Source: Siphonodentalium dalli (Eukaryota > Mollusca > Scaphopoda > Gadilida > Siphonodentaliidae). Taken from it: DNA of 64,000 bases. Location: contig CP136067.1 of assembly GCA_032622095.1 (NCBI GenBank), positions 195,946,052 through 196,010,051 of the forward strand. Direction: 5' to 3'. Both the position numbers and the translations under genes were made by a program. Below the pieces are notes generated by a model. The model saw nothing but the letters and a program-made list of their open reading frames with translations. It was not told the origin of the DNA and made no database searches. Positions 1-64,000 of the stretch are shown here, in pieces. Within the stretch, counting starts at the first letter, position 1. The number at the start of each line of letters is the position of its first letter.

Positions 1-256
1 AATCCCAAATTTTTCGAGATAAAATGGGTCGATAAAAACACGGAATTTTTATAAATAGCGTTGCGCATACTATGAAACGAAGAGTTTCTGCGCGAACTTA
101 AAAATATTATACGACCGGGTAAGCAACGGATAAATTGCAAGTTTGTTATCAACAATAAATATTGAGTTGATAAACTCGCAATAGAGAAATACTTCCTTTA
201 GTTAAAACCACGTCTGATATGTCCAAGGAGAGAAATAAAACTGGCTAGATGAATTG

Positions 257-733
257 TTAAAGGTACTCAATCCGATAAAACTCCTCTCAATTACTATTTC
301 AATGGCTTCGGGGGTCAAAAATATTTGATTCGAGTCGAGGAAGTCACCCATCAAAGCTCAGATTTGTTAGATATCGATTTTAGAAATCTATTATTTTTCA
401 TTATCGGGAATACTATCTGGCCAAGAACTCAGTCAAAATTGCGTTAAAATTACCACTTGATTTTAGAGTTATCCATCCTTGTCTGTTTGAATAGATTTAG
501 AGTACACATCCAGAGCAGATTACGGCAGTTATTAGTACTCATCTCGAGAACATAACAAATTTCAAAAATCAATATCTAATAACTCTGAGCTTTGTTTGAT
601 GGGTTCCTCGACTCGAATCAAATATTTTGTACCCCCAAAGCCAAAGAAATAGTAATATAGGACCCTCTGATCGGATTGTTGTTGTTGGAATCTGTTGAGA
701 TGGGGACCCTCTTTACGGATTGAGTACCTTTAA
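257..733. mobile_element. TTAA-flanked element B, copy 1
   Basis: Starts TTAAAGGTACTCAATCCGAT and ends ATTGAGTACCTTTAA. Inside are two inverted copies of a segment with TTTGATGGG..TTCCTCGACTCGAATCAAATATTT and GGCTTCGGGGGT. Copies of the same family are at 4393-4819, 6636-7088 and 54268-54729. Confidence 0.8.
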
Positions 734-1481
734 GAGCGCGGGATTTGCACGGGACTCATTCATGCGTGAGCTAATCCGAGTGCTGATTGACCGGAGTCGC
801 TGATTGACCGGAGTAAGCAAATAAACGGACAATAAATTTTAACCCTCCTGATAACACAAGGCCGAGGATAATAATCCATATAGTTCAGTTGAAGGGCTTC
901 TCCTTGGCGGAAAAATAGCGTACAGGGGTTTTCCAGGAATTGCTGTAAATACTCTAATTTTCTATCGCACATAATAATTTTGCCGATTTATGCAATGCTG
1001 TTATTCAAGGAGTTGGGTGAAACCAATGGTATTTCTAGGGCTTTGAAAATGGATTTTCACATACAAGGAGCCACGGGAACCATGTTCTCGCTACAGTGTC
1101 ATCGACGCTTTCATTCTAAAAGAAGTGTATAATTATTTGATACTGACTGGTTGTGTGTAATAAAAAGGCACATGAAGGAGACTTTCGTAACCTTGCAGCA
1201 CAACAAACTGGTGGGTTTACATTCTCCTCCTTCACACACCTGTGTTTCTATCAATCTGCCATTCATTTCTGAATGTATAGAGCATAGTCCTTCATTCATA
1301 GACAATGTCTAAGCATAATTCCTGAGCCTTTCAGCGAAAGATGAAGATAGATTGGTTTAGGTTTGCATATGAACAATGGAATGAATATAACAATATTATA
1401 TGAATTGAACTTTTATTATTATGTTCTTTGATCACATTGAATTGAATAAATAATGTATACTTATTAATTATAGTCAGATGT
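734..1481. other. No feature recognised
   Basis: Nothing beyond short chance frames; AT-rich intergenic DNA between two TTAA elements. Confidence 0.5.
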
Positions 1482-3049
1482 TTAAAGGGGTACTCATGGT
1501 GATAACAATGATCTAATATGTCAATAATTTATAGAAAACTAAGTAATTTTAGTCGAAGATGTATTCTGTAAACATTCAGGTTAATCACTGGGTTAATAGT
1601 AGAGGTGCCACGATTATTTATTTTGATAATCAATAATCGGTCGTCAATAATCGACTATAATCGATTAATCGTACATAATAATAATAACATCAGTAGAAGT
1701 ATTCCGTAATATGGCCTATTGCCATATTGGCTGGATGCTGGTTAACTGCTTTCGCTGCTTGTTTGAGGCTTCGGCTGATGTAATTTTTGTGTTAATAAAG
1801 TGCATCATAAACCACCGGTAATGACTAATGAGCACAATGTGTTCAATACAAGCACAGTTCTCGGCGATGTCATGGTTATAATATTTGTGAGTTCATTGGA
1901 ACGAACGTAGCGATTAATTTAACAGCCAAACATACAAGCAATATAAAAGTAGGAATGCACGACGGACCGACGGTGGTTCCTAAAAAAAAGGAATCTAATG
2001 TTACGGAAACTATAAGTTTCAGCGAACTTCCAGAGCATGGATAACAATTACAAAGGTGGGCCCCTGCCCGCAAATTTCAGGACTCATAAAAAAATAAGTA
2101 TTTGGTAATAGTTTATTTCATTTAGCGGTCACCACACTATAAGCGATAGCCTGTACTAGTAACATCTAAGTATACTTATACAAACAAAGTATACTTGCTG
2201 CAAATGACACCGCCGAGAATATCGCTGATTAAAATGCCGTAGGTTCCCCGATATCGAGAGAATGTCAATCAACTCCCCTTTGGTCCAATGAGATTCAAGG
2301 GCGAGGGCATTCAGTTCACTGACAGTCAGTCCATTTCAAAGACGTAGTGCCGCCTTTCTTGTAGAAATATACAACGATGTCGGCATAAGTTCAAAGCTGC
2401 AGTGCCGCCATCATGGCGCCATGCAATTTGAAGAATATACAATGACTCGAAGAGTAACCATGTCATCAAATGAACTGCCGGCTGTTTGCAACATATACTA
2501 GTAGTACTCAAGTTGTCGGAATCTCTTATCAGGGTATTCAACAATAACCGGCATTTTCCAACGTCCGAAATAAATAACGCAGATTAATCGACGACGGAAA
2601 TGGTAATCGATTATCGGCTTTATCAATGGTTCATCGATTATGCGATTAATCGTGGCACCCCTAGTTAATAGTTTATCTTAAAATCAAAGTTAATAATTTG
2701 ATATAAATTAAATTTATGGCTGAAGCCATAAATTAAATAGCGAATTTCCGTGTACAAGACGTAATCAAAATAATTACGGATAGTGGATCGTGTCAAAAAT
2801 TCACTCACAATGACTTAAATGAGTATATGGGACTAGTATGCATATAATATAAAAAAAATTGAAATATTTGCTTGAAAACTGTCCAAAAATTACTCGACAA
2901 CAATTAGTATTTTTGCATTCCGGCTAATATACCATACGTAACATTACTTCGAACTCAACACTTTCAAATAATGAAAATCTGGTTACCTTATTCTACGACT
3001 CAAAGAATATAGAAACCAAAAACAACATTTGAGTACAGTATCCCTTTAA
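1482..3049. mobile_element. TTAA-flanked element A, copy 1 (interrupted by hAT)
   Basis: Ends are TTAAAGGGGTACT and, inverted, TTAAAGGGATACT. Without the hAT insert and its duplication it is about 496 bp. Its body (for example the segment with AATCAAAGTTAATAATTTGATAT near 2685) matches 44233-44785 in reverse orientation. TTAA at both ends is the target signature of piggyBac-type elements; no coding capacity. Confidence 0.8.
1600..2663. mobile_element. Non-autonomous hAT-type element
   Basis: Terminal inverted repeats TAGAGGTGCCACGATTA and TAGGGGTGCCACGATTA (16 of 17 match) bound 1064 bp. A perfect 8-bp direct repeat GTTAATAG lies at 1592-1599 and 2664-2671, the target duplication length of hAT transposons. 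The ends continue into AATCGATTAATCG-rich sequence on both sides. No transposase frame is recognisable. It is inserted inside another repeat, whose empty counterpart is at 44233-44785. Confidence 0.88.
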
Positions 3050-3092
3050 CATGTCTGGCACATCTTGAATTCAACTATAATAGGTTTTTTAG

Positions 3093-4271
3093 TCGAGTTT
3101 TTCAAAAAACTCGACTTATGGTTTGGCGAGGGACAGTTGGCGGGCGGGCGGACCTAAAGAATGCCTTATAACTTTGACATTTGTGAACGGATTCCAAAAT
3201 TTTTTGGTATGGCAGTTGCTCCCAATGACTATTTACTGCCTGTAGAAAATGGGTCACGTCCGAACTTTTTTACAAGAGTTATCCATCTTAGATTGTTTTT
3301 AGTTAAGTTTTTCACCGATAGCGCGATAACTCACGCAAATATTAACCAATTTCAACAATATTTGGTATATGAGACTCTTGCAACAATATCTCGGACGAGT
3401 TCAAAAACCAGGTTTGTCCGAATTTTTTTTCCAGAGTTATGGGTCTTAGTTTGTCTATTTTTAGCAATTTTATCACCGATAGCGCTATAACTCGATGAAA
3501 TATTAACCGATTTCAACAATATTTGATATATGAGTCTCCTGCAACAATATCTCGGACGAGTTCGAAAACCAGGTTTGTCCGAAATTTTTTTCCGGAGTTA
3601 TGGGTCTTAGTTTGTCTATTTTTAGCAATTTTATCACCGATAGCGCGATAACTCGATGAAATATTAACCGATTTCAACAATATTTGGTATATGAGTCTCC
3701 TGCAACAATATCTCGGACGAGTTCGAAAACCAGGTTTGTCCGAATTTTTTTTCGTGGAGTTATGGGTCTTAGTTTGTCTATTTTTAGCAATGTTATCATC
3801 GTTAGCGCGATAACTCGATGAAATATTAACCGATTTCAACAATATTTGGTATATGAGTCTCCTGCAACAATATCTCGGACGAGTTCGAAAACCAGGTTTG
3901 TCCGAATTTTTTTTCGTGGAGTTATGGGTCTTAGTTTGTCTATTTTTAGCAATGTTATCATCGTTATCGCGATAACTCGATGAAATATTAACCGATTTAA
4001 ATAATATTTGGTATATGAGTCTATTGCAACAATATCTCATACGAGTTCGAAAACCTGGTTTGTCCGAATTTTTTTTCCGGAGTTATGGGTCTTAGTTTGT
4101 CTATTTTAATCACAATTTTAATCACAAATTTATCACCGTTAGTGCGATAACTCAATTAAATATTAACGGATTCAATTGGTCTATTGCAATAATATACCAC
4201 CGTCCAACTTTTTCCCCCGGAGTTGTGCACCTTATTGGCAGAAGTTTGGTTCGACTGCCAAAAAACTTGAC
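3093..4271. repeat. Element with about 162-bp tandem repeats (six copies)
   Basis: Left end GTCGAGTTTTTCAAAAAACTCGAC, right end complement GTCAAGTTTTTTGGCAGTCG. Between them a unit with GTTTGTCCGAATTTTTTTCC, GAGTTATGGGTCTTAGTTTG and CGATAACTCGATGAAATATT recurs about every 162 bp from 3160 to 4230. A GGCGGGCGGGCGG run follows the left end. A related, reversed repeat is at 55380-56160. Confidence 0.85.
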
Positions 4272-4392
4272 AAAAGCATCTTAGATGCGTACCCCTTGTT
4301 TTTTTGAAAATATGGGATTGCATATCTTTATGCCGAGCAGAATGACCAGGTTCCAGATCAAATTTGTTTTTGCAACTATTTGCACAAGACTG

Positions 4393-4819
4393 TTAAATTT
4401 AATGATGAATAATCTGAATTAATGCTGCCAAATTACTATTTCTTTGGCTTCGGGAGTGAAAAATATTTGATTTGAGTCAAGGAACCCACCCATCAAAGCT
4501 TAAGAGTGATCAGATATCGATTTTTGAAATTTGTTATTTCTCGAAATGTTTAATTTGCAACAAAATTGCAGATGAAGATGGATAACACTAAAATCAAGTG
4601 GTAATATGGCCAATATTCGTGATACGAAAGTGATATGGCCATATTTCGTTGAACAACATCTTGATAAATAACATGTTTTTTGGGAAATTCTATAACATAG
4701 TTGACAGTGGTTAGCATTATTTTGTTGTAATTAATTGATTCTGATAACTAAAGCATATGTTGAAGAAATTTTGTTGTAACTTGATATGGGGGCGGTCTGA
4801 TCGGACTGAGTACCTTTAA
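4393..4819. mobile_element. TTAA-flanked element B, copy 2 (diverged left end)
   Basis: The right end GACTGAGTACCTTTAA and internal segments (CTTTGGCTTCGGGAGTGAAAA, GTCAAGGAACCCACCCATCA) match the family. The left end is diverged or eroded, so the start is approximate. Confidence 0.65.
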
Positions 4820-5270
4820 GAAATGAATGTACCTTGAGTGTGTTTTATTGAAGGTTGTGGCCATTGGGCAAAGTGGTTCACACTAAATGTGCTCCAGCGC
4901 CATACTCAATGAAACATTTCTTGCATTTACAGATTTTGCCTAGTCAATTATTTTTTTCTGAAATCTGTAATTTTGATATTATATCAAGCACCACTCAAAA
5001 GTTAGCCCAATATTCTCCCTGTATATTATCGATCGAATAGTCTATGGCTGCGTATTTAAAACGCACCCAGTTAATCTATCTGCCACTTTTTGTCATCCAG
5101 CTGTCAGCTTGTGTTATGATATATTTTATTGGGGGATATAAAACATGCGACCCAATTGGCAGTTGACCAATCACAGAACAGGATTTAGTGTAACACACAG
5201 TCATAGTATATATTTAATAATGACAGTTATTGTGATGACATTATGGGATGTCACGATTTTAGATCAATTT

Positions 5271-6488
5271 AAGGCCATACACACTTAATAGTTCGTTTCT
5301 CAGGGATCTCCCCCTCCCAAAAAAACCCTGCGCTACCCCTTATTTATTGGCAGCTGTAAATAATAAATATATAAATACCGCATATCCCAAACCGCCCCAG
5401 ACCGATAACTTCGTCTTGGAAACTTTACGCAAACTGCAAATCTATCCGGACTTTACATTCACAAACAAGGGCGGATAATTCTGACGAACTTCCTGTTTAA
5501 AATAATAACAAAATGGCGACTTTGGTGAACATTTGTATCGTGCAGAATGCGTCGGAAGGCAAATGGACAATTATTATATCAGACAACAGATCAAAAACTG
5601 TTCCTCAAATGGCTGATGATTTCATGTCCATGAAAGACATTGACGATGATTTTGACCTGGTTGTTTCAAAAACGAAAACAGGGGACTTTGACACAGTTGC
5701 AGGAGACATCATTTCATGATCATGTTTTCTGAAGTCACGCAATTTTTCGGACGATATTTTCAAATTCGAGTGACCAAAGAAGATGTATGAGAGAATAAAT
5801 CGGGAGAAGTAGTTGATGTATTCTCGGTGCTGATGACAAGTTGCAAGGATGTGGTGTTGCCCAGTAAGACAAATGTGAAAAACAAACGTAACAAATTGTG
5901 CAATTCATTCATTGACTGGTTGAAAACAAAGTGGGCTTCCGAAAGGTTAGCGTTGACAGTGTGGGTCGGCAATGTGTGGCTATTGTATGTAATGCACTCT
6001 GGTTTGTGGATCAGCACTATTCCAAATTTCAAGATTTTTATGAAAGTCTGTGATTAATTAGAAAATAAACCTTTTATTTCATAAATTATTGTTGTGATTT
6101 AATATTATCAATTCATGTGTAGTCCAGTGGAACTCCTTCCAATAAAGCTTGATCTGGCTGGTGGTCACCCTGAGTTACATCAAATTTCACCGATGTAGTT
6201 TCCACATCTTCTGCCATGAGTGAATAACTCAAACTGTTTCCTCTATACAACTTTATTACAAATCTAGATTATTAAGGGGATATATGATGGTCAGCTTCCC
6301 TGCTTCAGTATATTGCCCATATCCAGTATTATTCCTTAATATGGGACTCCGATAAATATTATATATATAAATACCTGCCTCACCACAAAATTAATTTGAA
6401 AAAAATAATAAATATAAATATCTGCCTCCCTCATCACTTTGAAAAAAAAAATCCCTGAGAAACAAACTATTAAGTTTATATGGCCTAA
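5271..6488. mobile_element. Inverted-repeat-flanked element carrying a broken ORF
   Basis: AAGGCCATACACACTTAATAGT with GTTTCTCAGGGAT at 5271-5309 is mirrored by ATCCCTGAGAAACAAACTAT and TTAAGTTTATATGGCC at 6450-6486, a roughly 40-bp imperfect inverted repeat 1.2 kb apart. The interior holds the ORF remnant at 5513-6057. Target duplication not clear, so the class is unassigned. Confidence 0.6.
5513..6057 (+). pseudogene. Unrecognised broken ORF inside the inverted-repeat element
   Basis: I do not recognise this protein. A first frame of 68 codons starts at AACAAAATGGCG, a fair Kozak context, and runs MATLVNICIVQNASEGKW to GDIIS before a TGA. After a frame change and at least one more stop (near 5790), a second open stretch to 6057 encodes a peptide with LPSKTNVKNKRNKLCNSF and LTVWVGNVWLL. 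AATAAA at about 6063 lies just past the final TAA. Shared acidic/hydrophobic composition and lack of spacing suggest one decayed single-exon gene, possibly cargo or transposase of the surrounding element. It could also be two chance frames. Confidence 0.35.
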
Positions 6489-6635
6489 TGATAGACTCTC
6501 TTACATACCACCAGGAAGTCTTCAGATAAAAGAGTTTGTTCGCCATTCTTCTCATGACCGATTTCAACCAAATTTGGTATGGTGATTCAGGGTATCCTGG
6601 CAGATGTAATGTATTTTTTAAATTGAGCAAGGAGT

Positions 6636-7088
6636 TTAAAGGTACTCAATCTGATCAGACGGTCCCCATATCATCAAGATACAACAACAACAACATTTCT
6701 TCCAAATACGCTTTTATTGTCAGAATCGATTAATTGCAACAAAATTATGATAACCGCTGTCAACTAGTATCAAATTTCTCAAAATGTTATTTATCAACAT
6801 TTTGTTAAACAAAATATGGCCGCATTATCACTTGAGTATTCACAAAATTTGGCTGTATTACCACTTGTTTTTTAGAGTTATCCATCATCATCCGCAGTTT
6901 TTACCGAGACCATCCTTTTGACAGCGTGTTTCTGGGCCACAAACAAATGAAATAACAAACTTCAAAAATCAATATCTGATCACTCTGAGCTTTGATGGGT
7001 GGGTTCCTTGACTCGATTCAAATATTTTTTAACCCGAAGCCATAGAAATAGTAATTTAGGGGTGTTTAATCGGATTTAGTACCTTTAA
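6636..7088. mobile_element. TTAA-flanked element B, copy 3
   Basis: 453 bp from TTAAAGGTACTCAATCTGAT to GATTTAGTACCTTTAA, with the internal CCCCATATCATCAAGATACAAC and GATGGGTGGGTTCCTTGACTCG segments shared with the copy at 54268. Confidence 0.82.
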
Positions 7089-7515
7089 ATCTAAAAAAAA
7101 ATAATATTATTTTATGGACCGCTGCAATGTCAAAATCTAAATGTGCGCAAAGGGGCTGTATACCCCTGGTGTAAAGGGAGCCTGTTTCAGCTAGTTAAAC
7201 TAGAGCTGTTTTAATCATGATCTGCAGTGTGCACTGATGTCATTGTTTTTTTTTTAAATGTTAGTCTTTTGTTGTAATTTGCCCTGAGTTACGAATATTG
7301 ATCAACTTACTAGGACTAAAATTAATCAGGGTTACCTCCTATAGCATTGTATAACAATCCTGAGACCATTCTAGATCAAGGATGATCAAATCTGGCAAAG
7401 AGATATTTCATTGTAATGAAGTTTACAATAAAAATAGGGTGTGAAAAAGTTGGTGGTAGGTCGGGAAAATGTTTTTTGGAATAACTGAACGGAGTAATGA
7501 AGCTGTTTGTTGGGT

Positions 7516-7790
7516 AAACATAAACCCTTTCTATACTAAATACTCACTGACGAATAGTTCCCTTAGGAAATCTTCAGATAATAAGTTCAACACACGACCA
7601 CAGGTCTTATGTTGAACTTATGTGAACATTTCCCTCCAATAAATAGGACTCCTTCTGCACTTTTTTAAATCTGTTGTCTGCTTATTTTTCCTGAACACCC
7701 CTCCAGATGAATAATAGACCATTCCAATGTATACTTTTATTACTGAGTGGGAGAATCCATCTGGTAAATAAAGGGTTTTAAAAACAAATT
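7516..7790. repeat. Dispersed repeat, copy 1 (3' flank of ORC2)
   Basis: Segments CTAAATACTCACTGACGAAT, AATAATAGACCATTCCAATG and TACTTTTATTACTGAGTGGG correspond in order to 61915-62150, and the last one also to 42458-42495. It includes the only AATAAA (minus strand, 7736-7741) seen near the ORC2 stop. Confidence 0.6.
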
Positions 7791-7978
7791 GACAAGCTCT
7801 GAACAAAAGTATTTTTTGTCTGAACTTTTGAACCACTGAATGCAGACGTCTTTAGACCATCTGATCTCCCTTGACAAATGGACTAATTTACGCTTGTGTC
7901 CTCAGTCAGTCACATGATAGTTTCCATGACGACATCATAGGAAGTTGATTAAGCTCCTGCTCTCTCTCACACCAGATG

Positions 7979-8062
7979 TCACGTCTGTTCAGTACTCTCC
8001 AGGAATTCTTCTAATGTCGCCGTCTCGACAGGAATGATAAGCTGCTCCACTCCGTCGTAACT
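7979..8062 (-). CDS. ORC2: ORC2 terminal exon, C-terminal 27 residues and stop
   Basis: This 84-nt exon contains 27 codons and TGA at 7979-7981. The acceptor on the minus strand is TTCTATCTCAG. It encodes [20 protein letters not shown] then LESTEQT, matching the human ORC2 C terminus [20 protein letters not shown] in length, phase and sequence. It completes the wing of the C-terminal winged helix. A possible AATAAA on the minus strand lies at 7736-7741, about 240 bp past the stop, but inside a dispersed repeat, so the real polyadenylation site is unproven. Confidence 0.95.
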   Translation of the reverse strand, partial: SYDGVEQLIIPVETATLEEFLESTEQT

Positions 8063-11000
8063 CTGAGATAGAAATAAGTTGGTCAGCAAAAGTTATTATT
8101 AACCGTTTCATGACTGGAGCTGTGTTTGTGCAGCATTAAAGATCCTGTGCCAGTGCATACTCATAAATATGTGAGTCTCGCGTATAAAAGAGAATGCATT
8201 GGCTCACAAGGTCAAGGTAAATATTGTTAGGTCAATGCATTCTCTTATATGTGTGAGGCTCCCTATGGGAGACTCAATAGGAGACTCGCATGTATAAGTT
8301 AATGCATTGGCACAGGGTTTTTGCAAAATTTTAGAAAGCTCCATTCCTCAGATATGACATGGAAGGATTAAAGACTGAAGGATTTAAATATTGTTGAAAA
8401 CTTCATCAGTTTATCCTGTCGGGAAAACACAACATCTGAAGAATGAAAAAAACTAGAGGTGGGGTGTCCCAATGAGTCTAAGGATACCTCGCATGGTAGC
8501 CAGTGGAGGAGATGTTTTACGCACGTCCCAATGGGACTAAGGATACCTCGCATGGTAGCCAGTGGAGGAGATGTTTTACGCACGTCCCAATGGGACTAAG
8601 GATACCTCGCATGGTAGCCAGTGGAGGAGATGTTTTACGCACGTCCCAATGAGTCTAAGGATACCTCGCATGGCAGCCAGTGACGGAGATGTTTTATGCA
8701 CGTCCCAATGAGACTAAGGATACCTCGCATGGTAGCCAGTGGCGGAGATGTTTTACACACGTCCCAATGGGACTAAGGATACCTCGCATGGCAGCCAGTG
8801 GCGGAGATGTTTTACGCACGTCCCAATGAGACTAAGGATACCTCGCATGGTAGCCAGTGACGGAGATGTTTTATGCACGTCCCAATGAGTCTAAGGATAC
8901 CTCGCATGGCAGCCAGTGGCGGAGATGTTTTATGCACGTCCCAATGAGACTAAGGATACCTCGCATGGCAGCCAGTGGAGGAGATGTTTTACGCACGTCC
9001 CAATGAGACTAAGGATACCTCGCATGGCAGCCAGTGGAGGAGATGTTTTACGCACGTCCCAATGAGACTAAGGATACCTCGCATGGCAGCCAGTGGAGGA
9101 GATGTTTTATGCACGTCCCAATGGGACTAAGGATACCTCGCATGGCAGCCAGTGGCGGAGATGTTTTACACACGTCCCAATGGGACTAAGGATACCTCGC
9201 ATGGTAGCCAGTGGCGGAGATGTTTTACGCACGTCCCAATGAGTCTAAGGATACCTCGCATGGTAGCCAGTGGAGGAGATGTTTTACACACGTCCCAATG
9301 AGACTAAGGATACCTAGCATGGCAGCCAGTGGCGGAGATGTTTTACGCATGTCCCAATGAGACTAAGGATACCTCGCATGGTAGCCAGTGGCGGAGATGT
9401 TTTACACACGTCCCAATGAGACTAAGGATACCTAGCATGGCAGCCAGTGGAGGAGATGTTTTATGCACGTCCCAATGAGACTAAGGATCCCTCGCATGGT
9501 AGCCAGTGGAGGAGATGTTTTATGCACGTCCCAATGAGACTAAGGATACCTCGCATGGCAGCCAGTGGCGGAGATGTTTTACGCACGTCCCAATGAGACT
9601 AAGGATACCTCGCATGGTAGCCAGTGGCGGAGATGTTTTACGCACGTCCCAATGAGACTAAGGATACCTCGCATGGTAGCCAGTGGCAGAGATGTTTTAT
9701 GCACGTCCCAATGAGACTAAGGATACCTCGCATGGCAGCCAGTGGCGGAGATGTTTTACGCACGTCCCAATGAGACTAAGGATACCTCGCATGGCAGCCA
9801 GTGGCGGAGATGTTTTACGCACGTCCCAATGAGACTAAGGATACCTCGCATGGTAGCCAGTGGCGGAGATGTTTTACGCACGTCCCAATGGGACTAAGGA
9901 TACCTCGCATGGTAGCCAGTGGCGGAGATGTTTTACACACGTCCCAATGAGACTAAGGATACCTCGCATGGCAGCCAGTGGCGGAGATGTTTTACACACG
10001 TCCCAATGAGACTAAGGATACCTCGCATGGCAGCCAGTGGCGGAGATGTTTTACGCACGTCCCAATGAGTCTAAGGATACCTCGCATGGCAGCCAGTGGC
10101 GGAGATGTTTTACACACGTCCCAATGGGACTAAGGATACCTCGCATGGCAGCCAGTGGCGGAGATGTTTTACACACGTCCCAATGGGACTAAGGATACCT
10201 CGCATGGCAGCCAGTGGCGGAGATGTTTTACACACGTCCCAATGGGACTAAGGATACCTCGCATGGTAGCCAGTGGCGGAGATGTTTTACGCACGTCCCA
10301 ATGAGACTAAGGATACCTCGCATGGCAGCCAGTGGCGGAGATGTTTTACACACGTCCCAATGAGACTAAGGATACCTCGCATGGCAGCCAGTGGCGGAGA
10401 TGTTTTACGCACGTCCCAATGAGACTAAGGATACCTCGCATGGCAGCCAGTGGCGGAGATGTTTTACGCACGTCCCAATGAGACTAAGGATACCTCGCAT
10501 GGCAGCCAGTGGCGGAGATGTTTTACGCACGTCCCAATGGGACTAAGGATACCTCGCATGGCAGCCAGTGACGGAGATGTTTTACACACGTCCCAATGAG
10601 TCTAAGGATACCTCGCATGGTAGCCAGTGGAGGAGATGTTTTACACACGTCCCAATGGGACTAAGGATACCTCGCATGGCAGCCAGTGACGGAGATGTTT
10701 TACACACGTCCCAATGAGTCTAAGGATACCTCGCATGGTAGCCAGTGGAGGAGATGTTTTACACACGTCCCAATGAGACTAAGGATACCTCGCATGGCAG
10801 CCAGTGGCGGAGATGTTTTACACACGTCCCAATGAGACTAAGGATACCTAGCATGGCAGCCAGTGGCGGAGATGTTTTACACACGTCCCAATGGGACTAA
10901 GGATACCTCGCATGGCAGCCAGTGGCGGAGATGTTTTACACACGTCCCAATGAGACTAAGGATACCTCGCATGGCAGCCAGTGGCGGAGATGTTTTACAC

Positions 11001-14000
11001 ACGTCCCAATGAGACTAAGGATACCTCGCATGGCAGCCAGTGGCGGAGATGTTTTACACACGTCCCAATGAGACTAAGGATACCTAGCATGGCAGCCAGT
11101 GGAGGAGATGTTTTACACACGTCCCAATGGGACTAAGGATACCTCGCATGGCAGCCAGTGGCGGAGATGTTTTACACACGTCCCAATGAGACTAAGGATA
11201 CCTAGCATGGCAGCCAGTGGCGGAGATGTTTTACGCACGTCCCAATGGGACTAAGGATACCTCGCATGGCAGCCAGTGGCGGAGATGTTTTACGCACGTC
11301 CCAATGAGACTAAGGATACCTCGCATGGCAGCCAGTGGCGGAGATGTTTTATGCACGTCCCAATGAGACTAAGGATACCTCGCATGGAAGCCAGTGGAGG
11401 AGATGTTTTACACACGTCCCAATGAGACTAAGGATACCTCACATGGCAGCCAGTGGCGGAGATGTTTTATGCACGTCCCAATGAGACTAAGGATACCTCG
11501 CATGGCAGCCAGTGGCGGAGATGTTTTACACACGTCCCAATGAGACTAAGGATACCTCGCATGGTAGCCAGTGGAGGAGATGTTTTACACACGTCCCAAT
11601 GAGACTAAGGATACCTCGCATGGCAGCCAGTGGCGGAGATGTTTTACGCACGTCCCAATGGGACTAAGGATACCTCGCATGGCAGCCAGTGACGGAGATG
11701 TTTTACACACGTCCCAATGAGACTAAGGATACCTCGCATGGTAGCCAGTGGAGGAGATGTTTTACACACGTCCCAATGAGTCTAAGGATACCTCGCATGG
11801 TAGCCAGTGGCGGAGATGTTTTACACACGTCCCAATGAGACTAAGGATACCTCGCATGGTAGCCAGTGGAGGAGATGTTTTACACACGTCCCAATGAGTC
11901 TAAGGATACCTCGCATGGTAGCCAGTGGAGGAGATGTTTTACACACGTCCCAATGAGACTAAGGATACCTCACATGGCAGCCAGTGGCGGAGATGTTTTA
12001 CACACGTCCCAATGGGACTAAGGATACCTCGCATGGCAGCCAGTGGCGGAGATGTTTTACACACGTCCCAATGAGTCTAAGGATACCTCGCATGGCAGCC
12101 AGTGGCGGAGATGTTTTACACACGTCCCAATGAGTCTAAGGATACCTCGCATGGCAGCCAGTGGCGGAGATGTTTTACACACGTCCCAATGAGACTAAGG
12201 ATACCTCGCATGGCAGCCAGTGGCGGAGATGTTTTACACACGTCCCAATGAGACTAAGGATACCTCGCATGGCAGCCAGTGGCGGAGATGTTTTACACAC
12301 GTCCCAATGAGACTAAGGATACCTCGCATGGCAGCCAGTGGAGGAGATGTTTTACGCACGTCTCAATGAGACTAAGGATACCTCGCATGGCAGCCAGTGG
12401 CGGAGATGTTTTACGCACGTCCCAATGAGTCTAAGGATACCTCGCATGGCAGCCAGTGGAGGAGATGTTTTACGCACGTCCCAATGAGACTAAGGATACC
12501 TCGCATGGCAGCCAGTGGAGGAGATGTTTTACGCACGTCCCAATGAGACTAAGGATACCTCGCATGGCAGCCAGTGGAGGAGATGTTTTACGCACGTCTC
12601 AATGAGACTAAGGATACCTCGCATGGCAGCCAGTGGCGGAGATGTTTTACGCACGTCCCAATGAGTCTAAGGATACCTCGCATGGCAGCCAGTGGAGGAG
12701 ATGTTTTACGCACGTCCCAATGAGACTAAGGATACCTCGCATGGTAGCCAGTGGAGGAGATGTTTTACGCACGTCCCAATGAGACTAAGGATACCTCGCA
12801 TGGTAGCCAGTGGAGGAGATGTTTTACACACGTCCCAATGAGACTAAGGATACCTCGCATGGCAGCCAGTGGCGGAGATGTTTTACGCACGTCTCAATGA
12901 GACTAAGGATACCTCGCATGGTAGCCAGTGGAGGAGATGTTTTACAAACGTCCCAATGAGACTAAGGATACCTCGCATGGCAGCCAGTGGAGGAGATGTT
13001 TTACACACGTCCCAATGAGACTAAGGATACCTCGCATGGCAGCCAGTGACGGAGATGTTTTACGCACGTCCCAATGAGACTAAGGATACCTCGCATGGCA
13101 GCCAGTGGAGGAGATGTTTTACGCACGTCCCAATGAGACTAAGGATACCTCGCATGGCAGCCAGTGACGGAGATGTTTTACGCACGTCCCAATGAGACTA
13201 AGGATACCTCGCATGGCAGCCAGTGGAGGAGATGTTTTATGCACGTCCCAATGAGACTAAGGATACCTCGCATGGCAGCCAGTGGAGGAGATGTTTTATG
13301 CACGTCCCAATGAGACTAAGGATACCTCGCATGGCAGCCAGTGACGGAGATGTTTTACGCACGTCCCAATGAGACTAAGGATACCTCGCATGGCAGCCAG
13401 TGGAGGAGATGTTTTATGCACGTCCCAATGAGACTAAGGATACCTCGCATGGCAGCCAGTGGCGGAGATGTTTTATGCACGTCCCAATGGGACTAAGGAT
13501 ACCTCGCATGGCAGCCAGTGGCGGAGATGTTTTACGCACGTCCCAATGAGACTAAGGATACCTCGCATGGTAGCCAGTGGCGGAGATGTTTTACGCACGT
13601 CCCAATGAGACTAAGGATACCTCGCATGGTAGCCAGTGGCGGAGATGTTTTACGCACGTCCCAATGAGACTAAGGATACCTCGCATGGCAGCCAGTGGAG
13701 GAGATGTTTTACACACGTCCCAATGAGACTAAGGATACCTCGCATGGCAGCCAGTGGCGGAGATGTTTTTTTTTTGTTTTTTTTTTGTTTTTGTTTTGTT
13801 TTTGTTTTTGTTTTTTTGTTTTTTTATGTGTAAGCAATATTTGCTAAGTGGGTGTCTGACCAGGTAACACGTTGTCCGAGACGTAGTGAACACCAAACCT
13901 GGCACACCAGAATGACAAAAACAAGTCAAAGTGAGATGCCGGCAGGTAGACCAGAGGCCTTTTGGAAAAGTCAAATGAGGATAAGAGCAAAAAACGGCTT

Positions 14001-17000
14001 AAAACATATTTGTCAAAAGAATCGTTCACGCAATACTGCTGGACACAAAACACACAGGCTATGTTGCAATGTCTCCTCTACACACACTATGCTTGGCAAT
14101 ATTTTAAGTTCCCGTCCCGATGACTCAGTAAGTAAGGCACATGGTACTAAATGGAGGGGACCTCGATGACCCAGTCAGCAAGGCGCACGAACTCCCACGC
14201 GGAAACCCCGATGTCCCAGTCATCAACGTGTATGACCCTCTTACGGGTTGGATCCCGGTGCCTCAACCGGTAAGGTGCATGGTATTCTCATGGAAGGACC
14301 CGGGTGATATAATTAGTAAGTCGTATACAATATTATGGAGGGGACCCCGGTATCCAATATTACTACGGAGGCGGCCCCGGTGCTTCAACCAGCAAGGCAC
14401 ATGACCATAAACCTTAAATTCTTATCTGGTACCCAACATATATCAGTTTGTGGTGTATCTATGACACAAAGTTTTGTCAGCCACCAAGTAATGTAATTAT
14501 ATATATATTTATAATATCAAATAACATATATGTAGTGGGGTTGTATATAGTCCAAAGCAACCCCGAAACTCAACACTAGGATGTGATACTAACATAAGAT
14601 AATAAATTGTTTGTATATTATATTAATAAATGTGTTAAAGTCTATACATATTATAATAATGCCATATAGGCAGTGTGCTTGTTAAAAATAATAACAGGTG
14701 GTAAAGTTCCTCAAAGTAGTAACAGGTAGACTAGTTTATAGAATTTATAGTTAATAAGTGATGGAAAAGTCTAGTTTATAACTATGCCCTTGTTGTTATC
14801 GGGTGGTATCTGAATCCAACGAGATCGCATCGCGCGTATAAATTCCTACATTTTAAATATTTCCGCGCTATCATATATGCGAATTTACATATTAAATATC
14901 GGTATACACAAATTATGGCATCCAGGTGAGACATAAAAATCTTTGGCGGAAAACAGACGAACACGGACGGACGGGCGGACTGAACAAACGGCAGACACGG
15001 AATGTCGGCCACAAAACGTTATCCGACATTATATTAAATATGTATTAGCGACTTTTATGTGTCAAGGAGTTGATTGTATGCGCGGCTGGAGCTGGACCGT
15101 TGGAGTCCGCAATATTTATAACAACCAACGCTATCCAAATACATGCACACGCACGTGTTTATATGCTTGACACTCTGGGGTCCGGAGCCCCCGTCTTTGT
15201 ATAAATATGTAAACCATAATATTTATATACTTATTAAAAGATACCAACACTGAAAATTTTAAATTATCGAATTATCCACACTATCGTGACAGGTCACCTC
15301 GTTTACTTGATCAAGTGAGGTCCCGTTGTTTGATCATCGGCAACCATAAGTCCGTATTAAAATAAATAATAAATAAACAAATCCTCATGCAACACAGCAG
15401 CCCCGGGTCAAAGGCCAAACATGCAGCAAGCATCCACACATCACACGACAACATGTCCATCTTAGTTCTTACACTTGTCATGATAATTGATAAATAGGGC
15501 TGTTGTTAGTAAGTAATTCAATTACAAACCTATACATATGACATGGTGAACGCTCTTTACTTAGAGCACACAACAGTTACGTATATATATATGGTACATC
15601 GGTTGGAACCGTGCCCAAAGTTCCAATGCATACAATTTGTTATCGTGACAGCAGACAAAAGCGTGGGCCATCCCACATACATGTATACAATCAACATCCA
15701 CACGTCAAATGGTCCGCTGGTTAACGGGTCCTGTTTCTAAAGTGGTGTTGACATGTGGAACTATGTAAACATGTCATATTTACTGTATTTGAGTGTTTAT
15801 TTTTTTAGTGTTTATTTTTTGACTTATCGTACTAGCTTGATAACACAGAAGGAATCAATTGTTTGGAAAATGTTTACTAAGTCCGTTCCGAAATCATATT
15901 TTTGTACCGAAAGTTGGTCCTATAAAAAAAATGTTTGGCCACAGCAGCTCATCAGGTACACCTCTGGTCTATAACAGATATAAAGCAATCTGTTATTTCA
16001 TATATGGTTTCGGGAGTTACACAATGGGACTAAGGATACCTCGCATGGCAGCCAGTGGAGGAGATGTTTTACGCACGTCCCAATGAGACTAAGGATACCT
16101 CGCATGGCAGCCAGTGGCGGAGATGTTTTACGCACGTCCCAATGGGACTAAGGATACCTCGCATGGCAGCCAGTGGCGGAGATGTTTTACACACGTCCCA
16201 ATGGGACTAAGGATACCTCACATGGCAGCCAGTGGAGGAGATGTTTTACGCACGTCCCAATGAGACTAAGGATACCTCGCATGGCAGCCAGTGACGGAGA
16301 TGTTTTACGCACGTCCCAATGAGACTAAGGATACCTCGCATGGCAGCCAGTGGCGGAGATGTTTTACGCACGTCCCAATGAGACTAAGGATACCTCGCAT
16401 GGCAGCCAGTGGCGGAGATGTTTTACGCACGTCCCAATGAGACTAAGGATACCTCGCATGGCAGCCAGTGGCGGAGATGTTTTACGCACGTCCCAATGAG
16501 ACTAAGGATACCTCGCATGGCAGCCAGTGGCGGAGATGTTTTATGCACGTCCCAATGAGACTAAGGATACCTCGCATGGTAGCCAGTGGCGGAGATGTTT
16601 TATGCACGTCCCAATGAGACTAAGGATACCTCGCATGGTAGCCAGTGGCGGAGATGTTTTACGCACGTCCCAATGAGACTAAGGATACCTCGCATGGCAG
16701 CCAGTGGAGAAGATGTTTTACACACGTCCCAATGAGATTAAGGATACCTCGCATGGCAGCCAGTGGAGGAGATGTTTTACACACGTCCCAATGAGATTAA
16801 GGATACCTCGCATGGCAGCCAGTGGCGGAGATGTTTTACACACGTCCCAATGAGACTAAGGATACCTCGCATGGTAGCCAGTGGAGGAGATGTTTTATGC
16901 ACGTCCCAATGAGACTAAGGATACCTCGCATGGCAGCCAGTGGCGGAGATGTTTTACGCACGTCCCAATGAGACTAAGGATACCTCGCATGGCAGCCAGT

Positions 17001-20000
17001 GGCGGAGATGTTTTATGCACGTCCCAATGAGACTAAGGATACCTCGCATGGCAGCCAGTGGCGGAAATGTTTTACACACGTCCCAATGAGACTAAGGATA
17101 CCTCGCATGGTAGCCAGTGGAGGAGATGTTTTACGCACGTCCCAATGAGACTAAGGATACCTCGCATGGCAGCCAGTGGAGGAGATGTTTTACACACGTC
17201 CCAATGAGACTAAGGATACCTCGCATGGTAGCCAGTGGCGGAGATGTTTTATGCACATCCCAATGGGACTAAGGATACCTCGCATGGTAGCCAGTGGCGG
17301 AGATGTTTTACACACGTCCCAATGGGACTAAGGATACCTCGCATGGTAGCCAGTGGTGGAGATGTTTTATGCACGTCCCAATGAGACTAAGGATACCTAG
17401 CATGGCAGCCAGTGGCGGAGATGTTTTATGCACGTCTCAATGAGACTAAGGATACCTCGCATGGCAGCCAGTGGAGGAGATGTTTTATGCACGTCCCAAT
17501 GAGACTAAGGATACCTCGCATGGTAGCCAGTGGCGGAGATGTTTTATGCACGTCCCAATGGGACTAAGGATACCTCGCATGGCAGCCAGTGGCGGAGATG
17601 TTTTACGCACGTCCCAATGAGACTAAGGATACCTCGCATGGCAGCCAGTGGAGGAGATGTTTTATGCACGTCCCAATGGGACTAAGGATACCTCGCATGG
17701 TAGCCAGTGGCGGAGATGTTTTACGCACGTCCCAATGAGACTAAGGATACCTCGCATGGCAGCCAGTGGAGGAGATGTTTTACACACGTCCCAATGAGAC
17801 TAAGGATACCTCGCATGGCAGCCAGTGGCGGAGATGTTTTACGCACGTCCCAATGAGACTAAGGATACCTCGCATGGCAGCCAGTGGAGGAGATGTTTTA
17901 CACACGTCCCAATGGGACTAAGGATACCTCGCATGGTAGCCAGTGGCGGAGATGTTTTACACACGTCCCAATGGGACTAAGGATACCTCGCATGGCAGCC
18001 AGTGGCGGAGATGTTTTATGCACGTCCCAATGAGTCTAAGGATACCTCGCATGGCAGCCAGTGGAGGAGATGTTTTATGCACATCCCAATGAGACTAAGG
18101 ATACCTCGCATGGCAGCCAGTGGAGGAGATGTTTTACACACGTCCCAATGAGACTAAGGATACCTCGCATGGCAGCCAGTGGCGGAGATGTTTTATGCAC
18201 GTCCCAATGGGACTAAGGATACCTCGCATGGCAGCCAGTGGCGGAGATGTTTTACGCACGTCCCAATGAGACTAAGGATACCTCGCATGGCAGCCAGTGG
18301 AGGAGATGTTTTATGCACATCCCAATGAGACTAAGGATACCTCGCATGGCAGCCAGTGGAGGAGATGTTTTACACACGTCCCAATGAGACTAAGGATACC
18401 TCGCATGGCAGCCAGTGGCGGAGATGTTTTATGCACGTCCCAATGGGACTAAGGATACCTCGCATGGCAGCCAGTGGCGGAGATGTTTTACGCACGTCCC
18501 AATGAGACTAAGGATACCTCGCATGGCAGCCAGTGGCGGAGATGTTTTATGCACGTCCCAATGAGACTAAGGATACCTCGCATGGCAGCCAGTGGAGGAG
18601 ATGTTTTATGCACATCCCAATGAGACTAAGGATACCTCGCATGGCAGCCAGTGGAGGAGATGTTTTACACACGTCCCAATGGGACTAAGGATACCTCGCA
18701 TGGCAGCCAGTGGAGGAGATGTTTTACACACGTCCCAATGGGACTAAGGATACCTCGCATGGTAGCCAGTGGAGGAGATGTTTTACACACGTCCCAATGG
18801 GACTAAGGATACCTCGCATGGCAGCCAGTGGCGGAGATGTTTTACGCACGTCCCAATGAGACTAAGGATACCTCGCATGGCAGCCAGTGACGGAGATGTT
18901 TTACACACGTCCCAATGGGACTAAGGATACCTCGCATGGCAGCCAGTGGAGGAGATGTTTTACACACGTCCCAATGAGACTAAGGATACCTCGCATGGCA
19001 GCCAGTGGCGGAGATGTTTTACACACGTCCCAATGAGACTAAGGATACCTCGCATGGCAGCCAGTGGAGGAGATGTTTTATGCACATCCCAATGAGACTA
19101 AGGATACCTCGCATGGCAGCCAGTCAGTGGAGGAGATGTTTTACACATGTCCCAATGAGACTAAGGATACCTCGCATGGCAGCCAGTGGCGGAGATGTTT
19201 TATGCACGTCCCAATGGGACTAAGGATACCTCGCATGGCAGCCAGTGGCGGAGATGTTTTACGCACGTCCCAATGAGACTAAGGATACCTCGCATGGCAG
19301 CCAGTGGAGGAGATGTTTTATGCACATCCCAATGAGACTAAGGATACCTCGCATGGCAGCCAGTGGAGGAGATGTTTTACACACGTCCCAATGAGACTAA
19401 GGATACCTCGCATGGCAGCCAGTGGCGGAGATGTTTTATGCACGTCCCAATGGGACTAAGGATACCTCGCATGGCAGCCAGTGGCGGAGATGTTTTACGC
19501 ACGTCCCAATGAGACTAAGGATACCTCGCATGGCAGCCAGTGGCGGAGATGTTTTATGCACGTCCCAATGAGACTAAGGATACCTCGCATGGCAGCCAGT
19601 GGAGGAGATGTTTTATGCACATCCCAATGAGACTAAGGATACCTCGCATGGCAGCCAGTGGAGGAGATGTTTTACACACGTCCCAATGAGACTAAGGATA
19701 CCTCGCATGGCAGCCAGTGGCGGAGATGTTTTATGCACGTCCCAATGGGACTAAGGATACCTCGCATGGCAGCCAGTGACGGAGATGTTTTACGCACGTC
19801 CCAATGAGACTAAGGATACCTCGCATGGTAGCCAGTGGCGGAGATGTTTTATGCACGTCCCAATGAGACTAAGGATACCTCGCATGGCAGCCAGTGACGG
19901 AGATGTTTTACGCACGTCCCAATGAGACTAAGGATACCTCGCATGGCAGCCAGTGGAGGAGATGTTTTACACACGTCCCAATGAGACTAAGGATACCTAG

Positions 20001-23000
20001 CATGGCAGCCAGTGGCGGAGATGTTTTACGCACGTCCCAATGGGACTAAGGATACCTCGCATGGCAGCCAGTGGAGGAGATGTTTTACACACGTCCCAAT
20101 GAGACTAAGGATACCTAGCATGGCAGCCAGTGGAGGAGATGTTTTACGCACGTCCCAATGAGACTAAGGATACCTCGCATGGTAGCCAGTGGCGGAGATG
20201 TTTTATGCACGTCCCAATGAGACTAAGGATACCTCGCATGGCAGCCAGTGACGGAGATGTTTTACGCACGTCCCAATGAGACTAAGGATACCTCGCATGG
20301 CAGCCAGTGGCGGAGATGTTTTATGCACGTCCCAATGAGACTAAGGATACCTCGCATGGCAGCCAGTGGAGGAGATGTTTTACGCACGTCCCAATGAGAC
20401 TAAGGATACCTCCCATGGCAGCCAGTGGCGGAGATGTTTTACACACGTCCCAATGAGACTAAGGATACCTCCCATGGCAGCCAGTGGCGGAGATGTTTTA
20501 CACACGCCCCAATGAGACTAAGGATACCTCGCATGGTATCCAGTGGCGGAGATGTTTTACGCACGTCCCAATGAGTCTAAGGATACCTCGCATGGTATCC
20601 AGTGGCGGAGATGTTTTATGCACGTCCCAATGAGACTAAGGATACCTCACATGGTAGCCAGTGGCGGAGATGTTTTATGCACGTCCCAATGAGACTAAGG
20701 ATACCTCGCATGGTAGCCAGTGGCGGAGATGTTTTATGCACGTCCCAATGAGACTAAGGATACCTAGCATGGCAGCCAGTGACGGAGATGTTTTACGCAC
20801 GTCCCAATGAGACTAAGGATACCTCGCATGGCAGCCAGTGGCGGAGATGTTTTACGCACGTCCCAATGAGACTAAGGATACCTCGCATGGCAGCCAGTGA
20901 CGGAGATGTTTTACACACGTCCCAATGAGTCTAAGGATACCTCGCATGGCAGCCAGTGGCGGAGATGTTTTACGCACGTCTCAATGAGTCTAAGGATACC
21001 TCGCATGGCAGCCAGTGGCGGAGATGTTTTACGCACGTCCCAATGAGTCTAAGGATACCTCGCATGGCAGCCAGTGGCGGAGATGTTTTATGCACGTCCC
21101 AATGAGACTAAGGATACCTCGCATGGCAGCCAGTGGAGGAGATGTTTTACACACGTCCCAATGAGACTAAGGATACCTCGCATGGCAGCCAGTGGAGGAG
21201 ATGTTTTACACACGTCCCAATGAGACTAAGGATACCTCGCATGGTAGCCAGTGGCGGAGATGTTTTACACACGTCCCAATGAGTCTAAGGATACCTCGCA
21301 TGGCAGCCAGTGACGGAGATGTTTTACACACGTCCCAATGAGACTAAGGATACCTCGCATGGCAGCCAGTGGCGGAGATGTTTTACGCACGTCTCAATGA
21401 GTCTAAGGATACCTCGCATGGCAGCCAGTGGCGGAGATGTTTTACGCACGTCCCAATGAGACTAAGGATACCTCGCATGGCAGCCAGTGGCGGAGATGTT
21501 TTACGCACGTCCCAATGAGACTAAGGATACCTCGCATGGCAGCCAGTGGCGGAGATGTTTTACGCACGTCCCAATGAGACTAAGGATACCTCGCATGGCA
21601 GCCAGTGGCGGAGATGTTTTACGCACGTCCCAATGAGACTAAGGATACCTCGCATGGCAGCCAGTGGCGGAGATGTTTTACACACGTCCCAATGAGACTA
21701 AGGATACCTCGCATGGCAGCCAGTGGCGGAGATGTTTTACACACGTCCCAATGGGACTAAGGATACCTCGCATGGCAGCCAGTGGCGGAGAAGTTTTACA
21801 CACGTCCCAATGAGACTAAGGATACCTCGCATGGCAGCCAGTGACGGAGATGTTTTACACACGTCCCAATGAGACTAAGGATACCTAGCATGGTAGCCAG
21901 TGACGGAGATGTTTTACACACGTCCCAATGGGACTAAGGATACCTAGCATGGCAGCCAGTGGCGGAGATGTTTTACGCACGTCCCAATGAGACTAAGGAT
22001 ACCTCGCATGGCAGCCAGTGGCGGAGATGTTTTACGCACGTCCCAATGAGACTAAGGATACCTCGCATGGTAGCCAGTGGCGGAGATGTTTTACGCACGT
22101 CCCAATGAGACTAAGGATACCTCGCATGGCAGCCAGTGACGGAGATGTTTTACACACGTCCCAATGAGACTAAGGATACCTCGCATGGCAGCCAGTGACG
22201 GAGATGTTTTACACACGTCCCAATGAGACTAAGGATACCTCACATGGCAGCCAGTGACGGAGATGTTTTACACACGTCCCAATGAGACTAAGGATACCTC
22301 GCATGGCAGCCAGTGGCGGAGATGTTTTACACACGTCCCAATGGGACTAAGGATACCTCGCATGGCAGCCAGTGGCGGAGATGTTTTATGCACGTCCCAA
22401 TGAGACTAAGGATACCTCCCATGGTAGCCAGTGGCGGAGATGTTTTACACACGTCCCAATGGGACTAAGGATACCTCGCATGGCAGCCAGTGGCGGAGAT
22501 GTTTTATGCACGTCCCAATGAGACTAAGGATACCTCCCATGGTAGCCAGTGGCGGAGATGTTTTACGCACGTCCCAATGAGACTAAGGATACCTCCCATG
22601 GTAGCCAGTGGCGGAGATGTTTTATGCACGTCCCAATGAGACTAAGGATACCTCGCATGGCAGCCAGTGGCGGAGATGTTTTACGCACGTCCCAATGGGA
22701 CTAAGGATACCTCGCATGGTAGCCAGTGGCGGAGATGTTTTACACACGTCCCAATGGGACTAAGGATACCTCGCATGGCAGCCAGTGGCGGAGATGTTTT
22801 ATGCACGTCCCAATGAGACTAAGGATACCTCCCATGGTAGCCAGTGGCGGAGATGTTTTACACACGTCCCAATGAGACTAAGGATACCTCGCATGGTAGC
22901 CAGTGACGGAGATGTTTTACGCACGTCCCAATGAGACTAAGGATCCCTCGCATGGCAGCCAGTGGCGGAGATGTTTTATGCACGTCCCAATGAGACTAAG

Positions 23001-26000
23001 GATACCTCGCATGGCAGCCAGTGGAGGAGATGTTTTACACACGTCCCAATGAGACTAAGGATACCTAGCATGGCAGCCAGTGGCGGAGATGTTTTATGCA
23101 CGTCCCAATGAGACTAAGGATACCTCGCATGGCAGCCAGTGGAGGAGATGTTTTACGCACGTCCCAATGAGACTAAGGATACCTCGCATGGCAGCCAGTG
23201 GCGGAGATGTTTTATGCACGTCCCAATGAGACTAAGGATACCTCGCATGGCAGCCAGTGGAGGAGATGTTTTACGCACGTCCCAATGAGACTAAGGATAC
23301 CTCCCATGGCAGCCAGTGGCGGAGATGTTTTACACACGTCCCAATGAGACTAAGGATACCTCCCATGGCAGCCAGTGGCGGAGATGTTTTACACACGCCC
23401 CAATGAGACTAAGGATACCTCGCATGGCAGCCAGTGGCGGAGATGTTTTACGCACGTCCCAATGAGACTAAGGATACCTCGCATGGCAGCCAGTGACGGA
23501 GATGTTTTACGCACGTCCCAATGAGACTAAGGATACCTCGCATGGCAGCCAGTGGAGGAGATGTTTTATGCACGTCCCAATGAGACTAAGGATACCTCGC
23601 ATGGCAGCCAGTGGCGGAGATGTTTTATGCACGTCCCAATGAGACTAAGGATACCTCGCATGGCAGCCAGTGGAGGAGATGTTTTACACACGTCCCAATG
23701 AGACTAAGGATACCTAGCATGGCAGCCAGTGGCGGAGATGTTTTATGCACGTCTCAATGAGACTAAGGATACCTCGCATGGTAGCCAGTGGAGGAGATGT
23801 TTTACACACGTCCCAATGGGACTAAGGATACCTCGCATGGCAGCCAGTGGAGGAGATGTTTTACGCACGTCCCAATGAGACTAAGGATACCTCGCATGGC
23901 AGCCAGTGGAGGAGATGTTTTACACACGTCCCAATGAGACTAAGGATACCTCGCATGGCAGCCAGTGGCGGAGATGTTTTATGCACGTCCCAATGAGACT
24001 AAGGATACCTCGCATGGTAGCCAGTGGAGGAGATGTTTTATGCACGTCTCAATGAGACTAAGGATACCTCGCATGGCAGCCAGTGGAGGAGATGTTTTAT
24101 GCACGTCCCAATGAGACTAAGGATACCTCGCATGGCAGCCAGTGGAGGAGATGTTTTATGCACGTCCCAATGAGACTAAGGATACCTCGCATGGCAGCCA
24201 GTGGAGGAGATGTTTTACACACGTCCCAATGAGACTAAGGATACCTCGCATGGCAGCCAGTGGAGGAGATGTTTTATGCACGTCCCAATGAGACTAAGGA
24301 TACCTCGCATGGCAGCCAGTGGAGGAGATGTTTTACACACGTCCCAATGAGACTAAGGATACCTCGCATGGCAGCCAGTGACGGAGATGTTTTACGCACG
24401 TCCCAATGAGACTAAGGATACCTAGCATGGCAGCCAGTGGAGGAGATGTTTTATGCACGTCCCAATGAGACTAAGGATACCTCGCATGGCAGCCAGTGGA
24501 GGAGATGTTTTACGCACGTCCCAATGAGACTAAGGATACCTCGCATGGTAGCCAGTGACGGAGATGTTTTACGCACGTCCCAATGAGACTAAGGATACCT
24601 CGCATGGTAGCCAGTGACGGAGATGTTTTACGCACGTCCCAATGAGACTAAGGATACCTAGCATGGCAGCCAGTGGAGGAGATGTTTTATGCACGTCCCA
24701 ATGAGACTAAGGATACCTCGCATGGTAGCCAGTGACGGAGATGTTTTACGCACGTCCCAATGAGACTAAGGATACCTAGCATGGCAGCCAGTGGAGGAGA
24801 TGTTTTATGCACGTCCCAATGAGACTAAGGATACCTCGCATGGTAGCCAGTGACGGAGATGTTTTATGCACGTCCCAATGAGACTAAGGATACCTCGCAT
24901 GGTAGCCAGTGACGGAGATGTTTTACGCACGTCCCAATGAGACTAAGGATACCTCGCATGGTAGCCAGTGACGGAGATGTTTTACGCACGTCCCAATGAG
25001 ACTAAGGATACCTAGCATGGCAGCCAGTGGAGGAGATGTTTTACGCACGTCCCAATGAGACTAAGGATACCTCGCATGGCAGCCAGTGGAGGAGATGTTT
25101 TACGCACGTCCCAATGAGACTAAGGATACCTCGCATGGTAGCCAGTGACGGAGATGTTTTACGCACGTCCCAATGAGACTAAGGATACCTCGCATGGTAG
25201 CCAGTGACGGAGATGTTTTACGCACGTCCCAATGAGACTAAGGATACCTAGCATGGCAGCCAGTGGAGGAGATGTTTTATGCACGTCCCAATGAGACTAA
25301 GGATACCTCGCATGGTAGCCAGTGACGGAGATGTTTTACGCACGTCCCAATGAGACTAAGGATACCTAGCATGGCAGCCAGTGGAGGAGATGTTTTATGC
25401 ACGTCCCAATGAGACTAAGGATACCTCGCATGGTAGCCAGTGACGGAGATGTTTTATGCACGTCCCAATGAGACTAAGGATACCTCGCATGGTAGCCAGT
25501 GACGGAGATGTTTTACGCACGTCCCAATGAGACTAAGGATACCTCGCATGGTAGCCAGTGACGGAGATGTTTTACGCACGTCCCAATGAGACTAAGGATA
25601 CCTAGCATGGCAGCCAGTGGAGGAGATGTTTTATGCACGTCCCAATGAGACTAAGGATACCTCGCATGGTAGCCAGTGACGGAGATGTTTTACGCACGTC
25701 CCAATGAGACTAAGGATACCTAGCATGGCAGCCAGTGGAGGAGATGTTTTATGCACGTCCCAATGAGACTAAGGATACCTCGCATGGTAGCCAGTGACGG
25801 AGATGTTTTATGCACGTCCCAATGAGACTAAGGATACCTCGCATGGCAGCCAGTGGAGGAGATGTTTTATGCACGTCCCAATGAGACTAAGGATACCTCG
25901 CATGGTAGCCAGTGGCGGAGATGTTTTATGCACGTCCCAATGAGACTAAGGATACCTCGCATGGCAGCCAGTGGCGGAGATGTTTTATGCACGTCCCAAT

Positions 26001-29000
26001 GAGACTAAGGATACCTCGCATGGCAGCCAGTGGCGGAGATGTTTTATGCACGTCCCAATGAGACTAAGGATACCTCGCATGGCAGCCAGTGGAGGAGATG
26101 TTTTACACACGTCCCAATGAGACTAAGGATACCTCGCATGGCAGCCAGTGGCGGAGATGTTTTATGCACGTCCCAATGAGACTAAGGATACCTCGCATGG
26201 CAGCCAGTGGCGGAGATGTTTTATGCACGTCTCAATGAGACTAAGGATACCTCGCATGGTAGCCAGTGGAGGAGATGTTTTACACACGTCCCAATGGGAC
26301 TAAGGATACCTCGCATGGCAGCCAGTGGAGGAGATGTTTTACGCACGTCCCAATGAGACTAAGGATACCTCGCATGGCAGCCAGTGGAGGAGATGTTTTA
26401 CACACGTCCCAATGAGACTAAGGATACCTCGCATGGCAGCCAGTGGCGGAGATGTTTTATGCACGTCCCAATGAGACTAAGGATACCTCGCATGGCAGCC
26501 AGTGGAGGAGATGTTTTATGCACGTCCCAATGAGACTAAGGATACCTCGCATGGCAGCCAGTGGAGGAGATGTTTTATGCACGTCCCAATGAGACTAAGG
26601 ATACCTCGCATGGCAGCCAGTGGCGGAGATGTTTTATGCACGTCCCAATGAGACTAAGGATACCTCGCATGGCAGCCAGTGGAGGAGATGTTTTATGCAC
26701 GTCCCAATGAGACTAAGGATACCTCGCATGGCAGCCAGTGGCGGAGATGTTTTACGCACGTCCCAATGGGACTAAGGATACCTCGCATGGCAGCCAGTGG
26801 CGGAGATGTTTTACGCACATCCCAATGAGTCTAAGGATACCTCGCATGGTATCCAGTGGCGGAGATGTTTTACGCACGTCCCAATGAGTCTAAGGATACC
26901 TCGCATGGCAGCCAGTGGCGGAGATGTTTTACACACGTCCCAATGAGACTAAGGATACCTCGCATGGTAGCCAGTGGCGGAGATGTTTTATGCACGTCCC
27001 AATGAGTCTAAGGATACCTCGCATGGCAGCCAGTGGCGGAGATGTTTTACACACGTCCCAATGAGACTAAGGATACCTCGCATGGCAGCCAGTGGCGGAG
27101 ATGTTTTATGCACGTCCCAATGAGTCTAAGGATACCTCGCATGGCAGCCAGTGGCGGAGATGTTTTACACACGTCCCAATGGGACTAAGGATACCTAGCA
27201 TGGCAGCCAGTGGCGGAGATGTTTTATGCACGTCCCAATGAGACTAAGGATACCTAGCATGGCAGCCAGTGACGGAGATGTTTTACGCACGTCCCAATGA
27301 GACTAAGGATACCTCGCATGGCAGCCAGTGGCGGAGATGTTTTACACACGTCCCAATGAGACTAAGGATACCTAGCATGGCAGCCAGTGGCGGAGATGTT
27401 TTACACACGTCCCAATGAGACTAAGGATACCTCGCATGGCAGCCAGTGGCGGAGATGTTTTACACACGTCCCAATGAGACTAAGGATACCTCGCATGGCA
27501 GCCAGTGGAGGAGATGTTTTACACACGTCCCAATGAGACTAAGGATACCTCGCATGGCAGCCAGTGGCGGAGATGTTTTACACACGTCCCAATGAGACTA
27601 AGGATACCTAGCATGGCAGCCAGTGGCGGAGATATTTTATGCACGTCCCAATGAGACTAAGGATACCTCGCATGGCAGCCAGTGGCGGAGATGTTTTACA
27701 CACGTCCCAATGAGACTAAGGATACCTCGCATGGCAGCCAGTGGCGGAGATGTTTTACACACGTCCCAATGAGACTAAGGATACCTCGCATGGCAGCCAG
27801 TGGCGGAGATGTTTTACACACGTCCCAATGAGACTAAGGATACCTCGCATGGCAGCCAGTGGAGGAGATGTTTTACACACGTCCCAATGAGACTAAGGAT
27901 ACCTCGCATGGCAGCCAGTGGAGGAGATGTTTTACACACGTCCCAATGAGACTAAGGATACCTCGCATGGTAGCCAGTGGCGGAGATGTTTTATGCACGT
28001 CCCAATGAGACTAAGGATACCTCGCATGGCAGCCAGTGGAGGAGATGTTTTATGCACGTCCCAATGAGACTAAGGATACCTCGCATGGCAGCCAGTGGAG
28101 GAGATGTTTTACACACGTCCCAATGAGACTAAGGATACCTCGCATGGCAGCCAGTGGCGGAGATGTTTTACACACGTCCCAATGAGACTAAGGATACCTC
28201 GCATGGTAGCCAGTGGCGGAGATGTTTTACACACGTCCCAATGAGACTAAGGATACCTCGCATGGCAGCCAGTGGAGGAGATGTTTTACGCACGTCCCAA
28301 TGAGACTAAGGATACCTCGCATGGCAGCCAGTGGCGGAGATGTTTTACACACGTCCCAATGAGACTAAGGATACCTCGCATGGCAGCCAGTGGAGGAGAT
28401 GTTTTACGCACGTCCCAATGGGACTAAGGATACCTCGCATGGCAGCCAGTGGCGGAGATGTTTTATGCACGTCCCAATGAGACTAAGGATACCTCGCATG
28501 GCAGCCAGTGGCGGAGATGTTTTATGCACGTCCCAATGGGACTAAGGATACCTAGCATGGCAGCCAGTGGCGGAGATGTTTTATGCACGTCCCAATGAGA
28601 CTAAGGATACCTCGCATGGTAGCCAGTGGAGGAGATGTTTTATGCACGTCCCAATGAGACTAAGGATACCTCGCATGGTAGCCAGTGACGGAGATGTTTT
28701 ACACACGTCCCAATGGGACTAAGGATACCTCGCATGGTAGCCAGTGGAGGAGATGTTTTATGCACGTCCCAATGAGACTAAGGATACCTCGCATGGTAGC
28801 CAGTGGAGGAGATGTTTTATGCACGTCCCAATGAGACTAAGGATACCTCGCATGGTAGCCAGTGGAGGAGATGTTTTATGCACGTCCCAATGAGACTAAG
28901 GATACCTCGCATGGTAGCCAGTGACGGAGATGTTTTACACACGTCCCAATGGGACTAAGGATACCTCGCATGGTAGCCAGTGGAGGAGATGTTTTATGCA

Positions 29001-32000
29001 CGTCCCAATGAGACTAAGGATACCTCGCATGGTAGCCAGTGACGGAGATGTTTTACGCACGTCCCAATGAGACTAAGGATACCTCGCATGGCAGCCAGTG
29101 GCGGAGATGTTTTACACACGTCCCAATGAGACTAAGGATACCTCACATGGCAGCCAGTGGAGGAGATGTTTTATGCACGTCCCAATGAGACTAAGGATAC
29201 CTCGCATGGCAGCCAGTGGAGGAGATGTTTTATGCACGTCCCAATGAGACTAAGGATACCTCGCATGGCAGCCAGTGGCGGAGATGTTTTACACACGTCC
29301 CAATGAGACTAAGGATACCTCGCATGGCAGCCAGTGGAGGAGATGTTTTACACACGACCCAATGAGACTAAGGATACCTCGCATGGCAGCCAGTGGAGGA
29401 GATGTTTTATGCACGTCCCAATGAGACTAAGGATACCTCGCATGGCAGCCAGTGGAGGAGATGTTTTATGCACGTCCCAATGAGACTAAGGATACCTCGC
29501 ATGGCAGCCAGTGGAGGAGATGTTTTATGCACGTCCCAATGGGACTAAGGATACCTCGCATGGCAGCCAGTGGCGGAGATGTTTTACACACGTCCCAATG
29601 AGACTAAGGATACCTCACATGGCAGCCAGTGGAGGAGATGTTTTACACACGTCCCAATGAGACTAAGGATACCTCGCATGGCAGCCAGTGGAGGAGATGT
29701 TTTACACACGTCCCAATGAGATTAAGGATACCTCGCATGGCAGCCAGTGGCGGAGATGTTTTATGCACGTCCCAATGAGACTAAGGATACCTCGCATGGC
29801 AGCCAGTGGAGGAGATGTTTTACGCACGTCCCAATGGGACTAAGGATACCTCGCATGGCAGCCAGTGGCGGAGATGTTTTATGCACGTCCCAATGAGACT
29901 AAGGATACCTCGCATGGCAGCCAGTGGCGGAGATGTTTTATGCACGTCTCAATGAGACTAAGGATACCTCGCATGGCAGCCAGTGGAGGAGATGTTTTAT
30001 GCACGTCCCAATGAGTCTAAGGATACCTCGCATGGCAGCCAGTGGCGGAGATGTTTTATGCACGTCCCAATGAGTCTAAGGATACCTCGCATGGCAGCCA
30101 GTGGCGGAGATGTTTTATGCACGTCCCAATGAGTCTAAGGATACCTCGCATGGCAGCCAGTGGCGGAGATGTTTTATGCACGTCCCAATGAGTCTAAGGA
30201 TACCTCGCATGGCAGCCAGTGGAGGAGATGTTTTACACACGTCCCAATGAGACTAAGGATACCTCGCATGGCAGCCAGTGGAGGAGATGTTTTATGCACG
30301 TCCCAATGGGACTAAGGATACCTCGCATGGCAGCCAGTGACGGAGATGTTTTATGCACGTCCCAATGGGACTAAGGATACCTCGCATGGCAGCCAGTGGA
30401 GGAGATGTTTTATGCACGTCCCAATGAGTCTAAGGATACCTCGCATGGCAGCCAGTGGAGGAGATGTTTTATGCACGTCCCAATGAGTCTAAGGATACCT
30501 CGCATGGCAGCCAGTGGAGGAGATGTTTTATGCACGTCCCAATGAGACTAGGATACCTCGCATGGTAGCCAGTGGAGGAGATGTTTTATGCACGTCCCAA
30601 TGAGACTAAGGATACCTCGCATGGCAGCCAGTGGCGGAGATGTTTTATGCACGTCCCAATGAGACTAGGATACCTCGCATGGTAGCCAGTGGAGGAGATG
30701 TTTTATGCACGTCCCAATGAGACTAAGGATACCTCGCATGGCAGCCAGTGGAGGAGATGTTTTATGCACGTCCCAATGAGACTAAGGATACCTCGCATGG
30801 CAGCCAGTGGAGGAGATGTTTTATGCACGTCCCAATGAGACTAAGGATACCTCGCATGGCAGCCAGTGGCGGAGATGTTTTATGCACGTCCCAATGAGAC
30901 TAAGGATACCTCACATGGCAGCCAGTGGCGGAGATGTTTTATGCACGTCCCAATGAGACTAAGGATACCTCGCATGGCAGCCAGTGGCGGAGATGTTTTA
31001 CACACGTCCCAATGAGACTAAGGATACCTCGCATGGCAGCCAGTGACGGAGATGTTTTATGCACGTCCCAATGAGACTAAGGATACCTCACATGGCAGCC
31101 AGTGACGGAGATGTTTTACACACGTCCCAATGAGACTAAGGATACCTCACATGGCAGCCAGTGGCGGAGATGTTTTACACACGTCCCAATGAGACTAAGG
31201 ATACCTCGCATGGCAGCCAGTGGAGGAGATGTTTTATGCACGTCCCAATGAGACTAAGGATACCTCGCATGGCAGCCAGTGGTGGAGATGTTTTATGCAC
31301 GTCCCAATGAGACTAAGGATACCTCGCATGGCAGCCAGTGACGGAGATGTTTTACACACGTCCCAATGAGACTAAGGATACCTCACATGGCAGCCAGTGG
31401 CGGAGATGTTTTACACACGTCCCAATGAGACTAAGGATACCTCGCATGGCAGCCAGTGGTGGAGATGTTTTACACACGTCCCAATGGGACTAAGGATACC
31501 TCGCATGGCAGCCAGTGGTGGAGATGTTTTACACACGTCCCAATGAGACTAGGATACCTCGCATGGCAGCCAGTGGAGGAGATGTTTTATGCACGTCCCA
31601 ATGAGACTAAGGATACCTCGCATGGCAGCCAGTGGCGGAGATGTTTTACGCACGTCCCAATGAGACTAAGGATACCTCGCATGGCAGCCAGTGGAGGAGA
31701 TGTTTTATGCACGTCCCAATGAGACTAAGGATACCTCGCATGGTATCCAGTGGCGGAGATGTTTTACGCACGTCCCAATGGGACTAAGGATACCTCGCAT
31801 GGCAGCCAGTGGCGGAGATGTTTTACACACGTCCCAATGAGACTAAGGATACCTCGCATGGCAGCTAGTGGCCGAGATGTTTTATGCACGTCCCAATGAG
31901 ACTAAGGATACCTCGCATGGCAGCCAGTGGCCGAGATGTTTTATGCACGTCCCAATGAGACTAAGGATACCTCGCATGGCAGCCAGTGGTGGAGATGTTT

Positions 32001-35000
32001 TATGCACGTCCCAATGGGACTAAGGATACCTCGCATGGTATCCAGTGGCGGAGATGTTTTACACACGTCCCAATGAGACTAAGGATACCTCGCATGGTAG
32101 CCAGTGGAGGAGATGTTTTATGCACGTCCCAATGAGACTAAGGATACCTCGCATGGCAGCCAGTGGCGGAGATGTTTTACGCACGTCCCAATGAGACTAA
32201 GGATACCTCGCATGGCAGCCAGTGACGGAGATGTTTTATGCACGTCCCAATGAGACTAAGGATACCTCGCATGGCAGCCAGTGGCGGAGATGTTTTATGC
32301 ACGTCCCAATGAGACTAAGGATACCTCGCATGGCAGCCAGTGGAGGAGATGTTTTATGCACGTCCCAATGGGACTAAGGATACCTCGCATGGCAGCCAGT
32401 GGCGGAGATGTTTTATGCACGTCACAATGAGACTAAGGATACCTCGCATGGCAGCCAGTGGAGGAGATGTTTTACACACGTCACAATGAGACTAAGGATA
32501 CCTCGCATGGCAGCCAGTGGCGGAGATGTTTTATGCACGTCACAATGAGACTAAGGATACCTCGCATGGCAGCCAGTGGAGGAGATGTTTTACACACGTC
32601 ACAATGAGACTAAGGATACCTCGCATGGCAGCCAGTGGCGGAGATGTTTTACACACGTCACAATGAGACTAAGGATACCTCGCATGGCAGCCAGTGGCGG
32701 AGATGTTTTACACACGTCACAATGAGACTAAGGATACCTCGCATGGCAGCCAGTGGCGGAGATGTTTTACACACGTCACAATGAGACTAAGGATACCTCG
32801 CATGGCAGCCAGTGGCGGAGATGTTTTACACACGTCACAATGAGACTAAGGATACCTCGCATGGCAGCCAGTGGCGGAGATGTTTTACACACGTCACAAT
32901 GAGACTAAGGATACCTCGCATGGCAGCCAGTGGCGGAGATGTTTTACACACGTCCCAATGAGACTAAGGATACCTCGCATGGCAGCCAGTGGCGGAGATG
33001 TTTTACACACGTCCCAATGGGACTAAGGATACCTCGCATGGCAGCCAGTGGCGGAGATGTTTTACACACGTCACAATGAGACTAAGGATACCTCGCATGG
33101 CAGCCAGTGGCGGAGATGTTTTACACACGTCACAATGAGACTAAGGATACCTCGCATGGCAGCCAGTGGCGGAGATGTTTTACACACGTCACAATGAGAC
33201 TAAGGATACCTCGCATGGCAGCCAGTGGCGGAGATGTTTTACACACGTCCCAATGAGACTAAGGATACCTCGCATGGCAGCCAGTGGCGGAGATGTTTTA
33301 CACACGTCCCAATGGGACTAAGGATACCTCGCATGGCAGCCAGTGGCGGAGATGTTTTACACACGTCACAATGAGACTAAGGATACCTCGCATGGCAGCC
33401 AGTGGCGGAGATGTTTTACACACGTCACAATGAGACTAAGGATACCTCGCATGGCAGCCAGTGGCGGAGATGTTTTACACACGTCACAATGAGACTAAGG
33501 ATACCTCGCATGGCAGCCAGTGGCGGAGATGTTTTACACACGTCACAATGAGACTAAGGATACCTCGCATGGCAGCCAGTGGCGGAGATGTTTTACACAC
33601 GTCACAATGAGACTAAGGATACCTCGCATGGCAGCCAGTGGCGGAGATGTTTTACACACGTCCCAATGAGACTAAGGATACCTCGCATGGCAGCCAGTGG
33701 CGGAGATGTTTTACACACGTCCCAATGGGACTAAGGATACCTCGCATGGCAGCCAGTGGAGGAGATGTTTTATGCACGTCCCAATGAGACTAAGGATACC
33801 TCGCATGGCAGCCAGTGGCGGAGATGTTTTACACACGTCCCAATGAGTCTAAGGATACCTCGCATGGCAGCCAGTGACGGAGATGTTTTATGCACGTCCC
33901 AATGGGACTAAGGATACCTCGCATGGTATCCAGTGGCGGAGATGTTTTACACACGTCACAATGAGACTAAGGATACCTCGCATGGCAGCCAGTGGCGGAG
34001 ATGTTTTACACACGTCCCAATGAGACTAAGGATACCTCGCATGGCAGCCAGTGGAGGAGATGTTTTATGCACGTCCCAATGAGACTAAGGATACCTCGCA
34101 TGGTAGCCAGTGGAGGAGATGTTTTACACACGTCCCAATGAGACTAAGGATACCTCGCATGGCAGCCAGTGACGGAGATGTTTTACACACGTCACAATGA
34201 GACTAAGGATACCTCGCATGGCAGCCAGTGGCGGAGATGTTTTACACACGTCACAATGAGACTAAGGATACCTCGCATGGCAGCCAGTGGCGGAGATGTT
34301 TTACACACGTCACAATGAGACTAAGGATACCTCGCATGGCAGCTAGTGGCCGAGATGTTTTACACACGTCCCAATGGGACTAAGGATACCTCGCATGGCA
34401 GCCAGTGGAGGAGATGTTTTATGCACGTCCCAATGAGACTAAGGATACCTCGCATGGCAGCCAGTGGCGGAGATGTTTTATGCACGTCCCAATGAGACTA
34501 AGGATACCTCGCATGGCAGCCAGTGGAGGAGATGTTTTATGCACGTCCCAATGAGACTAAGGATACCTCGCATGGCAGCCAGTGGAGGAGATGTTTTATG
34601 CACGTCCCAATGGGACTAAGGATACCTCGCATGGCAGCCAGTGGAGGAGATGTTTTACACACGTCCCAATGAGTCTAAGGATACCTCGCATGGCAGCCAG
34701 TGACGGAGATGTTTTATGCACGTCCCAATGGGACTAAGGATACCTCGCATGGCAGCCAGTGGCGGAGATGTTTTACACACGTCACAATGAGACTAAGGAT
34801 ACCTCGCATGGCAGCCAGTGGCGGAGATGTTTTACACACGTCCCAATGGGACTAAGGATACCTCGCATGGTATCCAGTGGCGGAGATGTTTTACACACGT
34901 CACAATGAGACTAAGGATACCTCGCATGGCAGCCAGTGGCGGAGATGTTTTACACACGTCCCAATGAGTCTAAGGATACCTCGCATGGCAGCCAGTGACG

Positions 35001-38000
35001 GAGATGTTTTATGCACGTCCCAATGGGACTAAGGATACCTCGCATGGCAGCCAGTGGCGGAGATGTTTTATGCACGTCCCAATGAGACTAAGGATACCTC
35101 GCATGGCAGCCAGTGGCGGAGATGTTTTATGCACGTCCCAATGAGACTAAGGATACCTCGCATGGCAGCCAGTGGCGGAGATGTTTTATGCACGTCCCAA
35201 TGAGACTAAGGATACCTCGCATGGCAGCCAGTGGCGGAGATGTTTTACACACGTCCCAATGAGACTAAGGATACCTCGCATGGCAGCCAGTGGCGGAGAT
35301 GTTTTATGCACGTCCCAATGAGACTAAGGATACCTCGCATGGCAGCCAATGGCGGAGATGTTTTACACACGTCCCCGATGAGTCTAAGGATACCTCGCAT
35401 GGCAGCCAGTGGCGGAGATGTTTTATGCACGTCCCAATGAGACTAAGGATACCTCGCATGGCAGCCAGTGGCGGAGATGTTTTACACACGTCCCAATGAG
35501 TCTAAGGATACCTCGCATGGCAGCCAGTGACGGAGATGTTCTACACACGTCCCAATGAGACTAAGGATACCTCGCATGGCAGCCAGTGGCGGAGATGTTT
35601 TACACACGTCCCAATGAGACTAAGGATACCTCGCATGGCAGCCAGTGACGGAGATGTTTTACACACGTCCCAATGAGTCTAAGGATACCTCGCATGGCAG
35701 CCAGTGGCGGAGATGTTTTACACACGTCCCAATGAGACTAAGGATACCTCGCATGGCAGCCAGTGGCGGAGATGTTTTACACACGTCCCAATGAGACTAA
35801 GGATACCTCGCATGGCAGCCAGTGACGGAGATGTTTTACACACGTCCCAATGAGACTAAGGATACCTCGCATGGCAGCCAGTGGCGGAGATGTTTTACAC
35901 ACGTCCCAATGAGACTAAGGATACCTCGCATGGCAGCCAGTGGAGGAGATGTTTTACACACGTCCCAATGAGACTAAGGATACCTCGCATGGCAGCCAGT
36001 GGAGGAGATGTTTTACACACGTCCCAATGAGACTAAGGATACCTCGCATGGCAGCCAGTGGAGGAGATGTTTTATGCACGTCCCAATGAGACTAAGGATA
36101 CCTCGCATGGCAGCCAGTGGAGGAGATGTTTTACACACGTCCCAATGAGACTAAGGATACCTCGCATGGCAGCCAGTGGAGGAGATGTTTTACACACGTC
36201 CCAATGAGACTAAGGATACCTCGCATGGCAGCCAGTGGAGGAGATGTTTTATGCACGTCCCAATGAGACTAAGGATACCTCGCATGGCAGCCAGTGGAGG
36301 AGATGTTTTATGCACGTCCCAATGAGACTAAGGATACCTCGCATGGCAGCCAGTGGAGGAGATGTTTTACACACGTCCCAATGAGACTAAGGATACCTCG
36401 CATGGCAGCCAGTGGAGGAGATGTTTTACACACGTCCCAATGAGACTAAGGATACCTCGCATGGTAGCCAGTGGAGGAGATGTTTTACACACGTCCCAAT
36501 GAGACTAAGGATACCTCGCATGGCAGCCAGTGGAGGAGATGTTTTACACACGTCCCAATGAGACTAAGGATACCTCGCATGGCAGCCAGTGGAGGAGATG
36601 TTTTACACACGTCCCAATGAGACTAAGGATACCTCGCATGGCAGCCAGTGGCGGAGATGTTTTACGCACGTCCCAATGAGTCTAAGGATACCTCACATGG
36701 CAGCCAGTGGAGGAGATGTTTTATGCACGTCCCAATGAGACTAAGGATACCTAGCATGGCAGCCAGTGGCGGAGATGTTTTACACACGTCCCAATGAGAC
36801 TAAGGATACCTCGCATGGCAGCCAGTGGAGGAGATGTTTTACGCACGTCCCAATGGGACTAAGGATACCTCGCATGGCAGCCAGTGGCGGAGATGTTTTA
36901 CACACGTCCCAATGAGACTAAGGATACCTCGCATGGTAGCCAGTGGCGGAGATGTTTTACGCACGTCCCAATGGGACTAAGGATACCTCGCATGGCAGCC
37001 AGTGGCGGAGATGTTTTACGCACGTCCCAATGAGACTAAGGATACCTCGCATGGTAGCCAGTGGCGGAGATGTTTTACACACGTCCCAATGAGACTAAGG
37101 ATACCTCGCATGGCAGCCAGTGGCGGAGATGTTTTACACACGTCCCAATGAGACTAAGGATACCTCGCATGGCAGCCAGTGGAGGAGATGTTTTACGCAC
37201 GTCCCAATGGGACTAAGGATACCTCGCATGGCAGCCAGTGGCGGAGATGTTTTACGCACGTCCCAATGAGACTAAGGATACCTCGCATGGTAGCCAGTGG
37301 CGGAGATGTTTTACACACGTCCCAATGAGACTAAGGATACCTCGCATGGCAGCCAGTGGCGGAGATGTTTTACGCACGTCCCAATGAGACTAAGGATACC
37401 TCGCATGGCAGCCAGTGGCGGAGATGTTTTACACACGTCCCAATGAGACTAAGGATACCTCGCATGGCAGCCAGTGGCGGAGATGTTTTACGGACGTCCC
37501 AATGGGACTAAGGATACCTCGCATGGCAGCCAGTGGCGGAGATGTTTTACACACGTCCCAATGAGACTAAGGATACCTCGCATGGCAGCCAGTGGCGGAG
37601 ATGTTTTATGCACGTCCCAATGAGACTAAGGATACCTCGCATGGCAGCCAGTGGCGGAGATGTTTTATGCACGTCCCAATGGGACTAAGGATACCTCGCA
37701 TGGCAGCCAGTGGCGGAGATGTTTTACGCACGTCCCAATGGGACTAAGGATACCTCGCATGGCAGCCAGTGACGGAGATGTTTTACGCACGTCCCAATGG
37801 GACTAAGGATACCTCGCATGGTAGCCAGTGTCTGAGATGTTTTACGCACGTCCCAATGAGACTAAGGATACCTCGCATGGCAGCCAGTGGCGGAGATGTT
37901 TTATGCACGTCCCAATGAGACTAAGGATACCTCGCATGGCAGCCAGTGACGGAGATGTTTTACGCACGTCCCAATGGGACTAAGGATACCTCGCATGGCA

Positions 38001-41000
38001 GCCAGTGGAGGAGATGTTTTACACACGTCCCAATGAGACTAAGGATACCTCGCATGGCAGCCAGTGGCGGAGATGTTTTACGCACGTCCCAATGAGACTA
38101 AGGATACCTCGCATGGCAGCCAGTGGAGGAGATGTTTTACGCACGTCCCAATGAGACTAAGGATACCTCGCATGGCAGCCAGTGGAGGAGATGTTTTACA
38201 CACGTCCCAATGAGACTAAGGATACCTCGCATGGCAGCCAGTGGCGGAGATGTTTTACGCACGTCCCAATGAGACTAAGGATACCTCGCATGGCAGCCAG
38301 TGGCGGAGATGTTTTACACACGTCCCAATGGGACTAAGGATACCTCGCATGGCAGCCAGTGGCGGAGATGTTTTACGCACGTCCCAATGAGTCTAAGGAT
38401 ACCTCGCATGGCAGCCAGTGGCGGAGATGTTTTACGCACGTCCCAATGGGACTAAGGATACCTCGCATGGTAGCCAGTGGAGGAGATGTTTTACACACGT
38501 CCCAATGAGACTAAGGATACCTCGCATGGCAGCCAGTGGAGGAGATGTTTTACACACGTCCCAATGGGACTAAGGATACCTCGCATGGCAGCCAGTGGCG
38601 GAGATGTTTTACACACGTCCCAATGGGACTAAGGATACCTCGCATGGCAGCCAGTGGCGGAGATGTTTTACACACGTCCCAATGAGACTAAGGATACCTC
38701 GCATGGCAGCCAGTGACGGAGATGTTTTACGCACGTCCCAATGAGACTTAAGGATACCTCGCATGGCAGCCAGTGGCGGAGATGTTTTACACACGTCCCA
38801 ATGAGACTAAGGATACCTCGCATGGCAGCCAGTGGCGGAGATGTTTTACGCACGTCCCAATGAGTCTAAGGATACCTCGCATGGCAGCCAGTGGAGGAGA
38901 TGTTTTACGCACGTCCCAATGAGACTAAGGATACCTCGCATGGCAGCCAGTGGCGGAGATGTTTTACACACGTCCCAATGAGACTAAGGATACCTCGCAT
39001 GGCAGCCAGTGGCGGAGATGTTTTACACACGTCCCAATGAGACTAAGGATACCTCGCATGGCAGCCAGTGGCGGAGATGTTTTATGCACGTCCCAATGGG
39101 ACTAAGGATACCTTGCATGGCAGCCAGTGGCGGAGATGTTTTACACACGTCCCAATGGGACTAAGGATACCTCGCATGGCAGCCAGTGGCGGAGATGTTT
39201 TACACACGTCCCAATGAGACTAAGGATACCTCGCATGGCAGCCAGTGACGGAGATGTTTTACCCACGTCCCAATGGGACTAAGGATACCTCGCATGGCAG
39301 CCAGTGGCGGAGATGTTTTATGCACGTCCCAATGAGACTAAGGATACCTCGCATGGCAGCCAGTGGCGGAGATGTTTTACGCACGTCCCAATGAGACTAA
39401 GGATACCTCGCATGGCAGCCAGTGGCGGAGATGTTTTACACACGTCCCAATGAGACTAAGGATACCTCGCATGGAAGCCAGTGGCGGAGATGTTTTACAC
39501 ACGTCCCAATGAGACTAAGGATACCTCGCATGGCAGCCAGTGGCGGAGATGTTTTACGCACGTCCCAATGAGACTAAGGATACCTCGCATGGCAGCCAGT
39601 GGCGGAGATGTTTTACGCACGTCCCAATGGGACTAAGGATACCTCGCATGGCAGCCAGTGACGGAGATGTTTTACACACGTCCCAATGGGACTAAGGATA
39701 CCTCGCATGGCAGCCAGTGGCGGAGATGTTTTACACACGTCCCAATGGGACTAAGGATACCTCGCATGGCAGCCAGTGGCGGAGATGTTTTACGCACGTC
39801 CCAATGGGACTAAGGATACCTTGCATGGCAGCCAGTGGCGGAGATGTTTTACGCACGTCCCAATGAGACTAAGGATACCTCGCATGGCAGCCAGTGGCGG
39901 AGATGTTTTACACACGTCCCAATGAGACTAAGGATACCTCGCATGGTAGCCAGTGGCGGAGATGTTTTACGCACGTCCCAATGAGTCTAAGGATACCTCG
40001 CATGGCAGCCAGTGACGGAGATGTTTTACGCACGTCCCAATGAGACTAAGGATACCTCGCATGGCAGCCAGTGGCGGAGATGTTTTACGCACGTCCCAAT
40101 GGGACTAAGGATACCTCGCATGGTAGCCAGTGGCGGAGATGTTTTACGCACGTCCCAATGAGACTAAGGATACCTCGCATGGCAGCCAGTGGCGGAGATG
40201 TTTTACGCACGTCCCAATGGGACTAAGGATACCTCGCATGGCAGCCAGTGGCGGAGATGTTTTACACACGTCCCAATGGGACTAAGGATACCTCGCATGG
40301 TAGCCAGTGGCGGAGATGTTTTACGCACGTCCCAATGAGACTAAGGATACCTCGCATGGCAGCCAGTGGCGGAGATGTTTTACGCACGTCCCAATGAGAC
40401 TAAGGATACCTCGCATGGAAGCCAGTGGCGGAGATGTTTTACGCACGTCCCAATGAGACTTAAGGATACCTCGCATGGCAGCCAGTGGCGGAGATGTTTT
40501 ACGCACGTCCCAATGAGACTAAGGATACCTCGCATGGCAGCCAGTGGCGGAGATGTTTTACGCACGTCCCAATGGGACTAAGGATACCTCGCATGGCAGC
40601 CAGTGGCGGAGATGTTTTACGCACGTCCCAATGGGACTAAGGATACCTCACATGGCAGCCAGTGGCGGAGATGTTTTACGCACGTCCCAATGGGACTAAG
40701 GATACCTCGCATGGCAGCCAGTGACGGAGATGATTTACGCACGTCCCAATGGGACTAAGGATACCTTGCATGGCAGCCAGTGGCGGAGATGTTTTACACA
40801 CGTCCCAATGAGACTAAGGATACCTAGCATGGCAGCCAGTGGCGGAGATGTTTTACGCACGTCCCAATGAGACTAAGGATACCTAGCATGGCAGCCAGTG
40901 GCGGAGATGTTTTACGCACGTCCCAATGAGACTAAGGATACCTCGCATGGCAGCCAGTGGCGGAGATGTTTTACGCACGTCCCAATGGGAATAAGGATAC

Positions 41001-44000
41001 CTCGCATGGTAGCCAGTGGCGGAGATGTTTTACGCACACAAGTTATGATCGTGAAAGGTAAGTCGGATGCACACATATCTGGACAGACTAATATTCTGAT
41101 TTGAGGATTGAGAAAAGTCGAAAAAGGGGGATAACTCCACACACAAAAATCGGATGGACCTCATAATCGTAGGTGCACAGGTTCCCATGGTACTAAATAT
41201 CTCATAATCACCTCATAATAATCACCTCATAATAATCACCTCATAATCACAGGTTTCTATGGTTATAAATATCTGCCAAGCTGTGCCAAGCATAAAAAAA
41301 AAAGATTGACCGAAAAATGAAGGAATAAAAGCTCCGACAAAGTTGTATCTATGATACGCAGACAGACGGATTGACAAGCGGATTCCTATATATCCCCCCA
41401 ACTCGTTACAATAAAAATATTTAGTCCTTAATTTGTCTCAAATCAAATACTGAAAATCAAATGGCAATCATTCGGCAAACAAGGGTCACTACACATGATT
41501 TACATAATAGAATTACATTCTTTGTTATCATTTTAGATATAAATAACTAGGTCGAGCAAGGTAATTTGTCATGAATGTTTTACTCAGGGTTTAGACTACC
41601 ACTTGTCAAATTTGCCAATGCCAAAATAAATTTCAATTTGCAAAAATTTTGGCAAGTAGGTTTTTAATTCTGTGATTTGAATGATCTTGTTAGAATATAT
41701 CAAAGAAGGCGGATTATCCAATATGTGTGCGTGGTTTACATAGATGGACAGAAATTAGCAACCAGACCCCGAAAATTCTTTTTAAAGTTGCAAACACAAT
41801 TGACAAAACAGACTTTCAACAATGCATAGACAGTTAATGACTGGTTAAAACATGAGTCAGAAAAAACTGAAGCAAATTAGGCCACAGCAAAGGGTTGCTG
41901 ATACCAAACAATCTGAATTAAGAGGGCTGGCATATGCAGACACATATTATTTTGAGGCAAAAAGTTGGGCATCATATAATAAAGATGAAAAAAATGAGAA
42001 TTTTTCCTCAATTCACCTGAGTTACTGAATTAAACCCTCACTTCAAATTGGCAAGTTTTTTAGAATATTTTTAAAATTCATTTGTCAACTGTTGTCAAGA
42101 GAATATTTTAGTCCAACGCCAACACTGGTTTCACTCCACTTTATCTGAGCCAGCAATAAGATAAGAGTAAGAGGAGATAATTGTATGTGTCATATTTGTC
42201 TGAGTAGCAGGTATATGTTGACTGTTACCTTTTTGGAACGGATGAGCTTATGGTCCCTAAATTCAATGAGCTGCGCTCGCAATGTGAGGTCACTGTTAAC
42301 AAGGAAACTTTCTCTGCATCTTTGGTACAAGTCATGGAAAGCCATACCTGAAATAAAAATGATCATGTTGACAAAAATCTGCCTGACGGATCCATCCACC
42401 TTAAAATGTGAACAATTTCCAACAGAATTTAGGTGACTTGGTGGCGAGAACCCTTCCCATGTATACTTTTATAACTGGGTGGGAGAATCCATTCAGTATA
42501 GAAAGGATATTCAAGGAGGATAATATGCATTTGAAATTGAAGAGATCTGTTCATATCTAGATTTCCGATAATGTAGGTTTCAACGTCTAATTACTAATGA
42601 TTCTAAAATAATGACTTTCTGTATATGGGGCTCACACAAGCCTTGAAATAGTGTGTCTGTCATTTGCAGAATGAGGTCCCCAGAGGGTGATTTAGTGATG
42701 CTACCCCGCATAGCGGGCTAGCATCACCAAATTCACCCTCTGGGAACCTCATTATGCTAAGGCCTAAGCAGAATGAGGTCCCCAGAGGATGAATTTGGTG
42801 ATGCTAGCCCGCTATGCGGGGTAGCATCACTAAATTCACCCTCTGGGGACCTCATTCTGCAAATGACAGGCTCACTATTTCAAGGCTTGGGGCTCACACT
42901 TGTACATTATGAGTATAGTAATATTTTAGTTCTGAATTAGAACTCACCGATATATGTGGAGTTGTCTTTATTTTCCAGCTGGTATTTAACTAGTAGTATG
43001 AAGATGCCTTTAGCATTACTCGTCAAACTCTTCATGACATGCGTGAGTGAGCTGAGAGCCAATGCTCCGGTCTGCTGCACCAACAATGAGTTCTCATATG
43101 ACGTCTCATCAGAGTATGGAATGTAAGATGTAACGTCGTACCACAACCAGTTATATCTGCTGCATTTAGTGTGGTCAAAAACTGAAATGGAAGGTTCAGG
43201 TCAACGATGGCCCTAAACTTTTTATCTTAACCCTTTACCCAACAGAAGGGCCCTGTGCCAATGCATTCTCTTATATATGCGAGTCGACCATCAAGGGTAG
43301 ATACACAGTAATGCCCTAAATAATCGACTCCTTAACCATAGCAGAATTAGTGGTAACTTTTCAGGATATAGTTGGAAATATGGCTTGTTGCCATTCATCG
43401 GAAAGCTCTCCCCGATGGGAGAGCTTTCCGATGAATGGCAACAAGCCATATTTCCGACTAAATCCTGAAAAGTTACCCATAATTCTGCTGTGGAAAAGAG
43501 GTCGATTAATTAGAGCATTACTGTAATTATTTCCCTAATTTTTCATGCAAACAGGAACAGGATAGCTGCCTATTTTTATAATTTTGAAAACTACTACATT
43601 TCTGATTAAAAATCAAACTTTTAACCCTTTCACTGTGGCTGATGCATTATTAAAGACCATGTGCCAGTGCATTCTCTTATATAAGTGAGTCTCCCATAGA
43701 GAGCCTTTGATATATAAGAGAATGCACTGGCTTACACAATCAAGGTAAATATTGTTAATTTGTTAGGCCAATGCATTCTCCCTATGGGAGACTCCAAAGA
43801 GAATGCATTGGCGCAGGGTTCTCACTAAATTTCAGGAAGCTCGAGTCATCGAAGTGTTAAATTATTTATAAGCGAAATATGCTTCTGTGTGTTTTTGGGA
43901 ACAATAATGGAGATGTATCAGGGTGTATCATAAAAAAGAATTTCTTATAAACTTTTGTTTCATTTGAAGTGTTTCCCAGAAGAGATTGTGTGCTTTAAAG

Positions 44001-47000
44001 GGACCCAAGGCACTCGCAGTGGGTAAATGTGAAAAAATATATAAGTCAGTTTTTATATTCATTATCATTAGTTCTCCAATAAAGGAATTTCATGTGTTGA
44101 AATCACTGTTATGTAAACAAACCTGTTACAGTGATTTGTCAACAAACATCTCTAATCATGCAGTCAGTTAAAATATTTTAGTCTAAATATTATTTTCAGA
44201 ATTTTTTTCAATGCTTTGAACTTTTCCAATATTTAAAGGGATACTGTACCAAAATGTTGTTGTTGAATTCTTTAGTATCTGAGTTGTAGAATAAGGTAAC
44301 CAGGTTTCCATTATTTGAAAGTCTGTTGATTACGAAGTAAATGTTACGGATGGCAGATTAGCCGGAATGAGAAAATACCAATTGTCGTTGTCAGTAATTT
44401 TTATACAGTTTTCAAGCAAATGTATCAACTAAATGTTATATTATATGCATACTTGTCCCATATACTCATTGTATAGTCACTAGTCAGTGAGTGGCTTGAG
44501 TTTACGCCCAGTATCAACATAATTTTTTACATGATCATGTGTGCCACGTTTTGCCCAATTATTTTGATTACTTCTTGTATACGGAAATTCGTAATTTAAG
44601 TTATGACTCCAGCCATAAATTAAAGTTATATCAAATTATTAACTTTGATTTTAAGATAACCTATTAACCTGAACGTTTACAGAATACATATTCGACTCAA
44701 ATTACTTAGTTTTCTATATATTATCGATATTAGATCATTGTTATCACCAGGAATTTATTGAAAATAGCGTACAGTACCCCTTTAATGTCAAGTTTTGATT
44801 AAACTTGGGTATCTTATTGGACTAATTGGACTTTGATCGGTAATGTCACTGTAACAGTTATGTTTACATAATAATGGTTTCGATTTGCAAAATATCTTCT
44901 TTAAAGGCACGGGCGGCGTTCGTTGCAGAAATATTCATATTTGTTCAAATCGCCATCAACCGAAGGAATATTAAAATATATATAGTTTTGTTCATATGCC
45001 AAACATAATCAGCGCGTAAATAGTATATTGTTGTCAAGACGTACGATTGTGTACGTAAACAAGAACCTGCTCGTGTTACAGAAGTTTTGCTTCTGTTTAC
45101 ATAACACAGCGCAATTCATTTGGTTAATCACACACAAATGATATAAACGCTCTTTATTATTTCCATATCAGGAAAACAGTAACAAATAACGCTCTTTATG
45201 TTTACCATATCCGGATCTAAACAAAAGACAGGTTCTGTAATGTTTTTTGCTTTTGTTTACATAACAAAGGAAAAACATTTGACAATAACATACTGTTTAT
45301 GCCATATTTCTGATTGGTATAAGAACAAAGTCTGTCTATATTTCACTATTCTTTCTGTTTATGGCGGTTTTTGACGGAGCTGAATATTTTAACAGCATAC
45401 CCACCGCCAACGCCGCCCGTATCTTTAATAAGGAATATTAGAACAAAGTCAATCAATTTTTAAAGGTAATTAGAACTAATTTCACATGAGCCCGCCTCGA
45501 AGCCCTGATTTCACATGAGCCCGCTTCGAAGGCCTATGGTCCCTTTGTCCCGGCAAATTCTTCAAACGAATCCTCCCATGTGACATGTATGGTTTGGCAA
45601 CGGAAAAATACTCATAACCTATTTTATCAAAGTGCTCAGGGATACCAATTCAAATAATAGGAAGCAGGCAGATATTTATACGCCCATTTAGAAATGGTTG
45701 TAATATGTGACCCGCCATATCAAATCCAGTCGGAAGTCGGGATTTTTTTACCCTGTGCCAATGCATTCTCTTATATATGCGAGTCGACAATAGGTCGCCT
45801 CGCATATATAAGAGAATGCATTGGCCTAACAATTTTTTATCATTTATTTTAAATAAATGTTTCTGACAATTTTTAGGACATAAAATAAAAAACAGCCATT
45901 ACCCTCCAGGGAGCCCCACACATATATAGAAGCATATAGAAGAGTGTCGTCTGCTCATGTTTGTCTGGGGCTCTGTATGGGTGAAATTATAAAATTGTTA
46001 AAGAATACAAGAAAAAATTATTGAAATTGTAAAAAATTGTTAGGCCAATGCATTCTCTTATATATGCGAGGCGACCTATGGTCGACTCGCATATATAAGA
46101 GAATGCATTGGCACAGGGTAAAAAAATCCCGACTTCCGACTGGATTTGATATGGCGGGTCACATATGTTATTAGTCTTTATGATTTTGTTCCAATGATTG
46201 TTGACTCAACAACGGCTCTGTTTGGACTTAATCTGATTTGGTAAACAATGTTTTGGTTTCCGACCGATAACTCCAGGTTCAGTTATTTGTTTGGGTTATA
46301 AGTTAATTTCCACAATTGTTAATTTGATAATGTCATAACTCTCAAATTTTATATCTTCTGTGTGCTCTCATATATTCAGGTATTAGTTCAATTATGGTGT
46401 GCGAACAAGCAGTCATATTTAGTTTAAACTAGTGCTGGGGCGGTTGTCCGGATAACCGGTTACGGTTCGGTTATGCGTGTCAACCGGTTGGAGGAGGCCA
46501 CAGCCGGATAACCGTAATATTGATAACGATCGTACTATCAACGTAGTAGCCGCTTATAGAAGTGATTTGGACAGTTGATTGTGTATTCATATACCCCACA
46601 ACACATGCCTGTTTGATCACCGGTGGCTTTTCTAGACGTGAAACCAACAACAACATTCTTATCTGCGTCAGTCTGTGAATCACTTGCTACACATTCAATG
46701 CCAATTTCCTTTGGCGGCATTACATGACGTTCCGGCTGCACGCGCACCGCGGCATACATCAAAGCAATCAAGTCTAGACTTTTACTACGTCATCAATATT
46801 ATATCTGTTTTCTTGAAACTGCCCCCCCTTGTCATTACCATTAGTTCGTCTCAAAGCGATGACAGAAGACCTACACAAACGGAAATCAAACGTTTGGGGA
46901 CATTTAGTCATATAATTCAAGATGACGAAAAAATGAAAGTGTCAATGACACTAGCTCAACTTTGTAAAGAAGGTAATTGTTTTGTGATGAGCAATGAATA

Positions 47001-50000
47001 GAGAGATTAAAAAGGAGTGTAAAAATGAGCAGTAAAGAATTTAGTCACACACAGAGTAAAATCCAAGATGGCTGCTGGCGGCCATGTTTTTTGCCCTAAT
47101 GACCCCAAAATGACTCGTTCCCATCTACATGTTATTGTTAACATCCATGACAAATTTCATGATGATCAGACTAAAGGTACGACCTGTAGCCCGTGCTAAA
47201 GTATTTAGTCATACAAAGAGTAAAATCCAAGGTGGCTGCTGGCGGCCATGTTTTTTGGCTGAATGACCCCAAAATGACTCGTTCCCATCTACATGTCATT
47301 GTTAACATCCATGACAAATTTTATGATGATCAGACTAAAGGTACGATCTGTAGCCCGTGCTAAAGGATTTAGTCATACAAAGAGTAAAATTCAAGATGGC
47401 TGCTGGCGGTCATGTTTTTGGGCCGAATGACCACAAAATGACTCGTTCCCATCTACATGTCAATATTAACCTCCATGACAAATTTCATGATGATCAGATA
47501 AACAGTACGACCTGTGGCCCGTGCTAATGGATTTAATTTTGAAATCAAAGATGGCCACTGGCGGCCATGTTTTTTTCCGAATGACCCCAAAATGACTCGT
47601 TCACATCTACATTCCAATTTCAACAGCCATGACAAATTTCATGATGATCAGACTAAAGGTACGACCTGTAGCCCATGCTAAAGGATTTAGTCATACAAAG
47701 AGTAAAATCCAAGACGGCTGCTGGCGGCCATGTTTTTTTGGCCGAATGACCCCAAAATGACTCGTTCCAATCTACATATTATTGTTAACATCCATGTCAA
47801 ATTTTATGATGATCAGACTAAAGGTATGACCTGTAGCCCGTGCTAAAGGATTTAGTCATACAAAGAGTAAAATCCAAGATGGCTGCTGGCGGCCATGTTT
47901 TTTGCCCGGATGACCCAAAAATGACTCGTTCCAATCTACATGTCATTGTTAACATCCATGTCAAATTTTATGATGATCAGACTAAAGGTATGACCTGTAG
48001 CCCGTGCTAAAGGATTTAGTCATACAAAGAGTAAAATCCAAGATGGCTGCTGGCGGCCATGTTTTTTGTCCGAATGACCCCAAAATGACTCGTTCCCCAT
48101 CTACATTCCAATTTTAACAGCCATGACAAATTTCATGATGATCAGACTAAAGGTACGACCTGTAGCCTGTGCTAAAGGATTTAGTCATACAAAGAGTAAA
48201 ATCCAAGATGGCTGCTGGCGGCCATGTTTTTTGCCCGAATAACCCAAAAATAACTCGTTCCAATCTACATGTCATTGTTAACATCCATGACAAATTTTAT
48301 GATGATCAGACTAAAGGTACGACCTGTAGCCCGTGCTAAAGGATTTAGTCATACAAAGAGTAAAATCCAAGATGGCTGCTGGCGGCCATGTTTTTTGCCC
48401 GAATAACCCAAAAATGACTCGTTCCCATCTACATGTCATTGTTAACATCCATGACAAATTTTATGATGATCAGACTAAAGGTACAACCTGTAACCCGTGC
48501 TAAAGGATTTAGTCATACAAAAAGTAAAATCCAAGATGGCTGCTGGCGGCCATGTTTTTTGGCCAAATGACCCCAAAATTACTCGTTCCCATCTACATGT
48601 CAATATTAACATCCATGACAAATTTCATGACGATCAGACGTACAGTACGGCCTGTAGCCCGTGCTAATGGATTGAATTTTGAAATCTAAGATGGCCGCTG
48701 GTGGCCATGTTTTTTTTCCGAATGACCCCAAAATGAATCATTCCGGTACAAATGTTGATGTCAACAGCTATGACAAATTTCATAATGATCCGATCAAAGG
48801 TACGACCTGTAGCCTCTATTGTTGACGCCTTACGCACACACGCGCACACGGACGACAAAGCCATGGCAATAGCTCAAACTTTACAAAGTAAAGTTGAGCT
48901 AAAAAAGGAAGAAGAAATGGGCGGTATGCAAGGCCTGCCGAAGGCGATTCGTTTATTCTGGATCAACATCCAATATGAAGTCGCACATCCAGAAAAAACA
49001 CAGGCCTACTGGGAGTGGGAAATAAGAGTATATCTAGTGATGCGTTCGATAACGTTAATTCCTAAACACTGGCTGGGGCTTGAGTAATGAATCACAACGA
49101 TTTAATTTTGTTTGAATTTGTTTATTAAATAATTGAAGTAACATCGTGTAGCCACTGTGATTAATACATACCTGCCTATAGGCTATACCCATACCCGTAA
49201 CGGGAACGCATTGTATGTACATCGTTTGTGATCGCATGTATATCAACGTTTCCGGGACGCTTAATAAACATTTGTTTTGCCGATATAGTATGTAGTATAT
49301 AGTATGTATTCAATCTCGTACTGAGGGTAATACTGGTCACGGTTAACCGGTTATGGTTAGGTTAATGCCCGTGGTTAACCGGTTAGGAAAAAACCCCAAC
49401 CGTCCCAGCGCTAGTTTAAACATAGTTTATTCTCCAACAAAATTCAATACATGTTAATTTACAAATTGTATATACATGTATACATAGTAAACAAATTTCG
49501 CTCTGTTCCATTTGCCTATAATTATGTATAGATATATCTATTAGGTTGGAAAAGGAACGACAGTAAGCGTGAGCTTTTTGTAGTCGTCCCTGTACCAAGC
49601 GAAGCCCACACAGTATACATGTTCATTAATTATAAATCGTTTATCATAATAGTATTCAGTGGGCGCGACAGTAGGTGTATAAGGTAGTTGGGGTGGAAAT
49701 AAAACTATGTTTAGCGTAGAGCAGAACAGAAGAAAAACAGTGCGTGGTTGTGCGTTATGTGCATTTGGGCAGAATGCCTTAAACCCTTGAATGATCCCGG
49801 CCGTTGCTAATAAATATGCATGCGGAGTATTGTAGATGTAGTGTGACTACGCGCCTGATATGATATATGAAGCTCAGATGCGGCTTCTAGGATGCTCATG
49901 TATACATCATCACTGAATCTTCCAGTGGTGCTATTGTTTTTGGCATGGTTTATGGCAAGAGGTGGCCCGGCTTTTGCCAGCCACATACTCCCACATGGCA

Positions 50001-53000
50001 AACCCACAGGCTCCTGGGGAAAATTACTAAAATACCAATATAGACTATACCAGTGTGAAGGTTACAATGATCGATTTTGGCAAAAACCACACCCACCCAA
50101 ATTCCAAAAACAAGACGAGTCTGGGACTGGCAGAAAAATTTGAGCCGCTTGCTGATTGATTGGCAATAATCAAGAGTAAAGTTCACAAATGTTGGCTTGA
50201 AAAAAATAAATATGCATATATATCCGACTCTTGAATTATTAATTTTCTCTGTACCAAAAAGTTTATCTGATTTAAAAATAGAAGTGGACTTTAAAGTATA
50301 GTTAAATAATTGGAATTTGCTTTGATACAAAATTAAAATTCTGGGAATTCCACATGACCTTGACCTGTGCATTCTTGTTTTACTTTCGGTTTCAATATTT
50401 ACTTCAAGTCGCAGACACATTTTGTTTCTGGAATTCGTTTGATGAATCAAGTTGAAAAATTGGGCACAACCACATTGGATGAAATAAAAAAGGAATGGAT
50501 GGCTTCGGAATTACTTCCGGAACATATATGAGCATTCATAGGTTATGTCAATGCAATGGTATAGTCTATATTGGTATTTTAGTAATTTTCCCCAGGGGCC
50601 TGTGGGCAAACCACCATGCCTTGTGTTGGCATATGCAAAGTTATATTTAGAATAAATCTTTATGACATTGCAAGATAGTGATTGAGAGTAGGTGAACTTA
50701 CTCAATGACGAGTTTATATGATCGACAGATGCTATCACATGTACATTCTGTATTTGCGCCAGCAGACTAATCACATTCTGTACTTTCTCTGGTCGTAACA
50801 TCGGTCCGTCGATATTGTGAATGACTAGATAGAAATCCATGTCCTCTGTGAAAAGAGATAAATTTTGATAACTAATGTCATGTTCAAAATAAAAACGCAT
50901 GCATGGTTATTAATTTTGTCAAATAGTCCAAGTTTCCTTTTACGCAGACCAAGTTTTCTTCAGTGTAAACCAGCTATTGAAATTGGTAGGGATAATACTG
51001 GTTTACATCGATGTATAAACCAGCTAGTGAAATCAGTAGGGACAATACTGGTTTACATCGATGTATAAACCAGCTAGTGAAATCGGTAGGGATTACATTA
51101 ATCGTCTATATCGGACATATGCCAAGATCCAGTGACAAGATTTTTAGTATAACTCACATATTTGATTCTCAGGTCATTTTTTGAATGCGCGAGCGAGGGT
51201 TTTATTTTTATTTTTAATATTTTTCTGCCCATAGACTGGCATAGTAAACATGGGTTATTATACCTTCCCAGGTCCAGAAAAATGTAAGGAGAACTTTGAA
51301 TTGATATAAACTAATTTAATCTGATATAAAGAATGACAAATTATGACATTGTACTACCCGTACATCATATAGGGATTACCTAGAATGATATGGATATTGA
51401 TATGATTTTAATATCGGCACATTAATTTGTAACAACATGCACATATCGGATTCATATAAAAATACGGAACGTAAATACAGTCGAAATGAAAAGATAAAGT
51501 GATTCTCAAAACTATCATAGAAAGTCTTGATTCACTTATTCCCCTGACTAATTAGAGACTGTATAAATTATGTACTGCAATGGATGATAGACTATAAAAC
51601 TTCAAATAACCATCACAAATATGACCAATATACATCGCTTTTCAAACTGTGTTGTGGTCCGTGCAAATATATAGCTTCCATCGCAAAATCATAGCAAGGG
51701 GGGAAAACTCTATCTTGCAAGGTTACTTACTTGCTGTGCAAAGGTCAATATCCAACTTCATGCTTTTATCCAAATATCTCTTCACATTTTACCAATAAAA
51801 TAGGATTTTAGACAGCCTGTGGTGACAATATACCTGATAGTTATCATTGCCTATGGTCTTTTGTTGAATACTCACACATACACCATTGTATTTAGCTCCT
51901 ATTCGATATTTGAAACATAACTATTTTCCATGTGACAGTTTCCTATTTTTGTGTTACTGATTTGGCCAATCCAATCAAATCGAAATAAAATAGTCCAACG
52001 CGGGCCATATTTTTCGACGCGGCTATGCCTGAGAATCAAAAACCTTTTTTTTGGCCTTAATAATTATAAATATTGTTCATATTTCATATAGCATACTACA
52101 TATTCCATTCCGTTGTATCACAGCTACAAGCATCTATATCATATCATATCTCCCATATTTTATTCTTATTTTAAATAAAGTTAAAAAAAATAATTTCATT
52201 CTTTATTTGGATTGGGTTGTCCCGGACCGGGTTGACCTGGGTCGATTGGGATGAGTTGTCCCTGGGGCGGGTGGTCCCATTGCCCATATTATGAGGCATG
52301 ATTTGGTGATTGATGTATTAGAATAGGCTACCTTTTTGCAGATTGTTCTTGATGAACTCACACTGATCGAGAGGATTTCTGAAACTTCCTTCATAACCCA
52401 ATATATCAACTGTTATGCTGTTCAGAATCTGAAAAACAAACGTCATATCCAATATCCTTGTCCTATCCTTGCCTTATTTCTTGCAGATGGTAATTACATA
52501 GACAGAATACAAGCGCATCTTAATCGAGAATCTTTTATCGAATGATTTGCGGATGGCACAAGGATATATTTAGCGAGAGCGTAGCTCGAGCGAAATGTAA
52601 CTATGCGCCATCCGCAACGAGTTCGATAAAAGATTCGAGATTATGATGCAAGTTGTGTTCTATATTTATTCTACACCGTTCAGTCAGATAAGTTCAATCC
52701 ATGAATGTCACCTCCATTGTTACTATAGCTACCTTTACTGCGATTTAAGTCTGACAAATAACCAGTAATTATGGGGGAATCACAAGATGATCGACGTAAT
52801 GTACGTCATCTTTCTTGGCGACAACGTCAACACAAATAGTTCCCGGCTTGTATTCCACTAGAGGTATACACTAATATGTATTCAATGACTGGGATTCCGT
52901 TGAATACATGTGCCTCACGTCAATGGGTGTGGAATAAAATCCTTGTATGACATATATGTGCAAATTATATGTAAAAAGATATAATGATATAAGATATAAA

Positions 53001-56000
53001 TAAAAGGTCAGCCGACCACAGTGTCCCCTGACAACATGGCAAGTCGATGCCGCTTTGTTAAAGAAATTTTTAAAAATGTTGAAATTTTCAAAGTCAAAAA
53101 GGGTTAATAACACCGTTAAAAAAATAATTTTTCCGTCATCTATTTACATGTTGCACATCTCCAATATGTGGGTAACAATACTCTAGAGTTTCAAATATCT
53201 ATGATCAAAACTGTAGGAGGAGTTGATTACACCATGAAGGTACCCTCATACAGAAAATTATAAAAAATGTTGAAATTTTCTAAGTCGAAAAAGGTTAATA
53301 ACTCTGTCAAAAAATAATTTTTCAGTCATCTATATACATGTTGCACATCTTAAATATATGGGCAACAATATCCTGAAGTTTCAAATCTCTGGGATGAAAT
53401 CTGTAGGAGGAGATGATTACACCATGAAGGTACTCAAAAGTGTGACGGACAGACGGGCGAACGAACGGCACGACGGACAGATGAATGGACAGTACAACGG
53501 ACAGACAGAGCCCGTTTCTATAGTCCCCCTTTTCTTTCAGAATGTCGGGGGACAATTAAGCGCGTATTTGATTGCAGACGTAGCATTTGGGTTGAAACAG
53601 GGTTGCACGATGATGTGAAGCCGAGTCCTACCAACAGTTTCTGTGTCATACAATATTCTGAGGAGATAAAAATTTATTTCCCTCTTCATATTGATGTATT
53701 TCTGTTGTCTGTCCTATGAATTAACCCTTTGAGTGCCAAGTCGATTTTTGTATCAATCCATATACCCTGTGCCAATGCATTCTCTTATATATGCGAGTCG
53801 ACCATAGGTCGCCTCGCATATATAAGAGAATGCATTGGCCTAACAATTTTTTTGTTTTTTTTACAATTTTTTTACAATTTTAATAATTTATTCTTATATT
53901 CTTTAACAGACTTATTTTGTAGGTTTAGGGCCGATGAGATCGGCCCCTGGCACTCAAAGGGTTAAGCTGTTTACCCAGAGACATTGACTGAGGACTGAGA
54001 CCTTTAGAGGTTGAAAGGTGAATTGGGAGATATATATGGGGAATTTATTTTAAATAAATATATAAAACCCTTACATGTTTCAGTGTTAAGCTTGGAAAAT
54101 ATCCATTAATTACGACATGGGAGAAGTCTTTCAGAACAGTTTTTCTGAATTCTTCTATCAGCGGCCTCTTTGACCCAAGACCATACAGCAGGACATTGAA
54201 TCCCTCACTGAAATGAGATAAGGAACAAATTAATTATTTTGTAAAGGTGGGAACTTAAGCTATTTTTTTAAAGGTACTCAATCCGATTCGATGGTCCCCA
54301 TATCATCAGATTCCAACAACAACAATGTTTTTTGAAATGCCGCTTCAGTTATCAGAATCGATTAATTAACCAAAATAATGCTATAAACCACAGTGAAATA
54401 TAGTATAAAATTGCCCAAAACCTGTTATTTATCAACATTTTGCTCAACGAAATTTTGCCGGTTTGTCAAATATCTGACACAAAAAAGTCACTTGATTTTA
54501 GAATTATCCATCTTCGTATGCAAATTTGGTCCGAGACAGTCTTCTCGTCGACTTTTACTGGGCCACTAAATATTTGAGGTGGTGAAAAATAATAGATTTA
54601 AAAAAACAATATCTGATCACTGAGCTTTGATGGGTGGGTTCCTTGACTCGAATCAAATCAAATATTATTTACCCCCGAAGCCAAATAAATAGTAATTGCG
54701 GGGTGCTTAATCGGATTGAGTACCTTTAACCCTTTACCCAACAGAAGGGCCCTGTGCCAATGCATTCTCTTATATATGCGAGTCGACCATAGGTCGCCTC
54801 GCATATATAAGAGAATGCATTGGCTTAACACATTAAAAATTATAAAATTGTTAAAGAATGTAAGAAAAAATGGTAAAAAGTGTTAAAAAAAGATTTTTTT
54901 TAGGCCAATGCATTCTCTTATATATGCGAGGCGACCTATGGTCGACTCGCATATATAAGAGAATGCATTGGCACAGGGTATAACTGTAACTATCACAATG
55001 TGGTCAAGGAGCCGGTTCCAATGATATCCATATTTGTATGGTTCTATTGAGACAGACCGAAGATAGTTTAGGCTGTTGAAGCTTTATTTGGCCGGTTTTG
55101 GCCGGTTTGTTGGGTAAAGCTAGGGTTAAACATCCCTGCATGGAATATTATCATTCTGAATATAAGCCCCTGGCAGCACAAATGCTACAACAGCACACAG
55201 CGAGCACATTATTGAAGGTATTGAAAGTAATAATGAAGCATTGATAGTATTTTTGAATCAAAAATTATCATGACATCAACAGCCCATGACACAAGGGCGC
55301 AGTCATCTTAAAACACTGACTTCCAGTGTAAATAATGCAGATCAGCATCTGATCAGCACAGTTTTACTATAATCAGAGATCAATAAGCATCGGAAAGATC
55401 CATATACCCAATATGAATTGAGTCGGTTGAAGTTTGTTCAAGCTACCACACTAAATGTCAGACAATTGCTTAAAAAAAATTACAATCTAAGGGCCATTAC
55501 TCAGGTAAAATATATCGGACAAACCTGGTTTACAAAATTGATCAATATCAAATATGAATGTAATCGGTTGACGTTTGTTCCAAGTTTTCGTGCTACTGTC
55601 ATAAAATTGCTAAAAAATAGACTGTAACTTGGGTGAAAAGAATCGGAAAAATCTTGTTTTTGAAGTTGTTCACAATATTGTTGATGGACATAACATTTCC
55701 TAAAATGCTAAAAATAGACAAACTAAGGGCTGTCACTCAGGTAAAAAGGATCGGACAAATCTGGTTTTCAAGATATTGTTGTAAAAGATCCATACACCAA
55801 ATGTGAATGAAATTGGTTGATGTTCGTTCAACTCGAGCTAACGGATATAAAAGTTCCTAAAAAATAGATGACCAAAGGGACAGTCATATCTCAGGTAAAA
55901 GAAATTGGACAAAACTGATTTTCAAACTCGATCAAGATATTGTTGTGAAAGATCTATATATCGGTACCAAATATGAATGAAATTGGTTGACGTTTGTTCA

Positions 56001-59000
56001 AGTTATCACGCTAACGGACATCAAATTTCAATAAATAGAAACAAATGGCATAAGTTTGGTTAGAAAGTAGAGGCAGCCCCAATTTATGCCGAAAGCCGCC
56101 CGCCTGACCACCCACATGCCCGCCAATTGTCCCTTACCAAACCATAAGTCAAGTTGACTGAAAACCTCCTCAAATGAATAGATACAGTAATGCCCTAAAT
56201 AATAGACTCCTTAACCACAGCAGAATTATGGGTAATTTTTCAGGATTTAGACAGAAATATGGCTTGTTGCCATTCATCGGAAAGCTCTCAGTGAGAAGTT
56301 ATCATCCGGAAACAAAAAATTCCAATAACAAGACAGTCAATGACTGTGGGGTCGCTCACCAGACTGCAAAGACTGATAAGACTGGGACTCTGGAGACCAC
56401 AACAGACAGAACTTTTCATAATCACTTTAAAAGAAGTAGATCTAAACAGGATATGTGGCCAAATTAACAACTGTACACTACTGATCCCCCCCCCCAACAA
56501 GTCCCCTCCCGACTGGGCTCCAGACTCCCAAGTCTTAGGTTGGAATTACACAATTGACATCTCAAACTTTCCCAATTGTTGGAAATTTCCAATCTCACAA
56601 GCGCCTTTTTATAAAATAGACCTGATGGTCCTTGTGAAGGAAGCATATTAAGAAGGAAACTGTCCTTCGCTTGGCCCCTATTTTTCCAGGTTACCCCATT
56701 AAAAATATATGTATTGCAGTCAAACAAGAACATTCCATGCTAAATAAGCCAACTAGTTCTTGGCTCTTCCATACATATTTTAAGAATTACTATGTTGTGG
56801 CAATGACCTTATTCGACTTTGTGATACCATTTTCACAAATCTGTCACCCAAGGTAATTTCATACCAAATATAAGCAAAATAGGCCATTTCATTCATGCAT
56901 AGAAGACGTATCATGAATTACTATGGAGAGAAAGAGTAATGTAGCTGGCCTTGCACCTACTTGACCTGGTGACCCTGATTAAACAAATCTGAATCACACA
57001 TCACCATAGGAGCCTCAATATTAAATGTGAACTAAATAGAGCTGGTGGTTCTTTCAAAGAACACTTTTCAAGTTTGCCAAATATGTTCTGGTGAAATGGT
57101 GGGTGTGGGAGAGTTAAATGTCCTGTTGAAAGATTTGAACAATACATATCATAGATTGATGTTGTAATTGGGAATTAATGACCTCTAGCAGATCTCCAGG
57201 AAATGTTTATAAAAATGTCAAGACTTCACTTGCAATTTTTAATATTTTTTGGAGTTATGTCCCTGGCCCTGCCCACATTTGACCCAGTGACCTCATTTGA
57301 ACAAATCTGAATGTGAGTCACCTAGGCAATATCCACACCAAATATGAACCCATACGGTCTTATGGTTCCAGAGGAGAAGTTTAAAGAATTGTTGACGGAC
57401 GGACGAGGAGTGATGACTATAGCTCCACCGGAGACTTCGTCTCAGGTGAGCCTAAAACTACTGAAATTATAGAATGACTCCCCCCCCTTAGGATCCCAGA
57501 ATGCAACAGAATTCAAACTTTGTTAATGGAAGGGGAAGAACTCCATCTTTAATATATAGAGTTATTCCCCCTGCATTGAAAATACTTTTGTTTTTTACTG
57601 CAATCTTGATGACAAAACTCTTTGGCAACTCAATAAAAACAACATGTCCACAGTTTATTATACTGGATAATACAATGTTTTGGAGCTTCCTCTTTCAAAT
57701 GGTATATAATATGGCATATATTTTATATAATGTAATCTGGGGGTTAAAAAATTAAGTAGTTTACTATTTTATATTCATTTTAGTCTAAATAATTAATTTT
57801 GAGAAAACAAATTACATCTCATTGAACAAATCTGCTAATTCCACCCCCTCAACCCATGGGGGGGACATCTGTGATTTATTTGGATGCTTGTCTACATTTG
57901 CCTAACAATATTTCATTAACCTTGAAAGCCAGTGCATTCTCTTAGGTGAGGCTACCTATGGGACACTCACATATATAAGACAATGCACTGGCATGATACT
58001 AGTACCTTGTTATAAAATAATAAATATTGGACAAATATTAAAACTAGGAGCTCATTTCTCTTGATCAATGGTCTATTATTTTATATTCATTTTATTTTAG
58101 TATATGTAATTGGTTTTGGAAAAACAATTACATCTCAATGAACAAATCTGAGAAATTTGCCCCCTCCCCAAACATATGTGGGGACATCCCTGCGAGAATA
58201 GGACATGTGTGATTTATTTGGATGTCTGACTATATTGGCCTAACAATATTTCCTTGATCTTGAACCCCAGTGTATTCTCTTATATATAGGAGAATACACT
58301 GGTGCAGGGTCTTTATTGCTGTACCATCATAGCTCTGGTAATGAAATGGTTAATACTAATACTAATAATAAATGTGTAAACTGTCAAACAGTTAGAGTTG
58401 TATTTGAGATTGCTGTAAACACATAGGATTAAATTTCATTCACACACCTCTTTTTCTCTTAGCGTGATAAATGTGGATATTGAGATAAAAGTTAATTACT
58501 TTATAATGACTGGACACACAGCTGTGAGAACTGTGAGAAGTAAGGCTGGTCATTTCCTGGCATGTCATATAACTAAAGTGTAAGGCTTTTAATGGGGTGA
58601 ACCTTGCAGTGTGGGGTGGCAGGGACATGCAGTGGTGGTGGTGGGGGAGGTGGGGGGTTGGGGGGGGGCAAGGATTTAAAACAAGGATTTAAATTAATTT
58701 TGTTTTAAGAGTTATGTCCCTGGGCCCTGGCTCTGCCCCTATTTGACCCAGTGACCCCATTTGAACAAATCTGAACCCCAGTCACACAAGGACTCTCCAT
58801 ACCAAATGTAAGCTAAATCGGTCAAATGGTTCAAAAGAAGTCATTCTAAGAATTACTATGGAGGAATAGAGTTATGGCCCTGGTTTCTCAACTAATCAAC
58901 CTGGTGACCTCATTTTAACAAATCTGAATGTGAGTCAACTAGGGAACATCCACACCAAATATGAATCCATACGGCCTTATAGTTCAGTAAAAGAAGTCGT

Positions 59001-62000
59001 TCTAAGAAATACTATGGAGGAATAGAGTTATGGCCCTGCTTTCACAACTATTTCACCCAGTGACCTCATTTGAACAAATCTGAATGTGATTCACCAAGGG
59101 AACATCCACACCAAATATGAACACGTTACGTCTTACGGTTCGGGACGAGAAGATGATTCCTGACGGACGGACGGTAAGACGGACGGACGGTAAGACGGAC
59201 GAGGAGTGATGACTATAGCTCCACCGGAGACTTCGTCTCAGGTGAGCTAAAAATGGCTAAAACTATGGTGAAAATTGGTGGGCATAACCCAAATTTGAAC
59301 ATGACCTGTATTTGGGCTTGCAAACTCACATACCAAATTTCAGTGCATTCAGTACAGACTTACTAAAGGAAAATGGACCAATAACACAAAATCCTAAAAT
59401 ATCAACTAAGCACAAATCAGAATCACATAAGTTGAAATAACGTACCACAAGTGAAACATCCACTGGTTGAAGCAGTCGCGATGTCCATCAAGTAATTGTT
59501 GACACTCCTGTTGATGGTGGCTCCGTGACTCTTTGAGCATTGCATTGAGGACATTTTCATCCATCTTTGGCATGTCGAGTTTTGACAAAGTTCTGTCAGA
59601 TGTTGGACCAGAACTGCCATGGATGTCAAAGTAGCCTTCCACCATTGTGGGCTGTAAAATACATTCATTCAGTTCAAGATGTAGCTTGTGTCAACAGGGA
59701 CTGATATTTAAAACTAGACAATAGTTTGGCACATTAAAAATGGGTATCAACCAGTCTTTCGATTTTGAAGCAAGATTTTTATCTTTCAGGAGTCAACAAC
59801 AGTGCATCTCGGCTCTGCTCCATGTAACGGGTTAATACAGTAATGCCCTATATAATCGACCCCTTAACCACAGCAGAATTATGGGTAATTTTTCAGGATT
59901 TAGTCGGAAATATGGCTTGTTGCCAATCATCGGAAAGCTCTCACTGAGAGAATCCAGCATGATGTCATCTCCGTCAGAGGAATGGCTTTTGATTTTACAC
60001 CAATTTGTTTTGATTGGTACCGTGAACAAATACCGCTATTCTCAAAGTAATTGACCAGAAAAACGGGGTGAAACCCCGGTCATGACCGCGGTGATACCGG
60101 TAATAAACGGTAGCGGTATCGAGACGGTCATGGCGGTGAAGTTACGGTATTGGGCGATAATGATACCACGGTCTTTTAGCGGGCACCGCATTAATTTTGT
60201 TGAATACCGCGGTGATTTTCATGGAACTCTTTGAGGGGAGGTATTTACTCACACATACTTGTTTGCATTAACAAGCAGTATCAGTACCGCGGTATTGGAG
60301 GATACCGCGGTATAGTACCGCCATATTAACGGGGTGACACCACGTTACTGGTGGTCAATTACTTTAAGTATAGCGGTACAAAGAAAGCAGAACGTGTGTG
60401 TAGCATGCGACATGACCTCTGCTCATGATGTAATTATCACTGGTTACTGTTAGAGTACACTTGACCATGACAATGTATCCTTTGCCAACCGCTGTAGTTC
60501 TCACTAAGAGCTTTCCGATGAATGGCAACAAGCCATATTTCCAACTAAATCCTGAAAAATTACCCATAATTCTGCTGTGGTTAAGGAGTCGATTAATTAG
60601 GGCATTACTGTAGTTGTCTTCCAACTCATCAATAGCACTCTTCACATCAAAGGTTGCTCTGTGGGCATGTGGTTAGCGTGTCTCGCCTGTCTTCACTGTC
60701 AACATTTCGAGATTGCAGTTTGCCAGTGGACTATATTTTCAAAAAAGTCGCTTGGTCGAATTAATGACTTGTGGCCACTATGTCATACGCTGTTCAATTA
60801 TCGCACCAAGTTGTGACAATTGGGCAAGGTCACTTTTACTGTGCCAGCTTCATCGTACCTAGATGAGAAATAGGGAACTGATTTGTTTGGTAAGCGTAAG
60901 CCGCTCTATTGAAAATCCGCCTGTTAAGTAGCAGTAGGCATAAGACTCAACAATTAATCAACAACTGGGGGGGGGGGGGGGGAGGGGTAAAATGTGAAGC
61001 GCTTTAATAGGGTCCCTTATTATGTTAGAAAGATACTAGTAAGCGCTATATAAGCCTCATTATTATAAAGCCTGGTTCCCATTATTATAAAGCCTGGTTC
61101 CCATTATTATAAAGCCTGGTTCCCATTTTCAGAATCAAAAGACTGGTGTCAAACATAGAATTTGGAAAAATATTAAAAAGTAAAAGATACATATAGAATT
61201 AACACTCATTAGAAAGCCCTTGTAATGGTGACCCATGTCTTTGTTTTTATTGCGATCCATTAATTCATTGATATTTCACCAGGCAATCAGACACATGTAA
61301 TCAAGTATACCCATCGCCGAGAATGAAGGTATGTTGTATTACAATTAGCAAGCCTGAATTTAGTGTCTGACATTTGACAATGAGGTCCCCAGAGGTTGAA
61401 TCCCACATAGCAGGCTAGCATCACCAAATTAACCCTCTGGTGACCTCATTATGCTTAGGCTTCATCTTCTGGGAAATATCTAGTCTCAAATTAACATTAA
61501 CTGGGGAACTTCAATCTGATCCTAGGTCTCCCATAGCAGTTGAGGCCTAAGCAGAATGAGGTCTCCAGAGGGTGAATTTGGTGATGCTAGCCCAGTAAGC
61601 CCACTATGCAGGATAGCGTCACTAAATTCACCCTCTGTGGAGCTCATTCTGCAAATGTCAGACACACTAAATTCAGTCTTGGCAACTAGAAATATGATTC
61701 ACTGTGCATAATACAAAAATTTGTCCATGTAGGATGTAAAACTCATAACACCTATCCTAAATATTTATGTCTATTATCATATTTTTGTCAAATTTTATCA
61801 TCATTATCAAGTGGGCATAGTTTGAAACATGCAAAATGACGGACTCTATAGCATATTCTTAGTGCAGCTGTCCCCATATATACATACACTATATATGGTG
61901 ATGACAACATTGATGTTTAACTCTACTAAATACTCATAGACGAGAAGTTCCTCAGGAAATGTTCACATAATAAGTTCAACATTAGCCGTTTGTTGAACTT

Positions 62001-64000
62001 ATTATCTTAACATTTCCAACCAATGAATTGGAATCCTTCTGCATTTGTATTATCTGTTTGTCGTCTGCTTATATTTTTTATACCTATCTCCAAATTAATA
62101 ATAGACCATTCCAATATATACTTTTCTAACTGAATCCATTCAGTAACAGGAGATAGACTGTCGTCCGCTGCATACCCTCATGTGGCATACCTCCTAGAGT
62201 GAGCATACATATAACATATGACTGTCGTCCGCTGCATACCCTCATGTGGCATACCTCCTAGAGTGAGCATACATATAACATATGACTGTCGTCCGCTGCA
62301 TACCCTCATGTGACATACCTCCTAGAGTGACCATACATATAACATATGACTGTCGTCCGCTGCATACCCTCATGTGACATACCTCCTAGAGTGAGCATAC
62401 CTATAGCATATGACTGAGATACTAAGGCTAAGAAACTAAGGCAGTCGGACCCAAAATTAGCATTTTCAAAGAAACAAAGATGAATAACTCTAGAACGAAA
62501 AACCTGAACAAAACGATTGAACACTTCATTGAATGTCCTCATAGTAGTGAACATCCATACCAAATTTCATTGAGATCCGTGCAACACTATTCAAGTTATG
62601 ACATGAACAGACATCGGACAGACAAAAAGCCAACATTCCCAGATAAACAAAGATGAATAACTCTCGAATGAAAATCCCGAACAAAACGATTGAACAATCA
62701 ATTGAATGTCCTCATAATAGTGAACATCCATAACAAAGTTCATTGAGATCCGAGAACCACTAATCAAGTTATGAAATGAACAGACATCGGATGGATAAAA
62801 ACCCCAACATTTCCAGATAAACAAAGATGAATAACTCTAGACCAAAAATCCCAAACAAAACGATTGAACAACCAATTACATGTCCTCATAGTACTATATG
62901 ATAGTAGTGAACACCCATACCAAATTTCATTGAGATCTGAGCACTACTGATCAAGTTATGACCTGAGCAGACATCGGACGGATGGACAGATGCAAAACAG
63001 AATACAGTCACCCCTTTTTATAATGAAAAGGATCAGTCATATTTGAAACTCATTTTATACAACGAACCATATCAACAGCTTCTTCATGTTTCCTCCGCGC
63101 TCTGCCTCTCGGTGTACTTGGACTTGACTTGATATCACTTTCTATTTTCGATCTCCCTTTGCCCTTAGGAGTTACAGGAGAACTTGGGATGTCTTTAGAA
63201 GAGATACTTTCATCGTCACTGTCATCATCTAATGAATCATCTAAGCTGTCATCAGATGAATCATCGGGATCTTCTGAAATTAGAATTGATCAAGTAATGA
63301 GGTGTGTTAGTTGTCATCCCAATTTTCACCAAAATAAAACAGCAGTTATGTTACTTATTATCGTGAGATGATAACTTTTGAATACCTATTGTTGTATGGT
63401 GTTAAGCCTGGTTGTTGTTATAAGACAGGAGGCAGTTTACGACCCATAACGTAACTGACATTATAGCGAATTATAGGACAATGTATTTACGTATTTCATC
63501 TTACAGACTGCCTAATCAACAAAATATGATATAACTAGTGCAGAGATTAAGGTTTTTGATGATTAGTAATCCCCTTTGTACCACCATCACCATTGAATCA
63601 AAGCTCCCCTTACAAAATAAATTTAGATTGTATGATGTATCCGAAATACAAAACAAGCATATCCAAAACCAACGATAATTTGTCGCCTAACTTCGTCGAT
63701 CTATTCAGCACTTTTGAATTAGATTTCTGTCTCCATATGTGGTGAAAAAAAGTTTGGCCACCGACAGCACAAACACTGTCATAGAGTAAACAATGCCTAC
63801 CCATATTTCTCTTCCGCAGTCGATACGGGGTGGTTGCTTCCAGCTTTCTGTTCCTAGCTAGCTGCTTTACTGGCGTTTCGTTTTCTGAGAAGTAAATAAA
63901 ATTAACGCAAGTTATCAAAGTTATCAATTTATTGAAACATACAAAGAGCAACTTTTGATTAAACTCTCCACTGCCATCATCCTGGGCCTTTGACGTTCTG
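7979..64000 (-). CDS. ORC2: ORC2 gene, origin recognition complex subunit 2 (nine exons; 5' end outside window)
   Basis: ORC2 is a core subunit of the six-protein origin recognition complex, which marks replication origins in the nucleus and helps load the MCM helicase. Nine minus-strand exons (63801-63884, 63068-63273, 59446-59651, 54075-54207, 52332-52428, 50702-50845, 42948-43181, 42229-42347, 7979-8062) join in consistent phase to about 434 codons and a TGA stop. Eight junction donors and acceptors were read; all acceptors are AG and all donors GT, the one weak donor being that of the second exon. The order of segments follows animal ORC2: RLRKR-containing tail, acidic/Ser-rich linker, YFDIHGSS...[54 protein letters not shown], and the final IIPVE...LEEFLE. 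The N-terminal portion (roughly 170-180 residues in human ORC2) is beyond 64000. Introns run from 527 bp to 34,166 bp. Family assignment is from recalled ORC2 sequence, not a search. Confidence 0.96.
8099..8371. mobile_element. TTAA-flanked miniature element beside the terminal ORC2 exon
   Basis: Left end TTAACCGTTTCATGACTGGA; the right end complement begins TTAATCCTTCCATGTCAT, an imperfect inverted repeat. The core holds two hairpins of the GCCAATGCATTCTC family. It occupies the gap between the terminal ORC2 exon (8062) and array block 1 (8466). Confidence 0.65.
8466..13768. repeat. 59-bp minisatellite, block 1 (90 units)
   Basis: Tandem 59-bp units; phase marker GTCCCAATG first at 8466 and last at 13717, exactly 89 periods apart, so no net indel. 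A unit runs from GTCCCAATGAGACTAAGGAT through CATGGCAGCCAGTGG to GATGTTTTACGCAC. Recurrent variant positions: GAGAC/GAGTC/GGGAC; CTCGCAT/CTAGCAT; GCAGCC/GTAGCC; GGCGG/GGAGG/GACGG; TACGCAC/TATGCAC/TACACAC. The last unit runs directly into a T-rich tract. It lies in the last intron of ORC2. 59 is not a multiple of three and stops recur in each frame, so the array is not coding. Confidence 0.99.
13766..13826. repeat. T-rich tract with interspersed G at end of block 1
   Basis: About 60 bp of T runs broken by single G. It begins inside a minisatellite unit, straight after GATG. On the minus strand it reads as a poly(A) tract with scattered C, which could be an old poly(A) tail of a retroposed spacer or simple replication slippage on the TTTT of the unit. 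Confidence 0.9.
13827..16017. other. Spacer between minisatellite blocks; no gene seen
   Basis: About 2.2 kb of non-array DNA. It includes loosely repeated segments at 14141-14405 with a CCCCGGTG..CAACCAGCAAGGCACATG theme, AT-rich stretches at 14490-14760, and a GACGGACGGGCGG motif near 14962. No recognisable protein, RNA gene or clear terminal repeats. It has the sequence texture of the AT-rich flanks, unlike the arrays. Confidence 0.6.
24421..25600. repeat. Higher-order repeat: two 590-bp (10-unit) copies
   Basis: Within block 2 the sequence of unit variants from 24421-25010 recurs at 25011-25600, 590 bp later, with the same order of CTAGCAT+GGAGG units and CTCGCATGGTAG+GACGG units. I noted one difference, TATGCAC versus TACGCAC, in the first unit. 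A partial third copy of the alternating pattern continues to about 25830. Confidence 0.85.
32410..34330. repeat. Minisatellite patch with GTCAC variant units
   Basis: From about 32420 many units read GTCACAATG instead of GTCCCAATG, a variant otherwise nearly absent. Pairs of GTCCC units (GAGAC then GGGAC) recur inside the patch at 32952, 33247 and 33660, i.e. 295 and 413 bp apart (5 and 7 units), showing block duplication of unit groups. A few more GTCAC units occur to about 34900. Confidence 0.85.
41038..42228. other. Intron DNA between array block 2 and the ORC2 winged-helix exon
   Basis: No gene is seen. It contains a short run of CCTCATAAT(CA) repeats around 41158-41265, a GACAGACGGATTGACAAGCGG segment near 41355, and otherwise AT-rich unique-looking sequence. 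The ORC2 donor GTAACA ends it at 42228. Confidence 0.5.
42229..42347 (-). CDS. ORC2: ORC2 exon, winged-helix part
   Basis: This 119-nt exon contains two bases plus 39 codons. The acceptor is TTTTATTTCAG and the donor AAG|GTAACA. It encodes [18 protein letters not shown] and [19 protein letters not shown], nearly identical to the C-terminal winged-helix helices of human ORC2. It ends in phase 0. If its donor were not used, 12 codons of intron would be read before a stop, removing the last 27 residues. The next exon lies 34,166 bp away, beyond the minisatellite arrays. Confidence 0.98.
42638..42888. mobile_element. Long-arm palindromic element, MULE-like
   Basis: Inverted arms of about 120 bp start AAGCCTTGAAATAGTG and contain CAGAATGAGGTCCCCAGAGG and GCTAGCATCACCAAATTCACC. 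An 11-bp direct repeat GGGGCTCACAC lies at 42627-42637 and 42889-42899. Long arms plus a 9-11 bp target duplication is the Mutator-like pattern. It sits in the 600-bp ORC2 intron. A diverged relative is at 61353-61675. Confidence 0.78.
42948..43181 (-). CDS. ORC2: ORC2 exon (ETSYENSLL segment)
   Basis: This 234-nt exon is the longest found: two bases, 77 codons, one base. The acceptor is CTTCCATTTCAG and the donor ATCG|GTGAGT. It encodes [20 protein letters not shown], then [27 protein letters not shown] and [16 protein letters not shown], closely following human ORC2 ([42 protein letters not shown]). The last G joins GT of the next exon to encode Gly. It lies just 600 bp from the following exon, yet a 250-bp palindrome fills much of that intron. 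Confidence 0.98.
43227..43293. mobile_element. Truncated TTAACCCTTTACCCAACA element
   Basis: The first 65 bp match the element at 54726 (TTAACCCTTTACCCAACAGAAG, then GGGCCCTGTGCCAATGC). The match stops in the hairpin loop, where another palindromic element (43305) follows within about 12 bp. Confidence 0.65.
43305..43525. mobile_element. TA-flanked palindromic MITE
   Basis: A nearly perfect 220-bp palindrome. It starts ACAGTAATGCCCTAAATAAT and ends GCATTACTGT, with the centre GCTCTCCCCGATGGGAGAGC. The arms contain ATGGCTTGTTGCCATTCATC. TA at the boundary fits Tc1/mariner-type target choice. Related arms are at 56184 and 59836-60612. Confidence 0.8.
43621..43860. mobile_element. TTAA-flanked miniature element with double hairpin core
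   Basis: Starts TTAACCCTTTCACTGTGGCT and ends CATCGAAGTGTTAA. Two imperfect hairpins with GCCAGTGCATTCTC / GCCAATGCATTCTC lie inside. It resembles 8099-8371 in order of parts. Confidence 0.6.
44233..44785. mobile_element. TTAA-flanked element A, copy 2
   Basis: 553 bp with ends TTAAAGGGATACTGTACC and CAGTACCCCTTTAA. It is the inverse-oriented paralogue of the copy at 1482-3049 and lacks the hAT insertion: here ATAACCTATTAACCTGAACG is uninterrupted. It lies in the ORC2 intron 43182-50701. Confidence 0.82.
44901..45428. mobile_element. TTAA-flanked element with TTAAAGGCACGGGCGGCGTT ends
   Basis: Left end TTAAAGGCACGGGCGGCGTT; the right end complement is TTAAAGATACGGGCGGCGTT. 528 bp, AT-rich body, no coding potential. 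TTAA at both ends suggests piggyBac-type mobilisation. Confidence 0.8.
45703..46166. repeat. 464-bp palindromic element
   Basis: Outer arms ATATGTGACCCGCCATATCA ... and the complement TGATATGGCGGGTCACATAT, continuing through CAGTCGGAAGTCGGGATTTT and CCCTGTGCCAATGC on each side. Each arm also folds on itself around GAGTCGAC..GGTCGCCTC, so the whole is a hairpin of hairpins. A short AT-rich spacer with CCAGGGAGCCCCACAC lies in the middle. Confidence 0.85.
46430..49413. mobile_element. hAT-type element, 3.0 kb, with tandem-repeat interior
   Basis: Ends TAGTGCTGGGGCGGTTG and, inverted, TAGCGCTGGGACGGTTG, each followed by AACCGGTTA-rich subterminal sequence. An 8-bp direct repeat GTTTAAAC flanks it (46422-46429 and 49414-49421), the hAT duplication length. 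Most of the interior is a tandem repeat (47039-48800). Two frames near the ends (46675-47001 and 48752-49087, plus strand) could be transposase or captured remnants, but neither shows a motif I recognise. Located in ORC2 intron 43182-50701. Confidence 0.8.
47039..48800. repeat. About 163-bp tandem repeat, 11 copies
   Basis: Units with TTTAGTCATACAAAGAGTAA, GATGGCTGCTGGCGGCCATG, AAATGACTCGTTCCCATCTA and CAGACTAAAGGTACGACC recur every 157-167 bp (GGCGGCCATG positions from about 47070 to 48692). The fourth and last copies are the most diverged. Short inverted sequences AGCTCAACTTTGTAAAG (near 46952) and CTTTACAAAGTAAAGTTGAGCT (near 48880) bracket the array, suggesting a second element nested in the hAT element. 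Confidence 0.88.
49975..50625. repeat. Inverted-repeat pair in ORC2 intron
   Basis: GGCTCCTGGGGAAAATTACT and AAAATACCAATATAGACTAT at about 50010-50060 are mirrored at 50552-50605. About 490 bp of AT-rich DNA lies between the arms. The arm ends next to the exon at 50702. This explains related chance frames on the minus strand. Confidence 0.75.
50702..50845 (-). CDS. ORC2: ORC2 exon (IHNIDGPML segment)
   Basis: This 144-nt exon contains two bases, 47 codons and one base. The acceptor is CTCTTTTCACAG and the donor TTGA|GTAAGT, a near-consensus site. The peptide includes [14 protein letters not shown] and [14 protein letters not shown], corresponding to LFLLIHNLDSQMLR and IYLIASIDHLNAPL of human ORC2, i.e. 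the Walker B-like and following strand region of the AAA+-like core. A repeat element with inverted arms ends less than 100 bp downstream of its donor side. Confidence 0.96.
50962..51094. repeat. 50-bp tandem repeat, 2.6 copies
   Basis: GTGTAAACCAGCTATTGAAA-type units start 50 bp apart (ACCAGC at 50969, 51019, 51069) with ATACTGGTTTACATCGATGT between them. Confidence 0.9.
51095..52331. other. ORC2 intron DNA, no feature recognised
   Basis: AT-rich, without clear repeats or frames. A slightly GC-rich piece with GGTTGTCCCGGACCGGGTTG lies at 52207-52270. Confidence 0.5.
52332..52428 (-). CDS. ORC2: ORC2 exon (ILNSIT segment)
   Basis: This 97-nt exon contains 32 codons plus one base. The acceptor is TTTGTTTTTCAG and the donor AAAG|GTAGCC. 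The peptide begins [12 protein letters not shown] and ends FIKNNLQK, matching VLNSITEEVL...WIVNKFKE in human ORC2, including spacing. It is too short to stand out as an open frame; it was found from the phase gap between its neighbours. The trailing G plus AG of the next exon encodes Glu. Confidence 0.93.
52515..52650. mobile_element. Small palindromic MITE
   Basis: GCATCTTAATCGAGAATCTT..TATCGA and the mirror TCGATAAAAGATTCGAGATT..GATGC enclose GCGGATGGCA / TGCGCCATCCGC and a GAGCGTAGCTCGAGCG core. About 135 bp. In the ORC2 intron 52429-54074, about 90 bp from the exon at 52428. Confidence 0.75.
53022..53552. repeat. Element with two about 200-bp tandem copies and GTCCCC ends
   Basis: AATGTTGAAATTTTC..AAGTC, TACATGTTGCACATCT and GATTACACCATGAAGGTA occur twice about 203 bp apart. 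TGTCCCCTGACA near 53022 and its mirror TGTCGGGGGACA near 53542 bracket the block. A GACGGACAGACGGGCGAACG tail follows the second copy. In the ORC2 intron 52429-54074. Confidence 0.72.
53721..53965. mobile_element. TTAA-flanked miniature element with hairpin core
   Basis: Perfect terminal repeats TTAACCCTTTGAGTGCCA at 53721 and its complement ending at 53965, 245 bp. One hairpin of the CCAATGCATTCTC type lies inside at 53771-53839. It sits in the ORC2 intron 52429-54074. Confidence 0.82.
54075..54207 (-). CDS. ORC2: ORC2 exon, LLYGLGSKR segment of AAA+-like domain
   Basis: This 133-nt exon contains one base plus 44 codons. The acceptor is TCTCATTTCAG and the donor CAT|GTAAGG. It carries [15 protein letters not shown], the most recognisable ORC2 signature; it sits where a Walker A loop would be, but ORC2 is a degenerate AAA+ protein and the GKT/S of a working P-loop is absent. 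[17 protein letters not shown] follows, matching HVVINGFFPGISVK of vertebrate ORC2. It joins the next exon in phase 0. Confidence 0.97.
54268..54729. mobile_element. TTAA-flanked element B, copy 4
   Basis: 462 bp from TTAAAGGTACTCAATCCGAT to GGATTGAGTACCTTTAA, immediately upstream in coordinate of the ORC2 LLYGLGSKR exon (intron 54208-59445). Its right TTAA (54726-54729) is also the left TTAA of the next element. Confidence 0.85.
54726..55139. mobile_element. TTAA-flanked element with double hairpin core
   Basis: Ends TTAACCCTTTACCCAACA and, inverted, TTAACCCTAGCTTTACCCAACA (4-bp indel). The core holds two palindromes built from CCAATGCATTCTCTTATATA and its complement, spaced by AT-rich DNA; together they form a large nested inverted repeat (54751-54979). 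Confidence 0.8.
55380..56160. repeat. Diverged reverse copy of the 162-bp tandem element
   Basis: Repeated segments ATCGGACAAACCTGGTTT, CCAAATATGAATGAAATTGGTTGACG and CTAAAAATAGAC at roughly 130-155 bp spacing. It ends in CCGCCCGCCTGACC...CAATTGTCCCTTACCAAACC and CATAAGTCAAGTTGACTG, the reverse complement of the left end at 3093. Located in ORC2 intron 54208-59445. Confidence 0.7.
56184..56292. mobile_element. Single arm of the ACAGTAATGC family
   Basis: ACAGTAATGCCCTAAATAAT through CATTCATCGGAAAGCTCTCA matches one arm of 43305-43525. No opposite arm is seen nearby, so it is a remnant or truncated insertion. Confidence 0.6.
56640..57455. repeat. Dispersed repeat with ACCGGAGACTTCGTCTCAGG end, copy 1
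   Basis: Repeated inner phrases (GACCCAGTGACCTCATTTGA, ACAAATCTGAATGTGAGTCA, CACACCAAATATGAACCCAT) recur and lead to GACGGACGGACGAGGAGTGA and GACTATAGCTCCACCGGAGA, CTTCGTCTCAGGTGAGC. The same end occurs at 59150-59250. The left limit is a guess. Confidence 0.65.
57925..58000. repeat. Solo hairpin of the CCAATGCATTCTC family
   Basis: GCCAGTGCATTCTCTTAGGT..CTATGG and GACACTCACATATATAAGAC..ATGCACTGGC form an imperfect hairpin. Confidence 0.65.
58260..58353. repeat. Partial hairpin element with TTAA end
   Basis: CCAGTGTATTCTCTTATATA and GGAGAATACACTGG form a short hairpin, followed by GTGCAGGGTCTTTATTGCTG and ATGAAATGGTTAA, the reverse of the TTAACC(G/A)TTTCAT end seen at 8099. Confidence 0.55.
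58630..58668 (+). other. G-rich tract
   Basis: GGTGGTGGTGGGGGAGGTGG followed by GGGGTTGGGGGGGGG fits a G-quadruplex pattern on the plus strand, in an AT-rich intron of ORC2. Confidence 0.6.
58690..59250. repeat. Dispersed repeat with ACCGGAGACTTCGTCTCAGG end, copy 2
   Basis: Three tandem units of about 165 bp with GAGTTATGGCCCTG, GTGACCTCATTT and AACAAATCTGAATGTGA, ending in GACGGACGGACGGTAAGACG repeats and the same 40-bp end as copy 1 at 57455. In the ORC2 intron 54208-59445. Confidence 0.72.
59446..59651 (-). CDS. ORC2: ORC2 exon, start of conserved core
   Basis: This 206-nt exon contains 68 codons plus two bases. The acceptor is ATTTTACAG and the donor TTGTG|GTACGT. It begins [14 protein letters not shown] and continues through [12 protein letters not shown], matching the VEEYFEAHSSS..TSDRTLQKL block that opens the conserved region of animal ORC2. 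It ends in NQWMFHL, just before the AAA+-like fold. The final TG joins T of the next exon to encode Cys (HLC|EGFNV). The ATG inside the exon is internal, not a start. Confidence 0.95.
59836..60612. mobile_element. TA-flanked element with long inverted repeats and a nested element
   Basis: Arms of about 110 bp (ACAGTAATGCCCTATATAAT ... and complement ATTAGGGCATTACTGT) match the palindrome at 43305-43525. TA lies at both ends. The interior holds a second inverted-repeat element (about 60025-60378). Confidence 0.75.
60025..60378. mobile_element. Nested element rich in ACCGCGGT motifs
   Basis: Left arm ATACCGCTATTCTCAAAGTA with ATTGACCAG and ACGGGGTG, mirrored by AACGGGGTGACACC.. and CAATTACTTTAAGTATAGCG. 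The core repeats ACCGCGGT, TACCGGTA and ACGGTAGCGGTA motifs, giving a GC-rich patch in AT-rich surroundings. It splits the element at 59836-60612. Confidence 0.6.
60967..60987 (+). repeat. Poly(G) tract
   Basis: A run of 16 or so G followed by AGGGG. Length is error-prone in assemblies. Confidence 0.8.
61056..61128. repeat. 22-bp tandem repeat, about 3.3 copies
   Basis: ATTATTATAAAGCCTGGTTC repeats every 22 bp. Confidence 0.9.
61353..61675. mobile_element. Diverged palindromic element related to 42638
   Basis: Arms CTGAATTTAGTGTCTGACATTT and the complement at 61654-61675. Inside, AATGAGGTCCCCAGAGG and TCACCAAATTAACCCTCTGG match the element at 42638-42888. The middle is longer and less symmetrical, and no target duplication was confirmed. 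Confidence 0.7.
61915..62156. repeat. Dispersed repeat, copy 2
   Basis: Matches 7516-7790 in order: CTAAATACTCATAGACGAGA, AATAAGTTCAACATTAGC, TCCTTCTGCATTTGTATT, AATAATAGACCATTCCAATA. An inner inverted pair AATAAGTTCAACA / TGTTGAACTTATTAT lies at about 61970-62005. A 64-bp tandem repeat follows directly. Confidence 0.6.
62157..62412. repeat. 64-bp tandem repeat, four copies
   Basis: ACTGTCGTCCGCTGCATACC starts units at 62157, 62221, 62285 and 62349, exactly 64 bp apart. Copies are nearly identical (GTGGCATACC versus GTGACATACC). Located in the ORC2 intron 59652-63067. Confidence 0.95.
62470..63020. repeat. About 174-bp tandem repeat, three copies
   Basis: AAACAAAGATGAATAACTCT starts copies near 62473, 62646 and 62819. 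Each carries AACAAAACGATTGAACA and TTCATTGAGATCCG..AAGTTATGA, and each ends in CAGACATCGGA. The last ends CGGACGGATGGACAGATG before an AT-rich stretch. The third copy has a short duplication (ATAGTA). Confidence 0.88.
63068..63273 (-). CDS. ORC2: ORC2 exon encoding acidic Ser-rich linker
   Basis: This 206-nt exon (two bases plus 68 codons) follows the acceptor TTCTAATTTCAG. The first half is almost entirely Asp, Ser and Glu ([18 protein letters not shown]). The second half is basic with several Ser/Thr-Pro sites ([21 protein letters not shown]), typical of cyclin-dependent kinase target sites and nuclear localisation patches. This composition suits the disordered linker before the AAA+-like core of ORC2. 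The 3' limit is uncertain: the only in-phase donor I find is ATG|GTTCGT, which is weak, and reading on meets a stop after five more codons. A different donor with an unseen small exon before 59651 is possible. Confidence 0.8.
63274..63800. other. ORC2 intron of 527 bp, no feature recognised
   Basis: It runs between two ORC2 exons with donor GTAGGC and acceptor TTCTAATTTCAG (minus strand). No repeat or gene is seen in it. Confidence 0.6.
63801..63884 (-). CDS. ORC2: ORC2 exon (first certain exon in window)
   Basis: This is an 84-nt exon: two bases, 27 codons, one base. The acceptor reads TTACTTCTCAG and the donor ATATGG|GTAGGC. It encodes a basic segment with [10 protein letters not shown], resembling the short basic LRKR patch in the poorly conserved N-terminal half of animal ORC2. 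The trailing G joins AA of the next exon to make Glu, so the phase fits. On its own the similarity is thin; the phase and position upstream of unmistakable ORC2 exons make it credible. It starts with a split codon, so at least one earlier exon must exist. Confidence 0.8.
63957..64000 (-). other. Possible tail of an earlier ORC2 exon at window edge
   Basis: The next ORC2 exon needs one base from an upstream exon. Minus-strand sequence at the window edge has GT sites near 63962-63968 that could end an exon in that phase, but none is a good donor and the possible peptides (for example one containing AQDDG) cannot be matched to the poorly conserved N terminus. Treat as a hint only. Confidence 0.15.

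Follow-up and report, generated by a model that had tools for sequence, protein, structure and literature searches.

A 59-bp minisatellite, probably born in place from a dispersed repeat, in the last ORC2 intron of Siphonodentalium dalli

The last intron of ORC2 in S. dalli very probably carries an intronic VNTR (minisatellite) that was born in place from a dispersed repeat, is spliced out and changes fast, the two versions of it in the assembly being most likely haplotypes. In the window, the 64-kb stretch of DNA that was analysed (64,000 nucleotides, containing what we call copy A), the array occupies 30,320 of the 34,166 bp of the intron (88.7%). Its 59-bp unit is one internal segment of a dispersed repeat, the remainder of which still borders the array on both sides. 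The locus illustrates at base level how a minisatellite can arise from a known segment of a dispersed repeat: the parent repeat persists on either side, and the array is apparently confined to a single intron.

The last intron of ORC2 and its array

The ORC2 exons lie on the minus strand. The last coding exon (7979..8062, identical in copy B, the second copy of the gene) encodes the C-terminal 27 residues, ending STEQT-stop; its acceptor, TATCTCAG followed by AGTTAC, is in phase with the penultimate coding exon (42229..42347), which is preceded by TTTCAG and followed by GTAACA, and both exons align to PDB ORC2. The joined exon peptide matches PDB ORC2 chains with no gap over residues 2–145 (E 5e-65), and the Pfam WHD_ORC2 match (peptide residues 74–134) crosses the splice junction at 119/120. 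In the predicted gene model, the canonical GT/AG borders, the phase and the continuity of the protein over the junction establish 8063..42228 (minus strand) as the last intron of ORC2, as the first-pass annotation had proposed. Further exons are found at 42948..43181, the end of the RecA-like domain, and at 50702..50845, both with Pfam PF04084 matches and splice borders, and at 54075..54207, also with a PF04084 match; the exon at 52332..52428 is absent from the PF04084 matches and is recognized by its open frame and splice borders.

The array runs on the plus strand in two parts, 90 units at 8466..13769 and 424 units at 16020..41037. TRF reports 89.9 copies at 96% match for the former and 423.9 copies at 95% match for the latter (16022–41037), each with a 59-bp period, and cyclic alignment gives 90 + 424 = 514 units, four with an insertion and three with a deletion, among which there are 120 distinct types. 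The earlier estimate of about 514 units of 59 bp, filling some 89% of the intron, is borne out by both methods, but the accompanying term megasatellite-scale is not: a unit of 59 bp falls inside the 5–64 bp by which minisatellite motifs are defined in the part of PMC9714581 available, and head-to-tail units of tens of base pairs, 514 in copy A and 174 in copy B, place the array among minisatellites, or VNTRs.

No higher-order periodicity was found in the unit series, where the lowest mean difference, at lag 2, lies barely under those at other lags. Unit positions 55–56 read CG in 151, CA in 206, TG in 155 and otherwise in 2 of the 514 units, a spectrum that could be read as methylation decay; the CpG spanning the unit junction, however, persists in 502 of 512 cases, and that reading was set aside. 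Rfam, searched with the window and locus L057, returned no match for the 59-bp unit or the 2.2-kb insert between the two array parts, and ARAGORN found nothing in the window; neither sequence is linked to a known RNA. Because the array sits inside an ORC2 intron, it would be transcribed in every ORC2 pre-mRNA, and it would be removed together with the intron by splicing.

Origin of the unit in a dispersed repeat

The first array unit abuts the head of the dispersed repeat (AAACTAGAGGTGGGGT; 8450..8465, plus strand), which was aligned with 18 dispersed copies, and the last unit abuts the rest of the same repeat (ACAAGTTATGATCGTGAAAGGTAAGTCGGATGCACACATAT...; 41038..41202, plus strand), alignable to dispersed copies to about ...GGTACTAAATATCT. 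The 59-bp segment is present once in 18 of the 20 dispersed loci read; in the other two (L006 and L018) it is repeated, with breakpoints that differ from those of the ORC2 array. Its neighbours in the dispersed copies are versions of AACTAGAGGTGGGCT and TCAAGTTATGCTCTGGAAAGGTAAGTCGGA, matching the surroundings of the ORC2 array. A unit that is an internal segment of a repeat, with the rest of that repeat flanking the array, is the arrangement that marks a minisatellite derived from a dispersed repeat. When the unit-junction pattern is searched across the 2.23-Gb genome with at most one mismatch, 679 forward and 0 reverse matches result, all within the last ORC2 introns of the two copies; the window accounts for 506 of them and copy B for 173. 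At the search sensitivity used, the array is apparently private to the last ORC2 intron in both copies.

We suggest that a dispersed non-coding repeat first resided in the last ORC2 intron, where a single 59-bp segment close to the head of the repeat became duplicated in tandem; no microhomology is visible at the breakpoints of this founding duplication. Amplification may then have proceeded by repeated local block duplication, through slippage, unequal exchange or conversion-type repair.

Two copies of ORC2 and the turnover of unit order

A second, collinear copy of ORC2 (copy B) is located at a distance of 207 kb, next to a 100-N gap at C7:195801106-195801205. Three ORC2 exons occur twice each in the assembly, and one, 54075..54207, is found once more inside an inverted fragment of 573 bp (C7:195464921-195465493), so that the description of the gene as single-copy, made from the window, does not hold for the assembly. 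The last intron of copy B measures 11,831 bp and contains 174 units, uninterrupted by the 2.2-kb insert that splits the array of copy A. The first base after the gap corresponds to C7:195550058 and the last one ahead of it to 196010711; the contig ends share a suffix-prefix overlap. Sampled by 13 one-kb pieces, the overlap is collinear at 98.1–99.9% in four, lies in a 21-bp satellite in six and lacks a match in the other copy in three. Because of this overlap geometry at the gap, copy B most likely represents the second haplotype of the sequenced animal, which the assembly has mistakenly placed head to tail with the first, and unpurged haplotypes probably inflate gene-copy counts at the ORC2 locus.

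A true tandem duplication of ORC2, with copies of 251 kb and 209 kb whose arrays diverged as paralogues, is unlikely. It would fit the six ORC2 exons examined, all open in both copies with differences at 10 of 811 nt and four residues, as well as the substitution rate, which ranges by block from 0.23% to 3.89%, and the three overlap samples that have no partner. Yet its boundary would coincide with the scaffold gap at which the contig ends overlap, an assembly gap between duplicated pairs is a listed mark of false duplication in the available passages of PMC9516828, and some stretches are as much as 99.9–100% identical. That the assembler inflated the array is scarcely credible: long arrays are hard to assemble, and the copies disagree threefold, but there is no N in the window, non-array sequence stands on either side of the array in both copies, and the 120 unit types of copy A, the clustered private variants and the block duplications are not what exact copying throughout would leave. 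The misassembly doubt raised at first pass is answered in part, in that neither copy has a gap between the two exons and both show the order exon-array-exon; the order of units within either copy might hold errors, because long arrays can be misassembled.

With copy B taken as the other haplotype, 514 and 174 units, probably allelic, stand in one assembly between flanks that differ by 0.70% (left) and 0.79% (right) substitutions. The best unit-order alignment of copies A and B scores 11.2 against a mean of 10.5 for shuffles, 45 of 200 of which score at least as high; no shared unit order is detected beyond shuffles, by a test that recovers planted 8-unit blocks in 19 of 20 trials. Copy B repeats one block of 34–42 units, and private variants cluster locally; an A at position 4, for instance, is present in 23 units of copy A, whose indices all fall between 368 and 410. 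Given the unequal unit numbers, the lack of detectable shared order and flanks only 0.7–0.8% apart, the array appears to turn over fast, and the two versions place a bound on the speed of order loss in an array of 10–30 kb.

The inserted element, possible function and known systems

The 2.2-kb mobile-element insert (13770..16019, minus strand), whose A-rich 3' tail appears as poly-T at 13770–13825 on the plus strand, lies inside a unit, where the left flank stops at position 53 and the right resumes near position 5. The element may have entered the longer version or been lost from the shorter one. Its family includes 36 further near-full copies (at least 2,100 bp matched) at 96–98%, among 40 scored of 1,879 candidates, with single flank duplications of 44–166 bp at five loci and a position within tandem arrays at 10 of 23 loci versus 0 of 20 control flanks; one 3.96-kb tandem unit of the family that was read has no ORF above 105 aa. 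A 10-bp target deletion at the ORC2 insertion was dropped as an explanation, because the family shows duplications of the order of 49–51 bp and the phase fits equally a duplication of about that length (plus any multiple of 59).

These flank duplications and the frequent location in arrays would suit an array that insertions of the family had started or expanded, long target-site duplications making the tandem copies, and a founding duplication lacking visible microhomology is expected of staggered-cut duplication; with the ORC2 insert away from a unit boundary and the copy B array devoid of it, however, this origin is highly improbable. It is also quite unlikely that the array is kept for a function in which its length sets the timing of the ORC2 transcript, its splicing or the choice between normal and truncated C terminus. 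Reading past the donor at 42229 would swap the last 27 residues for 12 others, within the winged-helix domain match, and the satellite-filled introns of Drosophila kl-3 and kl-5 need special handling, according to the accessible text of PMC6508621. The threefold difference in copy number and the absence of unit-order likeness between the versions argue against such a role, as does RNA folding of one three-unit stretch, which is only mildly stronger than in shuffled sequences (z -1.95, equalled or bettered by 5 of 200). The array is probably harmless. In the literature on ORC2, minisatellites and introns, the available ORC2 passages treat ORC2 binding at fragile sites, not an intronic array.

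A broader scheme is tentative, and we consider it doubtful: a non-coding retroposon family with 44–166 bp target-site duplications would home to, or survive in, minisatellite arrays genome-wide and, with in situ amplification of fragments of dispersed repeats, produce introns of giant size and high mutability, core genes included. The last ORC2 intron would be one such site, at which two haplotypes of one animal differ by about 22 kb and retain no common unit order. If this were true, array length could be set directly against the expression of each ORC2 allele. The available portions of the literature on long target-site duplications and insertion into arrays name no matching family.

The human ABCA7 VNTR is intronic and has a unit of tens of base pairs. 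Like such human gene VNTRs, the ORC2 array lies within a protein-coding gene, is kilobases long and is probably very polymorphic. Unlike the ABCA7 VNTR, described as 10,000 bp in the excerpted text of PMC6857246, it extends over some 30 kb in copy A, the longer of the two, and belongs to a core replication gene, with no phenotype known. Minisatellites born from the transposable elements Alu, B1 and MaLR, for which short flanking repeats are described (PMC6947457, in the part available), likewise arose when a segment of one dispersed copy was duplicated and amplified in place, whereas the ORC2 parent repeat is not tied to a named family and its founding breakpoints show no matching bases. As in the Drosophila Y genes kl-3 and kl-5, a tandem array dominates the ORC2 intron and would have to be transcribed; in the passages of PMC6508621 at hand, the arrays are simple megabase satellites in spermatocyte genes, in contrast to 59-bp units over 30 kb in a replication gene. 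Near-identical neighbouring copies with an assembly gap between them also liken the ORC2 pair, judged from the assembly, to the false heterotype duplications of PMC9516828, as far as its available sections describe them. Beside these systems, the ORC2 array is a striking but recognizable kind of fast-changing intronic repeat.

The array in the last ORC2 intron

Six exons of the window's ORC2 gene lie on the minus strand (54207–54075, 52428–52332, 50845–50702, 43181–42948, 42347–42229 and 8062–7979) and, joined from the model's start at 54207 to 7979, give an open frame with a stop at its end. All five introns separating them have GT and AG borders, the peptide of the last three exons matches solved ORC2 chains over 144 residues without a gap, and a Pfam WHD_ORC2 match spans the last exon junction. 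On this sequence evidence the reading of 8063–42228 as an ORC2 intron is sound, and splice borders and protein continuity both agree with the first-pass annotation, which had placed the exons 42229–42347 and 7979–8062 on either side of it. Read-through of the donor of this intron would exchange the final 27 residues for 12 different ones.

TRF places 59-bp arrays at 8466–13769 (part 1, 89.9 copies) and 16022–41037 (part 2, 423.9 copies), for which a cyclic alignment yields 90 and 424 units, respectively. Together the two parts occupy 30,320 of the 34,166 bases of the intron, in agreement with the earlier claim of about 514 units filling about 89% of it. Across the array GC rises from ~0.36 to ~0.52, and the window contains no N.

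Origin of the unit and the intervening insert

Outside C7:195954543–195959820 (C7 being the contig that carries the window), the listed matches of a three-unit probe cover only about one to two units at no more than 93% identity (38 of 100 candidates scored; the second ORC2 copy and part 2 are missing from those listed), and these dispersed matches occur on all nine contigs. At 20 loci of this dispersed repeat, picked among the better-scoring matches, the 59-bp segment is single in 18, preceded by versions of AACTAGAGGTGGGCT and followed by versions of TCAAGTTATGCTCTGGAAAGGTAAGTCGGA, with an early divergence on the right side of the segment at L017. The other two loci (L006 and L018) repeat this head region in small tandem duplications whose breakpoints differ, and the head region may therefore be prone to duplication. 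The ORC2 array is bordered by versions of these two neighbours, the likeness of its right flank extending for about 165 bases, so a single segment of one dispersed copy underwent amplification where it lay. Where the founding duplication broke, the C at the unit end faces a T in the left neighbour, and the G at the unit start faces an A in ORC2 and mostly a T in the dispersed copies; because of these mismatches, no microhomology is visible there.

The pattern formed at a unit junction is absent from any single copy of the segment. Allowing at most one mismatch, it occurs 679 times in the whole genome in the forward orientation and 0 times in reverse, and every match (506 + 173) falls inside the two ORC2 introns. 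At this sensitivity, which more diverged arrays would escape, the array is private to the last ORC2 intron.

The insert between the two parts (13770–16019, minus strand) is a 2.2-kb mobile element with an A-rich tail. Besides the window copy, 36 matches of at least 2,100 bp at 96–98% identity were found among the 40 of 1,879 candidates scored, several of those listed lying head to tail at a spacing of about 3,956 bp, and the single tandem unit of the family that was read holds no ORF longer than 105 aa. The 3′ flank was read at all 23 listed loci, with clusters taken by their outer end and the one at C7:195569651 represented by its partner from the other contig. At ten of these 23 loci the element is found within a tandem array, compared with none of the 20 dispersed-repeat flanks used as controls (Fisher p 0.0007), a comparison in which the control flanks are shorter (278–382 versus 470 bp), the loci are the best-scoring ones only and L089 is without its 3′ end. 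The association holds at 6 of the first 12 loci, from which the idea came, and at 4 of the 11 fetched later (p 0.010). Left and right flanks are similar in 13 of 14 pairs read on both sides, eight being arrays or array-like and five showing a single duplication of 44, 62, 70, 78 or 166 bp (90–100% identical); at L060/L093 no flank duplication was seen and the right edge was not located. The phase of the ORC2 insert fits a duplication of about 49–51 bp, alone or with multiples of 59 added.

A second ORC2 copy and turnover of unit order

A PF04084 search (seven matches; 9 of 9 candidates scored) finds three ORC2 exons twice on C7, about 207–209 kb apart, and one of them a third time. The second copy (copy B) has the exon–array–exon order of the window's copy A, with the last exon at C7:195769224–195769307, an array of 174 units without the insert at C7:195769712–195779967, and the preceding exon at C7:195781139–195781257; its last intron, of 11,831 bp, is the shorter of the two. 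The third, partial exon lies within a 573-bp inverted fragment, 98.3% identical to A and 99.5% to B, which is a recent gene-fragment copy. This fragment, at C7:195464921–195465493 (in locus L056), corresponds to window positions 53968–54543.

A 100-N gap at C7:195801106–195801205 is the sole N run within C7:195764001–196010051. Immediately beyond it, the first 2,795 bases agree with C7:195550058–195552852 at an identity that the tool rounds to 100%, and the sequence running up to it aligns as far as C7:196010711 at 98.4%; therefore, the 251,048 bases preceding the gap and the 209,506 following it overlap like contig ends. Among 13 one-kb samples between the overlap ends, four are collinear and in order (98.1–99.9%), six fall inside a 21-bp satellite and three have no partner. 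The marks of false duplication listed in one account include a gap separating neighbouring near-copies (PMC9516828), and we infer that copy B is the other haplotype.

The 21-bp satellite is matched by six of seven one-kb samples (L046–L049, L051 and L052) of a 97-kb stretch, C7:195624001–195721000, the seventh (L050) giving no match, and the 21-bp arrays of the other contig measure only about 5.5, 2.1 and 5.4 kb; this is probably another large length difference between haplotypes. Copy B is also without a 3.7-kb stretch (46381–50064) seen in another ORC2 intron of the window, which contains a 164-bp array of 11 copies at 47033–48814. A 103-bp repeat with inverted parts (GAGGTCCCCAGAGG...) is present in two copies at 42666–42860, and a related stretch in copy B matches in both orientations.

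Beside the arrays, A and B differ by substitutions at 0.70% on the left (572 bp) and 0.79% on the right (1,391 bp). Of 120 unit types in A and 47 in B, 32 are common to both, with common variants at the same unit positions, so the two arrays descend from a common ancestor. A and B have no stretch of at least four identical units in common, and their best unit-order alignment scores 11.2 against a shuffle mean of 10.5, a value that 45 of 200 shuffles equalled or exceeded. In 20 trials per block size, with divergence set to 0.8%, planted blocks were recovered 11, 16, 19, 19 and 20 times for lengths of 4, 6, 8, 10 and 20 units, so common blocks below about six units could go undetected. Block duplications stand out within both arrays: in B, units 73–106 align with 107–148 (score 96.5 versus 13.3 for one shuffle), and in A one scores 66.0 versus 13.3. 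Some private variants are clustered (0-based indices): an adenine at unit position 4 is found in 23 units, all lying between 368 and 410 of array A, and a T at position 40 in 11 units, all lying between 89 and 142 of array B. Others are scattered, such as an adenine at position 25 (29 units between 14 and 511 of array A, zero in B). The clusters and block duplications form a pattern of local duplication and fast turnover, assembly error being possible in either array.

Mechanism and comparison with known systems

Slippage, unequal exchange or conversion could be the engine of amplification, and the array would be taken out by splicing. Neither unit order nor copy number is kept between A and B, and there is no sign of a conserved role. 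The RNA folding of one three-unit stretch is weakly stronger than expected from shuffling (z −1.95), 5 of the 200 shuffled versions folding as well or better. That the array sits in a replication gene, ORC2, is probably a coincidence. Dispersed repeats are described as giving rise to minisatellites (PMC6947457), human VNTRs are reported at kilobase scale (PMC6857246, PMC8096271), and giant introns filled by satellite have been documented (PMC6508621); the ORC2 array is a large one of a kind already known.
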